The notes below the pieces were generated by a model that saw only the letters and a list, made by a program, of their open reading frames with translations, had not been told where the DNA came from and did no database searches. Below, piece by piece: positions 1 to 64,000 of a stretch of 64,000 bases of DNA. The position numbers and the translations under genes were made by a program. Numbering within the stretch: the stretch's first letter is position 1; the number at the start of each line of letters is the position of its first letter. The stretch comes from Skermania sp. ID1734 (GTDB taxonomy: Bacteria; Actinomycetota; Actinomycetes; Mycobacteriales; Mycobacteriaceae), in NCBI RefSeq assembly GCF_007489285.1, contig NZ_VLIY01000005.1, forward strand, positions 134,905 to 198,904. The letters run 5' to 3'.

Positions 1-776
1 GGATGCCCTCGGGTGCGGTGACGTATCGGCTGTCGCAGGCAGGCCGTACGCGCGTCAATGCCCATACCTGGGGTGTCGGCGCGGCGGAGTTTCTCGACCA
101 GCTACCGGCAATGCTGTGCCTCGACGAGGACATCACCGATTTCACGCCGACGCACCCGAAAATCGCTGACGCACATCGCCGTTTCCCCGATCTGCGCATG
201 CTGCGAACCGGCCGGGTGCTAGAGGCGCTGGTGCCCGCGATTCTGGAGCAGAAGGTGCACGGCATCGCGGCGCGAGCGTCGTGGCGAGAATTGGTGCGCC
301 GCTTCGGAGATCCGGCACCAGGGCCAGCCCCCGCGGGGATGCGGGTGCCACCCACCGCGGAACAGTGGCGGCGCGTTCCGTCGTGGGTGTTCCACCGCGC
401 CAACGTGGATCCACGCCGCGCCAAGACGATCGTGGCTGCCGCCGCGGTGGCGGATCGGCTAGAGGAGGTGGCCGTCGGAACCGATGCCGAGCGGCTACTC
501 CGGACGATTCCCGGGGTGGGCGTGTGGACCGCCGCGGAGGTGGCGCAACGGGCATTGGGCAGCTCGGATGCGTTGTCAGTCGGGGATTTTCACCTGGCCG
601 CGATGATGGGCTGGACGCTCGTCGGGAGTCCGTTCGACGACGCGGCGATGGTGGAGTATCTGGAACCGCTCCGGCCGCATCGGTACCGGGCGGTGCGATT
701 GTTGGAGGTCAGCGGGCACGCGGTCAAGCCGCGCTTCGGCCCCCGCACCGCCGTCACCGACCACCGCGGGCATTAA
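1..776 (+). CDS. DNA-3-methyladenine glycosylase 2 family protein (5' truncated)
   Basis: Base-excision-repair glycosylase of the HhH-GPD superfamily (AlkA type), which removes alkylated purines. The visible 257 residues contain the helix-hairpin-helix IPGVGVWTA at about 167-175, followed by SVGDFHL, whose Asp is the catalytic residue conserved in the family. The frame is open at the left edge and family members usually carry 30-50 more N-terminal residues, so the ATG at position 3 is probably internal and the gene starts outside the window. The following 290 bases contain no gene. The family call is secure; the substrate cannot be read from the sequence. Confidence 0.8.
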   Translation, partial: MPSGAVTYRLSQAGRTRVNAHTWGVGAAEFLDQLPAMLCLDEDITDFTPTHPKIADAHRRFPDLRMLRTGRVLEALVPAILEQKVHGIAARASWRELVRRFGDPAPGPAPAGMRVPPTAEQWRRVPSWVFHRANVDPRRAKTIVAAAAVADRLEEVAVGTDAERLLRTIPGVGVWTAAEVAQRALGSSDALSVGDFHLAAMMGWTLVGSPFDDAAMVEYLEPLRPHRYRAVRLLEVSGHAVKPRFGPRTAVTDHRGH

Positions 777-1067
777 ACGGAAATCTTGCTATACACACGT
801 GCATACACACCTTCTGACCGTCGTTTGCGTCCGAGGTTGTACACATCATGTACACACCTCGCGGCGGGTGTGTGGGGCTGCGCTTGTACACACTGATGTA
901 CACACCTCGCGGCGGGTGTGTGGGTCCTGCCGCTGTATGCAGCTGTGGGCAGGGTCGACGGGTGTGGATTCGCGTCAAGAAACTATTCAGAAACCGCCAA
1001 TGACCGGCGCGGACTCTTAACGCATCGGATCAACCGATCCGGGCCAAACCTCAAGGAGTCCCACGCC
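777..1067. other. Intergenic region with TGTACA dyads and a 29-bp direct repeat
   Basis: No convincing gene. Two TGTACA hexamer pairs occur: 838-843/849-854 (5-base spacer) and 885-890/897-902 (6-base spacer). Each pair runs into one copy of a 29-bp direct repeat (848-876 and 896-924). The arrangement resembles an operator region for the downstream DUF732 gene, but no regulator can be named. Confidence 0.55.
848..924. repeat. Two identical 29-bp direct repeats, 48-bp period
   Basis: Copies at 848-876 and 896-924 are identical. Each contains an internal dyad, ACACACC and GGTGTGT around a GC-rich centre, so each copy could form a small hairpin or bind a dimeric regulator. The 19-base gap contains the left half of the second TGTACA pair. 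With only two copies this is not a CRISPR array. Confidence 0.8.
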
Positions 1068-1445
1068 ATGACCGCTCACCGCTTCGCCACCGTCGTCCGC
1101 GCCTCCGTCCTTTCCGCCGCGATCGGCGCCTCGATCTTTGCCGCAGCTGGTATGGCCAACGCCGACCCGACGTACAACACCGACCAGAATGTCAGCGCCG
1201 ACCAGACGGACCAGGCGTTCGTTGCGGACCTGCAGGAACACGGCATTCAGATCACCGACACCCAAGCGACCGCGCACAACATCAATCTGATGTGCCAGGA
1301 GCTCGGTCAGGGCACGTCCGCCGTCAGCATCGTGGAACAGTTCAACGAGGCCAACCCGGGCCTCACCACCGACCAGGCGGCGTACTTCGTTGTCGCGGCG
1401 GTGCACACGTACTGCCCGGAGAATGCCTCGGCATTGCAGAGCTGA
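1068..1445 (+). CDS. Secreted DUF732 protein
   Basis: Small exported protein of 125 residues with a typical mycobacterial DUF732 layout. Residues 1-33 form a Sec signal peptide with a hydrophobic run around SVLSAAIGASIFAAAG and a likely cleavage after ANA. The mature part is an all-helical domain with one conserved Cys pair (NLMCQEL and HTYCPEN), expected to form a disulphide outside the cytoplasm. The ATG at 1068 has an AAGGAG ribosome site (within CTCAAGGAGTCCC) about 9 bases upstream; the longer reading frame has no such site. Proteins of this family are abundant in mycobacteria and lack a firm function. The gene converges with mak across a strong hairpin. Confidence 0.85.
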   Translation: MTAHRFATVVRASVLSAAIGASIFAAAGMANADPTYNTDQNVSADQTDQAFVADLQEHGIQITDTQATAHNINLMCQELGQGTSAVSIVEQFNEANPGLTTDQAAYFVVAAVHTYCPENASALQS

Positions 1446-1458
1446 CGCCGTAATCCGC

Positions 1459-1504
1459 CCCGTGCGTGAAATTCCACCGCCCGCGGTGGAATTTCACGCA
1501 CGGG
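1459..1504. terminator. Perfect 22-bp-arm palindrome between convergent genes
   Basis: The arms 1459-1480 and 1483-1504 are exact reverse complements separated by CC. It lies between the stop of the DUF732 gene and the stop of mak, where it could end transcription from both sides. No U-run follows on either strand. A related element occurs at 33810-33849, between divergent genes. Confidence 0.7.
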
Positions 1505-1510
1505 CGATGC

Positions 1511-2877
1511 CTATTCGACCACCAACCGTGCGATCGCGCGCACCGGCAACGTGAGCCAGTCCGGTCGGTGCCGCGCCTCGTAGACGGCCTCGTAGATCGC
1601 CTTGTCCAACTCGTAGGCCCGCAGCAAGGCGGACTGGTCCCGCGGATCGCTTCCGGTGACCGACGTGTAGCCGTCGCAGAACGCGGACGCGTTTCGGTGC
1701 GCCCACTCGGCGGCACGGAACGCCCGCTGCGACGTGTTCGTCTTCGCTGACTCGCCAAGCAGGTGGTGGCCGGCGTAGTCGAACGAGCGCAGCATGCCAG
1801 CGACATCGCGCAGCGGGCTGTCCGGCGTGCGCCGCTGCGCGACCGTCTTCAACGGCTCGCCCTCGAAGTCGATGAGCAGCCACCGCCACGGCGTGCGGAG
1901 CACCTGACCGAGGTGGAGGTCGCCGTGGATCCGTTGGACCACCGTGGGACCGGAATCGGCGGCAGCCTCGAACACGCGCAGTACGGCGTCGCGCTGCTCG
2001 GCAACGCCGTCGATCATTTTCGCGGCGGCGTCGAGGCGCTCCCGCATGCCGGGCAGCGGCCCGTCCCCGGCTGGGCGCACGCTGGTGCCGAAGTAGTCCG
2101 CTAACTCGGCGTGCACGTGCGCGACGGCGACCCCGAGACGCTCAGCCTCACCGGCGAAGTCGCTGCCGAGCTCATCGGCGTGCAAATCGGCCTCGGCAAA
2201 CAGGTCACGCACGCTGATCAGCGCCATGTTCCAGCCGTCGGCGGAATTGGCGATGTACTCCTGCGCCATCGCCAACGTCGTCGGTTCGCCGGACACATCG
2301 GCTTCCACCCAGCCGAGCAACGGTGCGACGTTTTCACTGCCCACCTCGCTGAGTGCGCGGTGAATCTCCACGTCGGGATTGATCCCCGGATCGGGCTTGC
2401 GAAACATCTTGAGCAGCAGGGATTCATCGAAAACGACAGAGGTGTTCGACTGTTCGCCGCCGAGCGGCCGGCCCGGTCCCGGCTTGATCGCGTCGCCTTC
2501 GAGTGTCCGGAAGCGAAGCGGGCCAATGGTTTCGGAGCTGGCCAGCGCCCTTGCATACCTCGCACAGACATGCGGGTCGTGCAAACCGTCGTAGGCAAAC
2601 GCGCGCTCGGCAACCGCTGGCAGTGCCCAGGGCAGCAGCGATTCGGCCGGCTGCGCGCGGTAGCCCAGCGGGATCTGATATTGCTGGTCGGCGCCGACGT
2701 CGAACGACACGGTCACCAACAGATGCTCGGCAACTAGTCGCTCGGACTCGAGCACCGGTACCCGCAGCGGAATATCGACCCCGGTGATAGCGCGTTCCCG
2801 GGCCGAGAACCAGCGCTGTTCGGGAAGCCACTCGCGCAGCTGGTCGCTGAGTTCGGAGGAGGTCGGCAACACGAGCG

Positions 2878-2881
<4 letters not shown>
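1511..2881 (-). CDS. mak: Maltokinase
   Basis: ATP-dependent maltokinase, making maltose-1-phosphate from the maltose that TreS produces; the product feeds GlgE-dependent alpha-glucan synthesis. The 456 residues match the mycobacterial Mak/Pep2 length and layout: an N-terminal Mak cap ([18 protein letters not shown] at 10-27) and a kinase-like C-terminal lobe with [11 protein letters not shown], holding the catalytic Asp, and LIDFEGEPL, the metal-binding loop. The start overlaps the treS stop by 4 bases (2878-2881), so the two are translationally coupled. The 3' end abuts the palindrome at 1459-1504. Confidence 0.92.
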
Positions 2882-4812
<1,931 letters not shown>

Positions 4813-4840
4813 TATCCCGTTCTGGCTCGTTCGCCCACAG

Positions 4841-4920
4841 CCTCGAGGTCACCCGCCAGTTGTCGTCCGACTGCAGTCGATCGACTGCAGTGCGTTGACA
4901 ATGTGCGGGTGACCTCGAGG
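4841..4920. promoter_or_regulatory. 80-bp near-perfect palindrome upstream of treS
   Basis: The outer arms 4841-4856 and 4905-4920 are exact 16-base reverse complements (CCTCGAGGTCACCCGC). The centre 4870-4891 is itself a perfect 22-base palindrome containing two CTGCAG sites, and TTGTC/GACAA pair in between. It lies in the 119-bp gap between the 3' end of the DHA2 transporter gene and the treS start. It could be a terminator, an attenuator or an operator; the double symmetry suggests protein binding or cruciform formation. Confidence 0.8.
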
Positions 4921-4931
4921 GGCAGGTGAGG

Positions 4932-6491
4932 TCAGTGCACGGCGATGGCCGGCATCTCACCCTCGGGCGCGGTTTCTGCCGGCCGCTTCCGCGGCAGGAA
5001 GAAGGCCGGAATGATCGTCAGGGCGATCAGCACGACCGCCACGATGAACGTGTGGCCGAACGCGCTGCCCGCCTGCGCGAATCCGGTGTCGAGCGCGCCG
5101 GGCGGGAGCTTTCCGGCAATGCTCGGATCGTTGCGCGACGCGATGGCCGGACCAGCGAAGTCGTGGCTCTTGATCAGGTTGGTCAGAATCACCGACATCG
5201 TGGCGGTACCGATGGAGCCGCCGGTCTGGTTGATGATGTTCATCAGCGTCGATCCGCGCGCCACCTCCTGATGAGTCAGCGTCTGCAGCGCTGCGGTCAT
5301 GATCGGCATCATCGTGGCGCCCATGCCGAGGCCCATGACGAAGAGCGCGCCGAGCAGCACCGCGTAGGACGTATCCGCGCCGACCTGGGTGAACACCGCC
5401 ATGCCGATGCCGATGAGCGTGATGCCGAACAGCACGATCTTTCCAGGGCCGATCTTGTCGACCAGCTTGCCGGCGACCGGCATGGTCAGCATGGCGCCGA
5501 GACCCTGCGGGGCGACCATCAGTCCGGCGTGCAGTGTGCTCTGTCCGCGCACCTGCAGGAAGTAGCTGGGTATCAGCAGCCCGGCACCGAAGAACGCAAT
5601 CGCGAACAGCGTCATGGTGATGACCGCGACCGTGAGGTTGCGGTTGCGGAACAGGTGCAGGTCGATGAGCGGATGGACGGTGCGCAGCGCGTGGAAGACG
5701 AACGACACCATGAGCACCAGGCCGATCGCGGCCGGAACCAAGACCCGGGCCGAGGCGATCGTGCCCATTTCCGGAATCGAGGAGACGCCGAACAGGAACA
5801 GCGCCAAGCCGGGCGACAGCAGCAGCATGCCCAGGAAGTCGAACGATTCCGACGGCGACGGGTCATCGCTGGGCAGGAGCGTGATCGCGGCGATAAGCGC
5901 GACGATGCCGATCGGAACGTTGATGAGGAAGATCCAGTGCCAACTCGCGGACTCGATCAACCAGCCGCCGAGGATCGGGCCGCTGATCGGGCCGAGCAGC
6001 ATGGGCACCCCGAGGACGGCCATGACGCGGCCGACTCGCTGCGGACCTGCAGCGTGGGTCATGATCGTCATGCCCAGCGGCATGAGCATGCCGCCGCCGA
6101 GGCCCTGGATGACGCGGAAGCCGATCAATGACTCGATGTCCCAGGCCGTACTGCACAGCACCGACCCGAGCACGAACAACACCAGCGCCAGAATGTAGAG
6201 CCGCTTGGTGCCGAACCGGTCTGCCGCCCACCCGGTCAGCGGGATCACTGTTGCCAGCGCGAGGGTGTAGCCGGTCATCGCCCAGGCGGCGATCGCGTAT
6301 GTGGTGTGGAATTCCGATTGGAAGGTCGGGATCGCGACACTGACGACCGTCATGTCGAGAATCGACATGATCGCGCCCAGCACGACGACGCCGGCGATCT
6401 TGAACACCGCGGCGTCGAGCTTGTCGTCCGGCCCGACCGAACCGTCGGACGTCAGCTCGCCCTCTTCGCGGGTATGTGGAGGAGTAGTCAC
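4932..6491 (-). CDS. DHA2-family MFS drug exporter (EmrB/QacA type)
   Basis: Proton-driven efflux transporter of the inner membrane with 14 predicted transmembrane segments in 519 residues. It shows the DHA2 hallmarks: SILDMTVVSVAIP in TM1, GWAADRFGTKRLY (motif A loop) near residue 110, and GPISGPILGGWL (motif C, typical of exporters) near residue 170. The N-terminal 30 residues are acidic and cytoplasmic. Start GTG at 6491. The substrate is unknown. It is transcribed toward treS but separated from it by the palindrome at 4841-4920. Confidence 0.88.
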   Translation of the reverse strand: MTTPPHTREEGELTSDGSVGPDDKLDAAVFKIAGVVVLGAIMSILDMTVVSVAIPTFQSEFHTTYAIAAWAMTGYTLALATVIPLTGWAADRFGTKRLYILALVLFVLGSVLCSTAWDIESLIGFRVIQGLGGGMLMPLGMTIMTHAAGPQRVGRVMAVLGVPMLLGPISGPILGGWLIESASWHWIFLINVPIGIVALIAAITLLPSDDPSPSESFDFLGMLLLSPGLALFLFGVSSIPEMGTIASARVLVPAAIGLVLMVSFVFHALRTVHPLIDLHLFRNRNLTVAVITMTLFAIAFFGAGLLIPSYFLQVRGQSTLHAGLMVAPQGLGAMLTMPVAGKLVDKIGPGKIVLFGITLIGIGMAVFTQVGADTSYAVLLGALFVMGLGMGATMMPIMTAALQTLTHQEVARGSTLMNIINQTGGSIGTATMSVILTNLIKSHDFAGPAIASRNDPSIAGKLPPGALDTGFAQAGSAFGHTFIVAVVLIALTIIPAFFLPRKRPAETAPEGEMPAIAVH

Positions 6492-6725
6492 CGCTTAAGC
6501 GTGGCAGGTTATGGCGCGACACGCCAACGGAATTTTGCCCCGAACGCCAGGTTCGGGCCGCGGAGCGCTTCGCGGAGCACCGGCGGCGGCCGGCGGGGGA
6601 TGATCCGGACTTTTCGGCCGATTAGGGCTAGCTTTTATAGCAGAAGCATTCAATAATATCCATATCGACACACGTCGATGATCCAATCGTGATTAACGCT
6701 TCGGGAATCGGGGTAGACCGAAGAA
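6492..6725. other. Divergent intergenic region
   Basis: Lies between the DHA2 transporter gene (-) and a small membrane-protein gene (+). The right half (about 6620-6670) is clearly AT-richer than its surroundings and is the likely promoter zone. No specific operator was recognised. Confidence 0.4.
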
Positions 6726-6926
6726 ATGGATCGCGCGGTTAAGCACCAGCCACCCAAGTGGGGCTTTGTGCTGTTGGGCGGCGACTGGGTCGAGTGGCTC
6801 ATCGTGGGTTTGCTGACGATGGTGGCCACGCTGGGCGTCGGATTGCTCACCGCATCCGTAGTCGGCGCACTTTTCGCGGGCGTCCTGATTTTTCTCGTGT
6901 CAGCGACGGTGGTTGCTGTCCTGTGA
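6726..6926 (+). CDS. Small two-helix membrane protein
   Basis: A 66-residue product with a short basic N-terminus (residues 1-12) followed by a hydrophobic stretch at about 23-66 long enough for two membrane helices with a Gly/Ala-rich turn. It has no recognised family. Codon use is GC3-rich and the ATG follows GAAGAA, a weak ribosome site, so it is probably expressed. It converges on sdhB with 30 bases between the stops, so it is not part of the sdh operon. It may be a lineage-specific inner-membrane peptide. Confidence 0.5.
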   Translation: MDRAVKHQPPKWGFVLLGGDWVEWLIVGLLTMVATLGVGLLTASVVGALFAGVLIFLVSATVVAVL

Positions 6927-6956
6927 TTGGCGCGTGATTGCGCGCGCCTCAGCAGC

Positions 6957-7703
6957 TCAGCGGCGAAACAGCTTGTTGCCCAGCCACACCAGCGGGTCGT
7001 AGCGGCGGTCGACCACCCGTTCCTTCATGGGGATCAACGCGTTGTCGGTGATCTTGATGTTCTCCGGGCACACCTCGGTGCAGCACTTGGTGATATTGCA
7101 GAAGCCCAGTCCGTGTTCTTCCTGAGCGGCGTCGCGCCGATCGGCCACGTCCAGCGGATGCATCTCCAACTCAGCGATGCGCATGAGGTAGCGCGGCCCG
7201 GCGAAGGCCTGCTTGTTGTCTTCGTGGTCACGCACCACGTGGCAGGTGTTCTGGCACAGGAAGCATTCGATGCACTTGCGGAACTCTTGGGAGCGGTTCA
7301 CGTCCTCCTGCTGCATCCGGTACTCACCGGGCTTCAGGTCCGGCGGCGGTGTGAAGGACTGGATCTCGCGGGCCTTGGTGTAGTTGAAGCTGACGTCGGT
7401 GACGAGGTCCCGGATCACCGGGAATGTGCGCAGCGGCGTCACGGTAATGACCTCGTCCTCCGCGAACGTCGACATGCGGGTCATGCACATCAGCCGAGGA
7501 CGACCATTTACCTCCGCCGAGCAGGATCCACACTTGCCGGCCTTGCAATTCCACCGCACAGCCAGGTCGGGCGCTTGCGTCGCCTGCAGGCGGTGGATGA
7601 TGTCGAGCACTACCTCGCCGTCCATTGCCTCGACGGTGTAGTCCTGCAGTCCGCCACCGTCGATGTCGCCGCGCCAGACGCGAAACTTGGCGTCGTAACC
7701 CAT
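6957..7703 (-). CDS. sdhB: Succinate dehydrogenase/fumarate reductase iron-sulfur subunit
   Basis: Electron-transfer subunit of the Sdh1-type complex, passing electrons from the FAD of SdhA toward the membrane subunit. The 248 residues carry an N-terminal [2Fe-2S] ferredoxin set (Cys53, Cys58, Cys61, Cys73) and a C-terminal dicluster set starting with CIECFLCQNTC (144-154) and continuing with CNITKCCTEVCP (202-213). It is separated from sdhA by 3 bases and clearly co-transcribed. The order matches M. tuberculosis Rv0247c. Confidence 0.93.
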   Translation of the reverse strand: MGYDAKFRVWRGDIDGGGLQDYTVEAMDGEVVLDIIHRLQATQAPDLAVRWNCKAGKCGSCSAEVNGRPRLMCMTRMSTFAEDEVITVTPLRTFPVIRDLVTDVSFNYTKAREIQSFTPPPDLKPGEYRMQQEDVNRSQEFRKCIECFLCQNTCHVVRDHEDNKQAFAGPRYLMRIAELEMHPLDVADRRDAAQEEHGLGFCNITKCCTEVCPENIKITDNALIPMKERVVDRRYDPLVWLGNKLFRR

Positions 7704-7706
7704 GGT

Positions 7707-9623
7707 CTACGCCTTCCTGCCGGGATGGTCCGCGAGTTCTCGGTCGGTGTAGTACTTTTCCAGCTCGCCGATCTCGAAGGTCTCCAGCAGATCCGGCCGC
7801 ATGGGGACCTGCTCCTCTTCGGTGACCCGCACGGTCGGCACCAACTCGTCATCGCCGCCGTCGACCGAGCACACCAGCAGCTTGTGCCGCCATTCGGCTT
7901 CCATGGACGGGTAGTCGTCGCGGGTGTGGCCGCCGCGGCTTTCGGTGCGCATCAGCGCGGCCATCGCCACGCATTCGCTGACCAGCAGCATGTTGCGCAG
8001 GTCGAGCGCGAGGTGCCAGCCGGGGTTGAACTGGCGGTGACCCTCGACGGTGACGTGCTTCATCCGCTCGCGCAACTCGGCGAGCTTTTCCAGGGCCTGC
8101 TCCATCTCGTCGTGCTTGCGGATGATGCCGACCAGCTCGTTCATCGTGTCCTGCAGGTCCATGTGCAGGGTGTACGGGTTCTCGGCCGCGCCGTCGGACG
8201 GCGGGTTGAACGGCGCCAACGCTTTTCGTGCCGCAGCGTCGATCGCCGACTGCTCGACCCGCGGCCGGTTCTGCAGGTCCGCGACGTACTCAGCGGCGCC
8301 GAGCCCGGCGCGGCGCCCGAACACCAACAGGTCCGAGAGTGAATTGCCGCCGAGGCGGTTGGAGCCGTGCATGCCGCCCGAGCACTCGCCGGCGGCGAAC
8401 AGGCCCGGCACCTTCGCCGCGCCGGTGTCCGGGTCCACCTCGATGCCGCCCATCACGTAGTGACAGGTGGGGCCGACCTCCATCGGCTCCTTGGTGATGT
8501 CGACGTCCGCGAGCTCCTTGAACTGGTGTTGCATCGACGGCAGGCGTCGGAGAATCTCGTCGGCAGGCATCCGGGAGGCGATGTCGAGGTACACCCCGCC
8601 GTGCGGTGAGCCGCGCCCCTCCTTGACCTCGGAGTTGATCGCCCGGGCCACCTCGTCACGCGGTAGCAGGTCGGGCGTGCGTCGGGCCGAGTCGTTGTCC
8701 TTGAGCCATTGGTCGGCTTCCTCTTCCGACTCCGCGTACTGGCCTTTGAAGACCGGCGGGATGTAGTCGAACATGAACCGCTTGCCCTCGGAGTTCTTCA
8801 GCACGCCGCCGTCGCCGCGGACGCCCTCGGTGACGAGGATGCCCTTCACGCTCGGCGGCCAGACCATGCCGGTCGGGTGGAACTGGACGAACTCCATATT
8901 GATCAGCGTCGCGCCGGCCCGCAGCGCCAGCGCATGTCCGTCGCCGGTGTACTCCCACGAATTGGAGGTCACCTTGAAGGACTTGCCGATGCCGCCGGTC
9001 GCCAGCACGATCGCCGGCGCCTCGAACAACACGAAGCGTCCGGTCTCGCGGTAGTAGCCGAACGCGCCGGCGATGCGGTCACCGTCTTTGATCAGTTCGG
9101 TGATGGTGCACTCGGCGAACACCCGGATGCGGGACTCGTAGTCGCCGGTCGCGGCAAAGTCTTCCTGCTGCAGCGAGACGATCTTCTGCTGCATTGTGCG
9201 GATGAGTTCCAGCCCGGTGCGGTCACCGACGTGCGCGAGTCGCGGGTAGGTATGGCCACCGAAGTTGCGCTGGCTAATCCGGCCGTCCTTAGTGCGGTCG
9301 AACAAGGCGCCGTAGGTCTCGAGCTCCCACACCCGGTCGGGCGCTTCCTTGGCATGCAGCTCGGCCATGCGCCAGTTGTTGAGGAACTTGCCGCCGCGCA
9401 TCGTGTCGCCGAAGTGCGTCTGCCAGTTGTCCTTCGAGTTCACGTTGCCCATCGACGCGGCGCAACCGCCCTCGGCCATCACCGTATGGGCCTTGCCGAA
9501 CAGCGATTTGCACACGACCGCCACCGAGAAGCCGCGCTCGCGGGCCTCGATGACGGCGCGCAGCCCCGCGCCGCCCGCACCGACGACCACGACGTCGAAG
9601 GAATGCCGTTCTACTTCCGTCAT
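7707..9623 (-). CDS. sdhA: Succinate dehydrogenase/fumarate reductase flavoprotein subunit
   Basis: Catalytic subunit that oxidises succinate to fumarate with covalently bound FAD. Visible features are the dinucleotide-binding GAGGAGLRA near residue 16, the His of AHTVMAEGGCA that takes the covalent FAD, and the active-site region with GVRGDGG and HPTGM. At 638 residues it matches the mycobacterial Sdh1 flavoprotein (Rv0248c-like). The ATG at 9623 follows the membrane-subunit stop by 50 bases, within one operon. Confidence 0.94.
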   Translation of the reverse strand: MTEVERHSFDVVVVGAGGAGLRAVIEARERGFSVAVVCKSLFGKAHTVMAEGGCAASMGNVNSKDNWQTHFGDTMRGGKFLNNWRMAELHAKEAPDRVWELETYGALFDRTKDGRISQRNFGGHTYPRLAHVGDRTGLELIRTMQQKIVSLQQEDFAATGDYESRIRVFAECTITELIKDGDRIAGAFGYYRETGRFVLFEAPAIVLATGGIGKSFKVTSNSWEYTGDGHALALRAGATLINMEFVQFHPTGMVWPPSVKGILVTEGVRGDGGVLKNSEGKRFMFDYIPPVFKGQYAESEEEADQWLKDNDSARRTPDLLPRDEVARAINSEVKEGRGSPHGGVYLDIASRMPADEILRRLPSMQHQFKELADVDITKEPMEVGPTCHYVMGGIEVDPDTGAAKVPGLFAAGECSGGMHGSNRLGGNSLSDLLVFGRRAGLGAAEYVADLQNRPRVEQSAIDAAARKALAPFNPPSDGAAENPYTLHMDLQDTMNELVGIIRKHDEMEQALEKLAELRERMKHVTVEGHRQFNPGWHLALDLRNMLLVSECVAMAALMRTESRGGHTRDDYPSMEAEWRHKLLVCSVDGGDDELVPTVRVTEEEQVPMRPDLLETFEIGELEKYYTDRELADHPGRKA

Positions 9624-9673
9624 TGACTACCTAGCTCCCAACGTAGGAGGTTGCTTCACGTGCGCTTCGGGTT

Positions 9674-10501
9674 TTAACCGACGATGCGCGGGTCGGCGAT
9701 GGTTCCGCTGGCCACCAGCATCACGTAGAAATCCGCGATCATCAGGGTGGCCAAGGTGGTCCACGCCAACTGCATGTGCCGGGTGTTCAGCTTGGAGATC
9801 TGCGTCCACGCCCAGTAGCGGATCGGATGCTTGGAGAAGTGCTTCAGGCGCCCGCCGGTGATGTGCCGGCAGGAATGGCAGGAGATGGTGTACGCCCACA
9901 GCAGAATCACGTTGATCCACAGGATGATGTTGCCCAGCCCGAACCCGAAACCGCCGCCCGGCGACTGCATCGCCACCACCGCGTCGTAGGTGTTGATCCC
10001 AGAAATGATCACCGCGATATAGAAGAAGTAGCGGTGCACGTTCTGGATGATCAACGGCAACCGCGTCTCGCCGCTGTAGGTCCGGTGTGGCTCGGCCACC
10101 GCGCACGCGGGCGGGGACAGCCACACCGACCGGTAGTAGGCCTTGCGGTAGTAGTAGCAGGTCAGCCGGAACAGCAGCAGGAACGGCAGCGAGATGACCG
10201 CCAACGGAATCCACATCGGCAGATCCGGGAACGGCGTGCCGAGGTGGGTCGAACCCTCGACACACGAGGTGCTCAGGCACGGCGAATAGAACGGCGACAG
10301 GTAGTGATAGTCGGAGACGTAATACGCCGATCGGATGAATACCCGTGTCGTCGCGTAGACAACAAAAATCGCCAGTCCAACAGTGGTGGCCAGTGGTGGC
10401 ACCCACCACCTGTCGGTTCGCAGGGTGCGGACGGCGAGCTTGGCTCGAGTGGGCGCGAAGACGCCTGTTCCGCTTGGCTTTACGGTGGCCGGGGCGCTCA
10501 C
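9674..10501 (-). CDS. sdhC: Succinate dehydrogenase membrane anchor (Rv0249c-like)
   Basis: Integral-membrane subunit that anchors SdhAB and passes electrons to menaquinone. It has 275 residues with about five hydrophobic segments, including PPLATTVGLAIFVVYATTRV near the N-terminus and later segments rich in His (NVHRYFFYIAV, ISCHSCRHITG) that are candidate haem or quinone ligands. The GTG at 10501 overlaps the preceding stop in a GTGA, which fixes the start; a longer frame continues upstream but lies over the neighbouring gene. Confidence 0.87.
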   Translation of the reverse strand: MSAPATVKPSGTGVFAPTRAKLAVRTLRTDRWWVPPLATTVGLAIFVVYATTRVFIRSAYYVSDYHYLSPFYSPCLSTSCVEGSTHLGTPFPDLPMWIPLAVISLPFLLLFRLTCYYYRKAYYRSVWLSPPACAVAEPHRTYSGETRLPLIIQNVHRYFFYIAVIISGINTYDAVVAMQSPGGGFGFGLGNIILWINVILLWAYTISCHSCRHITGGRLKHFSKHPIRYWAWTQISKLNTRHMQLAWTTLATLMIADFYVMLVASGTIADPRIVG

Positions 10502-10788
10502 TTCGTCCGCTCGCGCGAGTGGAAGCCGAGGCCCTCGTCTTGGGCGCCCATCCACGCGGATTCATCGGACCGGCTGTCCGGCACGTAGATCACGTCGCGG
10601 GCCTGGCGCGGCACCTGCGGGGGTGGGGACTCGGCCAACTCGCTGGCGTCGATGTCGAGGCGTTCGACGTCGTTCTCCAAGCGGCGAATCGCACTCGCAT
10701 CGCCATACGCGGCCCGCAAGTTATTCACGGACTGGCGAAGCGCTGCGATGGTCTGGCGTAGTTCGTTGATTTCGGTGGTTGACATCAA
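10498..10788 (-). CDS. Small sdh-operon protein (Rv0250c-like)
   Basis: First gene of the sdh operon, encoding 96 mostly hydrophilic residues. The N-terminal half is strongly helical and probably coiled-coil (LRQTIAALRQSVNNLRAAYG), and the C-terminal half is a polar tail. An Rv0250c-type protein precedes the Sdh1 subunits in M. tuberculosis; its role is not established. Translation starts MMST, so either of two adjacent ATGs could be used. Its stop overlaps the start of the membrane subunit. Confidence 0.8.
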   Translation of the reverse strand: MMSTTEINELRQTIAALRQSVNNLRAAYGDASAIRRLENDVERLDIDASELAESPPPQVPRQARDVIYVPDSRSDESAWMGAQDEGLGFHSRERTK

Positions 10789-10885
10789 ATACCTCCGACC
10801 AGAACTTCTCTGTGATCATCGCCACACTACGTGAAGTTCGCGAAGCCGCACAGGTTCTTCGCCTGTCGAAACGTCGGAAGGGTGG

Positions 10886-10901
10886 TGTGGTGCGTGTCAC
10901 A
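10886..10901. promoter_or_regulatory. CRP-type operator upstream of the sdh operon
   Basis: TGTGGTGCGTGTCACA matches the CRP consensus TGTGA-N6-TCACA in 9 of 10 defined positions and lies about 98 bases upstream of the first gene. From memory, the sdh1 operon is a reported CRP target in M. smegmatis, which fits; binding here is inferred. Confidence 0.5.
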
Positions 10902-11002
10902 CCTGTGTCTTGCGGGACACCCGCACCCGATCGGCACCGTTCGCGCCCGACCCCGGTCGCTCGCGGCGCCTCGAGTCTTCGGGGGACACCCGGTCGGACG
11001 TG

Positions 11003-11983
11003 TCAGCTTGCGGCGGCGAGTTCGTAAGACGAGGCCAGCTCGTTGCTGACCCGGCTCACCAGGGCCGCGATGGAGCGGGCGACCTCGGCAGCCCGCTCCA
11101 GAATCAGGCTGTGACCGGCGCCGTCCAGGCAAACCAGCTCGGCCCCTGAGACCCGCTGCGCGATTGCCACCGAGTGCTGAAACGGGGTCATGAAGTCTGC
11201 CGAGCCGCCGATGACCAGGGTCGGAATGCACGACAGCGACGCCAGCGTGGCCGACTCGTCGAACGAGCGGAACGAGGCCAGGAAGCTCGACATCGTGACC
11301 ACCGACGTCTCGTTGAGCATGGCGGTGGCGAACGCGACCATCGCCGGGCTGACGCGACGGTTGCCGAACCCGGCGTTGCGAACGATCGGTGCGCAGATCG
11401 TGCGGCCCATCCGCTTGGACGCGTGCAGGACGCCGGGCGCCCACCGGACTGCGGCGTTCAGCACGGCCACCGTGGGCCGGCGCAGGAACTTGCCGAACCC
11501 AGCCTCGGTGATCCCGCTGGCCGCGGTGGCGAGCAGGCCGATACCGACGATGCGTGAGCCGATCTGCTCCGGGTGCTGGCGGGCATAGACCATCGCCGTC
11601 ATGGCGCCCATCGAGTGTCCGACCAGGACCACCGGTCCGGTCGGCACCACTGTCCGGAGCACGACGTCGAGGTCGTGGCCGAGCTGATCGATGGTGTAGC
11701 TGTGGACCGGTCCGCTGCCCGAGTTGCCGTGACCGCGGTGGTCATAGAACACCATGCGGGTATCCGTGCCAAACGTTGTGCCCAGGTGCTCGCGCAGATA
11801 ATCGAACGACTCGGAGCGCAAGCAGTGGCCGTGCACGAAAACTATCGTCAACGGCGCCGACGGGCTGCCGTATTCGGTGACGGCGAGCGGCACGCCGTCG
11901 TCGGCGGCGACTGTGCTGCGGCGAGGAGCGGGCGCGGGGAACGCGGTGTGGCAACCGGTTTCAATTGCCCGAAGTGCCGTCAT
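11003..11983 (-). CDS. Alpha/beta hydrolase (esterase/lipase-like)
   Basis: A 326-residue serine hydrolase. After a roughly 25-residue leader it shows the oxyanion region FVHGHCLRSE, the nucleophile elbow VGHSMGAM (Ser), a candidate acid in VIGGSADFMTP (Asp), and the His of GAGHSLILE near the C-terminus, so the catalytic triad looks complete. The ATG at 11983 is preferred over the one at 12019 because it follows AAGGGGGCGG at good spacing. The substrate is unknown. It stands alone, 132 bases or more from either neighbour. Confidence 0.82.
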   Translation of the reverse strand: MTALRAIETGCHTAFPAPAPRRSTVAADDGVPLAVTEYGSPSAPLTIVFVHGHCLRSESFDYLREHLGTTFGTDTRMVFYDHRGHGNSGSGPVHSYTIDQLGHDLDVVLRTVVPTGPVVLVGHSMGAMTAMVYARQHPEQIGSRIVGIGLLATAASGITEAGFGKFLRRPTVAVLNAAVRWAPGVLHASKRMGRTICAPIVRNAGFGNRRVSPAMVAFATAMLNETSVVTMSSFLASFRSFDESATLASLSCIPTLVIGGSADFMTPFQHSVAIAQRVSGAELVCLDGAGHSLILERAAEVARSIAALVSRVSNELASSYELAAAS

Positions 11984-12151
11984 GTCCGCCCCCTTCGCTG
12001 CTCGATCCTCTGCCTGCATGTCGTTGGGAGAGTAAGGACCGTTACGTCAAACTTCGGTCACGACACCGGCTCGACACGATTGCGGGTCGAAAATTCGCCC
12101 ATCTACGCAGATCCGTAGACAGTGGTAGAGACGGCTACCAATGGCTAGCAA

Positions 12152-13342
12152 TTACGACCGAACTGCTGCGCGCAGCTTCACCCGCGCCCCGATACGCAAC
12201 ACCGCATTCCCGTAGATGACTCCGGAAAGCCAGATGAGCAGCGGAATCGCGCCGATCACCAGCACCACCGACAGGACCATCTCCCACACCGGGACGCCGC
12301 CCATGGCCAGCCGCATCGGCATGAGGGTGGGGGCGAACACCGGAATCACCGACAGCACCTCGCACAGCGTGCTTCCGGGATCGGACGGCAGTATCGAAAT
12401 GCCCAGAACGTAGCCACCTATGACCGGCAGCAGCACCGGCATCACCACCCCGGCAGCGTCTTCCTGACGCGAGACCAGTGCACCCGCCGCAGCGCACACG
12501 AAGGCATACAGGAAGTAGCCGAGCAGGTACCACGCAATGAGCCAGACGACGATTCCGGCCGCAGCGGAGGCGGAGATGCTCAGCACGCCGAGGCCGGTTG
12601 CCAGGCCGATCCCCACCGCGCCATAGATGGCCATCTGGATCAGGCCCACAACCCCAATGCCCAGCACCTTGCCGGTCATCAACTGCCAGGGCCGAAGCGA
12701 CGCGAGCAGCACTTCCACGACGCGGCTCGACTTTTCCTCGATCACGCCTTGGGCGACCCGCTGGCCCTGAATGAACAGCGAGAGGTAGATCAAGACCCCG
12801 GCGATGCTGCCCAGCACGATGCGGGCCGTGTCGTAATGCTTCGGCGGCGAAAGCGCTTCGACCGACACGCGGGCCGCCTGCACCGCCTCGTTGACCGTGG
12901 CGGGATTTCCGCCGAGCGCGGTGATCTGCTGGTCGAGCGCCCGACTGCGGGCGAGCAGATTGAGCACGGTGTGCAATTTGTCGTTGAGGCTGGTCTTGAC
13001 GACGACGTGTAGCTGCCCGTTTTGCGTAAGTAGCAGCGCGTCGAGCGAGCCGTCGCGAACCTTGGCGCGACCAGTGGTTGCGTCGTCGACCGGCTGGGTT
13101 TGGATCGGCTGGCCCAACGCCGCGGCGCTGGATTGCAGCGGTGCGGCCAACGACGATTCTCCGGCGGTCAGCCCGACGGTGGCGTGGTTGTCGTTGTGGC
13201 CGGCGACGAACTTGAACACCACTACCGCGACGACGATGGCCAGCGCAACGACCGCCGTCAGAATGCGAAAGCCTTTGGAGCGCAGCGTCGTCGTGATTTC
13301 CCGCGTCGCGACGAGCCCAACGGTCTCAACGGTGCGATTCAT
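12152..13342 (-). CDS. ABC-2 type exporter permease (NatB-like)
   Basis: Membrane subunit of an ABC exporter, 396 residues. One TM segment at about 30-50 is followed by a large extracytoplasmic domain (about 55-180) and then five further TM segments, the layout of NatB/YhaP-type ABC-2 permeases; VIEEKSSRVVEVLLASLRPW is the family's cytoplasmic coupling segment. Its ATG overlaps the ATPase stop by 4 bases (ATGA), so the pair forms one transporter. The substrate is unknown; relatives export sodium, drugs or peptides. Confidence 0.85.
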   Translation of the reverse strand: MNRTVETVGLVATREITTTLRSKGFRILTAVVALAIVVAVVVFKFVAGHNDNHATVGLTAGESSLAAPLQSSAAALGQPIQTQPVDDATTGRAKVRDGSLDALLLTQNGQLHVVVKTSLNDKLHTVLNLLARSRALDQQITALGGNPATVNEAVQAARVSVEALSPPKHYDTARIVLGSIAGVLIYLSLFIQGQRVAQGVIEEKSSRVVEVLLASLRPWQLMTGKVLGIGVVGLIQMAIYGAVGIGLATGLGVLSISASAAAGIVVWLIAWYLLGYFLYAFVCAAAGALVSRQEDAAGVVMPVLLPVIGGYVLGISILPSDPGSTLCEVLSVIPVFAPTLMPMRLAMGGVPVWEMVLSVVLVIGAIPLLIWLSGVIYGNAVLRIGARVKLRAAVRS

Positions 13343-14271
13343 GCCGCATCTTCTCCCTTCTCGCTTACCACGTCACGAAACAGATCGGCCAGCGTCGGCA
13401 GTTGGCGGGTGAACTGGCGCACGGGGCCGGTAGCCAGTGCGGCGTGCAACACGGCCTGGTCATCGGCGCCGGCGTCCAATTGCAGCAGTGTCGGGCGCGC
13501 CGACCCGTCAGGTTCATCGATGACGGTCACGCCCGGTAGGGCCCGGGCCCAGCCATTACGCGCCTGAGGTGCGTCCACGAGTAACTGCCGGTTACCGCGC
13601 TCACGTAGTTCGCCGACCCCGCCGCACGCGACGATCCGCCCCTCCGACACGATCCCGACCCGGTCGCACAGGCTCTGCACCAAGTCCAACTGGTGGCTCG
13701 AAAACACCACCGGAACCCCCTCGGCAGCCTTGCTGCGCAGCACGTCGCTCATCACGTCGACCGCGACCGGGTCCAGTCCGGAGAACGGCTCGTCGAGGAC
13801 GAGGACGTCAGGGTCGTGAATCAGTGCCGCCGCCAGTTGTACCCGCTGCTGGTTGCCGAGGCTGAGCTTCTGTAGTTCGTCGTCGCGACGGCCGGCCACC
13901 CCGAGCCGCTCGGTCCATCGCGCCACCGCGTCGCGCGCTTGGGTAGCCGAAAGCCCGTGAATGCGAGCGAAGTACGTGAGCTGCTCGCCCACCTTCATAC
14001 GGGGGTAGAGGCCGCGCTCTTCCGGCATGTAGCCGATGCGCCTACGGACCTGCAGGCCGATGGGTCTGCCGTTGAACCGCACATCGCCGGCGTCCGCGGC
14101 GAGCACACCGAGTGCGATGCGCATGGTCGTCGTCTTGCCGGCGCCGTTGCTGCCGACGAATCCGAACAGTTCACCGGGCCGGATGTCGAACGTCATTCCT
14201 CGCAACGCGATGACGTCGCCGAATCGCTTGTGTAGTCCGTCGATTTCGAGGGTCGCCTTATTTGTGCCCAT
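13339..14271 (-). CDS. ABC exporter ATP-binding protein (NatA-like)
   Basis: ATPase partner of the following permease, 310 residues. Walker A is GSNGAGKTTT near residue 40, the signature region LSLGNQQRVQLA is near 135 (the family LSxGxxQR pattern), and Walker B is VLVLDEPFSGLDP near 155. A C-terminal domain of about 90 residues follows the nucleotide-binding fold, as in NatA-type and drug-export ATPases. The ATG at 14271 has an AGAGGCG ribosome site. First gene of a two-gene operon. Confidence 0.9.
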   Translation of the reverse strand: MGTNKATLEIDGLHKRFGDVIALRGMTFDIRPGELFGFVGSNGAGKTTTMRIALGVLAADAGDVRFNGRPIGLQVRRRIGYMPEERGLYPRMKVGEQLTYFARIHGLSATQARDAVARWTERLGVAGRRDDELQKLSLGNQQRVQLAAALIHDPDVLVLDEPFSGLDPVAVDVMSDVLRSKAAEGVPVVFSSHQLDLVQSLCDRVGIVSEGRIVACGGVGELRERGNRQLLVDAPQARNGWARALPGVTVIDEPDGSARPTLLQLDAGADDQAVLHAALATGPVRQFTRQLPTLADLFRDVVSEKGEDAA

Positions 14272-14363
14272 CGCCTCTTTCTACTGCACCCGAGCGCGGC
14301 GACCGGTTATTCAGCTCTCTACCGAACTCTACGAAAGAGGCAAGATTGCGATAGAGAGTCCAA

Positions 14364-15614
14364 TCAAGCCGTTAGCTCCTTGGCTGGCGAGGTCTGCAAC
14401 CAGCGCACGAGCTGGTCGTAGACGGCCTCATTGTTGAGCAGCGTGAAGTGATTGGCGCCCGGCAGATGCATGCCGTCTTCATCTCGGAAGCCGATGCGTC
14501 GGGAGCGGCTGCGACCGGATGCGCTCGGCACCATGACGAGGCCGTCGCCGATGAGTCGACCCAGCGGGTTCCGTGGGCTGCGTGCGATACAGGCAGTGAC
14601 GAAGAAGTGCAGCGCCCCGTCGAGCAGCGGCACCTCCTGAGTGGCCACCCGACGCAGCGAGTCGATGTCCAGATCTGTCCAGTCGGCGTCGACAAGCGAA
14701 CCCTGGCGCAGGTCGCGAATGCCCGCGCTGCGCCGGCGTAGCAATCGGCCGAAGGGGCGCGTCTCGGGTAGCCGCACCAGCGCGGCGCTGCCGTAGTGCA
14801 CGATTCGCTCGAGCGGCGCGCCGGTATGCGGCGAACCGAGCGAAACGACGTGGGTGACCTTGCGTACCCACGGTTGCCGTTCACCGCTCGCCCGATAGCA
14901 AGCGCTGCGCACCACCAGCCCGCCCATGGAATGTCCAACCAGCGCAAGGCTTTCCACGTCGACCGGCCATTCGCGAACGAGCTTGGTCAGCAGGTCGGCG
15001 AGCTCGGCGCCATTGTGCGAAATATGGCGGCCGCTGTTGTACCGGATCTGTACGCACGTCGCTCCGATGTCGCCCGGCAGCCGTTCGGCGTAGCTGGGCC
15101 GCCCGCCGATGCGCCAGGCGTGTTCGGTTTCCATGAGGCCGTGCAGGAAGATGACGATCCGGCCCGTCGCGTTCGGATACGTGGCGGCCAGCGCGGTCTT
15201 TTCGATGGCGACCGCAGCGCCGTTGTGTCGCACGGTCATTGGGCTGGCGAGCATCGAACCTTCGGCGTCGAGCGCATCGCCGCGCAGGCCCTGCAGCACG
15301 CCCAGCAGCGCCGCGCCGCGAACCGTCTCCGACGGCGCGACCTCGAGCGGCACGTCGACCGTTCGGCCGGCTGCCTCACCCATTGTGCGAGCGGTGACGC
15401 CGACGGCCCGGTAGATGCCGGTGGAAATGATGTCGTGCGTGGTCTGCACCGGTTTGGTGGCTTTGCCGAGACCGGCGAATCGGAGCCCGGTGAATACCCG
15501 GCCGGACACCGCGTGGTGGACCTTCGCTATTCCGTCTACAGACCCGGCGAGCTCCTCCAAGGCTAGCTTGGCCATGGCCCGCGTCTCGGACCTGCGCAAG
15601 TTCTGTTCCCGCAT
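14364..15614 (-). CDS. Lipase-like alpha/beta hydrolase (PGAP1/acetyltransferase-like fold)
   Basis: A 416-residue hydrolase. The N-terminal 130 residues are Ala-rich and helical (VHHAVSGRVFTGLR). The hydrolase domain holds IFLHGLMETEHAW (oxyanion loop) and the nucleophile elbow VGHSMGGLV (Ser); a candidate triad His lies in PGANHFTLL near the C-terminus. No signal peptide is visible. The ATG at 15614 is chosen; a GTG 24 bases upstream is also in frame. It is divergent from mntH across about 100 bases. The substrate is unknown; neutral lipids or esters are likely by family. Confidence 0.75.
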   Translation of the reverse strand: MREQNLRRSETRAMAKLALEELAGSVDGIAKVHHAVSGRVFTGLRFAGLGKATKPVQTTHDIISTGIYRAVGVTARTMGEAAGRTVDVPLEVAPSETVRGAALLGVLQGLRGDALDAEGSMLASPMTVRHNGAAVAIEKTALAATYPNATGRIVIFLHGLMETEHAWRIGGRPSYAERLPGDIGATCVQIRYNSGRHISHNGAELADLLTKLVREWPVDVESLALVGHSMGGLVVRSACYRASGERQPWVRKVTHVVSLGSPHTGAPLERIVHYGSAALVRLPETRPFGRLLRRRSAGIRDLRQGSLVDADWTDLDIDSLRRVATQEVPLLDGALHFFVTACIARSPRNPLGRLIGDGLVMVPSASGRSRSRRIGFRDEDGMHLPGANHFTLLNNEAVYDQLVRWLQTSPAKELTA

Positions 15615-15662
15615 GTCGGTGAGTGTACGAGTGTGCACTCAGCCTGTCGAGACATGTGTCGG

Positions 15663-15680
15663 CCTAACAATTTTGTTTGG
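15663..15680. promoter_or_regulatory. Candidate MntR operator upstream of mntH
   Basis: CCTAACAATTTTGTTTGG is an imperfect 18-base inverted repeat (14 of 18 positions symmetric), AT-rich in a GC-rich context and ending 33 bases before the mntH start. Position and composition fit the DtxR/MntR-family operators that repress mntH genes when manganese is plentiful. Assignment to MntR is inference. Confidence 0.5.
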
Positions 15681-15713
15681 TATCCCGTAATCTAAGTAAA
15701 CGGGAGGCGGAAG

Positions 15714-16952
15714 ATGGCTGTGAGTACCGCAGTTCGACCGGCGATAAACCGGGTTCGGACGGGTTCTGTACTGCTTGGGCCGGCCTTCGTCGCCGCCGTC
15801 GCCTATGTTGACCCCGGAAACGTGGCATCGAACGTCAGCGCGGGCGCTCAGTTCGGCTACCTGCTGGTCTGGGTGATCGTGGTCGCCAATGTCATGGCGG
15901 GCCTAGTTCAGTACCTATCCGCCAAGCTTGGGCTGGTCACCGGGATGACGCTCCCAGAGGCGGTCCGGACCCGAACCGGGCGCGGCACCCGCCTCGCGTA
16001 CTGGGGTCAGGCCGAACTCGTCGCCATGGCCACCGACCTTGCCGAAGTGGTGGGCGGCGCGATCGCGTTGTATCTGCTGTTCGACCTGCCCATGCTGATC
16101 GGCGGGCTCATCACCGGCGCCGTCTCGATGGCGTTACTGCTCGTGCAGGACCGTCGCGGCCAACGCCAGTTCGAGCGGGCGATCACCGGACTGCTCGGCG
16201 TGATCGCTGTCGGCTTCCTGGCCAGCGTGTTCGTTGATCCGCCGTCCGTACCCCACACCATCGGCGGGTTGATCCCGCGGTTTCACGGCGCCGAAAGCGT
16301 GCTGCTCGCGGCGGCCATGCTGGGCGCAACCGTGATGCCGCATGCCGTGTACCTGCATTCCGGGCTCGCCCGGGACCGGCACGGACACCCCGAAGCTGGC
16401 GCGCCGCGGCGACGCCTGCTGCGGGCCACCCGGCTCGACGTCATGCTGGCGATGCTGCTGGCCGGAGCGGTCAACCTGGCGATGCTGCTGCTAGCGGCCA
16501 ACACACTGCGCGGGCAAGGGATCACCTCGATCGAGGGCGCGCACGCTGCGGTGGGCGCCAGCCTGGGTTCGGTGGTCGCGCTGTTGTTCGCCCTGGGCCT
16601 GTTGGCCTCCGGATTCGCCTCCACATCGGTGGGCGCGTATGCGGGCGCGATGATCATGCAGGGTCTGCTGGGTCAGCGCATTCCGCTGCTGCTGCGACGG
16701 TTGATCACGCTGGTTCCGGCCATCGCGATTCTGGGGCTGGGCGTCGACCCGACGCGGGCACTTGTGGTCTCCCAAGTCGTGCTTTCGTTCGGGATTCCAT
16801 TCGCGCTGGTGCCACTGGTTCGGTTGACCAGCGACCGGATCTTCATGGGCGCCGACGTCAACCACCGCGTCACCAGCGCGCTGGCGTGGCTGGTCGCCGG
16901 GCTGATCATCCTGCTGAACGGGGCGCTGATCTACCTGACCGTGGCGGGCTAG
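15714..16952 (+). CDS. mntH: Nramp-family divalent metal (Mn2+) importer
   Basis: Proton-coupled importer of Mn2+ and Fe2+ in the cytoplasmic membrane. The 412 residues contain eleven hydrophobic segments and both signature metal-site motifs: DPGN in TM1 (VAYVDPGNVASN near residue 32) and MPHAVYLHS in TM6 near residue 206, the expected metal ligands being Asp/Asn and Met. GGGAGGCGG provides a strong ribosome site before the ATG at 15714. A palindromic candidate operator precedes it. It is similar in type to M. tuberculosis mntH (Rv0924c). Confidence 0.9.
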   Translation: MAVSTAVRPAINRVRTGSVLLGPAFVAAVAYVDPGNVASNVSAGAQFGYLLVWVIVVANVMAGLVQYLSAKLGLVTGMTLPEAVRTRTGRGTRLAYWGQAELVAMATDLAEVVGGAIALYLLFDLPMLIGGLITGAVSMALLLVQDRRGQRQFERAITGLLGVIAVGFLASVFVDPPSVPHTIGGLIPRFHGAESVLLAAAMLGATVMPHAVYLHSGLARDRHGHPEAGAPRRRLLRATRLDVMLAMLLAGAVNLAMLLLAANTLRGQGITSIEGAHAAVGASLGSVVALLFALGLLASGFASTSVGAYAGAMIMQGLLGQRIPLLLRRLITLVPAIAILGLGVDPTRALVVSQVVLSFGIPFALVPLVRLTSDRIFMGADVNHRVTSALAWLVAGLIILLNGALIYLTVAG

Positions 16953-16973
16953 CCGGCGGGGGACGCAGCAGCC

Positions 16974-18161
16974 TCAGTCAGCCTGCGAGCGCAGATACCG
17001 ACCGAAGTGCGGGACCGTGAACCCGATGGTCCCGCGCTCGGCCGAATAGATGAGCCCCTTCTTGATGAGCCCGTCGCGGGCGGGGGACAGCGACGCCGGT
17101 TTGCGGCCGAGTTCGGCGGCCACCGCGCTGGTTGCCACAGGCCCGTCGTCGCCGGACAGATCGGCCATTGCCCGCATGTATTCGCGCTCGGCCGGGGTGG
17201 CCCGCTCGTACCGTGAACCGAAGAACCCGACGGCGAGTTCCTCTTCGGCCGTGGGCGCGGCGACGTAGACGTCTTCGCACGTGATCGGGCTCTGCGCGGC
17301 GAGGTCCCAGGTCGCCTTGCCGTAGGCCTGCACGAAGTAGGGGTAGCCGTCGGCCTTGGCGTACAGCGCATCCAGGGCGTCGTCCGTGAACTTCACGTCT
17401 TCCCGCTCGGCCGGTGCGATGAGCGCGAGATCGGCAGCCTCACGATCCAGTCGGTCGATGCGGTGATAGCTGAACAGGCGCTCCGAGTAACTCTTCGACG
17501 CGGACAGCACGGCCGGTAGGTGCGGCAGACCGGCACCGACGACGATCAGCGGCGCGGCGTCCTGGCTCAGCTCGTGGCAGGCACCGCAGATGGCCGACAC
17601 GTCGGCGGGTCCGAGGTCCTGCATCTCGTCTATGAAGATCGCCATCCCGACGCCTACGTCGCGCGCCAGCGACGATGCCTCGAGCAACAGTTCGACCAGG
17701 TCGATCTCGATGTCGCCCGAGTCGGCCCGCCCGGCCACCGCGGGCACGTCGATGCCCGGTTGCCAGCGCTCCCGCATACCCTTGTCCGCGGTCGCGCGCA
17801 GTGCGAAGGCCTTGAGAATTCCGAGGAAGTCGTCGACCCGTTCCGGATTGCGGTGCGCCGAGGCGATGGCCCGCACCGCCATGTGCAGCGCCGAAGCCAG
17901 CGGCCGGCGCAGCTCCTGGTCCGGGCGGGCCTCGATCTTTCCGGTACCCCATCCGCGCGAAATCGCCGCGGAACGAAGCTGATTCAGCAGAACGGTTTTG
18001 CCGACACCACGCAGACCGGTCAGCATGACGCTGCGCTCGGGACGACTGCGCGCGATGCGCTCGAGCACCACGTCGAACGCATTCAACTGCCTGTCACGTC
18101 CGGCAAGTTCCGGCGGACGCTGACCGGCGCCCGGGGCGTACGGATTGCGCACTGGATCCAT
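16974..18161 (-). CDS. AAA/STAND-type ATPase (orc1/cdc6-like fold)
   Basis: A 395-residue P-loop ATPase. Walker A is GLRGVGKT (49-56), Walker B is AIFIDEMQDL near 176, and a sensor-like segment VVGAGLPHLP follows. The last 80 residues (TPAEREYMRAMADL, then SAVAAELGRKPASLSPARDGLIKKGLI) form a winged helix, so it may bind DNA. Such proteins are widespread in actinobacteria and mostly uncharacterised. The ATG at 18161 is chosen; a TTG 24 bases upstream is possible. A 22-bp palindrome lies just upstream and may be autoregulatory. Confidence 0.75.
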   Translation of the reverse strand: MDPVRNPYAPGAGQRPPELAGRDRQLNAFDVVLERIARSRPERSVMLTGLRGVGKTVLLNQLRSAAISRGWGTGKIEARPDQELRRPLASALHMAVRAIASAHRNPERVDDFLGILKAFALRATADKGMRERWQPGIDVPAVAGRADSGDIEIDLVELLLEASSLARDVGVGMAIFIDEMQDLGPADVSAICGACHELSQDAAPLIVVGAGLPHLPAVLSASKSYSERLFSYHRIDRLDREAADLALIAPAEREDVKFTDDALDALYAKADGYPYFVQAYGKATWDLAAQSPITCEDVYVAAPTAEEELAVGFFGSRYERATPAEREYMRAMADLSGDDGPVATSAVAAELGRKPASLSPARDGLIKKGLIYSAERGTIGFTVPHFGRYLRSQAD

Positions 18162-18201
18162 GGGAGTCGAAGGTAGCTGGGCCAATTGGAAAATCTCGGG
18201 T

Positions 18202-18223
18202 CATCTAGGGCGTGTCCTAGATG
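18202..18223. promoter_or_regulatory. Palindromic operator candidate before the AAA ATPase gene
   Basis: CATCTAGG and CCTAGATG are exact reverse complements separated by GCGTGT, 17 bases beyond the in-frame TTG at 18185. The dimension fits a dimeric winged-helix or HTH regulator. Confidence 0.5.
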
Positions 18224-18387
18224 CCGCTAGCAATTGTTATCTTGGGCCGGCATCGAACCGCCGCTACTGTGCGAACGAAAGTTCGCGTGATAGACGGGAT
18301 TCCGTCGGCCGCGCGAAGTTTCGTCGGCGCAGTTGCGCGGAATCTCTACGGGCATGTCGCGAACCTCATCGGGCTTGAGCTTGTCCG

Positions 18388-18411
18388 CGGCCGGGCCTGT
18401 TTGCCCGGCCG
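18388..18411. terminator. GC-rich hairpin
   Basis: CGGCCGGGC pairs with GCCCGGCCG over a CTGTTT loop. There is no U-tract and no gene ends just upstream on either strand, so it may act in the 5' leader of the following gene instead of as a terminator. Confidence 0.4.
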
Positions 18412-18514
18412 TTATCACTCCGCGATCTTTCAGTGATCAAGACGAGTTCCGCAGCGGCGCCGACACGTGTTAGATGGAATTAGGCGTAGCGGCGGTGTCA
18501 TTCGGGGATGCGAA

Positions 18515-19729
18515 ATGATGGATCCGGTCGTAGTGCGTTCGCCGAAGAGTCATGCGCTGGTTCGTCCGCAAGGCGAACCGGAGCGTCGCGACTCCGCCGG
18601 CGATCGAGTTCCGTTGCGTCAATTGCTCGCCATCGCGACGCTGACGCCCGCGCAGGCGGCACTGCTGATCAGCGACCTGCTCGATCGGCTAACGGATGCC
18701 CAGCAGCGCGGACGCTTTCCGGTCCGGCTGCGGGACCGCGCCGTGATGGTTTCGTCTACCGGTGAATTGACGGTCGACAATATCGGTGGCGAGACCCCGT
18801 GGCTCAATGTCGACGACGCGGCCAGAATTGTGCGGTTGATTGCCGACAACGCCCGACTAGCGGTCGGATCACACGACGCTCAGGCTGCCGCACACCTCGA
18901 CAAACTCGACGAATCCCTTGTCGAACCAACGGATCTGCCGGATCTCTCCCGCAGGGTGCGGCAGTCGATCGGTCCAATCCTGGACGCGAGCGATCACGAC
19001 CGGGTTCGTGGCACCCGCACGGAAATCGGCGAACTTGTCGCCGTGATCACCGGCGACAGCCCAGCCACTACCGAACTCGACGAGCCACAGTTGCCCATCG
19101 AGGTGCACGCGAGCGCGGACTCTCTCACGCCCGCGGATTGGCCGCTGCCGCGCACGAACCCGTGGCATCGCAGGCGGCGGCTGGCATCGATGCGGCGGCG
19201 GATCCTCGTCGTGGCCGTGATTGTGGTGCTGATCGGGGCAGCCGTTGCGGCACCGCGAGTATTCGCGCAGCTCAAGCGGGGCTGGCAGGCGGTTATCGCG
19301 CCGACGGAACCCATCTCGAACCAGCTGAGTCCGGTGTCGCCGCCGCCGGAACCACCCACTCAGGGACCGAGCGCGCCGAGTCCGGCACCGGCTAGCGCTG
19401 GGCCTATCAATGCGGTGTCAGCCACCTTGGCCGACGGCCCCTGCGCTCCCGGCCAACCGTGCACGATTCGCGTGGACGTCAAGATTGATCCGGCGCCCAA
19501 GCAACGCCCGGTGAGTTGGGAATTGCGCGCTTACGACCAGTGCTCGAAGGCGGTCATGACGGTGGGTCGGTTAACCGTGCCGGTGCCGGCGGGAGCCCCG
19601 CAGATATACGGCGTCACCAGGGTGGCGATGCCGCCGGGTAAGGCGTTCGCGGTCGTGGCCGTGACCGGGAACCCGGCCGCAGCCGCATCCGCGCCATTGT
19701 TAGTCCCCGGACCCAATGTGGCTTGCTGA
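18515..19729 (+). CDS. Single-anchor membrane protein of unknown function beside the SEDS-PBP gene
   Basis: A 404-residue protein I do not recognise. The cytoplasmic part (1-225) includes a helical region (LTPAQAALLISDLLDRL) and another with VDDAARIVRLIADNARLAVG. One TM helix follows a basic RRRRLASMRRR stretch (RRILVVAVIVVLIGAAVAA, about 228-246). After a Pro/Ser/Ala-rich linker comes a compact extracytoplasmic domain (about 305-404) with a probable disulphide in DGPCAPGQPCTIRV and a second in the region of YDQCSK. The ATG at 18515 follows GGGGA. It ends 17 bases before the SEDS-PBP start, so the two probably act together in wall synthesis. Confidence 0.7.
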   Translation: MMDPVVVRSPKSHALVRPQGEPERRDSAGDRVPLRQLLAIATLTPAQAALLISDLLDRLTDAQQRGRFPVRLRDRAVMVSSTGELTVDNIGGETPWLNVDDAARIVRLIADNARLAVGSHDAQAAAHLDKLDESLVEPTDLPDLSRRVRQSIGPILDASDHDRVRGTRTEIGELVAVITGDSPATTELDEPQLPIEVHASADSLTPADWPLPRTNPWHRRRRLASMRRRILVVAVIVVLIGAAVAAPRVFAQLKRGWQAVIAPTEPISNQLSPVSPPPEPPTQGPSAPSPAPASAGPINAVSATLADGPCAPGQPCTIRVDVKIDPAPKQRPVSWELRAYDQCSKAVMTVGRLTVPVPAGAPQIYGVTRVAMPPGKAFAVVAVTGNPAAAASAPLLVPGPNVAC

Positions 19730-19746
19730 GACACGGTGACCCACCA

Positions 19747-22572
19747 ATGACGTTGACACACAAAAGAGAATTCGATCCCTGGATCGTCGTCGCCGCGATA
19801 GTCCTGGTCATTCTCGGTGTGCTGAACATGGTCGCGCTGGGCATGTTCAGCTACGCCACGCGGCAGGCCTGCTTCGCCGGTCTGGGCATCGTGGTGATGC
19901 TCGCGCTGTCCCGCTTGCGTATCAGTGACATCCGCAGGTTCGGCTGGGTGCTTCTCGGGGTGTCGACTGTGTTGCTGCTCGCTGTCCCGGTCATCGGCGT
20001 GGCGGCCAAGGGCGCCCAGCGCTGGCTGGACTTGGGGGCGTTCACCATTCAGCCCTCTGACCTGGCCGAGCTCGCGCTCATTCTGGCGCTGGCCAACGTG
20101 CTGGCCGGCGGCTACACGTTGAGCAGGCTCGCGATCGCGTTGTCCATAGCGGCCGTGCCGGTCATTCTCGTTCTGCTGCAACCGAATTTGTCCACCGCCA
20201 TTCTGCTGGCGGCCGTTGCGGCACTCATGTTGATCCTGGCGCGGGTGCCGCTGCTTCCGCTGGCACCCTTGTTCGCCGCTGCGATCGCCGCGCTACCGCT
20301 GGCCGTCCTGGTATTGCGGCCCTATCAGCTCGACAGGCTGCACGTCTTCCTGTCCAATAAGTCCGACCAGAGCGGATCGGGATGGGCTGCGCTGCAGGCG
20401 AATATAGCCATCGGTAGCGGTGGGCTGTGGGGGATGGCCGGTGATCCGACGTATCGGCTGCGGGGGAGCTACGTCCCCGAGCCCGAGCATGATCTGGCCT
20501 TCGCCAGCCTGATCTATGGCTGGGGTCTCTTTGCCGGGCTCGCCGTTGTCGCCGCCATCTTGATTATCGTCTGGCGGTGTGTCGTCGCGGCCCGCATGGC
20601 GCGAACTCGCGGGACGGCGCTGATTGCCGCGGGTGTGGGAGCGCTGTTCGGTCTGGAAGCAACGGTGTCGATCGGCGTCAACCTGTCGCTGATTCCGCAT
20701 ACCGGCCAGCCGATCCCGTTGTTCAGTTACGGCGGGACGACCGCGGTGATGCACCTGGTCGCGCTTGGTCTGGTCCTAGCCGTGCGGCGGGACGGAGTCG
20801 AGTTACCGCTGTGGGCGCCGCCGCGGAAGCGACGCCGGTTGCCGCGCGGAGTATCGGTGGGCGCGCTGGCCGTCACGGCATCGCTGCTCGCCATGTCCGT
20901 ATTCGCCTGGCAGCTTCAGGATTCGCGTGGGGCGAAGCTGCGCGCCATGGGCTTGGAGCAGATGACCCGATGTATCCGGCTTCCCGCCGAGCGTGGGCAG
21001 ATCCTCGACGACCAGGGGGTGCCGCTGGCGGTCAATGTGCCCGAGTATTCGGTCTCCGCGGTTGCGGGGATGTTCGACGCCGCCGACTCGGCAACCGACG
21101 CGAAATTGGCTGGGCTCCTGCGAATTCCGACTGATGAGCTGAGCAAGCGGCTGCACGACAGCGGTGGCGAGATCAATGCCATCCTGGGTCGGGTCGATGC
21201 TGATCAGGCGCGCGGCATCATCGACGCGCATTTACCCGGCGTGCTCGTCGTGCCCACCGGTCGGCGGTTTTACCCGCAAGGGTCGGCGCTCGGCCCGGTG
21301 CTCGGCTACGTCGGCGTCGCGGACCGCGGCGACATGCAGCGGTGGCCCAACCTGGCGCTTGGATCGCGGGTCGGCAAGGCCGGTCTCGAGCGCCAGTACG
21401 ACGCTTTGCTGCGCGGTATCGACGGCAAGCAGTGCGTCTACGTCGATCCGGCGGGGCACCCGCGGGGCGCCGCCGAACGGGTCGATCCGATTCGCGGATA
21501 CGACTTGCGCCTGCATCTCGACCTCGGACTGCAGCAGTTGGCCGACCAAGTAGTCGCCGATGTCGTGCACTCGAGCGGCGGCGACATGGGCGGCGCGGTG
21601 GTGATGGACGTGCGGACCGGTGCCGTGCTCGCACTGGCCAGCGTGCCCGGCTTCGACAACAACGTTTACGGCCCGCCCCCGGACCTCGTTGCGCTCGCGG
21701 CGCAAAGCAACACGCCGGGAGCCATGCTGAACCACGACACGCAGACGGCGTCGCCGCCGGGATCGACGTTCAAGCTGGTGATGGCCGCCGCGAACGCCGA
21801 GTACGGGGTGCTCTCACCTGACGCGGTGGTGCCGACCGGCGCGGCATTCACCTACGGCGGGCAGACGTACCGAAATTGGGAAGCGATGGGCCCGCACAAT
21901 CTCATGCAGGCCATCCAGTGGTCCGACAACGTCTACTTCTACAAGTTGGCGTTGATGCTCGGTCCGGAGCGCATTGCCGCGGTGGCACATCAACTTGGCG
22001 TGGGCGAGCCGTCGGGCATCGACTTGCCGGGCGAGATCTCGGGCTTCCTGGGCACGCCGGAGAATATCGCCGACATTGGCGCCACCTGGTATCCGGGCTC
22101 GACGGTGATCATGGGCATCGGCCAGGGCGCAGTGGCGACCACGCCAATTCAGGTGGCGCGCTGGACTTCTGGGGTCGCCACGGGCGCTATGGTGACGCCG
22201 CAACTCGCCGCGTCGTACGGCAACGCCACGGATACGATCGATATCCCGACCGCACCGCCGCAGCCGCTGCCCTTCGCCGACAAGCTCGGCCCCGTCAGGG
22301 AGGGCATGCGATTGTCTGCCTCGGCAGGAACCGGTGGACAGCTGGCAACGTTGCGCGTGCCCGCCGGATCCAAGACCGGAACTGCCGAAGATCCTTCGGC
22401 CCCAGGTCAACACCTGGACGCATGGTTCACCGCGGTAGCTCCGTACGGAGCGCCGGACATCGTGGTCACCGCCTATGTTCGCGGCGGCGGCGGTTCCACG
22501 TCGGCGGGACCCATCATCGTCAAGCTGATGGAGCGTTACTTCGCCCGGCCACCGGCCCCGCCGAGCCGCTGA
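19747..22572 (+). CDS. SEDS glycosyltransferase fused to a penicillin-binding transpeptidase
   Basis: One 941-residue polypeptide joins the two activities needed to build peptidoglycan. Residues 1-375 are a SEDS (FtsW/RodA/SpoVE) polymerase with about ten TM helices, the segment LGAFTIQPSDLAEL, Asp249 in PEPEHDLAFA at the position of the catalytic Asp of RodA, and IPLFSYGGTT. After one more TM helix (about 390-410) comes a class B PBP: a dimerisation/pedestal region (ERGQILDDQGVPLAV), then Ser673-Thr-Phe-Lys676, Ser726-Asp-Asn and Lys876-Thr-Gly, a complete transpeptidase active site. Normally these are two interacting proteins. The ATG at 19747 is chosen; a TTG at 19723 is possible. It converges with an MreB gene one base away. 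Confidence 0.9.
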   Translation: MTLTHKREFDPWIVVAAIVLVILGVLNMVALGMFSYATRQACFAGLGIVVMLALSRLRISDIRRFGWVLLGVSTVLLLAVPVIGVAAKGAQRWLDLGAFTIQPSDLAELALILALANVLAGGYTLSRLAIALSIAAVPVILVLLQPNLSTAILLAAVAALMLILARVPLLPLAPLFAAAIAALPLAVLVLRPYQLDRLHVFLSNKSDQSGSGWAALQANIAIGSGGLWGMAGDPTYRLRGSYVPEPEHDLAFASLIYGWGLFAGLAVVAAILIIVWRCVVAARMARTRGTALIAAGVGALFGLEATVSIGVNLSLIPHTGQPIPLFSYGGTTAVMHLVALGLVLAVRRDGVELPLWAPPRKRRRLPRGVSVGALAVTASLLAMSVFAWQLQDSRGAKLRAMGLEQMTRCIRLPAERGQILDDQGVPLAVNVPEYSVSAVAGMFDAADSATDAKLAGLLRIPTDELSKRLHDSGGEINAILGRVDADQARGIIDAHLPGVLVVPTGRRFYPQGSALGPVLGYVGVADRGDMQRWPNLALGSRVGKAGLERQYDALLRGIDGKQCVYVDPAGHPRGAAERVDPIRGYDLRLHLDLGLQQLADQVVADVVHSSGGDMGGAVVMDVRTGAVLALASVPGFDNNVYGPPPDLVALAAQSNTPGAMLNHDTQTASPPGSTFKLVMAAANAEYGVLSPDAVVPTGAAFTYGGQTYRNWEAMGPHNLMQAIQWSDNVYFYKLALMLGPERIAAVAHQLGVGEPSGIDLPGEISGFLGTPENIADIGATWYPGSTVIMGIGQGAVATTPIQVARWTSGVATGAMVTPQLAASYGNATDTIDIPTAPPQPLPFADKLGPVREGMRLSASAGTGGQLATLRVPAGSKTGTAEDPSAPGQHLDAWFTAVAPYGAPDIVVTAYVRGGGGSTSAGPIIVKLMERYFARPPAPPSR

Positions 22573-22573
22573 A

Positions 22574-23608
22574 TCAGTTGCTGTAGGCCGCCACGACCTC
22601 TGGGTGGGACAGGCATGCGGTGGCACCTTCGGCGACGCACGTGAGTGGCCGGTCGGCCGTCTTGACCGGAAGGCCGAACGCGTCCTCGAGGAGTTGACTC
22701 ACGCCGCGCAGCATCGAGCCGCCGCCAACGACGAGCAGACCCTCGGCCATGACATCGCCAATTGCTTGCGCTGGAAGGTCTTCCAGGCACGCGGTGAGTG
22801 TCTGCACGATCGCCGTGGTGGTCGGCCGCAAGGCATCCACAATTTCATCGGTATCCAGCGTTACCAGTCGAGCCCGACCGGTCACCGCGTCACGGCCTTC
22901 GACCACCAGCGAGTGGCCCTCCGTGGTTCCCGGCGAACCGACCTTCGCCCGTTCGGCCGTGAGTTCGCCGACGACAATCTTGTGCTCGGTGCGCAGGTAT
23001 TGATACAGCGCGTCGGTCAACTCGTCGCCGGCCAGGCGGCAGCTGCGGTGCGACAGTATTCCGCCGAAGCACAGCGCCGTGACTTCCGAAGTGCCGCCGC
23101 CGATGTCGACAATCAAGTGGGCACGCGACTCCATCGGATTGATGCCGCAGCCGAGGGCCCCGGCGACCGGTTCCGGTATCAGCCCCACTTTGCGCAGTCC
23201 GGCCTCGTGCCCGACCTCGATCAGCGCGCGCCGTTCCAGCGGGGTGGCGCCGGCCGGCACCGCAATGACGCCCTTGGGTCGCAGGCCGTACCAGCGCCGT
23301 GGCGCAACGCGTTTCACCACTGCGGAGACAAAGGCCTGGGCGGACTCCAGGTCTACGATCACGCCGTCGCGCATTGGGCGCACGGCGCTGATTCCGATCG
23401 GCGTTCGACCCACGATGTCACGCGCGGCCTTGCCGATGGCTACCGCCTTGGTGGGGTCCTTATCTCGCACCAACATGACCGACGGCTCGTTGAGGACGAT
23501 GCCGTCGTCAACGGTGCCGACCACTGTATTGGCGGTGCCGAGATCAATGCCCACGCCTTTTGCGCGAATGCCTTTTGCGCGGTTACCTCTTGAACGAATG
23601 CCGCTCAC
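22574..23608 (-). CDS. mreB: MreB/Mbl-family actin homologue
   Basis: Filament-forming bacterial actin of 344 residues that in rod-shaped bacteria positions wall synthesis along the cylinder. Actin-fold ATP motifs are present: phosphate-1 GIDLGTANTVVG (20-31), phosphate-2 VDIGGGTSEV near 165, and the adenosine motif GGGSMLRGV near 305. The start is GTG at 23608 because AAAGGGG sits 5 bases upstream; a longer frame has no such site. The N-terminal 18 residues are a basic SGIRSRGNRAKGIRAKG segment instead of the usual short amphipathic helix. Mycobacteria studied so far elongate from the poles without MreB, which makes the gene notable. Confidence 0.88.
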   Translation of the reverse strand: MSGIRSRGNRAKGIRAKGVGIDLGTANTVVGTVDDGIVLNEPSVMLVRDKDPTKAVAIGKAARDIVGRTPIGISAVRPMRDGVIVDLESAQAFVSAVVKRVAPRRWYGLRPKGVIAVPAGATPLERRALIEVGHEAGLRKVGLIPEPVAGALGCGINPMESRAHLIVDIGGGTSEVTALCFGGILSHRSCRLAGDELTDALYQYLRTEHKIVVGELTAERAKVGSPGTTEGHSLVVEGRDAVTGRARLVTLDTDEIVDALRPTTTAIVQTLTACLEDLPAQAIGDVMAEGLLVVGGGSMLRGVSQLLEDAFGLPVKTADRPLTCVAEGATACLSHPEVVAAYSN

Positions 23609-23727
23609 ATCGACCCCTTTGAACCGAGTGCAGCAGGGATATCTCGATGGTACGCAACGGCCCTGCCCAGTGGAAGGTCTTGGCAAGTATCAAGATCTAT
23701 AAGAAATGGGCTAGAGCCCAAAAGAAT

Positions 23728-24603
23728 TCATAACTGTGCCGGTTGTGCCGGTTTGGGCGCGGGTGCGGGCGGATCCAGACGCAGGTGCCGCCACCAACAG
23801 ACGATGTAGATGAGCATTGCTATGACCAGTGAGGCAATGACCCAGAGCACGATGACGATGTCGATCCAGCTGCCAAAGGGCGGCGACCCAGGCAATGCGT
23901 TGCGCAGCGGCACGACCGCGAAAAGCATGGCCGCGTACCAAGTCGTCATGGGGGGCTGGAACTTTCGCTTTCCTCGCAGGGTCTGAATGGCCACCACCAT
24001 CCCCAGTGTGGCGATAACTAACAGCACGGCAACCACGACAGCCGAGAGCGCGATGGTCGCCTCGGAACGGTGCAGGGTCAACGATTCCATCGCCAGCGCG
24101 TGGTGCTGTCCGGTCTTCTTCACGTCCACGCTCCAGCCGGGAATGTTGCCGACTATCTGGGTCTGTTCCAATTTGATCGGTTGCGGTGCGCCGCCGATGA
24201 GCAACCCGGCGGAGATGGTGCCGGTGTGGTAGCTGTCGAAGGGCCATTGCTCGAGGTTGCCGCTGAGCGTGAGCGGCACGGTCACAGTGCCCGGCGTGAT
24301 GCCGCGACTGAAGGTGCGCCGGATTGGCGTGGTGCCCGAGGTGACAATTGCCGTGACGTCTTGCTGCAGCGTGCCGTCTGCCGGATTCAGCAGTGCGGCG
24401 GCGGGAAACAGCGTCAGATTGGTATTGAGCACCTGGTAGTTCGGTTCGATCCCCTGGACCTCGATCCGCACCCGCGTCTGCGATGTGGTGACGTCGTCTG
24501 TTGCCGTGATTTCCGAACTGACGTTGAACGCGTACAGTGCGACCGTCGAGAGATACACACAGATTGCCGCGACAACGAGGCCGACGATCCCGAGCGTTTT
24601 CAT
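23728..24603 (-). CDS. DUF4436 membrane protein
   Basis: A 291-residue protein of the mycobacterial DUF4436 family. An N-terminal TM helix (LGIVGLVVAAICVYLSTVAL) is followed by a beta-rich extracytoplasmic domain of about 150 residues (PGTVTVPLTLSGNLEQWPFD) and then three TM helices, ending in a Pro-rich tail. The ATG at 24603 is chosen because the hydrophobic segment follows at once; an upstream TTG is also in frame. No function is established for the family. Confidence 0.8.
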   Translation of the reverse strand: MKTLGIVGLVVAAICVYLSTVALYAFNVSSEITATDDVTTSQTRVRIEVQGIEPNYQVLNTNLTLFPAAALLNPADGTLQQDVTAIVTSGTTPIRRTFSRGITPGTVTVPLTLSGNLEQWPFDSYHTGTISAGLLIGGAPQPIKLEQTQIVGNIPGWSVDVKKTGQHHALAMESLTLHRSEATIALSAVVVAVLLVIATLGMVVAIQTLRGKRKFQPPMTTWYAAMLFAVVPLRNALPGSPPFGSWIDIVIVLWVIASLVIAMLIYIVCWWRHLRLDPPAPAPKPAQPAQL

Positions 24604-24675
24604 GCGCCGTGCGAATACATGTGAGTCCCCGATTCCCAAGTATTTTCAGCCTAAATACACAGTAAAGGGCCGGAT

Positions 24676-25344
24676 TCACTCGGCTGTCAATGAATTGCGC
24701 ACTCGACGCATCGATTTGAGTGCCCGTTCGCGGTCGTCGCCCATGCCGACAAGCAGATCGAGGGTGAGCGGTCCGACGATCTGAGTCAGACCGTGGTCGG
24801 AATGCCCAAAGAAGCCAGCCATTTCCAGCAGCGCGGACCCGTGCATGACGCTCCAGAACCGCCCGGCAACGATGTATTCGTTGTCGGGCCGAATGCGGCC
24901 CTCGGCCATCATCCGACGTACCACGTCGAGCAGCACCTCAAACGAGGGCTCGCGGGGATGTTCGCTGCTCGGACTGCCGGTGGTCGTTATATCGGCGCGC
25001 TGTGACTCGAAGATCTGCGGCGAGGCGAGCCCGAACATCAACCGGTATCGGTTCGGGTTGGCCAGGGCGTAACGGCGGTAGGCGTAACCGGTGGCGAGTA
25101 GGTCGGCAACCGGATCGCCGGTGTGCGCGACCTCGGCCAGGCAGTCGGTGAATCTGGCGAAAGCCTCCGCGGCGATCGCGGCGAGCAGGCCCGTCATCCC
25201 GCCGAAGTGCGTGTACACGGCCATGGTGGAAAGTCCGGTTGCCGCCGCGACCTTGCGGGCCTGCAGCGCCTCCGGCCCGTCCTCCTCGAGCAGTCGTAGG
25301 CCGGCCTCGACTAGTCGCTCCCGGGCCGTCGGGTTTGTCGCCAT
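24676..25344 (-). CDS. TetR-family regulator (Rv0653c-like)
   Basis: A 222-residue TetR/AcrR repressor. The N-terminal HTH covers residues 8-55 (RERLVEAGLRLLEEDG, KVAAATGLSTMAVYTHFGG), and the remainder is the ligand-binding and dimerisation domain. It is divergent from a carotenoid oxygenase gene, the same pairing as M. tuberculosis Rv0653c/Rv0654. Two 13-base dyads in the shared promoter are its probable operators, so it is expected to control itself and the oxygenase. The ligand may be a carotenoid or apocarotenoid (inference). Confidence 0.88.
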   Translation of the reverse strand: MATNPTARERLVEAGLRLLEEDGPEALQARKVAAATGLSTMAVYTHFGGMTGLLAAIAAEAFARFTDCLAEVAHTGDPVADLLATGYAYRRYALANPNRYRLMFGLASPQIFESQRADITTTGSPSSEHPREPSFEVLLDVVRRMMAEGRIRPDNEYIVAGRFWSVMHGSALLEMAGFFGHSDHGLTQIVGPLTLDLLVGMGDDRERALKSMRRVRNSLTAE

Positions 25345-25381
25345 GTCCTTTTCACTGTCGTCTTGTCATTGCCATCCACAC

Positions 25382-25416
25382 ATAACCATGTTATACCTAG
25401 CATATAACCGTGTTAT
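25382..25416. promoter_or_regulatory. Paired TetR operator candidates
   Basis: ATAACCATGTTAT (25382-25394) and ATAACCGTGTTAT (25404-25416) share the symmetric arms ATAAC and GTTAT. Their centres are 22 bases apart, about two helical turns, so two dimers could bind the same face. They lie between the TetR gene and the oxygenase start, the second copy ending 15 bases before the ATG. Confidence 0.7.
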
Positions 25417-25430
25417 GCATGGAGGTCCTG

Positions 25431-26876
25431 ATGCTCAATCCCTATCTGCAAGGCGGTTTCGCGCCGATCCACGAGGAATTCACGCTCACCGATCTCGAGG
25501 TCACCGGCGCCATTCCCGACTATCTCGACGGACGCTACCTCCGCAACGGACCCAACCCGGTGGGTGAAATCGATCCCGACCTGTACCACTGGTTCCTCGG
25601 CGACGGCATGGTCCATGGCGTTCGCATTCGCGACGGTAAGGCCGAGTGGTACCGCAACCGGTGGGTGCGCAGTCCAGGGGTCTGCGCGGCGCTCGGTGAA
25701 CCGCCGAGGCCGGACCGGGCCAATGCCGGGCCATTGTCGTTCGCGGCGAACACGAACGTCATCGGCCATGCTGGCAGGACATTTGCCATCATCGAGGGCG
25801 GGGCCACGCCGTACGAACTCACCGACGAACTCGACACCGTCGGCAGCTGTGACTTCGACGGAACACTGCACGGTGGCTACACGGCGCATCCGAAGCGCGA
25901 TCCGGAAACCGGCGAGCTGCATGCGGTTTCGTACGCCTTCAATCGCGGTAAGTCGGTGCAGTACTCCGTAATCGGCACCGACGGCCGGGCCCGGCGGACA
26001 GTGGACGTCGATGTCACCGGCAGTCCGATGATGCACGACTTTTCCCTCACCGAAAAGCATGTTGTCTTCTACGACCTCCCGGTCACCTTCGACGCTCGCC
26101 AGGCCGTTCCGATGAACGTGCCACGGGCGATGCGCACGCCGGCGCGGTTGGTGATGTCCGCGTTGCTCGGACGCGTCCGCATACCGGACCCGATCGCCGC
26201 ACGACTGCCGCGCGATCCCAGCGACCGGCGCATGCCCTACCGCTGGAACCCCCACTACCCGGCGCGTGTCGGCGTAATGCCAAGGGACGGTGGGAATGAC
26301 GACGTGCGCTGGTTCGACGTCGAGCCGTGCTACGTCTTCCATCCGATGAACGCCTACGACGAGGGCGACACAATCGTGCTCGACGTCGTCCGGCACCCGA
26401 AGATGTTCGACACCGAATTACGCGGCCCCGACGAGGGAACGCCCACACTGGACCGCTGGACGATCGACCTGGCAGACGGCAAGGTGCGCGAGTCGCGGAT
26501 CGATGATCGCGGACAAGAGTTTCCGCGCGTGGACGAGCGGCTGGTGGGTAAGCGGCACCGCTTCGGGTATGCACCGGCGGTCGGCCCGCAGGCGGGGGCC
26601 ACCGATGTCCTGCTCAAGCACGACCTGGTCGCCGGAACCACCCGAACCCGTGGTTTGGGTAAGGGAAAGCAGCTGGGGGAGTTCGTGTTTCATCCGGCGT
26701 CCGCGGACGCCGCCGAAGACGAGGGCGTGCTGATGGGTTACGTCTACGACGCCACCACCGATCGCAGCGACCTGACCATTCTCGACGCCGCTACCCTGGA
26801 AACTGTTGCCACTATTGGCATCCCGCACCGGATCCCGGCCGGCTTTCACGGCAACTGGGTGCCGACCGGGCAGTAG
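25431..26876 (+). CDS. Carotenoid cleavage oxygenase (Rv0654-like)
   Basis: Non-haem iron dioxygenase of the retinal pigment epithelium membrane protein family, cleaving double bonds of carotenoids or stilbene-like substrates. The 481 residues fit the seven-bladed propeller length. Typical motifs are RYLRNGPNP near the start, WFLGDGMVHGVR (first iron-ligand His), TAHPKRDPETGE, HDFSLTEKHVVFYDLP (second His), FHPMNAYDEGD (third His) and FHGNWVP at the C-terminus (fourth His). The ATG at 25431 follows GGAGG; the upstream TTG frame is an artefact of the operator region. Probably repressed by the divergent TetR. Confidence 0.9.
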   Translation: MLNPYLQGGFAPIHEEFTLTDLEVTGAIPDYLDGRYLRNGPNPVGEIDPDLYHWFLGDGMVHGVRIRDGKAEWYRNRWVRSPGVCAALGEPPRPDRANAGPLSFAANTNVIGHAGRTFAIIEGGATPYELTDELDTVGSCDFDGTLHGGYTAHPKRDPETGELHAVSYAFNRGKSVQYSVIGTDGRARRTVDVDVTGSPMMHDFSLTEKHVVFYDLPVTFDARQAVPMNVPRAMRTPARLVMSALLGRVRIPDPIAARLPRDPSDRRMPYRWNPHYPARVGVMPRDGGNDDVRWFDVEPCYVFHPMNAYDEGDTIVLDVVRHPKMFDTELRGPDEGTPTLDRWTIDLADGKVRESRIDDRGQEFPRVDERLVGKRHRFGYAPAVGPQAGATDVLLKHDLVAGTTRTRGLGKGKQLGEFVFHPASADAAEDEGVLMGYVYDATTDRSDLTILDAATLETVATIGIPHRIPAGFHGNWVPTGQ

Positions 26877-26888
26877 CCCTCAAAGCCC

Positions 26889-28352
26889 TCAGTTCACAGT
26901 GGCGTGCATCAGGTAGACGTTGTAGTCGGACCAGGTGCTCATCGTGAAATAGAGGTCCCGGCCGTGTGACCACGGGTGGATGAAGCCGCCGTACAGCTCC
27001 GGGTACTGCATCGCACTGACCATCGGCGCTTCGCCGGACCAGGCGCCCTGCGGCGAATTCGCCTCACGCAGCACGATTGCGGCCTTGGCAGTGTCGAGGT
27101 AGCTCATCTGCCACATGTTGCGGTCGCTGTCGTAACGCACCGAGAGCTCACCGGCAGGGCCGTGCACGATGGTGCTGGCCTCGGTGTACCCGCCCACTGG
27201 TGTCCAGGCGCCGTTTTCCCAGTATTGGTAGGCAGACTTGTTGAGCACCTGGTCCTTTGGCACTCGGGCGACCCCGACGTCGCCGAGTCGAGTGTTGGGC
27301 GTGCCGAACATGTAGACGTAATCACCGTGGGGCACCATCGCTGCCACCTGGAACTTGGTGACGCCGAAGATGTTGTCCCACTGTGCATACGGATCCTTGA
27401 CCCAGGTCTGGCCGTGGTCGTCGGAGTAGGCGATGCCGCCGTGGTTGGTATAGAAGGTGCCGGGGATGCTGTTCCAGGTGCGAATCGACATGTAGCTCAT
27501 GTACTGCCGATTGCCGATCGCGAAACCCGAAGTCGGAATGGTCGTTATTTCGATGTTGTCCAGCTTGCGGCTGCCGAGCAGCTCGGCGGCATGGCAGCGA
27601 CTGTCTTGCACCATTCGGTCGAAAGTCATGCCGTCGGAAAGGTTTTTGTCGGTGCTGAAGGCGAGAACGTTGCTGCGCCAGTCCTCCCCGAATCCACCGG
27701 GCGGGTGGAAGCCCTTGCCGACGGTGTCGCCGAAGGCGACGGCTACCTCGCCCGGCGCGCTTTGCCACATGATGCCCAGGTCGGTTCCGTTGACCTGCCA
27801 ACGTTTGTCGGTGCGATTGATCGAGTGGGCGCCGGTTTCCTTGGCCACCTCGGTGGCCGGACTGACGTGCGGTGTCGCCGGGGCGGCCGCCACGGGCGCC
27901 GGATCACGCGGCGGTTGCGCCTGGGCCGGTGGCGGCGGCAGCTTCGGCGGGTCCGGGTTGGGCACCGGAATGCCGAACCAAAACGGCTTGGGGCTGAGGA
28001 TAAATTTCGGCAGATCGCTCGACAGCCCGCCCGATTGGGCCGGCTCGTCGGTCAGATCAGGGCACGGATCGTCGCACGGGTTGGCGGGCAGCGTCGGGTT
28101 CGCGATCCGCGTCGGGTTCGGCGTGGCCGGGACTGGATAAGGCACGACGGTGACCGCGGGATAGGGAACTATGACCTCTTGTGTTGTGCCGATCAGCGGC
28201 GCATGCGTCGGAGAAGGTTCGGTGCTGCACGGGGCCGCCCCGACCGGCGTTGGTGCGTTCGCATCCGCCCGTGCGTGCGGTTCGGCGGCATACGCAGCCA
28301 CACCCGCCCCGAAAACGAGCGCAGAAATCGCAGCCGCCAGTCGTTTCGACAC
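26889..28352 (-). CDS. Secreted DUF4185 protein
   Basis: An exported protein of 487 residues. The signal peptide covers about 1-29 (LAAAISALVFGAGVAAYA, then HARADA). A low-complexity Pro-rich region follows (about 30-165), then a DUF4185 domain (about 180-487), predicted beta-propeller-like, with YMSYMSIRTWNSIPGTFY and FIHPWSHGRDLYFTMS. The domain is often found in mycobacterial and other actinobacterial secreted proteins and is related to glycan-acting folds; the activity here is unknown. The GTG at 28352 has a perfect GGAGG ribosome site. It converges with the oxygenase gene. Confidence 0.82.
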   Translation of the reverse strand: MSKRLAAAISALVFGAGVAAYAAEPHARADANAPTPVGAAPCSTEPSPTHAPLIGTTQEVIVPYPAVTVVPYPVPATPNPTRIANPTLPANPCDDPCPDLTDEPAQSGGLSSDLPKFILSPKPFWFGIPVPNPDPPKLPPPPAQAQPPRDPAPVAAAPATPHVSPATEVAKETGAHSINRTDKRWQVNGTDLGIMWQSAPGEVAVAFGDTVGKGFHPPGGFGEDWRSNVLAFSTDKNLSDGMTFDRMVQDSRCHAAELLGSRKLDNIEITTIPTSGFAIGNRQYMSYMSIRTWNSIPGTFYTNHGGIAYSDDHGQTWVKDPYAQWDNIFGVTKFQVAAMVPHGDYVYMFGTPNTRLGDVGVARVPKDQVLNKSAYQYWENGAWTPVGGYTEASTIVHGPAGELSVRYDSDRNMWQMSYLDTAKAAIVLREANSPQGAWSGEAPMVSAMQYPELYGGFIHPWSHGRDLYFTMSTWSDYNVYLMHATVN

Positions 28353-28535
28353 CGGTCCTCCAGTTGCGGCGCGCCCAGCATGCGAGTTTGGACGCGGGTG
28401 CGCCGGCTATTCGGGCCAAATAATCGGACCTAAAGAGAAGTCCCCTGCTTTTGCTGGGAGGAACATAACATCGCCCTACCGGCTCGGGGCTCCCAACACC
28501 CGAAGCTGGATCGAAGTCAGCCGTGGGAGGTAACC

Positions 28536-29009
28536 GTGTCCGGTCGCGTCTTCATCGACAAGCAGACCCCCGTCGTGTTCAAGGCGCTCAGCTCGATGGC
28601 ACAGGAGGTACGTGCCGCCGCCGAGTCGGTGGGTTTGCCGCGGAAGACGATGGAGTTGGTCAACGTCCGAGTTTCCCAACTCAACCGCTGTCTGTTCTGC
28701 CTGAACCTGCACAGCCGTCTCCTCCTCGAGGCTGGCGACACTTCGCAGCGGTTGGCGGTGCTGCCGGTCTGGGAGGAGTCGGACCTGTTCGACGACAAGG
28801 AGCGCGCTGCCTTGGCCCTTGCTGAGGCAGTGACCCGGGTGACCGACACGCACCTGAGCGACGCCGAGTACGCGGCGGCTGCCCGACACCTGAGCCCCGA
28901 CGAAATATCGGTCCTCGCGTGGGCCGCTATCGCCATCAATGCTTTCAATCGGGTCTCGATAATCAGCAAGCATCCGGTCAAAAGTGGGTGGCCGAGCACC
29001 CCGGAATAG
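28536..29009 (+). CDS. Carboxymuconolactone decarboxylase / AhpD-like protein
   Basis: A 157-residue helical protein of the AhpD-like family. The redox motif is Cys52-Leu-Phe-Cys55 with His59 (RCLFCLNLHS), as in alkylhydroperoxidases, so a thiol-dependent peroxidase or reductase role is more likely than decarboxylation. The GTG at 28536 follows GGGAGG. It is divergent from the DUF4185 gene. Partner proteins are not adjacent. Confidence 0.82.
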   Translation: MSGRVFIDKQTPVVFKALSSMAQEVRAAAESVGLPRKTMELVNVRVSQLNRCLFCLNLHSRLLLEAGDTSQRLAVLPVWEESDLFDDKERAALALAEAVTRVTDTHLSDAEYAAAARHLSPDEISVLAWAAIAINAFNRVSIISKHPVKSGWPSTPE

Positions 29010-29138
29010 CTCCGAAACGACGCCCATAGCATCCCCCGATCGGCGACTCGCCACGGGGCTGGGTAGACAACGGGGTGTGCTGTGCGTAACCTTTCCGTGA
29101 CCTTGCAATGAAATTGTCGTACCGACGCTGTTGCGGCA

Positions 29139-29292
29139 GCGCAAGGCAACCGCTTAATCGGCGCACCAGACGGATGCGCTGAGCCGGGGACCCAACCCAC
29201 CTGGGGTGAATCACCTCGCGCCCGTTTTTAGGGTGCGAGGAGTAGGGCTGTGCTTCCGAGCCCGAACCCGACAGCTAACTCGGTCAGCGGAC
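29139..29292 (+). ncRNA. Cyclic di-AMP riboswitch (ydaO-yuaA class)
   Basis: The 311-base leader before the NlpC/P60 gene carries the ydaO signature: AACCGCTTAATCGG, then CCGGGGACCCA and GGGGTGAATC enclosing a short stem, an extended hairpin around 29212-29240, and the highly conserved 3' block CCCGAACCCGACAGCTAACT followed by GGTCAGCG. The class senses c-di-AMP and usually turns off wall-hydrolase genes when ligand is bound; in mycobacteria it precedes rpfA-like and NlpC/P60 genes. The end of the aptamer is about 29 bases before the start codon. Boundaries are approximate by about 15 bases. Confidence 0.88.
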
Positions 29293-29320
29293 AGACGGAG
29301 GAAGAAGGAAAGGTCAATCT

Positions 29321-29962
29321 GTGGGAAAGCACAGACTGCAACGCGAGTCGAATTTGCGACCAGTGGTCCGAGGCGCGCTCATCGCTGGCGCGGTTACGGC
29401 CGGAACCGTAGCCCTGCCTAGTGCACCAGCTTTGGCAGCCACCATCAACATCCCGGGGCTCGGCGACGTGAACGTTCCCGATCTGCCCGCCCCGCCGCCG
29501 CCTGCAGGGATCTCGCTCCCACAGCTTCCGTCCCTTCCCAAGCTTCCAGATCTGCAATTGCCCCCGCCGCCCAGCGGACTACCCGGTATCCCTGCGGTTC
29601 CAAACTTCCAATCCAACGTCGTCGGCGAGCGCGCGCTGCAGGCCGCCGAGTCGAAGGTCGGCGCCCAGTACGTCTGGGGCGGTAGCGGTCCGTACGTCTT
29701 CGACTGCTCTGGCCTGGTGCAATGGGCCTACCGGCAGGCCGGTGTGCAGTTGCCGCGGACCTCGTTCGCGCAGGCCCAGGTCGGCCAGGCGGTGTCGAAG
29801 GCCGACCTCGAGCCGGGCGACATCGTGATCTTCGATGGCGGCGGGCACGCCGCGCTCTACGCAGGCAACGGTCAGATCGTGCACGCCTCGACCTCGGGGC
29901 AACCGGTGAAGTACGCGCCGCTGAACTCGATGGCCTTCTACGCCGCCCGTCGCGTTACGTAG
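29321..29962 (+). CDS. NlpC/P60 peptidoglycan endopeptidase
   Basis: Secreted cysteine peptidase cutting peptide stems of peptidoglycan. The 213 residues comprise a signal peptide (1-40, cleavage after PALAA), a Pro-rich linker (45-95) and an NlpC/P60 domain (about 100-213) with catalytic Cys129 in FDCSGLVQWAY, His176 in GGGHAALY and His188 in QIVHAST. It resembles the single-domain mycobacterial Rip proteins. The GTG at 29321 follows AAGGAAAGG. The upstream c-di-AMP riboswitch should link its synthesis to wall and osmotic status. Confidence 0.9.
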   Translation: MGKHRLQRESNLRPVVRGALIAGAVTAGTVALPSAPALAATINIPGLGDVNVPDLPAPPPPAGISLPQLPSLPKLPDLQLPPPPSGLPGIPAVPNFQSNVVGERALQAAESKVGAQYVWGGSGPYVFDCSGLVQWAYRQAGVQLPRTSFAQAQVGQAVSKADLEPGDIVIFDGGGHAALYAGNGQIVHASTSGQPVKYAPLNSMAFYAARRVT

Positions 29963-29988
29963 TCCGCTTTGCGGTTACTCCCGGGGTC

Positions 29989-30369
29989 GTGACCGAACGT
30001 ACCGACACCGCCCGAGTCGATGCCTGGACTTGGGCGGTTCGGCTTTTCAAGACCCGGGCTCTCGCCGCGAAGGCGTGCCGGGCCGGACACGTCCGCGTCA
30101 ACGGTGCGCCAGCAAAGCCAGCGCAACTGGTCCATCGCGGTGATCAAATACGGCTTCGTATCGATGGACGCGAGCGCATCGTCACCGTCGAAGAGCCGAT
30201 TTTCAAGCGCGTCGGAGCGGCGGTCGCCGTGCAGTGCTACACCGATCACAGCCCGCCGCCGCCCTCGCGTGAAGTTGCCGCCTCGATGCCGATTCGTGAC
30301 CGAGGCGCCGGCCGGCCGACAAAACGTGACCGTCGCGAGATCGAGCGACTGATGGGCCGCACGCAGTAG
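29989..30369 (+). CDS. S4-domain RNA-binding protein (Hsp15-like)
   Basis: A 126-residue basic protein with an N-terminal S4 fold (residues 8-60: RVDAWTWAVRLFKTR, then RAGHVRVNGAPAKPAQLVHRG), as in Hsp15, which binds stalled ribosomal 50S-peptidyl-tRNA complexes. The C-terminal tail (GAGRPTKRDRREIERLMG) is strongly charged. The GTG at 29989 begins the homologous region; the frame also extends upstream across the NlpC gene but that part is not coding. It starts 26 bases after the NlpC stop, so the two may be co-transcribed. Confidence 0.78.
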   Translation: MTERTDTARVDAWTWAVRLFKTRALAAKACRAGHVRVNGAPAKPAQLVHRGDQIRLRIDGRERIVTVEEPIFKRVGAAVAVQCYTDHSPPPPSREVAASMPIRDRGAGRPTKRDRREIERLMGRTQ

Positions 30370-30480
30370 CCGTCCTACTCCAGTAGGAGCTGCAACCTCC
30401 GCCCGCAGGGTGATGCACACGCTCGCCCGCCGCGGCTACCGTGGCCGTAACCAGGCACGTCGAACCGGGGTGAAGACGCG

Positions 30481-33849
<3,369 letters not shown>

Positions 33850-33966
33850 AGGCCGCTCTTGCGGTGTCGCGAGCTTACCGATTCGGCGGTCGGAAATTGG
33901 CTGTGCCGTCGATATCCTTTTGTGGGGGATAACCTGAATTGTTGGTAGCCGTAGGAAACGGGGGTC

Positions 33967-35145
33967 ATGGTGCGCGCAGTCCTGACCCTGATCCGGCAGT
34001 GGTGGACCGAACCGATAGATCCGGCCTGGTTTCGCAACTACCTGGAGACCCGGTCACTCGGCATAATCGTCCGAATCCTCATCGGGGTGTGCACAGGCCT
34101 GATCGTCGCCGTCGCCGTCGCTGCGCAATTCTCGCCCGCCGGACCGCATGGCATTCTGGCCCGATCGGTGTCGACCGCCGTCTCGGCGGCCGGCCTGCTG
34201 TGGATGCTGCGGTGGTTCTGCGGGCCATGGCCATCGGCCTGGTTGTCGCGCGCATTTGTCGTTTTCGCGGATGCCGCCATTGTTGCAGCGTGCCTCGTGG
34301 ATACGAACTCGATCAGCGCGATGGCCGGACTCAGCCTGCTCGCGATTCCGGGAACGTACGTCATTTTGTTCCACAGCCCGCGAATGCTGGTCGCGCATCT
34401 GGTCTGGTCGTTTGCTGCCGTCGGGGTGATCGCCTATCGGATGGCTTTCATCGATTCCGATCTGGCTCTTGCGGCGGCAAAGACCCTGGTTTTCGTGGTT
34501 GCTGTGGGTGTGGTGCCGGTGCTGGTGTCGTTCGGGTTCTGGATGATCAGGGCCGACGCTGCGGAGTCGATGTTGGATCCGATGACCAAGCTGGCCAATC
34601 GGCGCGGCATCGAGACCGGGATCGTGCGCATCGTCAGCGCTCGCTCGGATGACCGGTTCGTGCAAAACCTGGCGCTGGTATCGATCGATCTGGACAAGTT
34701 CAAGCAAATCAATGACCTGTACGGGCACGCGGTCGGGGATGACGTGCTGATTCGCACCGGAGCCCGGATCAGCGAGGTGGTTCGCGCCAACACGGTGGTG
34801 GGTCGGCTTGGTGGCGAAGAGTTTGTGGTTATTGCCGAGATTCAGCCGGCTGATGTGCCGGCCTTCGCACAGCGCATCAGCGCGGCGATCTGTCGGGCCG
34901 ACGACGTGCCGCCGGTGACCGCCAGTCTTGGTGTCGCGATGATCCAACTCGTCGGTTATCTGGGCGGGCCCGATACCCGTGAGGTCGCCGACCGGATTCT
35001 GGCCCGTGCCGACGCGGCGATGTATCGCGCCAAGCGAGCCGGCGGCAATCGCATCGAAATCGAGGGATCCGTGGAGACATTCGTCTCCGGAAATTCTCGT
35101 CGCCGCGTTGACCCGTTGGGCCGCGACATCCGGTCTACTGCGTGA
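33967..35145 (+). CDS. Diguanylate cyclase with six-helix membrane sensor
   Basis: Makes c-di-GMP from two GTP. Residues 30-195 form about six TM helices, a membrane sensor of MASE type, and 203-375 form the GGDEF domain with the active-site motif GGEEF (282-286) and the metal/GTP segment SIDLDKFKQINDLYGHAVGD. The RxxD inhibitory site five residues before GGEEF is absent (ANTV), so product feedback of the usual kind is not expected. No EAL domain is attached. The gene converges with the EspR-like gene, 12 bases between the stops, and lies next to the polysaccharide locus that c-di-GMP could regulate (inference). Confidence 0.9.
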   Translation: MVRAVLTLIRQWWTEPIDPAWFRNYLETRSLGIIVRILIGVCTGLIVAVAVAAQFSPAGPHGILARSVSTAVSAAGLLWMLRWFCGPWPSAWLSRAFVVFADAAIVAACLVDTNSISAMAGLSLLAIPGTYVILFHSPRMLVAHLVWSFAAVGVIAYRMAFIDSDLALAAAKTLVFVVAVGVVPVLVSFGFWMIRADAAESMLDPMTKLANRRGIETGIVRIVSARSDDRFVQNLALVSIDLDKFKQINDLYGHAVGDDVLIRTGARISEVVRANTVVGRLGGEEFVVIAEIQPADVPAFAQRISAAICRADDVPPVTASLGVAMIQLVGYLGGPDTREVADRILARADAAMYRAKRAGGNRIEIEGSVETFVSGNSRRRVDPLGRDIRSTA

Positions 35146-35157
35146 GTTGCTTGGTTC

Positions 35158-35571
35158 TCAACTGCCGTCCGCCGGAACCGCGGGAAGCCCTTCGCTGGAG
35201 CGCAGCTTTTCCGCCAGCGCCGTCAAGAGGTTTTGCGATTCTTCGGATAGATCGAAGGCACGCACGCTGAGTTGGCGCAGCCAATAACCCTCGAGTTGGG
35301 TGAGCAGCGTCAGGTCCCGTTCGATCCGGTTCGCATAGATGTCATCGAAGAAGTAGTCGGGCTTGACCTTGAAGAATCGCGCCAGCGCGTGGACCGTCTC
35401 CTTCGACGGGTTGGTCCGCTGGCCCGAGCGCAGCTGGGACAAATAGGGCTTGGAGATTGGGTGGCCGGCCGCCGTGAGCGCGGCAGCGACCTCCGCGTTG
35501 GTATGTGGTCTGCGTCCCGGTGGATGAACGGTCTCGAACAATTGGTTCAACCGTGCCGTGAAATCTGTCAT
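35158..35571 (-). CDS. EspR-like HTH regulator 1
   Basis: A 137-residue nucleoid-associated-type regulator related to mycobacterial EspR (about 132 residues). The N-terminal HTH runs from ARLNQLFETVHPPGRRPHTN to PYLSQLRSGQRTNPS (about 6-60), in which SQLRSGQRTNPS is the recognition region, followed by ARFFKVKPDYFFDD. The C-terminal helical part differs from EspR. The ATG at 35571 matches the family start. The six codons before it are conserved in frame in the paralogue at 58640 (see findings), so a longer form is possible. It is divergent from the LuxR-type regulator at the left border of the accessory locus. Confidence 0.85.
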   Translation of the reverse strand: MTDFTARLNQLFETVHPPGRRPHTNAEVAAALTAAGHPISKPYLSQLRSGQRTNPSKETVHALARFFKVKPDYFFDDIYANRIERDLTLLTQLEGYWLRQLSVRAFDLSEESQNLLTALAEKLRSSEGLPAVPADGS

Positions 35572-35972
35572 CGCGGATTGACCACATCCCTTTCCGAACG
35601 CGCGTTGACCGGATGGCTGCGCCTGACAACGTGGGCATCCCGCGTGCCGCCAAGGTGCCGTCCGATCCGGTTTGCGCAGAATTGCACCCACGCATAGCTG
35701 AGCGTTTGCTGATTTTATGGACCGAATCCGGTCACGAGCAATCCTCATCCCGGGTGATTAGCAGGGTGAATTAGCGTTGCGCGCTACCGGGCGGATGCGC
35801 AAGTGGCGGTGTAGCTCCGGCGCGTTGTCAATGATCACAAACCCTTGGGCCCTGCGGCTGCATTTTGAGTCAATAAATTCGCTAACTGATTGCTAACACT
35901 TCAGTTAGCGGGTGCGATGGGAGTAGTGTGCGGCACCTCTCGGGGTTGCTAGTTGTGGACCAAGGGGGGTGA
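35572..35972. other. Divergent regulatory region, EspR1 / LuxR-type regulator
   Basis: A 401-bp AT-richer gap. The only strong structure is the inverted repeat at 35880-35910. One CGAGCAAT octamer (35735-35742) is the reverse complement of the direct repeat found before the PPTase 1 gene. No independent gene is supported. Confidence 0.5.
35880..35910. promoter_or_regulatory. GCTAAC inverted/direct repeat operator candidate
   Basis: CGCTAACTGA (35880-35889) and TCAGTTAGCG (35901-35910) are exact reverse complements. The 11-base spacer contains a third GCTAAC in direct orientation, 11 bases from the first, one helical turn. It lies 63 bases before the regulator start. Confidence 0.6.
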
Positions 35973-38494
35973 ATGAACAGCGAGTATTCGACGGCTCCGG
36001 TAAACCGGGCCGGCGCAATAATGCGGCGCCCCCGGCTGTTCCGTCAGCTTGGATCACCCGCGCGGTTGACGTTGGTGCGCGGGCCTCGGCAATCAGGAAA
36101 GACCGCGCTGATCACGTCGTGGCTCGAAAAAACCGGGGACCGGGCAATATGGTTGCCGCGGCCCCCGGTCAACACCACGGCCGAGGAGTACTGGCGGGCC
36201 GCGCTCGCACAGATCGACCGCGATCACCAGGCCAGCACCGGTCAGTCACCGTTTTCCGCGGTTGTCGATGCGCTCGGCGCGTTGGACGTTCCCGTGGTGT
36301 TGGTTGCCGAACACCTCGACGCCGTCGATGCGGTGGCCGCCGATCAGGTCATCGAACTTCTGCAACAGTGCCCGCTTGTTTTTGTCGTGGTCGAAAAGCG
36401 AGTGCCCGTTTTCACGCGGTCGCAGCTATTACAGGTCGATTACTCGGAGGTCGATGCCGAGGATCTGCGATTCACGCGTGCAGAAACCGAGGAGCTGCAC
36501 CGAATGTTTGGCGTCGGCATTTCCCCCGCAGCGTGTGGGCGGTTATGCCGATTCGTTCTGGGTGAGGTTGCTCCGACGATGCTGGCAGTGCAGACGGCAA
36601 AGCGAATCGGATTTCCGGTGATCGATGAACTCGGCATCGTGCGACCGGAGTATTCGAGCCAGCTGGTCCGCCTGGCGGAAGAAACGCTGGCAGGTGAAGA
36701 CATGGCCGAGTGGCGAGATTTTGTGCTGACCACCGCGCCGGCGCTCACGGTCGACGCTGATACCGCTCGAATGCTCGGCATCCCCGATCCGGAACCCGCC
36801 CTGGTCGCACTTGAGGCGCTGGGCGTGCTCGAGCGACGTCGTCGCGACGATGCTTTGCGGTACCCGGCCGGATTGCGATTTGGATTGCTTGCGCTCGCGC
36901 GGCGGGACGCGAACGGCTCGGGCACCGAGTTGCTCAATGAGCTGGCTCGACGCCGTCTCGCCGCGGGTGATCCGTCTTCGGCGATGCGCTATGCCGCGGA
37001 TGCCGGAAACTGGCAGCTCGTAGGCGAAATTATCGAGTCGAACGTGGTTCGCGTCATCGAAGATGATTTGGACGAGGCGCACCGTGTGCTGCAATCGTTT
37101 CCGGCTGCCCAGCGCGGCCGGTTTCCATTGGTACAGGTCACGCGCACTCTGCTAACTGGTCTCGGGGAAGTCTCTGCTCCGCCTGTCGAATTCCCGGAAT
37201 CCACCGATGAGTTGATCCACATCGGCCGCGGACCAGAGGCGATGAAACTTGCTACCCGCGGGGTGGCGTACTCGATCGCGCTGCGACGGCGCGGCCAGTA
37301 TCAGGAGGCCGCGGCGACAGCACGACGCCTCGAGGTAATCCTCGACGCCATGGAGGCGGCCGACGGCATCGGCGCCGAACGACGGATCGCGCTGTTCCGC
37401 CAGCAACTGGCCAGTACGCTGCTGCTGGCCGGTGACGTCGATGACGCGGCGTTGCTCTTTCAGCAGGCATTTCAAAATGGTGCGAGTCACCTGCGACGGG
37501 TCACGGCTGGGTCGGTCGCGCTCGCGCGGGCACTTCAAGGTGACATGATTCGGTCCCGTCATTGGCTGGAGTCGGCCAGTCAAGCGCCGCGTCCCAGCGG
37601 TATCTGGGGGATGCTTTTCGACTGCCGGAGCAGTGCGCACAGGTGATCGCGCAGCTCGAGCGTTTCGACGTTCATGCGGCCGGTTCCTTGCTCGAGGCGT
37701 TGGGCGAGCCCGCCCATCATCAAGAGCGGTGGGCCATCGTCGCCTATGTGCGCGGCCTGTGGTCGCTGCTGCGAGGCGACGTGCACGAGGCGTTGAGCTG
37801 GGAGGCGCGACTGGTTGCTGAGCATGCGCATTTCAATTCGCCGGACTCGTTGGGCTATTCGCTGATTACGGCGGTACAGGTGGACCTCGAATTGGCGGCA
37901 GGATCGGCCAACGCTGCACTTGCGCGGGTCGCGACTGTGAACGCTGCGAGTGACCCGATCTTGCTGGTGGCGCGGGCGCGGGCTGAACTGCTGACCGGTA
38001 ATCCGCAGGCGGCGTTGACATTGGTCAGCGCGATCGCCTGGTCGCCGAGCGTGTATCCGCGGGTACGGATCGATGCCTTGCTCATCGTCGCTGCCGCTCA
38101 GCTGGCTTTCGGTCAGGACACTGAGGCGGTCACATCGTGGCGCGTCGCGTGCGCGCTGGCGGCTTCTTCTGGATGCTATTTGCCATTCGTGTTTATCGAC
38201 GCGGACCAACGGCAACGTCTTGGTGCCCTTTCTGGCGAAGCGCCGTCGGCAGTCCCGGCCGGGCTCGCGGTCTTTTCGCAGAGCTCCCTGCCGGTCGTCC
38301 GTCTGACAGCGCGCGAGGCGGAAATTCTGCGGCTGCTCGATGAGGGAATGAGCACCAAGGAAATATCCACGCTGTTGTATATTTCGGTGAATACCGTGAA
38401 ATCGCAGCTGCGAAATCTCTATCGAAAACTCGGCGTGCAAAGTCGAGAAGATGCGGTGGCGGAGGCAAAGAGACTGCAATTGCTTTCGGAGTAA
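35973..38494 (+). pseudogene. LuxR/MalT-type STAND regulator with one frameshift
   Basis: Two overlapping frames together encode one regulator of about 840 residues. The first frame (35973-37646) carries an N-terminal P-loop (VRGPRQSGKTALI, Lys43), a STAND NTPase and tetratricopeptide-like helical repeats. The second frame (to 38494) continues these repeats and ends in a LuxR HTH (LTAREAEILRLLDEGMSTKE, then ISVNTVKSQLRNLYRKLGV). Adding one G to the G5 run at 37606-37610 restores a continuous W-G-D-A-F-R-L-P-E junction. It may be a true inactivation, a phase-variable tract or a sequencing error. Its position directly before the PPTase 1/carrier operon makes it the likely pathway activator. Confidence 0.8.
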
Positions 38495-38844
38495 GCGGCG
38501 GCGGCAAAGATGCAGAATTGATCGCGGACGTTCCTCGATGCAAATCGGGACACGTGCGTGGCCGTGTGCGCAGCCACCGGGATGCCGGCAGTCGGGCCTG
38601 TACAACTGGATGTCCAGTCTCCCAAGCGCATTCGATCGGAAAACTAACCGGTGCGGCTTCTTTCGGCGCGGGAAATCGTCGGCACCCAGGGCGAGAAAGA
38701 CGGAGTACTTTCAGGTATTTTCATTGCTTTCACGCAGCGGCGCGAGGGTGAAAATCTGGGTGAATTCATTGCTCGACAGCAATTTCGATTGCTCGGCTAC
38801 TGTATGTTCTGCAATGCGTATGTAGCGGAAGTTTAAATTACGGG
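38495..38844. other. Promoter region of the carrier-protein/ligase operon
   Basis: 350 bases without a gene, AT-richer toward the right end. The region 38768-38795 holds repeated ATTGCTCG elements about 50-75 bases before the PPTase 1 start, where an activator of the MalT/LuxR type would be expected to bind. Confidence 0.5.
38768..38795. promoter_or_regulatory. ATTGCTCG direct repeat, activator-box candidate
   Basis: ATTGCTCG occurs at 38768-38775 and 38788-38795, exactly 20 bases apart, and GCAATTTCGATTGC between and into the second copy is a perfect short dyad. Confidence 0.5.
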
Positions 38845-39258
38845 GTGGCATTGGTTGAATGTGGGCATCGAGTCGGCTGCGATGTGGTTGTTGTCGCCAA
38901 TTTTCAAGCAGATGTCGACCGGTTCGGCGAAGCTTTCATACGCAGGGTCTTCACCGCTCGTGAATTGGAGTCCTGCCGCGGCGCTTCGCGGTACCCGCGC
39001 CTCGCGGCACGATTCGCCGCTAAGGAGGCGGTTGCAAAGGTGCTCCGGCCCCACGCAACCGAAGCGCTGTCCTGGACGGACATCGAAGTACTTCGCGCGC
39101 CGTGGGGCGGCGTCGAGGTCGAGTTGTATCGCACTGCGGCCGATCTCGCACGTCGGCAGCGGCTAAGCACATTCGACGTATCTATTTCGCACGAAGAAAC
39201 CATTGCGTTCGCGGTCGTGTCCGCGCACGCATCCAACGGCGTCGGTGGAGGCGACTGA
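38845..39258 (+). CDS. AcpS-type phosphopantetheinyl transferase 1
   Basis: A 137-residue holo-ACP-synthase-like enzyme that would transfer phosphopantetheine from CoA to the carrier protein encoded next. AcpS hallmarks are GCDVV with the metal-binding Asp13 (the family usually has GID/GTD), RRVFTARELESC (33-44) and ARFAAKEAVAKVLRP (55-69), the second metal- and CoA-binding helix. The GTG at 38845 is the first in-frame start; no strong ribosome site is seen. It is distinct from the housekeeping AcpS expected elsewhere and has a paralogue at 56633. It ends one base before the carrier gene, so the two are coupled. Confidence 0.85.
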   Translation: MALVECGHRVGCDVVVVANFQADVDRFGEAFIRRVFTARELESCRGASRYPRLAARFAAKEAVAKVLRPHATEALSWTDIEVLRAPWGGVEVELYRTAADLARRQRLSTFDVSISHEETIAFAVVSAHASNGVGGGD

Positions 39259-39259
39259 G

Positions 39260-39508
39260 ATGTCTTTGACTGAGGAAATGATCCGCAAGGTGCTCGAGCG
39301 GAACGGTCGATTGCTCACGCCAGCGACTGAGCTCGCTGCCGATGCGGATCTGTACCGAGCCGGATTGTCCTCGCAAGCCTCCGTTTCCGTGATGCTCGCT
39401 CTCGAGGAGTCCTTCGACATCGAGTTCCCCGACCAATTGCTCCGAAAGAGCACGTTTGCCAGCATCGACGCGATTCGTGCGGCACTTACCGAGTTGGGTG
39501 TCGAATGA
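39260..39508 (+). CDS. Carrier protein 1 (ACP-like)
   Basis: An 82-residue acidic four-helix carrier protein. The phosphopantetheine site is Ser38 in AGLSSQASVSVMLALEE: aligned with classical ACPs the DSL motif is replaced by SSQ, a change shared with its paralogue and with carriers that partner amino acid:carrier-protein ligases. The C-terminal LLRKSTFASI is also shared with carrier protein 2. The ATG follows GGAGGCGACTG. Its stop overlaps the next start (ATGA). Its position between PPTase 1 and the ligase operon points to an aminoacyl or acyl cargo. Confidence 0.88.
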   Translation: MSLTEEMIRKVLERNGRLLTPATELAADADLYRAGLSSQASVSVMLALEESFDIEFPDQLLRKSTFASIDAIRAALTELGVE

Positions 39509-40671
39509 GCGAGACCCTGACGACCGCGCCGACACTCGAACAGCAGGCACGTGAAATAGCCGATGAGATTGCCGCACAGTTCGCAGACGATGTCGATCGG
39601 CAGGCGCGCTTTCCGGTCGAGGCGATCGATGCCCTGAGATCTGCCGGGCTGCTGGCGATGGCGTTGCCAGTTGGCGACGGCGGGGCGAGCGCAAGCATGT
39701 CGGAGCTGTGCGATGTCGCGAGGATGCTCGGACAGCGTTGTGCGGCTACGGCAATGATCTTTGCGATGCACCAGTCCCAGATTGTGTCGCTGGTCCGGCA
39801 TGGCGGTGAACCGGTGCGGGGCTTCCTGCAAGAGATCGGCACAAAGGGGCTGTTGATTGCGTCAGCTACCACCGAAATCGGCATCGGCGGAGACATCCGC
39901 ACCAGCAGTTGCGCGGTGGAACCAGCGGGTGACCGCGTCTTTCTCGCCAAGACCGCGCCAGTCATCTCATACGGTGAGCACTCGGACGCCATTCTCGTCA
40001 CTGCAAGACGGTCGCCAGACAGCGCCCCTACCGATCAGGTGCTCGTCGTGTGCCGGCGCACGGACACAGTCCTCACTCAACTGAGCGAGTGGAACACCCT
40101 TGGCTTGCGGGGAACCTGCAGCCCCGGATTCAAGCTGACGGCGGATGTCCCGGCCGAGATGGTCATCGGTGACCCCTACGCCAACATCTCAGCACAAACG
40201 ATGTTGCCCGCCTCGCACTGTCTGTGGAGCGCTGTGTGGCTCGGTATCGCCGAGGGTGCGCTGGAGAAGGCGCAGCGCTTTGCCCGGCGGGCGGCTCGCA
40301 AAGATCCGGGCACAGTAACGCCGGCGGCGCTTCGCCTTGCCGAGGCGTTTGCATTGCATCAGCAGTTCGCCGATCTGGTGACCAGATCTGCGCGGCGGTA
40401 CGAAGAGCGGGCGTTTGCCGGCAGCGCCAGCGACGGTGACATCGGATATTCGCTGGCCATGAACAACCTGAAGGTGACCGCGTCGCAGTTGGTCGTAGAC
40501 GTTGTCGCCAAAGCGCTCCTGATCTGTGGAATCTCGGGCTATCGCGAGGATTCCGAATTCAGCCTCGGAAGGTCGCTTCGCGATGCTTACGGGGCGTCAT
40601 TGATGGTGAACAACGATCGGATCATGGCCAACTCGGCGCAGCTGTCCGTTGTCGCAGGCGGCCTATCGTGA
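39505..40671 (+). CDS. Acyl-CoA dehydrogenase-like flavoprotein 1
   Basis: A 388-residue flavoprotein of the acyl-CoA dehydrogenase fold: an N-terminal helical domain (1-115), a beta-barrel middle domain (ASATTEIGIGGDIRTSSC, near 118-135, lines the FAD/substrate site), and a C-terminal four-helix domain. The usual C-terminal segment with the catalytic Glu (YEGTSEI-like) is absent; GASLMVNNDRIMANSAQ stands in its place. In this locus its substrate is more likely a carrier-bound than a CoA-bound acyl or aminoacyl group (inference, by analogy with prolyl-carrier dehydrogenases). It has a paralogue at 63267. Overlaps the stop and start of its neighbours by 4 bases. Confidence 0.85.
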   Translation: MSETLTTAPTLEQQAREIADEIAAQFADDVDRQARFPVEAIDALRSAGLLAMALPVGDGGASASMSELCDVARMLGQRCAATAMIFAMHQSQIVSLVRHGGEPVRGFLQEIGTKGLLIASATTEIGIGGDIRTSSCAVEPAGDRVFLAKTAPVISYGEHSDAILVTARRSPDSAPTDQVLVVCRRTDTVLTQLSEWNTLGLRGTCSPGFKLTADVPAEMVIGDPYANISAQTMLPASHCLWSAVWLGIAEGALEKAQRFARRAARKDPGTVTPAALRLAEAFALHQQFADLVTRSARRYEERAFAGSASDGDIGYSLAMNNLKVTASQLVVDVVAKALLICGISGYREDSEFSLGRSLRDAYGASLMVNNDRIMANSAQLSVVAGGLS

Positions 40672-41588
40672 CGACGGAAGTTGTTGGCGCCGCGTACGAG
40701 TCGTTTCGAACGGAACTCGTGGACGCCGGTCTCCTCCTACCGACCGCGGTGCCGGGTCTCTATGGGCGGTCCGAGGCCTTCGAGGACATCGTCGAGGCAG
40801 TGGATGCGCTCATCTCACGGGTAGCGCCGCCAACCGCGACGAAAGTGCGGTTTCCACCCGTCTACCCGCGAGCGTCCTTCGAACGCACCGACTACATCGT
40901 GTCGTTTCCCAACTTGACCGGCACGGTGCACAGCTTCGATGGCACCGATAGCGAGCACCGGGCTTTGCTGGCAGCGAGATCCGCTGGCCAGCAATGGGAT
41001 CAGTGGCTGCATCCCGGAGAGACCTGCCTGGTGTCGGCGGCCTGTCATCCGGTGTACGAAACGCTTCCCCGGGATTTGAGCCAAGCCGGCGTCCTGTTCG
41101 ATGTTCACGGATATTGCTTCCGGCATGAGCCGTCGCCGGACCCCTTGCGAATGCAGGCCTTTCGTATGCGGGAGTTCGTCCGCGTTGGCACGGCCGTTCA
41201 GGCCACCGCGCATCGCGAGGAGTGGATCGATACCGCGCGAAACGTGTTGTGCACTCTCGATCTCGAGCCGAAGGTGGTCGGCGCGAACGATCCGTTCTTT
41301 GGTCGTGCGGGTCGAATGCTGGCTGTCAATCAGCGTGATGCCGGACTGAAAACTGAACTCGTGGTCGACCTGTACGACGGGTTGAACGAGGGCACCGCGC
41401 TGGCATCCTGCAATTATCACGAAGACCACTTCGGTGTCGGGTTTGGTATTCGCACTCCGCAGGGAACCGATGCGCACTCATCGTGCGTCGGCTTCGGCCT
41501 GGAACGTATTGCGCTGGCATTGATTCGGAGCCGTGGGTTGAACACCTCACGCTGGATTGACGATGTGCGACGACTGGTGCCGGCGTGA
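40668..41588 (+). CDS. Amino acid:[carrier protein] ligase (SerRS-like)
   Basis: Homologue of the class II aminoacyl-tRNA synthetase core that lacks a tRNA-binding arm and loads an amino acid on a carrier-protein thiol (family described from Bradyrhizobium). The 306 residues show motif 2 as YCFRHEPSP with RMREFVRVG (149-174) and motif 3 as GFGLERIALAL (275-285). Atypical SerRS relatives hold catalytic zinc with Cys-Glu-Cys; candidates here are Cys126, Glu169 and Cys273. Family members prefer small amino acids such as glycine or alanine; the specificity here is unknown. The gene overlaps the dehydrogenase and DUF1839 genes by 4 bases on each side. Confidence 0.88.
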   Translation: MTTEVVGAAYESFRTELVDAGLLLPTAVPGLYGRSEAFEDIVEAVDALISRVAPPTATKVRFPPVYPRASFERTDYIVSFPNLTGTVHSFDGTDSEHRALLAARSAGQQWDQWLHPGETCLVSAACHPVYETLPRDLSQAGVLFDVHGYCFRHEPSPDPLRMQAFRMREFVRVGTAVQATAHREEWIDTARNVLCTLDLEPKVVGANDPFFGRAGRMLAVNQRDAGLKTELVVDLYDGLNEGTALASCNYHEDHFGVGFGIRTPQGTDAHSSCVGFGLERIALALIRSRGLNTSRWIDDVRRLVPA

Positions 41589-42547
41589 CCGTACGACTGA
41601 TCAATGTTGACCCGGACGACTATCGGGCTCATCCAATTCATGGCGACGGCCGCATCTGGCCGGAAACCAACTGCTACGTCGATCTGTGGGTCGAGGTACT
41701 GCATTCACTCGGGATGGATCCGTTGCCGGTGTTGGCCCCGGCCTTGGCTGCAGACTTCGATGGCCGGCAGTGGAAGTTCCTTAAGGTGCAGCCGGAGGAC
41801 TTGTTCGATCTCTACGGCATCGAGGTCGGCGAGATGAACGTGTGGAAGCCGGTCCTCGAGCACATTTCGGACAATTGCGAGGCAGGCATCCTGTCCACCG
41901 TGGAGGTTGACGGATATTGGCTTCCGGATACCAGCGGCACCAGCTATCGACGTGAACACACGAAGACGACTGTCGTTCCGAACTACGTAGATACCGGGCG
42001 GCGGGTGCTCGAGTATTTTCACAATGGCGGTTACTACCGGTTGGTCGATGCCGATTTCGATGGGTTGTTCGGCGCGTTCTCGCGAGCCATGCCACCGTAC
42101 GTCGAGCAGGTATTCCTGGGCCGCGGCAAGCCCGGGGCCAACTACGACGTGGGAATAGCGCTGGCACACAAGTATTTGGAGCGCCGGCCCAAAGAGAACC
42201 CCGTCGCGGAGATGGGTGCCTTTGTCATCGATCAAATCCCGTGGTTGGCCAGCGAGGGCATCGACGTCTTTCACGACTGGTCGTTCGGAACCCTGCGACA
42301 GTGCGGGGCGACAGCTGAGATTGCCGCGGACTTCATGCGTTATCTGGACGCGAGGGGCGTCAGCGACGCGGACCATGCGGCACGGGCATTCGACAGCGTG
42401 GCGGGTGCGCTCAAGGCAATCCAATTCCAAGTCGCTCGCGCGGCAAACGGGCGCGGTGCGTCGTCACTCCCCGACGCGTTCGATCATGCTGCGCAGGCGT
42501 GGAGCGCCGCGTTCTTTCACACCACGTGCGCATTGTCGCTAATCTGA
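41585..42547 (+). CDS. DUF1839 family protein
   Basis: A 320-residue cytoplasmic protein of unknown function. Visible conserved-looking segments are HGDGRIWPETNCYVDLWVEV (19-38), FLKVQPEDLFDLYGIEVGEM, and HNGGYYRLVDADFDGLF. DUF1839 genes are known to accompany amino acid:carrier-protein ligases in other bacteria (recalled), so it probably handles the loaded carrier or its product. It overlaps the ligase by 4 bases and is 6 bases before the GH2 gene. Confidence 0.82.
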   Translation: MTVRLINVDPDDYRAHPIHGDGRIWPETNCYVDLWVEVLHSLGMDPLPVLAPALAADFDGRQWKFLKVQPEDLFDLYGIEVGEMNVWKPVLEHISDNCEAGILSTVEVDGYWLPDTSGTSYRREHTKTTVVPNYVDTGRRVLEYFHNGGYYRLVDADFDGLFGAFSRAMPPYVEQVFLGRGKPGANYDVGIALAHKYLERRPKENPVAEMGAFVIDQIPWLASEGIDVFHDWSFGTLRQCGATAEIAADFMRYLDARGVSDADHAARAFDSVAGALKAIQFQVARAANGRGASSLPDAFDHAAQAWSAAFFHTTCALSLI

Positions 42548-42553
42548 GCAGCA

Positions 42554-44998
42554 ATGGACTTGATCACCGACGCCCAGTGGTACTGCTGCGCAACCGCACC
42601 AGATTCGGTCACGAAGCCAGGCGACCTGCCGGCGCGTGATGACGACGCATGGTTTGCCGCCACTGTGCCCGGTACCGTCGCCCAAAGCGTCGGCACCGAC
42701 GTAGACGTCGACGCGTTCGACTGGTGGTTCGTCACCGACGTGCGGCGAATTGGGATCGGCCCGTGGCACTTGCAATGCGACGGACTGGCGACGGTCGCGG
42801 AGATTTGGCTCGATGACACGCTTCTCGCGAGCTCGGAGTCGATGTTTATCCCGCTCAATCTCGAAATAGACCATCTGCGAGCCGAATTCCGGATCAGCAT
42901 CCGATTTCGATCGATGGGCGAGCTGGTCGCTACGCGACACCCACGGGGGCGCTGGCGCAGTGGTTTGCTGCCAAACCAAGCATGGCGCTGGTTCCGGACG
43001 ACTCTCATCGGCCGGGCCGCGTTTCTTTCCCGGCTGCCGGCCCCGGCCGGACCGTGGCGGCCAATGCACCTGCTGGATTCTGGCTCACCAGTTGTCGTCA
43101 GCCGCAACGTCAAAGCTGAACTCCGCGGCAATACGGGAACAGTGCGAATCGAAGTTGCGTGGCGGGGCCTTGATCCAGCGCTGGATCGAGTGAAATATGT
43201 TGTTGCTGGAATCGAGACGGACGCAGTGTTGACGGTCGCGAGCAGCGGCGAAGTCATTGCGAAGGCCACAGTGCACGTCGAGAATCCGCGGCTGTGGTGG
43301 CCGCATACCCACGGCAATCCAGATGTGTATGGGATCGAGGCTCAGATCGGTGCGCAGAAAGTCGACCTGGGGCTGTGCGGATTTCGCGAACTTTCGATAG
43401 ATCGCCGTGACGGTCGATTCGCGTTGTCCGTGAACGGAGTCGAGATCTTCTGCCGTGGGGCGTGCTGGGTACCTGTCGACCCAGTCGGATTCGGCGACAC
43501 CGAGGAGCTTCGACGGACTCTCGAGCTGGTCCGTGACGGCGGCATGAACATGGTTCGGGTCACTGGAACCATGGTGTACGAGTCGCCGGCCTTCTGGCAG
43601 GCCTGTGCCGAATTGGGAATCATGGTGTGGCAGGACGCAATGCTGGCAACGTTAGACCCGCCGGAGGACCCGAGCTTTCTGGCTGCTGTGGAATCCGAAA
43701 TGCGCGCGCTGTTGATGGGCATTAGCGGAAACCCGGCATTGGCGGTCTTGAGCGGAGGCAGCGAAACCGAGCAGCAGCCAGCATATTTGGGTCTCGGGCC
43801 ATTCCGGATCTCGGCGATACATGAAACGATTCCGGCGGCCGCCGCTGATCTCGCGCCCGACGTGCCCTACGTCAGTTCGTCACCCGCATCGCAGAATGAA
43901 TCCGGCTTCTTGCCAACGTACCTGCGCAGCGAAGTTTCGCACTACTTCGGCGTCGGTGCTTATGAGCGGCCGCTGACGGACGTTCGCACCGCCGGTGTGC
44001 GGTTTGCTACCGAATGCCTAGCCTTCGCAACGCCGCCGAGCGTTGACATGGTCGATCGAGTCTTCGGTGGGTCGTATGTTGCTGGCCACCATCCGGTTTG
44101 GAAGGCGGCGGCGCCGCGAGACCGCGGCGCATCCTGGGACTTCGAGGACACCCGCGACTTCTACGTGCGCACCGTGTTTGGCGTCGATCCGGCCGAGGTG
44201 CGTCGGAGTGATCCCGATCGGTATCTCGACCTTGGCCGTGCTGCGATCATCGAAGCCATGGTGTCCTGCTACAAGTATTGGCGGCGAACCGATTCCGGGT
44301 GCGACGGGGCGCTCGTGTTGGCCCTACGGGACTTCGAGCCGGGGGCAGGGTGGGGGCTGCTGGACAGCGAGGGTCGTCCGAAGGCGCCGTGGTATCCGCT
44401 TTCACGCGTGCTTCAGCCAGTGGCAGTGACGGTTTCAGATGATGGGTTGAACGGGATTCGTGTCGACATGTTCAACGACACTGGCTCTGACGTCGAGGCG
44501 GAGTTGATTGTCGAGTTGTACGCGGTCGGCACGGATGTGCCGACAATCGTCCGCCGCGAGGTTTCTCTGCCGCCGCGATCAGCCACAACCACCACGCTCG
44601 ATGCGCTGCTGGGGCGGTTCGTCGATGTCGGGCATGCGTACAGGTTCGGTCCGCGTGGGTATGAAGCGGTCCGGGTGGCTTTGGTACGGGATGGTGTGCC
44701 TGTTGCCGAAGATGTTCAGCTCGTGAGTCTCTACCAGCCGCATCGGGAGGACATCGGCCTTACCGCGACTGTTCGCCAGTCAGCAAGCGGCGCGTGGCAG
44801 ATGCAGGTTCTTGCTCACCGAACTGCTCGTTATGTCGCGATCGATGTGGAGGGCTACGAGCCTTCCGATGATTGGTTTCATTTGCCTGCTGGCGCGGTGA
44901 AGACCGTCGCGCTACGGCAGAGAGGTGATTGCAAAAATGTCCCGTCCGGAACCGTGCGGGCGCAGAATTCCTTCGCGGTGCCAGTTGGTCGTGCGTAG
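42554..44998 (+). CDS. Glycoside hydrolase family 2 protein (beta-mannosidase-like)
   Basis: An 814-residue GH2 protein with a jelly-roll sugar-binding domain (about 1-175), an immunoglobulin-like domain (180-280), a TIM barrel (about 285-620) and further beta domains. The barrel shows GGMNMVRVTGTMVYESPAFW and, at the acid/base position, LAVLSGGSETEQ with Glu404 where classic enzymes have GNNE. There is no signal peptide, so it would act in the cytoplasm. It may trim or transfer a sugar on an intermediate, or be a non-catalytic relative. Last gene of the left-arm operon; it converges with a GT4 gene. Confidence 0.8.
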   Translation: MDLITDAQWYCCATAPDSVTKPGDLPARDDDAWFAATVPGTVAQSVGTDVDVDAFDWWFVTDVRRIGIGPWHLQCDGLATVAEIWLDDTLLASSESMFIPLNLEIDHLRAEFRISIRFRSMGELVATRHPRGRWRSGLLPNQAWRWFRTTLIGRAAFLSRLPAPAGPWRPMHLLDSGSPVVVSRNVKAELRGNTGTVRIEVAWRGLDPALDRVKYVVAGIETDAVLTVASSGEVIAKATVHVENPRLWWPHTHGNPDVYGIEAQIGAQKVDLGLCGFRELSIDRRDGRFALSVNGVEIFCRGACWVPVDPVGFGDTEELRRTLELVRDGGMNMVRVTGTMVYESPAFWQACAELGIMVWQDAMLATLDPPEDPSFLAAVESEMRALLMGISGNPALAVLSGGSETEQQPAYLGLGPFRISAIHETIPAAAADLAPDVPYVSSSPASQNESGFLPTYLRSEVSHYFGVGAYERPLTDVRTAGVRFATECLAFATPPSVDMVDRVFGGSYVAGHHPVWKAAAPRDRGASWDFEDTRDFYVRTVFGVDPAEVRRSDPDRYLDLGRAAIIEAMVSCYKYWRRTDSGCDGALVLALRDFEPGAGWGLLDSEGRPKAPWYPLSRVLQPVAVTVSDDGLNGIRVDMFNDTGSDVEAELIVELYAVGTDVPTIVRREVSLPPRSATTTTLDALLGRFVDVGHAYRFGPRGYEAVRVALVRDGVPVAEDVQLVSLYQPHREDIGLTATVRQSASGAWQMQVLAHRTARYVAIDVEGYEPSDDWFHLPAGAVKTVALRQRGDCKNVPSGTVRAQNSFAVPVGRA

Positions 44999-45045
44999 TC
45001 TGGGTAATCAGTTTCGCCCGGCCACTTGTGACGAGCCAGGCCTCC

Positions 45046-46143
45046 TCACAAGTTGGAGACCACTTCACGCATCTTTATCCGAAATTGCTTCTCGGAAAAG
45101 GCTTCTGCGTGGCGACGTATTTCGGTGTCATTGAACTCGGCCGGCCGAAAGCCACGCATCGCTGCCGCGAATCGGTCGACAACCGCTTCATCCTCGCCGG
45201 GTTCGATCAGTATTCCTGACACATCGGGGATGACGGTGTCGAGCGATCCACCTGCGCCGAGCGCGATCACCGGGGTGCCGCAGGCCATTGCCTCGACCGG
45301 CACAATCCCGAAGTCTTCCACCCCCGGCATGATTAGCGCACGCGCCTTTTGCTGCAGCCCAACCAGCTCAGCGTCGGAGACTCTGCCCAAGAATGTGGTT
45401 TCCGGACCGGCGATCGCCTTGCACTGCGCCGCAGATCGGCCATCACCTGCAACGACGAGCCGCACACCCGCTCGCCGAGCAGCCCGCACGGCAAGATCAG
45501 CACGCTTATAGGGAACGAGCCTGCCGGCGAGGAGAAAGAAATCTTCCTTGGCCGCCGGCCCAATGGGCACAAACCGGTCCGTGTTTACTGGCGGATGAAC
45601 GACAACGGAGCTTCTGCCCCACCACTTTTCGATCCGTCGAGCGACCTCGCGGGAATTGGCCACGATCGCCGTCACCTTCCCAGCGGCGAGGCTCTCGGTG
45701 CGAACCGTCTGACGAGCGAGCGCAGACAACGCTGCACGACCTACGCGACTCGAGGTCTCGCCGCGGCGCATTGCTGGATCCCATGCCCATCGTGCAGGGG
45801 AGTGCACATAAGCGATCGTCGGAACCATCGCAGCGCTCGCGGCCGCGAGGGCGAGGGCGTGATGGCTGATGATCACTGCATCGGCGTCTCCGAAATCCAG
45901 CGCCCGTAAGTTTCTTGGCACCAGGGGCAACAGTGGCGCGTGGGATTGTCGGCCGGTCGCTCTGTGCAAGCGATCCAACGCCGTCACCCGCATGCGGCCT
46001 TCGAGCGCCGGAGGAATGGCGGTGGGGTCGGCGAACGGGACATAAACGGTGGCTTCCGGCCACTCCATGGCCAACTGTTGAACCACGTTTTCCGCGCCGC
46101 CGCGTTCGGTCCATCGCTCGTGAACGATTGCCACTCTCGACAA
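45046..46143 (-). CDS. Glycosyltransferase family 4 (GT-B fold) A
   Basis: A 365-residue retaining glycosyltransferase. The N-terminal domain has AIVHERWTERGGAENVV (4-20) and VHSPARWAWDP, and the C-terminal domain has FFLLAGRLVPYKRADLAVRA and the donor-binding motif EDFGIVPVEAMACGTPVIA. The start is TTG at 46143, because GAGGAGG lies 8 bases upstream; an upstream frame has no ribosome site. It probably adds a sugar, possibly mannosyl-like, to the repeat unit of the surface polysaccharide. It is separated from the main operon but on the same strand. Confidence 0.87.
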   Translation of the reverse strand: MSRVAIVHERWTERGGAENVVQQLAMEWPEATVYVPFADPTAIPPALEGRMRVTALDRLHRATGRQSHAPLLPLVPRNLRALDFGDADAVIISHHALALAAASAAMVPTIAYVHSPARWAWDPAMRRGETSSRVGRAALSALARQTVRTESLAAGKVTAIVANSREVARRIEKWWGRSSVVVHPPVNTDRFVPIGPAAKEDFFLLAGRLVPYKRADLAVRAARRAGVRLVVAGDGRSAAQCKAIAGPETTFLGRVSDAELVGLQQKARALIMPGVEDFGIVPVEAMACGTPVIALGAGGSLDTVIPDVSGILIEPGEDEAVVDRFAAAMRGFRPAEFNDTEIRRHAEAFSEKQFRIKMREVVSNL

Positions 46144-46390
46144 TGTCAGTTCCTCCTCAATGCCGGGAGTCGTTATCGCACGACGAATGGAGCACACGAA
46201 CGTCGCAAATAGCACTCATGGGTTGTCGCGTTAGTTTGTCTACCGCGCCGTTCCAGATGCTCCGCGGTTCGATCACATGATACCGTCGAATATCTTTGCA
46301 GGTGGACGCAGGAAGATTTCGAGAATTCGCCTTCAAGGCGAGGGTGAAAGCATAGGCGAAATTTGCGACAGTCCTCCGTCCAGCATGTGG

Positions 46391-46969
46391 TCAACAACCA
46401 TTTTGGGTGAGCGCCCGCAGCCATCCGCCAGTCTGATAGGCCCACGCGAAGAGTAATTCAGAAATACCGCGAGTCTGGGGGTACGTCGCCAGCTGTATTT
46501 GTCCAGTAAAGCAGCGACCGACGATGTATCGCGCACGATACAAGTGGTCTGTCGAAGTCACCAAGATGATGCTGCGCCAGCCGCGTTCCGCGGCGACAGT
46601 ACGTATTTCTTGCGCTTCCCCACGAGTGGTCCAAGGAACAGGCAGAAAGCAGGTAATTGAGACACGCGCCGGTGTATCGCAGATTCGTGTCATCACCGGG
46701 TCTCGGGGGCCTGCAGAGTTAGAGATCAATACCTGGGGAGCAAGACCTTCTTCGGCGAGTTGGATGCCATAGCGAAATCTCTCGTAAGTCGCGCCGCCGA
46801 GTACGACGACCGCGTCTGCAGGCTGTAGCGGCTTGCTCGTGTTCGGGTCGACGTAAACATTGCGGATCAGCGCACCTGTTGCCGCTACGAGGAACGCTAT
46901 CGTAATGCATGCCCAAAGCTTAATCCCCCTGCTAGCCAGCAGAGTTCGGGCAGGACGCTTACGTATCAC
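46391..46969 (-). CDS. YdcF/ElyC-like DUF218 membrane protein
   Basis: A 192-residue protein with one N-terminal TM helix (LWACITIAFLVAATGALI, 18-35) and a DUF218 domain: DAVVVLGGATYERFRYGIQL (52-71), ISNSAG, and VTSTDHLYRARYI, the region conserved in ElyC/SanA/YdcF proteins. Members of this family influence lipid-carrier recycling and envelope polysaccharide pathways. The GTG at 46969 overlaps the stop of a short upstream frame (GTGA). Confidence 0.82.
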   Translation of the reverse strand: MIRKRPARTLLASRGIKLWACITIAFLVAATGALIRNVYVDPNTSKPLQPADAVVVLGGATYERFRYGIQLAEEGLAPQVLISNSAGPRDPVMTRICDTPARVSITCFLPVPWTTRGEAQEIRTVAAERGWRSIILVTSTDHLYRARYIVGRCFTGQIQLATYPQTRGISELLFAWAYQTGGWLRALTQNGC

Positions 46970-47076
46970 CTTGACGGATCCGTTCCCAGCGGCAGGGCCA
47001 CGAAGGCGCCGTCGGGTCCGATGATGGTCGCGGCGGTAGCGTCGGAGGTGACCGGCGTGTGTCTCGGAATCGGCAT
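46966..47076 (-). CDS. Possible 36-residue peptide coupled to the YdcF-like gene
   Basis: A short frame reading MPIPRHTPVTSDATAATIIG and ending LPLGTDPSR. Third codon positions are strongly G/C and its TGA overlaps the next GTG in the pattern used throughout this locus. There is no good ribosome site and no family. It may be a leader peptide, a remnant of a longer gene, or chance. Confidence 0.35.
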   Translation of the reverse strand: MPIPRHTPVTSDATAATIIGPDGAFVALPLGTDPSR

Positions 47077-47222
47077 CAGCACACTATCGCCGGATTTGTC
47101 GTGACGCCGGGTCGCCTTGCCAGTCGAGCGAACAGGGCTGTGTGTCCTTTGTCTCGATTGTGTCGATGAGTATTAATAGCGAGCATGGCACGCAATGGCG
47201 TCCTACGCTCAAGTGCGGTCAC

Positions 47223-49040
47223 TCAAAGATGTGCCTCCGGCATGGACTGGCGCGCGGAAGTAGAAACTTCTGCACTTTCTTGCTTACACCAGCTGAGCAC
47301 TTCGCTTCGAACAGCGGCGCGTACCGCCGGATGATATGCGGTGTGATCGCCAGCATCGGTGCGAATTACCCGTAGTGGCGCGTCGAGACGTTGCAGGCTT
47401 TCTGGTCCACGCTGTGTTCGGAACCAATCTGCGTCGAAAGGGGCAAGGATTACCGAGACCCGGATGCCCTTTTGCAGCAACGGGCGAAGTAGAACTTCCG
47501 GCACTTGGGTAACGCCAAATCTTCCTAACCACAACCAGCTCCGGTACGGCATGTACTTGGATAAGAACGATTTGAAGCGTCCGCGGAAAGACCGCTGGAA
47601 TGCAGGATCGGTGCGAAGCAGCCCGAAGTCTGCCGGTAACATTTGATCGTTGTCGGCGCAATCGTGCTTGTTTCGCCACGACCAGAGAATCACATTGATC
47701 AGCACGACTGCCGACGCTTTCGCTGTTCTGCCCAACTGCGCCGAAAACCACGAACCGGAGCACACCCCCGCAGCAAGCAAATTCGATGGTGGCGCCGCGG
47801 CGGCAGCCGCGTCGAACGCGTCTTCAATCGCCTCGGCGGAGTAGATGGCTGTCGATTCGTCCAGTTTCACCTTCGCGGTCTCGCCCACCCCGCGCCTGTC
47901 GAAGCGGACGGCACAGGCACCGGCGGCGGCAGCAAGGCGAGACAGGGTCACCCATTCTCGATTGGGGCCATGGTGGGTGTCGTTGGCAGTGCCAAAGAAG
48001 AGGGCTGTGCGAGTCGTCCGGTCGATGGTGTCGTCGGCAGGCTGCGACCGGATCGCAAACAGGCGGTTGGGTCCCAGGAATTCGATGCGCTCGATGACAG
48101 TTATTCCTCGGCCCTCTTCGAACACCGCCTGTTCGACGTACCGCGGGTCAATCGGCATTGTGTCGGTCGGTGTCACGCGGTCGAGCCAGCTGGCGAGTGT
48201 CTGAATCGCTTCGCCGGGAATCCGCACGACGTACCCACACGGCTGGACAAACTCAACCATTCCGTCGACCTCGAGATGCTCTGCTGCCGTGGCCTCACAG
48301 AAGTGCGCCAGGTGTGGGTCGCGGCGACCACGACGGGGGGCGACCAGCCAGCGTGTGGCAATGGGCGCGTCGGTCGGCGACAAACGAAGCTCGGCTAATT
48401 TCTTTGCGGCTGTGTCCGCATAGCTTGTGCCGATCAGTGCAACTGTGTCGGGATCTTCGACTACTTCCTCGATCGCGGTGTCGGTGGTTCGCGCGCCGTT
48501 CGCAGAATCGTTGTGATGGGCGTTTACCGTCATGGAATACAAGGCGCGTTGTTCTCGTACGAACGCCCGGCCGTTGCTGATCGGGTCCCAGAGGATGACT
48601 GGACCCAACGGGATGGCGATCTGCCCTGCGATCAGAGCTCCAGCTCGTAGTGCGATCACTGCGGGCCGATGCGGTGAGAGATCCTGCAAGTAGGCGAGGG
48701 CCTCGTTGACGCTGTCCAGCCAACGCTCAGCGATATCCTCGCGCACCGAGTCGAGAGCGGAGTCGCCGGTGCCGTAGTAATCGAACCTCAACGCGGCAAA
48801 CCCGCGTGCGGCGAGTGTCTCGGCGAGCATTCGGAGACCGCGCACACTGTCGAATTGCTCCTTGGCCAGCGGTGAGCATATTAGGACCGTGCCCCGCACC
48901 AGCCTTGACGCTGGGTGATGGAGAACACCAAATACTGGTCGGCCCGGTGGTCCGAAGTAGGTCGGCCGTTCGCAGGTGGCTTCGAGAATAGAACCTCCAG
49001 GTGTCTCTGGAATATTGCTGGGAAGTGGCGTATCAATCAT
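47223..49040 (-). CDS. Tandem alpha/beta-hydrolase protein of the EPS operon
   Basis: A 605-residue protein with two successive alpha/beta-hydrolase-like halves. The first (about 15-280) has TVLICSPLAKEQFDSVRGLR and AALRFDYYGTGDS but ALRAGAL where the nucleophile elbow should be, so it looks inactive. The second (about 315-590) has ACAVRFDRRGVGET, the elbow GVCSGSWF with a plausible Ser, and GDHTAYHPA with a plausible His. The halves resemble hydrolases that accompany exosortase/exopolysaccharide loci. The ATG at 49040 overlaps the Wzz stop by 8 bases; an upstream ATG is inside the Wzz gene. Last gene of the right-arm operon. Confidence 0.75.
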   Translation of the reverse strand: MIDTPLPSNIPETPGGSILEATCERPTYFGPPGRPVFGVLHHPASRLVRGTVLICSPLAKEQFDSVRGLRMLAETLAARGFAALRFDYYGTGDSALDSVREDIAERWLDSVNEALAYLQDLSPHRPAVIALRAGALIAGQIAIPLGPVILWDPISNGRAFVREQRALYSMTVNAHHNDSANGARTTDTAIEEVVEDPDTVALIGTSYADTAAKKLAELRLSPTDAPIATRWLVAPRRGRRDPHLAHFCEATAAEHLEVDGMVEFVQPCGYVVRIPGEAIQTLASWLDRVTPTDTMPIDPRYVEQAVFEEGRGITVIERIEFLGPNRLFAIRSQPADDTIDRTTRTALFFGTANDTHHGPNREWVTLSRLAAAAGACAVRFDRRGVGETAKVKLDESTAIYSAEAIEDAFDAAAAAAPPSNLLAAGVCSGSWFSAQLGRTAKASAVVLINVILWSWRNKHDCADNDQMLPADFGLLRTDPAFQRSFRGRFKSFLSKYMPYRSWLWLGRFGVTQVPEVLLRPLLQKGIRVSVILAPFDADWFRTQRGPESLQRLDAPLRVIRTDAGDHTAYHPAVRAAVRSEVLSWCKQESAEVSTSARQSMPEAHL

Positions 49041-50418
49041 GTGGGCCACCCACCGATTGACGAGCGGCGTTGGCAAGCATGTTGTGGAGCCGCCGCTTGT
49101 GGGTGAAGGCAACAAGCGTCCGGGGCGCATCACCGTTTGTTAGCGCGCCCGAGGTATGTCTGCGGTCGAAGCCGTAGTCGCTGCGGATCGATTCCGCGGA
49201 CCGCACACCGAGTGCGATAACTGACAGTTTTACGGCCGAGCCGATCCGGGCGTCGCTACCTGGGGACAGACCGTCGATGAGGACGTAATCGTATATAGAA
49301 GTGGCCCGGGCGATAATCGATTCCATTCTGCTGAAGGCCAGCAGATCTGGCAGGTCGGCGCGCTGGATGCCAGCGCCGATCACCTGCACACCCTGAGGCT
49401 TCCCTGGATCCGCGGTGGCTACCGCAGCCGCCTGGCCGTCGTTACCGGTGTACGTAAGAGGTGCGTTCGTTCGTCGGCGATGGCTGCCGCCACCGTTGCT
49501 GAGCGGGATGAGGGCGATGTCTTGGCCCCCGCGAATGTATTCGGACATGCCCGGCCGGTCGGTGAGACCGGCCTCCTCAGTGAGACCTGCACCGGAGGTA
49601 CGTGCATCCAGTACCAGCACCGATGCACCGGTGGCCGCGATGCTTTTTGCCAGTTCACGAGTTATCGGCCAGGTATTGACGTCGAGGCTCATCACCGCCA
49701 CGGCCCGGCGAGAGCCGGCGCGTGCGTCGGAGACGGCGGCGCGGAGCGCACGTGGATCGTCTGCCGGTACCACCGCGACGCCGACTGCTTTTGCGAGCTG
49801 GGACTCGCTACGCACGCGGGAGTCGAATCGAATGAGCGCATAGGCCGCCGCGGCTCCGAGCACAAATCCAGCCGCCAGTCCGGCGAGGACGAATTTCGTG
49901 CTGCTGGACGCCGAGGAGACGGGCGGGGTCGCGTTGCTCACGGGAAGCAGACGCGACCACACCGGCACACCGGGCGCCGGTGTTTCCAGTGTGTTGACGA
50001 GTTTTTGCAATTGACGGGTGGTCTCGGCCGCCAGGTCACTCGCCAAGCGAGGGTTGGATGCCGTGGCGGTAACATTCAACAGCAGTGTGCCGGGCGGAAA
50101 CGTCACCGAGAGGTCTTTCGCGATTTCCGCCGGTGTCATGTTCAAATCCAGCGCCTGGGCGACGCTCGTGGCGACTTCTGGGGTCGTCGCCAGCGCGGCG
50201 TACGAGGCGATGCGGCTGTGGGCGGCCTGGATTGCGTCGTTGGCATCGCCACCGGAAGTGCCGCTGTTGTTCACCACCACATACAGTTGTGCTGTCGAAG
50301 AGTATGTGACCGGCCGCGATGAACCGTAGGCCCAGCCACAGATAGCGCCGAGAACCGCCATCGCCGCGACGACCCACCAGACCCGCCGCAATATGCCGGC
50401 TATGTCAGACATGTGCAT
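49033..50418 (-). CDS. Wzz-like chain-length regulator with degenerate BY-kinase domain
   Basis: A 461-residue polysaccharide co-polymerase. TM1 is at about 13-31 (VVAAMAVLGAICGWAYG), the extracytoplasmic Wzz domain at 32-172 (STAQLYVVVN), and TM2 at 175-197. The cytoplasmic part resembles a bacterial tyrosine kinase, with VLVLDARTSG at the Walker A-prime position, but the Walker A loop is missing (MSLDVNTWPITRELAK in its place) and no Tyr cluster ends the protein. It should set chain length without kinase activity. It overlaps the polymerase gene by 14 bases. Confidence 0.82.
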   Translation of the reverse strand: MHMSDIAGILRRVWWVVAAMAVLGAICGWAYGSSRPVTYSSTAQLYVVVNNSGTSGGDANDAIQAAHSRIASYAALATTPEVATSVAQALDLNMTPAEIAKDLSVTFPPGTLLLNVTATASNPRLASDLAAETTRQLQKLVNTLETPAPGVPVWSRLLPVSNATPPVSSASSSTKFVLAGLAAGFVLGAAAAYALIRFDSRVRSESQLAKAVGVAVVPADDPRALRAAVSDARAGSRRAVAVMSLDVNTWPITRELAKSIAATGASVLVLDARTSGAGLTEEAGLTDRPGMSEYIRGGQDIALIPLSNGGGSHRRRTNAPLTYTGNDGQAAAVATADPGKPQGVQVIGAGIQRADLPDLLAFSRMESIIARATSIYDYVLIDGLSPGSDARIGSAVKLSVIALGVRSAESIRSDYGFDRRHTSGALTNGDAPRTLVAFTHKRRLHNMLANAARQSVGGPHD

Positions 50419-51790
50419 TCTCTAACACCACTCTTTCTGTGGTCGACGGTGTTTGCGGGCGAGCCGCACGGGCGCGATGCGCGCGAAAAGACCGGTATTG
50501 GGCAACGGCGAGCGCGACGATGGCGGCAACCACCATCTGCTGCAGCGTCTTGCCGACCGTTTCGCTGATTCCGAGCACACCACGCTCGAACAGTGGCGGC
50601 AGTTCGACGAAGGCAAGCCCGAGTAGGTAGATGTGACGCGACCGCAGGCAGCGAGCCACCAGGAAAATCATGGCCAACACCACGAACGACTCAGCGAAAA
50701 CGCCTGCGTAACCGGCGACGAGATAGCCCTCGTTGAAGTGACCTTCCGCCAGCGACACCGTTACCTGGCTCATGTCGACGGAGCTACCGCGAACGTTCGT
50801 AGCCCATTCCACGCCCGAGGGATATTTAGTGACCCCTAGTTGCGAGGGGATCAGATCGATCACGGCACGATGCGCAAGCTCGGCGGGGCTGATCCACGGT
50901 CTGCCATTCATGTAGTAGACGTCGGTGGCGGCCTCGAAGAGGTCGAAGCGGCGAAAGATGCTGAGGAAGGGGCGAACCCCCGGCGGATATTCCAGGTCGG
51001 CGGAGGCTGCTTGCATGGCTGCTTGAGCGGTCAGGGTGCCAACCTTGAAAGACTGTAGCCAGCTGAACATTGCGCCGACCGCAACCCCGCCGACGACGAT
51101 GCCGGCAGCCCGGGCACGGGATATGCCGCTTGCGCCGATACGAATGATGACCGCCAGCACCGTGCCCAGGAACGGTGTTTTGGATTGCTCAACGATGCCC
51201 CACACGAGCTCGATGAGCATCAACCCGCCGATGACCGAAAAAAGCACAAAATTCGAACTGTGCCGATAGTAAAGGATCAGCCCCAATGCGCCGAAAGTGC
51301 CGAGGGTGGTGAAGATTTCCAGATAGGGATTGGTGCTAGTGACGTCGCCGGCCTTACCAATATCACCGGTCGCGAACATCGCTATCTGTGCCAGCACGCC
51401 GCCGACGAGCAGCACTGCGAACGCTCGTATGGTGTTGGATGACTGTTCTGGTAGTTGTGACGGAGGCGCCGGCAGGAGGCGCTGCCACAGAACGAAAACT
51501 GCGACGAGTGCGACATATATCCACATCGAGGTAGCGATGGGTGCGAGCACGTGAGCGACACCGTAGTCGTAACCGATGGAGGCCAACCGCGGGTCGGCAA
51601 TCGAGTCCCCAAAGCTGGGTTGCGGCGTCACCTTGAGGAGCAAGATCGGCCGGCCGATGAAGGAGATACTCCAGCACACCGTCTGCACCACCAGCAGAAT
51701 CCGGGGAATGCCCCGCGCGGTCAGGCTCAGTCCGAGCAACACCGCCAACGGAATGGCGGTGTGAACAACTTGGAGGTAACCGGGCGACAT
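50405..51790 (-). CDS. Wzy-like polysaccharide polymerase
   Basis: A 461-residue integral membrane protein with about twelve TM helices and a large loop (about 270-350) containing RPWISPAELAHRAVIDLIPS and VSLAEGHFNEGYLVAGYAG, typical of O-antigen polymerase/ligase-like proteins. It would join flippase-delivered repeat units on the outer side of the membrane. The ATG at 51790 overlaps the preceding stop (TGATG); longer frames run into the neighbour gene. Confidence 0.78.
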   Translation of the reverse strand: MSPGYLQVVHTAIPLAVLLGLSLTARGIPRILLVVQTVCWSISFIGRPILLLKVTPQPSFGDSIADPRLASIGYDYGVAHVLAPIATSMWIYVALVAVFVLWQRLLPAPPSQLPEQSSNTIRAFAVLLVGGVLAQIAMFATGDIGKAGDVTSTNPYLEIFTTLGTFGALGLILYYRHSSNFVLFSVIGGLMLIELVWGIVEQSKTPFLGTVLAVIIRIGASGISRARAAGIVVGGVAVGAMFSWLQSFKVGTLTAQAAMQAASADLEYPPGVRPFLSIFRRFDLFEAATDVYYMNGRPWISPAELAHRAVIDLIPSQLGVTKYPSGVEWATNVRGSSVDMSQVTVSLAEGHFNEGYLVAGYAGVFAESFVVLAMIFLVARCLRSRHIYLLGLAFVELPPLFERGVLGISETVGKTLQQMVVAAIVALAVAQYRSFRAHRARAARPQTPSTTERVVLENAHV

Positions 51791-52794
51791 CAGACGACGC
51801 TCGCCAGAATCTGCTCGGCACGGTGCCGATATGTATGCCCGCCGGTGGTGATGGCGCGATGGCCACGTTCGGCGACCGCGCGGGCAGTTGCCGGATCCGC
51901 GGCGCACCGGTCCAGGATGTCCTTCAGTTCGTCCGGTGTGTCGAAAAGGAAGGCTTCTTTTTCGTCAGTCAGCAACTCGGCGTGTTCGATGGTGCGAGGG
52001 CCCACAAAGAGCCCTCCAGCGGCCGGAACTTCAAATGTCCGGCAGGTGTGCGTGTCTCGGTTATCCGAATTGAGCAAGACCAGATTGGCGAGTATTGGTG
52101 CGATTGCCACCGACAGCGCTTCGCCATACTGTGCGCCCGCAGTGTGAGCGCCGCTGGTTTTGAGCGCGGCATGCCTACGCCAACCGGGCCCGGCAACGTA
52201 GAAGGCATCGCCATACCGGTGGGCGAGTTCGGTCACCAACTCCACACGGTCGGGTCGCAAGACTCCGACAAAGCCTGCGGTGAATGTGTGCGCGGTGCGC
52301 CGTGCGACGGGGTGGTGCCAGGCGGGATCGAACGCGCTGAGCACAAAGACGGCGTGTCGGGCGCCGCGTGCGCGGAGCTCGGATACGTTGTGAGCCTTGG
52401 TCGTAACGATTGCATCCCAGCATTGCTCGGCTGCCAAGTACTCCGGTGTTGTGTTGTACGGATTGGACACGTCATCGGCGCTGTAGTGAATCTTCAGGGC
52501 CGACGGAAGTTCGAACAGGCGCGCCTGATCGAGAAAGATCGACTTGTAGCAGAAGAGAAGGTCCGGGCGCATTGTGGCAGCTGCCGTCGAAAGTCGTTGG
52601 TGGACGGCCTCGATGGTTCGAGCATGTCGCTTGCCGGTCGCTTTGGCATACATCCACGGCGGCGTGCCGCGCTTGGGCAGCGTAACCGCGGTGGTGTCGA
52701 TGACGACGACGTCGTGACCGGCCAGCCGGAAACCATCGGCGAGCGAACGCGCGTTGCTGCCGTACCAGTCGTCGCCGACGAACAGGATCTTCAT
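51790..52794 (-). CDS. Glycosyltransferase (CgeB-like, GT-B fold) B
   Basis: A 334-residue protein with an N-terminal KILFVGDDWYGSNARSLADG nucleotide-sugar fold and a C-terminal half with LLNSDNRDTHTCRTFEVPAA, resembling CgeB/DUF3880-type transferases that have a conserved segment with Arg and Glu for donor binding. The ATG at 52794 overlaps the flippase stop by 4 bases (ATGA). It belongs to the polysaccharide repeat-unit assembly genes of the right-arm operon. Confidence 0.8.
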   Translation of the reverse strand: MKILFVGDDWYGSNARSLADGFRLAGHDVVVIDTTAVTLPKRGTPPWMYAKATGKRHARTIEAVHQRLSTAAATMRPDLLFCYKSIFLDQARLFELPSALKIHYSADDVSNPYNTTPEYLAAEQCWDAIVTTKAHNVSELRARGARHAVFVLSAFDPAWHHPVARRTAHTFTAGFVGVLRPDRVELVTELAHRYGDAFYVAGPGWRRHAALKTSGAHTAGAQYGEALSVAIAPILANLVLLNSDNRDTHTCRTFEVPAAGGLFVGPRTIEHAELLTDEKEAFLFDTPDELKDILDRCAADPATARAVAERGHRAITTGGHTYRHRAEQILASVV

Positions 52795-54038
52795 GCGGCG
52801 ACCGTTTCCTGAGATGCCTCGGCCCGGGTCTGCAGATATCGCACTCGCCCGAGATAAAACAGTGCAACCGTGCTCTCGGCGGTGACGATCGCGACCACGA
52901 GAGTCATCGCGCTGTGGTTCTGTAAGGCGATTGCAAACGCCGTGAAGGTGATGGTTGCGCCGATGCCGGCACCGTAGATGGCTCCGCGGGTGTCCTGGTA
53001 GACCGGAAGGATGGCGGTAGAGATGAATGACGCGGCCGCCATGCCGGGCAGTACCCACACTTCGACGCGCATGATGACGATTGCGCCATCGAAGTCCTGT
53101 CCGAAGAGGACGGGTACCACCCATGGCGCCAGCATCCACATCACCGCGGCGGCGGCTGCTCCGATGCTGGCCACAATGCCTACCATCCGAAACGCCCCTC
53201 GCAGGTCGTCGAACCGCGCCATCCGTGGCAGCATGCTCCAACCGATGCCATCGAGAAGGGATCCTGCGGCCTGCACGGGTCGATCACTGGCGCTAAACAG
53301 GCCCATGGAGGTGGGCGAGAGCGCTGGTGAGAACACCGTGGCAGCCGCCTGCTCGTAGGTGTTTTCCAACATGCGCGCTGTCAGAATCGGTGCACCCAAC
53401 CGCAACAGCCGCCATTGTCGATGCGGGCGGTGGGGCCTGCCGTAGTCGCGAATCGTGATCAACCATGACCAGAGGACCGGGATGAGCGATGACCCGAGCA
53501 GGCAGAACATTGCTGTGTAGGGGCTGCGGACGAGTGGCAACAACGCGAACAGCGCGACGAGGTAAGCCAGCCGGCCGGCCGACTGGATGCCTACGAGCGT
53601 GCCAAACCGGTTCTGGCCCACCAAGACCCAATCATCGCCGGCCGAACTGACGCCCCCGGCGAGCAGTCCGAGCGTCAACAGGGGTACATGTGCGGGCAGG
53701 ACAGAGTGGGTGAACGCGGTGAGCCCGGTAGCCAGAAACAAGGCGGCGAGCGCGGTCAGTATCGCCGCTCGCACCGCCGCATAGTTGCCACGCAACTGCG
53801 GCAGCCCCGGTTTGTCGACTCGCGCGGCCAAGTAGGGCGTGATGCCCATGTCGGTCACGAGAGATCCGACGAAGTAGGCCGACATCGACACAGCCAGCAG
53901 ACCCATTCCGTGGGGCCCGAGTATGCGGGCGGTGAACGGCAGAGTCACCAGCGCCACGGCGTATTGGCCGTACTTGCCGAAGGATACGAATCCGACGTCA
54001 CGAATGACCGCAAGCCGGGAGGTTGCACTTGTCCTCAC
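52791..54038 (-). CDS. Wzx-like polysaccharide flippase (MOP superfamily)
   Basis: A 415-residue transporter with about twelve TM helices (SFGKYGQYAVALVTLPFTAR at the start, a PST/RfbX-type signature) that would flip lipid-linked repeat units across the membrane. The GTG at 54038 overlaps the preceding stop (GTGA). With the Wzy- and Wzz-like genes it completes a Wzx/Wzy-dependent assembly set. Confidence 0.87.
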   Translation of the reverse strand: MRTSATSRLAVIRDVGFVSFGKYGQYAVALVTLPFTARILGPHGMGLLAVSMSAYFVGSLVTDMGITPYLAARVDKPGLPQLRGNYAAVRAAILTALAALFLATGLTAFTHSVLPAHVPLLTLGLLAGGVSSAGDDWVLVGQNRFGTLVGIQSAGRLAYLVALFALLPLVRSPYTAMFCLLGSSLIPVLWSWLITIRDYGRPHRPHRQWRLLRLGAPILTARMLENTYEQAAATVFSPALSPTSMGLFSASDRPVQAAGSLLDGIGWSMLPRMARFDDLRGAFRMVGIVASIGAAAAAVMWMLAPWVVPVLFGQDFDGAIVIMRVEVWVLPGMAAASFISTAILPVYQDTRGAIYGAGIGATITFTAFAIALQNHSAMTLVVAIVTAESTVALFYLGRVRYLQTRAEASQETVAA

Positions 54039-55198
54039 GGAACCATCGACCTGATTTCGGGAGTAGCTGATCGCAGTACGGCCAGCGCCGATTCTGCACT
54101 TGCCGCGAGGCTGAAGGCTTTGGCTCGGTCCATAGCGCGCGCGGCGATAGCGAGACGAAGCTCATGGTCGGCGACCAGATCATCGATCGCCCTCGCGAGT
54201 TCACCGGGTCGGTTGGGCGCGACGAGCACACCGTCGACGCCATTAGTCACGATTTCGGTCGGCCCACCGAGATCGGTGGCGATGACCGCGCAGCCAACCG
54301 CCATCGCCTCCACCACGACCTGACCGAACGGTTCGGTGAGCCGCGTGTATTGAATGACGATGTCGGCGTCCGCCATAGCTGTCAGTGGCCGCGGCTGGTG
54401 CCCTACGAATGTCACTCGATTGCTCAGACCTAACTCTTCTGTGAGCGCGCGAAGCCGCGCGCCGTATTGCTCTTCGCCAAAATGAGATCCGCCAATGAAG
54501 GTCACTTCAGCCGCAGTGCGAGTCTGCGCCAGCGCCTCGAGGACGAGGTCCTGCCCCTTCCATTCGGTGAGGCGACCGACCATTGCGATGCGCACAAGAT
54601 CCGCAGGTCGCTGGGGCTTCGGATCCGGCACCGTAGTGAGGTCGACGCCCGGATAGGCCACTGTGACCGGCTTCCACAGTGTCCAGAGTGTGCGGCGGGT
54701 CCCTTGGCTGTTGGCTATGAACGCGTGCGCCACGACCAGCCCGAGAAATCGAATGAGCGGTGCCAGCCACCCGAAGTACTCGCGGCTGATGCGGTCGTGC
54801 ACTTGCCAAACCAACGGAATACGGGCGCGGCGGCTAGCGATCGTGCCCATCAGCAGCGCCTTCGTCGACTCGGCGATTACGACCGACGACTTCGTCTCGC
54901 GGAGTACTCCCCCGACAGTCCAACCCGCCGCCAGCATGGCGAATGCCCCACGAACAATCGGCATCACGGAGCCGTCTCTAGTCACCGAGCGGCTGTCGAA
55001 GCACACCGGTGACACAGTGACCTCGACGCCACCTTCCTGCAGGAGGTCGGTGAGGGGCCCTGGTGCTGTCAGTACCGCCGCCGTGCGGTAACCCTGCTGC
55101 GCCAGCGCACACGCGAGCCGGGTAAAGGCCAGCTCGGCTCCCGAGGGAGCGCCGGTATGGCTCAGAAAGGTGATTGCGCCGCCGCGTATAGATTTCAC
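54035..55198 (-). CDS. Glycosyltransferase family 4 C
   Basis: A 387-residue GT-B enzyme. The N-terminal domain includes ITFLSHTGAPSGAELAFTRL (8-27), and the donor domain includes RIAMVGRLTEWKGQDLVLEA and TEPFGQVVVEAMAVGCAVIA, where the first Glu of the EPFGQVVVE segment belongs to the EX7E motif. The GTG at 55198 overlaps the preceding stop (GTGA) and sets the start; an upstream frame continues into the neighbour. Confidence 0.88.
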   Translation of the reverse strand: MKSIRGGAITFLSHTGAPSGAELAFTRLACALAQQGYRTAAVLTAPGPLTDLLQEGGVEVTVSPVCFDSRSVTRDGSVMPIVRGAFAMLAAGWTVGGVLRETKSSVVIAESTKALLMGTIASRRARIPLVWQVHDRISREYFGWLAPLIRFLGLVVAHAFIANSQGTRRTLWTLWKPVTVAYPGVDLTTVPDPKPQRPADLVRIAMVGRLTEWKGQDLVLEALAQTRTAAEVTFIGGSHFGEEQYGARLRALTEELGLSNRVTFVGHQPRPLTAMADADIVIQYTRLTEPFGQVVVEAMAVGCAVIATDLGGPTEIVTNGVDGVLVAPNRPGELARAIDDLVADHELRLAIAARAMDRAKAFSLAASAESALAVLRSATPEIRSMVP

Positions 55199-56355
55199 CC
55201 GCGCACCTCGTGATACAGCGCGGCGTGTCGATCCGCGCACGCCGACCAGGAAAAGTTCTCCGCGTGTGCCCGGCAACGTGCAACATCTGGTCGATCACCT
55301 TGCAGCGCACCGACGAGCCTTTCGGCGAGCATCGCGGGATTTTCCGGAGGTACGACGAGGTCATGTGCGAGGTCGTGTACCGAGTCGGGTAGACCACCGA
55401 CATCGGTCACGACTGGCGCGCGACCTGCCGCCAGTGATTCGAGCGCGATCAGTCCGAACCCTTCCAGACTGCGTGTCGGCACAACGGTCACCGTTGCCGC
55501 GCGGTAGGCCTCGGTAAGTTCGGCGTCGCTAGCTTGCCCACACAGTTTTACCGAGTGTTCGATTCCCAACCCAGCTACGTGCGCGGAAAGTTCGCCAGCA
55601 ATCGAACCAGTCCCAATGATGTCCAGTTGGGCGTCCGGCACGTCGGCTAGCACCGCCGGCCAAGCATCCAGGAGCACATCCAAGCCCATACGGCGTTCGA
55701 GGCGCCGGACACACAGCACTCGCGGCGGCCCATCGGGTATCGCTGAAGGTTCGAAACGAGTCAGGTCGACACCGGGTGGAATGACGGAAACGGCCTCAGG
55801 GTGCACGCGATAGCGTTCGACCAGCAGTGCTTTGAAGGCCCTCGACAGCACGACGAACCGCTCCGATCGGCGATACCTGGCTTGTTCGACAAAACGCTGC
55901 ACGGCGACCGTTGGTTTGTTCTTTCCGGCCGCGGCACTTTCCAACGACCATGGGCCATGAAAGTGGGTCACGACGCTTGCCCCTCGTGGGGCGCCGCGAC
56001 CATACAGGGCATAGTGCCGGTCGACGATTGCGGTATCGGCTGGCGGTGCCGATCGTGAGGAACGGACCCGGCTGATCGTTCCTCTGTCGAAACTTCCCCA
56101 TGACTGCCCACCTGGGTCGGCGACACCGAAAGCTGCGGCAGTGGCGCTGATGTCGGGGCGACGCTGCAACGCGGCAAAAAGATCGCTGAAGTATCGGGTC
56201 GATCCACCTCTGTCGGTGCCGAACCAGGCGGAACCAACCATATGCACACGAATTGGGTCGACCGACGACGCGGTGAGAGCAATGCGTTCCGGTTTTGCCG
56301 CGTGAGATGCTTTGGCTTGCAGGCGAGTCGGCTGATGCCGCATCGATGTAGTCAT
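55195..56355 (-). CDS. Glycosyltransferase family 4 D
   Basis: A 386-residue GT-B enzyme with DRGGSTRYFSDLFAALQRR in the acceptor domain and RVLCVRRLERRMGLDVLLDA plus LEGFGLIALESLAAGRAPVV (EX7E) in the donor domain. The first 35 residues are a loosely conserved leader. It overlaps the carrier protein 2 gene by 4 bases (ATGA), placing a carrier protein directly at the head of a sugar-transfer operon. Confidence 0.88.
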   Translation of the reverse strand: MTTSMRHQPTRLQAKASHAAKPERIALTASSVDPIRVHMVGSAWFGTDRGGSTRYFSDLFAALQRRPDISATAAAFGVADPGGQSWGSFDRGTISRVRSSRSAPPADTAIVDRHYALYGRGAPRGASVVTHFHGPWSLESAAAGKNKPTVAVQRFVEQARYRRSERFVVLSRAFKALLVERYRVHPEAVSVIPPGVDLTRFEPSAIPDGPPRVLCVRRLERRMGLDVLLDAWPAVLADVPDAQLDIIGTGSIAGELSAHVAGLGIEHSVKLCGQASDAELTEAYRAATVTVVPTRSLEGFGLIALESLAAGRAPVVTDVGGLPDSVHDLAHDLVVPPENPAMLAERLVGALQGDRPDVARCRAHAENFSWSACADRHAALYHEVRG

Positions 56356-56636
56356 TGCATTACTCCGTCAGTCGCGGCGCGGGTTCGTATCGTCGCGATT
56401 GCATCGAGAATTGCCTCGATGCTGGCGAAGGTCGACTTGCGCAGCAGCGAATCGGGAAAGTGCAGGTCTAGAGCCTCCTCAATCGCCATCATCACGTTCA
56501 CGCTTGCGTGCGAGGACAACCCCAGGTCGTAAAGGTCAGCGGTGCGGTCGATCGTTGCTGCGGGAGCGCTCAACTGGGCACAGCTGTCCAGGCATGCTTC
56601 GACGGCGTGCAGGTCGACTATCTGCGGTGTTGTCAT
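56352..56636 (-). CDS. Carrier protein 2 (ACP-like)
   Basis: A 94-residue carrier protein. The phosphopantetheine site is Ser42 in DLGLSSHASVNVMMAIEE. It shares with carrier protein 1 the GLSS site, the hydrophobic pattern after it and LLRKSTFASI, so the two are clear paralogues. A short Ala/Thr tail follows helix 4. The ATG at 56636 overlaps the PPTase 2 stop. It lies in the polysaccharide operon between PPTase 2 and the GT4 genes. Confidence 0.87.
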   Translation of the reverse strand: MTTPQIVDLHAVEACLDSCAQLSAPAATIDRTADLYDLGLSSHASVNVMMAIEEALDLHFPDSLLRKSTFASIEAILDAIATIRTRAATDGVMQ

Positions 56637-57100
56637 GAGAATCCACCTCGGGGGTGTTGCTCCCGAGCACAGTGCTGCTGCTTGTCCATATGCCGTCCTT
56701 CCTCGAAGTCTTCGAAGGTCAGTTGGATGGCGACAACTACTGCGATCGCAATATCGGGCTGATGCGATAACGAGAGGCTGGTTGCTGCAATTCGTCGTTG
56801 ACGAGCCAGCTTCGCCGAGTGTCCGTGAAACCGCAGATCTACCGCTCCGAAAGGATGGCGAACAACTTCGATGGAAGTCCACGGAAGCATGTCGCCTGCT
56901 GGTCGTAGCACTTTTACCGCGGCCTCTTTGGCGGCCCATCGTGCAGCGAATCGCTGAGCTTGGTGTGTGCTTCCGGCACAGTCTGCTCTCTCGTTGTCGG
57001 TAAAGATCCGACCCAGATAGCGGTCACCGAACCGTTCGATGCTGGCTGCAACTTCTGAAACGGAAATTACATCGCATCCCACCTTGACCGTCTGGTTCAT
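56633..57100 (-). CDS. AcpS-type phosphopantetheinyl transferase 2
   Basis: A 155-residue paralogue of PPTase 1. It has GCDVISVSEV with metal-binding Asp10, GRIFTDNERADC (30-41) and ARWAAKEAAVKVLRPAG (53-69), the CoA/metal helix. A C-terminal extension of about 25 residues (EDFEEGRHMDKQQHCARE) is not found in PPTase 1. The ATG at 57100 overlaps the GNAT stop by 4 bases. It should activate carrier protein 2, encoded next. Confidence 0.85.
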   Translation of the reverse strand: MNQTVKVGCDVISVSEVAASIERFGDRYLGRIFTDNERADCAGSTHQAQRFAARWAAKEAAVKVLRPAGDMLPWTSIEVVRHPFGAVDLRFHGHSAKLARQRRIAATSLSLSHQPDIAIAVVVAIQLTFEDFEEGRHMDKQQHCAREQHPRGGFS

Positions 57101-57864
57101 CCTGCGAACACCCACCTTGGACGCGACCAGATTTGCCAGTGCTCGATGACCCGAGTACCGATTTGCTCGTAAGTGTGCCGCCCGGCGTCCGTGGCGAGTC
57201 CGAGCAGCACCGTCGGGCCGTGTTGTTGCGCCGCGAGATGCACGGTCGCGCCCATGAGACGTGCGGCCAGTCCCCGCCGCATCCGCGCCGGGTCAGTAGC
57301 CATTGCCCATCCGGTGATCACCGATCCGTTCCTGCATGTCACAAACGTGCTGACAAGCTGGCCCTCATCGAAAAGTCCAGTAAAGAGCGCATTTTCGTCG
57401 TTCATAACCGTGGCGGAGTAGATCGTCGCCGCCAGTTCCTCAGGCACCGCGAACGCAGCCGCGGCAATCTCCCGTGCTCTGGGTAGATCGGCCGGAACCA
57501 ATTGACGGACAGCGCGGTCCGGCGCGCCGTTGTTACTCAGCATCATCAACGGCAAGGTGCGTAGACAAACCCAATTCGCATCTGCCAGAGTCTGCGCGCC
57601 GCCCAGGCCTGCGCCGGCGAGCATCACCAACGTTGGATCTTTCGAAGCGAGAACAGTGTCAATGACTAGGGTCGTGAGTTCGGCAGCCGGCTGGTCGTGG
57701 ACCAGCGCGAGGTTATAGTCGGGCAGCAGACTTCCCGCCGACGCAATCCAGTATGCGTCTTGCACATGGTGCAACCGCTGCGCCCAAACTCCCGCGCTGA
57801 CGCCGAACGCGGTTCTGTAGGAACGTATCTCGGCCTCGGAATCCGCATGGCTGAGGGTTGTCAC
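57097..57864 (-). CDS. GNAT-family acyltransferase
   Basis: A 255-residue protein whose C-terminal 130 residues form a GNAT fold: PADLPRAREIAAAAF (helix 1), SVITGWAMATDPARMRRGLA with the acyl-CoA/pantetheine-binding loop, and TVLLGLATDAGRHTYEQIG. The N-terminal half (1-115) is not a standard GNAT domain (VWAQRLHHVQDAYWIASAG) and may bind the acceptor. The GTG at 57864 follows AAAGGA. First gene of the right-arm operon. A carrier-bound pantetheine group could replace CoA as donor (inference). Confidence 0.8.
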   Translation of the reverse strand: MTTLSHADSEAEIRSYRTAFGVSAGVWAQRLHHVQDAYWIASAGSLLPDYNLALVHDQPAAELTTLVIDTVLASKDPTLVMLAGAGLGGAQTLADANWVCLRTLPLMMLSNNGAPDRAVRQLVPADLPRAREIAAAAFAVPEELAATIYSATVMNDENALFTGLFDEGQLVSTFVTCRNGSVITGWAMATDPARMRRGLAARLMGATVHLAAQQHGPTVLLGLATDAGRHTYEQIGTRVIEHWQIWSRPRWVFAG

Positions 57865-58639
57865 GACGCGTCCTTTGTTGTGGCAGTTCGGTTGCTGTGT
57901 GGACACTCGTCCATGAAGGTCGGTGGCGCGAGGTTCACATCACATCGAAAATCGGGATAGCGCGCCGCCGCCGTCACCTGGCGCGGCCCTCGCCGGCTTG
58001 TCACATCGGTGACGCCCGGCCCCGCCCGCCGTTGTGCATGCGCCGATCACGTCTAAGTCTCGACATTGTCATTTGAAATCTGGCCCTCGTATCTGTCGGT
58101 CGGAAGCCTTTGGCACGACGCTCACGTAGCTGGCAGCCGATTCCCGACGCGGCGACCGTCAAAACGCTAGCAAACATCTCACCCTCGTCGTTACGCTTCT
58201 GTCAACCCGGCAGGGCCAGGTTTTTCAGAAACGCGCGAATCGCCTCAAAAGTACTGGTGCCGTTCGTGTTTAGCGACGCTCGGGATGGGCGCCGATTCAC
58301 CCTAGAATTAACCCTGTGATTCACGTCACATCGAGTAACAAGTCGCGAGTATTCGGCTCGCAAATGTGCAGCTAAGAAGCGGTTCGGCGGATTAGCCGCA
58401 GTTCGCAAGCCTGAAGTCGGCGAGGTTGACACTGGCCGGACCTGAAGTATGTTTTCGCTACGGGTGACTACGAGCCGCGAATCGGGGGGTCGGAACTGCC
58501 GGCGCTCCGCGTCAGCAGGAATGGGCCCGGCTTGTGCGTTTGTGTGCGGACAAGAGATTGGCCAGATCTCATCGAAAGACACGGGCGCCACGCGCTGTCG
58601 TATCGCCAACGACAGAAGAAGGGACGCGGACAGTCAGCA
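57865..58639. other. Long divergent regulatory region, GNAT operon / EspR2
   Basis: 775 bases with no supported gene. It contains three TCACATCG elements (57940-57947, 58001-58008 and 58326-58333), a GTCAC-ATCG-GTGAC dyad at 58000-58013, and a perfect CRP-type site at 58315-58330. The length suggests complex control of both the polysaccharide operon and the second EspR-like gene. Confidence 0.55.
58315..58330. promoter_or_regulatory. CRP-type operator
   Basis: TGTGATTCACGTCACA matches TGTGA-N6-TCACA at all ten defined positions. It lies 310 bases before the EspR2 ATG and 450 bases before the GNAT operon; which gene it controls is open. Confidence 0.6.
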
Positions 58640-59113
58640 ATGCACGAATTTGCGACCCGCCTGAACAGGCTATTCGATATGGCTCAACCCGTCGGACGAA
58701 AACCGATCACCAACTCCGAAGTGGTCAAAGCGCTCGCTGCGAGTGGCCACCACATATCGAACCCGTATCTATCGCAACTTCGGTCGGGCCAGCGAACCAA
58801 CCCCTCGGAAGCGACGATCACCGCGCTGGCCCGATTTTTCAAGGTAAGGCCCGACTACTTCTTCGACGATGAGTATGCCGACACCACAGAACACGACTTG
58901 CGCCTGGTGAACCAATTAAAGAACCGCGCGTTGCGTCAACTCGCTGTCCTCGCCTTTGATCTGTCCGAAGAATCTAGACACATGCTGGGAGCGTTGGCTG
59001 AGAAGCTTCGACAAACAGAAGGACTCATTCCGGATCGATTCGCAACGCCGAGATCTGCGACCCGGCACCAGGGCGCTTTTCGCGACCCGCGATCGCGCGA
59101 CGCCGTGCGGTGA
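58640..59113 (+). CDS. EspR-like HTH regulator 2
   Basis: A 157-residue paralogue of EspR-like regulator 1: FATRLNRLFDMAQPVGRKPI at the start, then NPYLSQLRSGQRTNPSEAT as recognition region, ALARFFKVRPDYFFDDEYAD, and the shared LAFDLSEESRHMLGALAEKL. It has about 20 more C-terminal residues, basic and probably disordered. The ATG at 58640 fits the family; the six codons before it are conserved in frame with paralogue 1. It marks the right shoulder of the two-armed locus and is divergent from the GNAT operon. Confidence 0.85.
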   Translation: MHEFATRLNRLFDMAQPVGRKPITNSEVVKALAASGHHISNPYLSQLRSGQRTNPSEATITALARFFKVRPDYFFDDEYADTTEHDLRLVNQLKNRALRQLAVLAFDLSEESRHMLGALAEKLRQTEGLIPDRFATPRSATRHQGAFRDPRSRDAVR

Positions 59114-59468
59114 ACATGGCAGCGAGAAATCGTTACGCCAGCGCTGACCGCTCAGCCAAGAACGGTTCCGCGGATAATTACCTCGACACACCAGGCGTTC
59201 TGGACGCGACCGCGTTGCATGCTTGCCGATGGCACCCTTTGTCACGATCACTCCTCATTTCACCCCCATCCATTTCAATCCCGGCGCATCCTCGGGTTAG
59301 CGTCTGGTTACGACGCCCATCGGCTCTCGCTGTGCCGCGCCAATATGGCGGCGCTCTGTCGATGTGGCGTTGTCATACTGCAGGTCAATGGGTCAATAAC
59401 GACTCTCGTCGCCGATTAGACACGGGCAGGCATTCTAGGGCTGTGTCGTCGAGGGATACGGAGACAGA
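59114..59468. other. Intergenic region before beta-helix protein 1
   Basis: 355 bases with no convincing gene; a 120-codon frame here has no family features or ribosome site. The right half is AT-richer and probably carries the promoter of the beta-helix gene. No operator recognised. Confidence 0.4.
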
Positions 59469-60719
59469 ATGAGTGCGGGGCGACGCCGCGATAAAAGGAT
59501 TGGCCGTCGAGCTTTTGTCACTGGGACAGCAGCGGCCGCGGTGGGCACCGCCACGGTTGTGACCGAAATGCTCAGCCATTGGCCCGCGGACGAAACAGAA
59601 GTCGAGTTGGTTTCCAGCGCGTCGGACAATGCGTTGCCGCTGGATTACGTGAACGTCAGAGCCTCGCCATTCCACGCCGTAGGCGATGGGCAAGCTGATG
59701 ACACCGCAGCCATTGCAAACGCATACGCGTCAGCGGAGAGCAATCGTCGGCCACTTTATTTCCCAGCCGGTGTATACAAGGTTACCTCGTTACCATCGAT
59801 CGCGAGCTACATGACCGTCCTTGGCGGCGGCGAGGACCTGAGCACTATCCTTTACCAGGGCACCGGAACTCTGCTGACCTTGTCGAACGCCCAGCGTGTG
59901 GCCTTCAAGAAGATCGGCTTCTGGCTAACTGGGGCCAGCGGGACGATCGTCTCGCTGGACCAGTGCTTCCGCTGTTCGTTCGACTCAGTGGTTTTCAGAG
60001 GGCAACACGTAGACACCTCGGCATACTTGAACCAGACCGGCGTCATCCTGACCGGGAATACCGGCGGTACGACGTTCATAAACTGTGACTTCACCAATCT
60101 GGGTATCGGCCTGCAAACATCGTGCATTCAAAACTACATCACAAACTCCAAGTTCAATAGCAACAATGTGAGCATTCTTGGAACTAGTAACAATTTTAAT
60201 GCCGGATTGGCGATCCAGAACACCGATTTCGTATCTACCGCAAGGGTGACTGATAAGCACATCTACATCGACGGCAAGGCCAACAACTGGTGGCTGACGA
60301 ACGTCTGGTTTGAGGGCGCCCGTTCCGCGATTGTGGTCGGTGAAGCCAGTGTGGGCGGACCATCCCAGTTCGGCATGGTGAACTGCCAAGTGGCGGCCAC
60401 CAAATTCGGACTAGACCTCCAATACTGCCGGCAACCGTACCTGGCCAATGTCATCTTCTATCCCGATAGTGGTGGTTCGTCACCAACCTTCTTGCGGATC
60501 AATCCACAGACAGTCCCGCAAGGCTCAGCGATTAACCTCATCAACACCGCGGAATACGACTTTCCACTGTCAACATTTCCGTCGGGCTGGAATGTCATCG
60601 GTCGCGCAATAACGGTCAACGCAAACGGGCCGATTGTCTTGTCGCCGAACGGTCATGCCTGGCAACTAAAGGTCAGTAACACGGGCGCGCTGACAGCTGC
60701 CGACCTCGGTGTGATCTGA
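59469..60719 (+). CDS. Secreted right-handed beta-helix (pectate-lyase-3-like) protein 1
   Basis: A 416-residue exported protein. The N-terminus has a Tat-type signal (GRRAFVTGTAAAAVGTA at 12-28, twin Arg followed by A-F). The body starts with VNVRASPFHAVGDGQADDTA (61-80) and LYFPAGVYKV, the standard start of pectate-lyase-3/tail-spike beta-helices, then repeated short strands (GTTFINCDFTNLGIGLQT, NVWFEGARSAIVVG). The fold often cleaves or binds acidic polysaccharides. Catalytic residues cannot be assigned. It has a paralogue 1.2 kb downstream. Confidence 0.8.
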   Translation: MSAGRRRDKRIGRRAFVTGTAAAAVGTATVVTEMLSHWPADETEVELVSSASDNALPLDYVNVRASPFHAVGDGQADDTAAIANAYASAESNRRPLYFPAGVYKVTSLPSIASYMTVLGGGEDLSTILYQGTGTLLTLSNAQRVAFKKIGFWLTGASGTIVSLDQCFRCSFDSVVFRGQHVDTSAYLNQTGVILTGNTGGTTFINCDFTNLGIGLQTSCIQNYITNSKFNSNNVSILGTSNNFNAGLAIQNTDFVSTARVTDKHIYIDGKANNWWLTNVWFEGARSAIVVGEASVGGPSQFGMVNCQVAATKFGLDLQYCRQPYLANVIFYPDSGGSSPTFLRINPQTVPQGSAINLINTAEYDFPLSTFPSGWNVIGRAITVNANGPIVLSPNGHAWQLKVSNTGALTAADLGVI

Positions 60720-60785
60720 GCTGTGAGAAGTTTCGTTGCGCCGCAAAGCTTAAGCATCCATCTCAGTAGTTGAAGGTCGAACACA

Positions 60786-61928
60786 ATGCATCGGTTGAGC
60801 GAGTCAACAGCCACAATCCCACGCCGACGCTTGAGTTCACTTCAGGTCGGCCGCGGCTTGGCGGCGCTTGCGGTTGTAGCGTTCCATGTAAATGACACAA
60901 TGGCGAAGAGTAAGTATTTTGGACACGGTCCAGCAGGGATTTTTCGTGCGGGAGACTCCGGAGTTAACTACTTCTTCGTACTGAGCGGATTCGTAATTCT
61001 GATCGCGCATTGGTCCGACTTTCAAAAGGGTGACGCGGTATCGTTGTTCGCTTGGAAGCGATTTAGACGAATTTATCCTCTGCTTTGGTTCGTTCTGGTC
61101 TGCTTATGTGCACTATTTATTGTTGTCCCATCCCTAAGGTCAGACGCACAAGTTGGATTCGGTGCCGTGGTCTCGGCATTTCTCACACTGCCCGCGAAGC
61201 ATGAGGTGTTTCTCTTCGTGGAGTGGACGCTGCGGCATGAGTTGCTGTTCTACATCGCATTCGCAATCGCCTTGTGGAGACTCCGTGTCGGCGTGTTGAT
61301 TGCAATTATTTGGACGACGCTTTCGGTGGTACAAATGGTGACCGACTGGCCGTATCCAGCGAGTTTCTTCCTCACGCCGTTTCACTTCCTGTTTGCGTTT
61401 GGCATGATCGCTGCAATAGCTTACATAAGAAATATTCACGTCGCTCCTGTGTCAATTCTTATCACAGGAGCTGTTGGTTTCGCGGCTTGCTGGCTTCTCG
61501 TGGTATTCGCTGATATCCCTAGCGGTTCGGCGTCAATAATCATCGGGAGAGGCGTAGGTGCCGTTCTCATCGTTTATGGTAGTGCTGTCCTAGAATCGCG
61601 GGGTGCGCTGAAGTTCCCGCGTAGCCTCCTAGTCCTCGGTGATGCCTCCTATGCTTTATACTTGGTGCATTTCCCGGTTGTTTCTGTGCTAACGAAGATT
61701 GCGTTTTATGTTCATCAACGAATCGCTTATCCGCCGGTGTTGGCCGTTCCGATCATGATTACGATTGCGACCGTGGTCGGTGTTGGTGCTCATTTCTCAA
61801 TCGAGAAACCGATGTTGAGTCGACTAAATGGTAGACCTTGGCGAGCGTCGCGACGGGTTGCCTCCAAGCGACAATGTGAGCTAGCGCATACCTCTTGCAG
61901 CAGCACCAATCCAGAGCACCGCGGATGA
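60786..61928 (+). CDS. Acyltransferase family 3 (OafA/YrhL-like) membrane protein
   Basis: A 380-residue membrane O-acyltransferase with about ten TM helices. LQVGRGLAALAVVAFHVND (19-37) carries the catalytic-site Arg and His of the family, and SGVNYFFVLSGFVI (58-71) is the second motif. It would acetylate or acylate a surface sugar. The gene is visibly AT-richer than the core genes, with many TTT, AAT and ATT codons, a sign of transfer. Its stop overlaps the next start (ATGA). Confidence 0.87.
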   Translation: MHRLSESTATIPRRRLSSLQVGRGLAALAVVAFHVNDTMAKSKYFGHGPAGIFRAGDSGVNYFFVLSGFVILIAHWSDFQKGDAVSLFAWKRFRRIYPLLWFVLVCLCALFIVVPSLRSDAQVGFGAVVSAFLTLPAKHEVFLFVEWTLRHELLFYIAFAIALWRLRVGVLIAIIWTTLSVVQMVTDWPYPASFFLTPFHFLFAFGMIAAIAYIRNIHVAPVSILITGAVGFAACWLLVVFADIPSGSASIIIGRGVGAVLIVYGSAVLESRGALKFPRSLLVLGDASYALYLVHFPVVSVLTKIAFYVHQRIAYPPVLAVPIMITIATVVGVGAHFSIEKPMLSRLNGRPWRASRRVASKRQCELAHTSCSSTNPEHRG

Positions 61929-63196
61929 TGGAGCAATCAAGTCGCGAGCGAGAGGAAGCGGTGCGCCAGGAGTCTCTCGAAGGCGATTGCGACGAGCGGG
62001 AGCAGAGCCGCACATCCCGCGCAGCGGTAGGAATAGGCGCAGTTGGAGTGGGCGCAGTGCTCGCCGGAGTGTTCCTAACCAGCAGCGGGCAAAGTCCGGA
62101 TACCGCAGATCGATCACTGCCGCTAGGATGCGTGAACGCCAAATCCGATCCCTTCAAAGCGGTCGGTGACAGTAACGCCGACGACACCAACGCTCTCGCA
62201 AAGGCCTACGCTGCGGCAGCAGGCACTGGGCGCCCGCTTTACTTACCGCCTGGCGTTTACCGGGTCACTAGGCTTCCGAAGTTTGCGAGCCACGCAACGG
62301 TGTCGGGGGCGGGCGCAGATCTCACCACTGTCTTATATGAGGGCGATGAGACACTGTTGGCATTAGCCAATGTCGATGGAGTGTCAATTCAGAACTTGGG
62401 CTTATGGGTGACAGGTACTACCGGTACCGCTATCGAATTAGTGGACGCGACGCGCTGTGCGTTTGATTCGGTACGGGTGCGCGGCCAGCACGACGCGGAC
62501 ACGCCATTTCGGAGCCAGACCGGTATTGTGCTCGCCGGCCGCACGATCGGTACCTCGTTCATTAATTGCGATATTGACAACTGTGGTATCGGAGCGCGGA
62601 TATCCAGCCCGTTCAATTCGTTCACTGAGTCGAAGTTTTCCACAAATTACACCAGCATTTGGTGTCAGGATGGCTCGATCGGAGCGGGCCTGGCGATCTC
62701 GAACTCGGAGTTCGTCTCGAAGGCGCCCGCAACCGACTGCCACCTTCGCATCGAGGGCGACGCCGGTAGGTGGTCATTGACGAACGTCTGGTTCGAGGGT
62801 GCCCAGTCGGCGATTGTGGTAGGGCAATCTGGCGGCAATGGACCCTTACAATTCGGAATGACTAACTGCTTCGTTTCCGGCACCGGTGCCGGGCTTGACA
62901 TCCAGTCTTGCCGGCACCCTTATCTGGCCAATGTGATTTTTGCTCTCGACCTAAACGGTTTGGCTGATTCGATGCTACGGATCGATCCGGCGAACGCTCC
63001 TGCCGGAATCGCCATCAACCTGGTCAACAGCGTGGTGAGAGAGTTTCCAGTGAAGACATTTCCTGCAGGTTGGACGATATACGGGAACGGCGGCGTTATT
63101 GAGGCCGGTGGGCCGACTATCCAGGGTGCGGATGGCCGTACGTGGCGAATTACTGTCTCCGACCGGGGAGAAGTTGGAGTCACCCCTGCCGGGTGA
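61925..63196 (+). CDS. Right-handed beta-helix protein 2
   Basis: A 423-residue paralogue of the protein at 59469. Common segments are LPLGCVNAKSDPFKAVGDSN, GRPLYLPPGVYRVTRLP, LTNVWFEGAQSAIVVGQSGG, QFGMTNC and PYLANVIF. The N-terminus has a charged cytoplasmic stretch (1-32) and one hydrophobic segment (AAVGIGAVGVGAVLAGVFL), so it is membrane-anchored or exported by an atypical signal. The ATG at 61925 is coupled to the acyltransferase stop by ATGA overlap; a TTG 30 bases upstream is the longer alternative. Confidence 0.78.
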   Translation: MMEQSSREREEAVRQESLEGDCDEREQSRTSRAAVGIGAVGVGAVLAGVFLTSSGQSPDTADRSLPLGCVNAKSDPFKAVGDSNADDTNALAKAYAAAAGTGRPLYLPPGVYRVTRLPKFASHATVSGAGADLTTVLYEGDETLLALANVDGVSIQNLGLWVTGTTGTAIELVDATRCAFDSVRVRGQHDADTPFRSQTGIVLAGRTIGTSFINCDIDNCGIGARISSPFNSFTESKFSTNYTSIWCQDGSIGAGLAISNSEFVSKAPATDCHLRIEGDAGRWSLTNVWFEGAQSAIVVGQSGGNGPLQFGMTNCFVSGTGAGLDIQSCRHPYLANVIFALDLNGLADSMLRIDPANAPAGIAINLVNSVVREFPVKTFPAGWTIYGNGGVIEAGGPTIQGADGRTWRITVSDRGEVGVTPAG

Positions 63197-63266
63197 CGGC
63201 ATGGCTTTGTCTAAGACGCTTACCGGCGTACGCGGAGATCGTTCTGGGCGAACCTGGTCATCGATC

Positions 63267-64000
63267 TCAGTAGTTGCGAACGCCAAGTAGCAACTCCGCA
63301 TTGCTCCGGCGGATCCTCCCGTTGTTCACCATGATCGGTGCAGAGAGGGCGTCGCGGATGATGCGGCTCATGCTGTCGGGGGAGTCGAGCCGATAACCCG
63401 AGATCCCGCAGATGGTGGCAGCTCCGATGACGATCTCAATGAGGGCCTGCGATTGGCTGAGCTTAACGGTGTCCATCCGGACCGACTCCCGTCGAGTTGG
63501 CGGTCGCACGTCGACCAACGGGCCAAAATCGTGGATCGATGACTGCACACTGTCGCGCATGGCCTGCAACGTGACCACCAGATCGGCAAGAGCCAATGCG
63601 GAGTCGGGCGTTTCACCGATCTGCTTGCGGGCTTGGCGAGAAACCACCTTCTGGGCCCGGAGAAAGGCGCTTTCGGCGATGCCGAGCCAAGCCGAGCCGC
63701 GCAGGATGTTGGCGACTGGAACGTACGTACAGGCCTGCACAGCTGCAGTGTCGGGCAGGATCTGATCAGTCGAGCCGGACGCGCTGATATGGAAGGCGTT
63801 GCTGCAGGTTCCGCGAAGTCCAAAGGTGTCCCATGGGCCGATCTCCCGAAGCTCGAGGGCCGGCGGAAAACACAGCACGGCAACTTGGTCACCTGGAACG
63901 CTTTCGGGCGTTCGGCGGGCTGCGACCACGAGGCAGTCGGCGTAGCGGCCGAATGAGACGGTGGCAGCCTCCTTCTCCAATCGGAACTGCTCACCATTGG
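63267..64000 (-). CDS. Acyl-CoA dehydrogenase-like flavoprotein 2 (5' truncated by the window)
   Basis: C-terminal 240 or so residues of a paralogue of dehydrogenase 1; the frame is open to the right edge. Shared segments include GRYADCLVVAARRTPESVPG (compare ILVTARRSPDSAPTDQVLV), WDTFGLRGTCS, ATICGISGYRLDSPDSMS and APIMVNNGRIRRSNAELL. Like paralogue 1 it lacks the usual C-terminal Glu-containing catalytic segment. The 5' part and probably more of the locus lie beyond the window. Confidence 0.83.
   Translation of the reverse strand, partial: NGEQFRLEKEAATVSFGRYADCLVVAARRTPESVPGDQVAVLCFPPALELREIGPWDTFGLRGTCSNAFHISASGSTDQILPDTAAVQACTYVPVANILRGSAWLGIAESAFLRAQKVVSRQARKQIGETPDSALALADLVVTLQAMRDSVQSSIHDFGPLVDVRPPTRRESVRMDTVKLSQSQALIEIVIGAATICGISGYRLDSPDSMSRIIRDALSAPIMVNNGRIRRSNAELLLGVRNY

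What the first reader, a model, noticed from the sequence alone, without database searches (positions are those of the whole stretch)
35158..64000. Two-armed, near mirror-symmetric locus combining dedicated carrier proteins with Wzx/Wzy polysaccharide assembly
Left arm (+): LuxR-type regulator, PPTase 1, carrier 1, dehydrogenase 1, amino acid:carrier ligase, DUF1839, GH2. Right arm (-): GNAT, PPTase 2, carrier 2, two GT4, Wzx, glycosyltransferase, Wzy, Wzz, tandem hydrolase. An EspR-like gene flanks each arm on the outside, and the PPTase-carrier order is the same in both. The arms are complementary: only the left has the ligase, only the right has the polymer-assembly genes. I infer a pathway that attaches an amino-acid-derived group to a surface polysaccharide, or makes a carrier-bound product exported with it. 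I know of no described mycobacterial system like this.
Basis: partly seen in the sequence, partly recalled or inferred. Interest (0 to 1): 0.92.

Follow-up and report, generated by a model that had tools for sequence, protein, structure and literature searches.

The report
Carrier-protein aminoacylation genes beside polysaccharide genes
This stretch of an actinobacterial chromosome carries a full set of genes for building a surface polysaccharide, directly beside a set that activates an amino acid on small carrier proteins and probably attaches it to that sugar polymer; a similar chemistry was predicted in 2010 but, in the literature I could search, never tested.

Summary
The genes are there. 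LIG (40668-41588) is an amino acid:[carrier protein] ligase, over the NCBIfam cut-off, with all three zinc ligands. Both carriers belong to the cognate carrier family. DUF1839 (41585-42547) has the fold of CcbD/LmbD/CtaG, enzymes that move a carrier-bound aminoacyl or acyl group onto an amine; CcbD's acceptor is an amino sugar. The polysaccharide set continues past the window; a priming sugar transferase starts 865 bases beyond its edge.

In the family sample, 20 genomes have both the ligase and this Wzy-position protein; 17 have them within 25 kb. The ligase lies within 25 kb of a Wzx-type flippase in 37 of 72 ligase genomes (about 1.5 expected). Williamsia faeni and Enemella carry one fused locus. 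Rhodococcoides also has a second carrier beside a GNAT gene.

Corrections: mirror symmetry is partial and not a recent duplication; 'Wzy' rests on position and topology only; the arms also occur apart; the idea is not new (Iyer et al. 2010).

Best reading: an amino-acid-derived group is loaded on a carrier, oxidised, amide-linked by DUF1839 to a repeat-unit sugar, then flipped and polymerised. Loading is well supported; the acceptor is inferred.

The parts
35158..35748 (-). EspR-like regulator (HTHa); conserved core about 35158-35571
   Evidence: PF01381; EspR structures 3qf3/3r1f E 2e-34; 67% identical to HTHb
35973..38494 (+). LAL/LuxR-type regulator open in two overlapping frames (AAA part 35973-37646, GerE part 37562-38494)
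38845..39258 (+). PPTase 1 (AcpS type)
   Evidence: PF01648 4.6e-17; TIGR00556 over cut-off
39260..39508 (+). Carrier protein 1 (82 aa, DLYxAGLSS phosphopantetheine site)
   Evidence: NF005480 99 bits over cut-off 72; best PDB matches Atu2571 and aminoacyl carrier protein 4h2w_C
39505..40671 (+). Acyl-CoA-dehydrogenase-like flavoprotein (ACAD) without the classical catalytic Glu
   Evidence: PF02771; conserved N370 where the Glu normally sits, alignment of 95 sequences
40668..41588 (+). Amino acid:[carrier protein] ligase (LIG)
   Evidence: NF005479 401 bits over cut-off 357; 4h2w/3mey 6e-64 with zinc ligands conserved
41585..42547 (+). DUF1839: predicted CcbD/LmbD-like carrier-dependent amide synthase
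   Evidence: PF08893 1.5e-99; AlphaFold pLDDT 93.7; CcbD Z 19.8 over 286 residues
42554..44998 (+). GH2, beta-mannosidase-like glycosidase
   Evidence: always found with DUF1839 near the ligase
45046..46215 (-). GT4 glycosyltransferase c
   Evidence: PF00534; recurrent in the polysaccharide set
46391..46969 (-). DUF218 membrane protein
   Evidence: PF02698; recurrent
47223..49133 (-). Tandem alpha/beta hydrolase, related to exosortase-A-associated hydrolases 2 and 1
   Evidence: TIGR03101 69 bits and TIGR03100 54 bits, both under cut-off; next to LIG in many loci
49033..50418 (-). Wzz chain-length determinant
   Evidence: PF02706 over cut-off; TIGR01006 under cut-off
50405..51793 (-). Polytopic protein in the Wzy position
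   Evidence: about 9 hydrophobic segments; homologue in 40 of 351 family genomes; no profile match
51790..53241 (-). Glycosyltransferase (Glyco_trans_1_2); true start probably near 52800
   Evidence: PF13524
52791..54038 (-). Wzx-type MOP flippase
   Evidence: PF01943 2.3e-18
54035..55276 (-). GT4 glycosyltransferase b
55195..56355 (-). GT4 glycosyltransferase a
   Evidence: its homologue directly follows LIG in fused loci
56352..56636 (-). Carrier protein 2 (94 aa, DLYDLGLSS)
   Evidence: NF005480 85 bits over cut-off 72
56633..57115 (-). PPTase 2
   Evidence: PF01648 6.5e-18
57097..57906 (-). GNAT acyltransferase next to PPTase 2 and carrier 2
   Evidence: PF08445 marginal; a homologue sits beside a second carrier in seven Rhodococcoides-group loci
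58532..59113 (+). EspR-like regulator (HTHb)
   Evidence: PF01381
59469..60719 (+). Pectate-lyase-like / epimerase-type protein PEC1
   Evidence: PF12708; conserved in most polysaccharide loci
60786..61928 (+). Membrane O-acyltransferase (Acyl_transf_3)
   Evidence: PF01757
61895..63196 (+). Pectate-lyase-like protein PEC2, 50% identical to PEC1
63267..64000 (-). Second ACAD-like flavoprotein; continues to 64442, outside the window
   Evidence: 41% identical to ACAD

Best explanation
This is a surface-polysaccharide locus with a built-in amino-acid-decoration module. A PPTase arms carrier 1 (well-supported families). The ligase adenylates a small amino acid and loads it on the carrier (by strong homology to Bll0957). 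The ACAD-like flavoprotein oxidises the carrier-bound aminoacyl group (inferred; it lacks the usual catalytic Glu, so N- or alpha-oxidation seems more likely than desaturation). DUF1839, a CcbD/LmbD-like cysteine acyltransferase, forms an amide with an amino group on a sugar of the repeat unit (fold shown by prediction, reaction inferred). The repeat unit is started by the priming glycosylphosphotransferase just outside the window, extended by the GT4 enzymes, flipped by Wzx, polymerised by the Wzy-position protein with Wzz, then O-acylated and trimmed by the lyase-like proteins and GH2 (inferred from families). Carrier 2, PPTase 2 and the GNAT form a second carrier-dependent acyl transfer, probably a second decoration (inferred).
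For: LIG: NF005479 over cut-off, zinc ligands C126, E169, C273 invariant. Both carriers over the NF005480 cut-off. DUF1839 model pLDDT 93.7; CcbD Z 19.8, AziU2/U3 18.4, CtaG 17.3, next unrelated row 8.1; C30, T128/T129, H146 conserved in 35 sequences. CcbD joins a carrier-bound proline to an amino sugar (PMC12945683). Co-location: 17 of 20 genomes with both the ligase and the Wzy-position protein have them within 25 kb; flippase within 25 kb of LIG in 37 of 72 genomes against about 1.5 expected, 10 of 15 genera. Fused gene runs in Williamsia faeni L171 and Enemella L220. A different Wzx plus Wzy_C set beside LIG in Mycolicibacterium L206. The association label needs at least 6 changes on the LIG tree. 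Priming transferase TIGR03025 355 bits over cut-off 295.55.
Against: About half of ligase genomes have no flippase within 25 kb, and 20 of 40 genomes with the Wzy-position protein lack a strong ligase match, so neither part needs the other. DUF1839 is missing near LIG in 28 of 70 named loci. No aminotransferase for making a free amino sugar was recognised in the genes scanned in the locus or the next 33 kb. The Wzy label has no profile support and its model was poor. The CP2 tree is unresolved, so its link to the ligase is not shown.
Confidence: 0.6

Rival explanations
1. The carrier module makes a separate small molecule or glycolipid (for example an aminoacylated sugar metabolite) and lies next to polysaccharide genes only because both sit in a cell-envelope gene island.
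For: LIG, carrier, ACAD, DUF1839 and GH2 stand without flippase genes within 25 kb in about half of the genomes tested, for example the g27 Rhodococcus group. DUF1839's nearest structures act in small-molecule antibiotic pathways.
Against: Fused gene runs with LIG directly before the GT4 genes in several genera and in another order; association with a different Wzx/Wzy set; priming sugar transferase near LIG in many loci.
Confidence: 0.22
2. The group from the carrier is transferred by the tandem hydrolase (HYD) or the GNAT rather than DUF1839, so DUF1839 with GH2 acts in a side branch.
For: HYD is near LIG in 26 of 28 named loci that lack DUF1839; a GNAT homologue sits beside a second carrier in seven loci.
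Against: DUF1839 has the fold of carrier-dependent amide synthases with conserved active-site residues; HYD scores below the cut-offs of its families.
Confidence: 0.12
3. The two arms are an accidental juxtaposition in this genome and the apparent symmetry is chance.
For: Symmetry is limited to three gene types inside the window, with old divergence for two of them.
Against: 17 of 20 genomes with both genes show close linkage; the two-carrier plus GNAT arrangement recurs in another genus.
Confidence: 0.03

Closest known systems
Amino acid:[carrier protein] ligase system (Bll0957 in Bradyrhizobium, Atu2571 carrier in Agrobacterium; Mocibob et al. 2010, gene context by Iyer et al. 2010, PMC2922099)
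   Same: Same ligase family over the curated cut-off, same carrier family, dehydrogenase, a conserved uncharacterised protein and a glycosidase alongside; a link to surface sugars was already predicted
   Different: Actinobacterial locus with the full polysaccharide assembly set, two carriers, two PPTases, two dehydrogenases, a GNAT and EspR-like regulators; I found no demonstrated pathway product for either
CcbD/LmbD lincosamide amide synthases (also CtaG, AziU2/U3)
   Same: DUF1839 shares the fold over nearly its whole length (Z 17-20) and a conserved cysteine at the start of an N-terminal helix; CcbD transfers an aminoacyl group from a carrier to an amino sugar
   Different: 13-14% identity; conserved residues fit C-(T/S)-H rather than Cys-His-Glu; loading is by an aaRS-like ligase; setting is a polymer locus, not an antibiotic cluster
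Wzx/Wzy-dependent polysaccharide loci of actinobacteria (for example the wps and imp clusters of Actinoplanes missouriensis, PMC13390465)
   Same: Flippase, chain-length determinant, glycosyltransferases, modification and glycosidase genes
   Different: Carrier-protein aminoacylation genes, which a term search of the Actinoplanes paper did not find

Membership tests
Amino acid:[carrier protein] ligase system | Class II aaRS-like ligase over the curated NCBIfam cut-off | tested here: met
   NF005479, 401 bits against 357
Amino acid:[carrier protein] ligase system | Zinc ligands Cys, Glu, Cys of the atypical SerRS-like active site | tested here: met
   Aligned to 3mey/4h2w; C126, E169, C273 invariant; which residues bind zinc in Bll0957 is from memory
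Amino acid:[carrier protein] ligase system | Cognate carrier encoded next to the ligase | tested here: met
   CP1 over the NF005480 cut-off; carrier within 10 kb of LIG in 69 of 70 named loci
Amino acid:[carrier protein] ligase system | Aminoacylation of the carrier and not of tRNA | not testable with these tools
   Needs biochemistry; LIG aligns only to the catalytic part of SerRS
CcbD/LmbD-type carrier-dependent amide synthase (DUF1839) | Same fold over the whole domain | tested here: met
   Z 19.8, rmsd 3.4, 286 residues to 7yn2; Foldseek E 7.5e-7 to AziU3/U2
CcbD/LmbD-type carrier-dependent amide synthase (DUF1839) | Cys-His-acid catalytic triad | tested here: inconclusive
   Cys30 and His146 invariant, but the partner position fits Thr128/129, as in the published C(T/S)H variant (PMC10318531); no residue-level structural alignment was available
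CcbD/LmbD-type carrier-dependent amide synthase (DUF1839) | Acyl donor on a carrier, acceptor an amine | not testable with these tools
   Inferred from gene neighbours
Wzx/Wzy-dependent polysaccharide pathway | MOP-family flippase | tested here: met
   PF01943 2.3e-18 over cut-off
Wzx/Wzy-dependent polysaccharide pathway | Priming polyprenyl glycosylphosphotransferase | tested here: met
   TIGR03025 355 bits over 295.55 at L081:865-2523, 0.9 kb beyond the window
Wzx/Wzy-dependent polysaccharide pathway | Chain-length determinant Wzz | tested here: met
   PF02706 over cut-off
Wzx/Wzy-dependent polysaccharide pathway | Wzy polymerase | tested here: inconclusive
   Polytopic protein in the right place, no profile match in 16 homologues, model pLDDT 45

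The most novel reading that the evidence does not exclude
Mycobacteriaceae make a surface polysaccharide whose repeat units carry two different carrier-protein-delivered groups: an oxidised aminoacyl group placed by LIG, ACAD and DUF1839, and a second acyl or aminoacyl group placed by carrier 2 and the GNAT. Tethered aminoacyl-carrier chemistry would then be a general way to decorate polymers before export.
Probability: 0.25. Interest if true: 0.82.

Novelty: new variant of a known kind. Interest (0 to 1): 0.66.

Why it matters
Amino acid:carrier protein ligases have been known since 2010, and I found no published pathway product for them in the searchable literature. This locus, with its fused relatives, ties the ligase to a nearly complete polysaccharide assembly set and to a DUF1839 protein that has the predicted fold of a carrier-to-amino-sugar amide synthase. 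It turns an open question (what are these ligases for) into a direct test: delete LIG or DUF1839 and look for the missing group on the polysaccharide. It would also point to unexplored surface polysaccharides in Rhodococcus, Williamsia and environmental mycobacteria.

Tried and rejected
Mirror duplication: rejected as recent, because CP1, PPT1 and ACAD are closer to other genomes' copies than to their partners in the locus; only the EspR-like pair (67%; blastn inverted match 69.8% over 281 bp) looks closer.

CP2 as orthologue of the Rhodococcoides GNAT-side carriers: tree unresolved.

Wzy by profile and by structure (three-sequence alignment, pLDDT 45): nothing usable, so that model was not searched.

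GNAT against PDB sequences: no match. DUF1839 against PDB sequences: no match, which is why a structure was predicted.

Literature: a search for later work on the ligase or carrier genes by locus tag found only PMC2922099 in substance. Most subscription papers, including the original PNAS report, are not held.

The family sample (n 350) was drawn evenly, not exhaustive; match lists were cut off, so the counts are lower bounds. One window hit missing from the cut-off list (the priming transferase at G000:C45:199769) was added by hand; it does not affect the flippase count. The expectation there assumes 5-Mb genomes and independent species, and listed hits only.
Full report
WHAT IS THERE. The window lies at G000:C45:134905-198904 of a 5.12-Mb genome whose held genus has one member. 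The left arm reads: split LuxR-type regulator, PPTase, carrier 1, ACAD-like flavoprotein, ligase, DUF1839, GH2. Carrier 1 is an 82-residue ORF at 39260-39508, and the genes from 38845 to 44998 overlap or nearly touch. The right arm on the other strand reads GNAT, PPTase, carrier 2, GT4, GT4, Wzx, glycosyltransferase, Wzy-position protein, Wzz, tandem hydrolase, DUF218, GT4. EspR-like genes flank both; the left one matches EspR structures at 2e-34.

THE LOCUS IS LARGER THAN THE WINDOW. Beyond 64000 lie the rest of a second ACAD-like gene (63267-64442), a priming sugar transferase over the TIGR03025 cut-off, DUF6875, an ATP-grasp protein, a decayed PPTase with internal stops, a third lyase-like protein, GH5, a desaturase, GT4 genes, a hexapeptide protein and GDP-mannose 4,6-dehydratase. 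Inside the right end of the window there are two pectate-lyase-like proteins and a membrane acyltransferase. So every step of a polyprenol-linked assembly pathway has a candidate, although the polymerase candidate has no profile support.

THE LIGASE ARM IS AN AMINO ACID:CARRIER LIGASE MODULE. LIG scores 401 bits against a cut-off of 357 for NF005479 and aligns to Bll0957 structures at 6e-64, with the zinc-binding Cys, Glu and Cys conserved in diverse homologues. Both carriers pass the cut-off of the cognate carrier family NF005480. In 70 named loci with full flanks, within 10 kb of LIG, a carrier is present in 69, ACAD in 63, hydrolase in 47, DUF1839 in 42 and GH2 in the same 42; of 28 loci without DUF1839, 26 have the hydrolase.

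DUF1839 LOOKS LIKE THE TRANSFER ENZYME. Its AlphaFold model (35 sequences, pLDDT 93.7) matches CcbD at Z 19.8 over 286 residues, AziU2/U3 at 18.4 and CtaG at 17.3, with the next unrelated rows near 8. CcbD takes proline from a carrier protein onto its catalytic cysteine and passes it to the amino group of a thiooctose (PMC12945683). In DUF1839, Cys30 and His146 are invariant and Thr128/129 nearly so, fitting the C(T/S)H triad proposed for DUF1839 (PMC10318531). This is a fold and residue argument, not proof of the reaction.

ARE THE ARMS ONE SYSTEM. In 351 family genomes, LIG occurs in 113 and the Wzy-position protein in 40; 20 have both strongly, and 17 of these have them within 25 kb on one contig, in eight genera counting the window's own. 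LIG lies within 25 kb of a Wzx-type flippase in 37 of 72 ligase genomes (about 1.5 expected) and of a flippase or priming transferase in 41 (about 2.9 expected), in 10 of 15 genera (lower bounds, species not independent). Gene maps show fused runs: carrier, ACAD, LIG, then GT4a, GT4b, Wzx, GT, Wzy, Wzz, hydrolase, lyase in Williamsia faeni and in Enemella evansiae, which is outside the Mycobacteriales (placement of Enemella from general knowledge). In a Mycolicibacterium locus LIG stands beside a different flippase, an O-antigen-ligase-type protein (Wzy_C) and three GT4. On a LIG tree the association label needs 10 changes, at least 6 forced by supported branches, so it is not one lineage's accident. 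The polysaccharide set also exists without LIG, chiefly in genus g23, and LIG also exists without flippase genes nearby, so the ligase module is best seen as an optional decoration unit.

THE SECOND CARRIER. Seven genomes of genus g6 (several identified as Rhodococcoides by matching contigs) carry a second carrier divergent from a GNAT homologue (40-47% identical), next to a lyase-like gene and, in the five stretches read further, a priming transferase, within the same locus as LIG and Wzx. The window's arrangement of two carriers and a GNAT therefore recurs in another genus, though a carrier tree cannot show orthology.

MECHANISM. Shown by strong homology: PPTase, carrier and ligase identities; flippase, Wzz, priming transferase and GT identities. 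Inferred: the amino acid is small (from characterised homologues, memory); the ACAD-like enzyme oxidises the tethered group (it lacks the classical catalytic Glu; N370 is conserved there); DUF1839 forms an amide with a sugar amine; GNAT uses carrier 2; the decorated repeat is flipped and polymerised. Weak points: no aminotransferase was recognised that would supply a free amino sugar, and about half the ligase genomes lack nearby flippase genes.

NOVELTY. Iyer et al. [quoted passage not shown] I did not verify that Atu2574 is DUF1839. The elements added here are the actinobacterial locus with polymer assembly genes, the quantitative linkage, the CcbD-like fold, the two-carrier plus GNAT layout and the DUF1839/hydrolase alternation. 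Hence a new variant of a known kind.

Noticed in passing
35973-38494: The LAL/LuxR-type regulator is open in two overlapping frames (AAA part and GerE part), so it is frameshifted, a sequencing error or two genes; an 883-aa ORF with a GerE domain in one frame lies further along at L247:8493-11144.
   Followed up: partly
L081:4922-5330 (about 4.9 kb past the window end): A third PPTase copy, most like PPT1, broken by internal stop codons.
   Followed up: partly
L081:2785-4733: DUF6875 and an ATP-grasp protein weakly resembling dipeptide ligases lie between the priming transferase and the decayed PPTase; an ATP-grasp relative also lies near a PPTase-carrier-GNAT unit in L246, whose genome gave no ligase hit.
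   Followed up: no
47223-49133 and LIG loci: The tandem hydrolase resembles exosortase-A-associated hydrolases 2 and 1 (below cut-off) and seems to alternate with DUF1839 near the ligase: 26 of 28 DUF1839-less named loci have it.
   Followed up: partly
42554-44998 with 41585-42547: GH2 and DUF1839 occur only together near the ligase (42 of 42 named loci), so the glycosidase probably serves the transfer step or its product.
   Followed up: partly
33967-35145: A GGDEF diguanylate cyclase gene lies next to the left end of the locus; GGDEF genes also lie near the ligase in Rhodococcus and Williamsia loci, hinting at c-di-GMP control.
   Followed up: no
35158-35748 and 58532-59113: The EspR-like pair is 67% identical, and EspR-like genes also lie near the ligase in Gordonia sputi and other genomes (L092, L110, L219).
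   Followed up: partly
59469-63196: Two pectate-lyase-like proteins, 50% identical, flank a membrane acyltransferase; one of them is conserved in most of the polysaccharide loci, including those without the ligase.
   Followed up: partly
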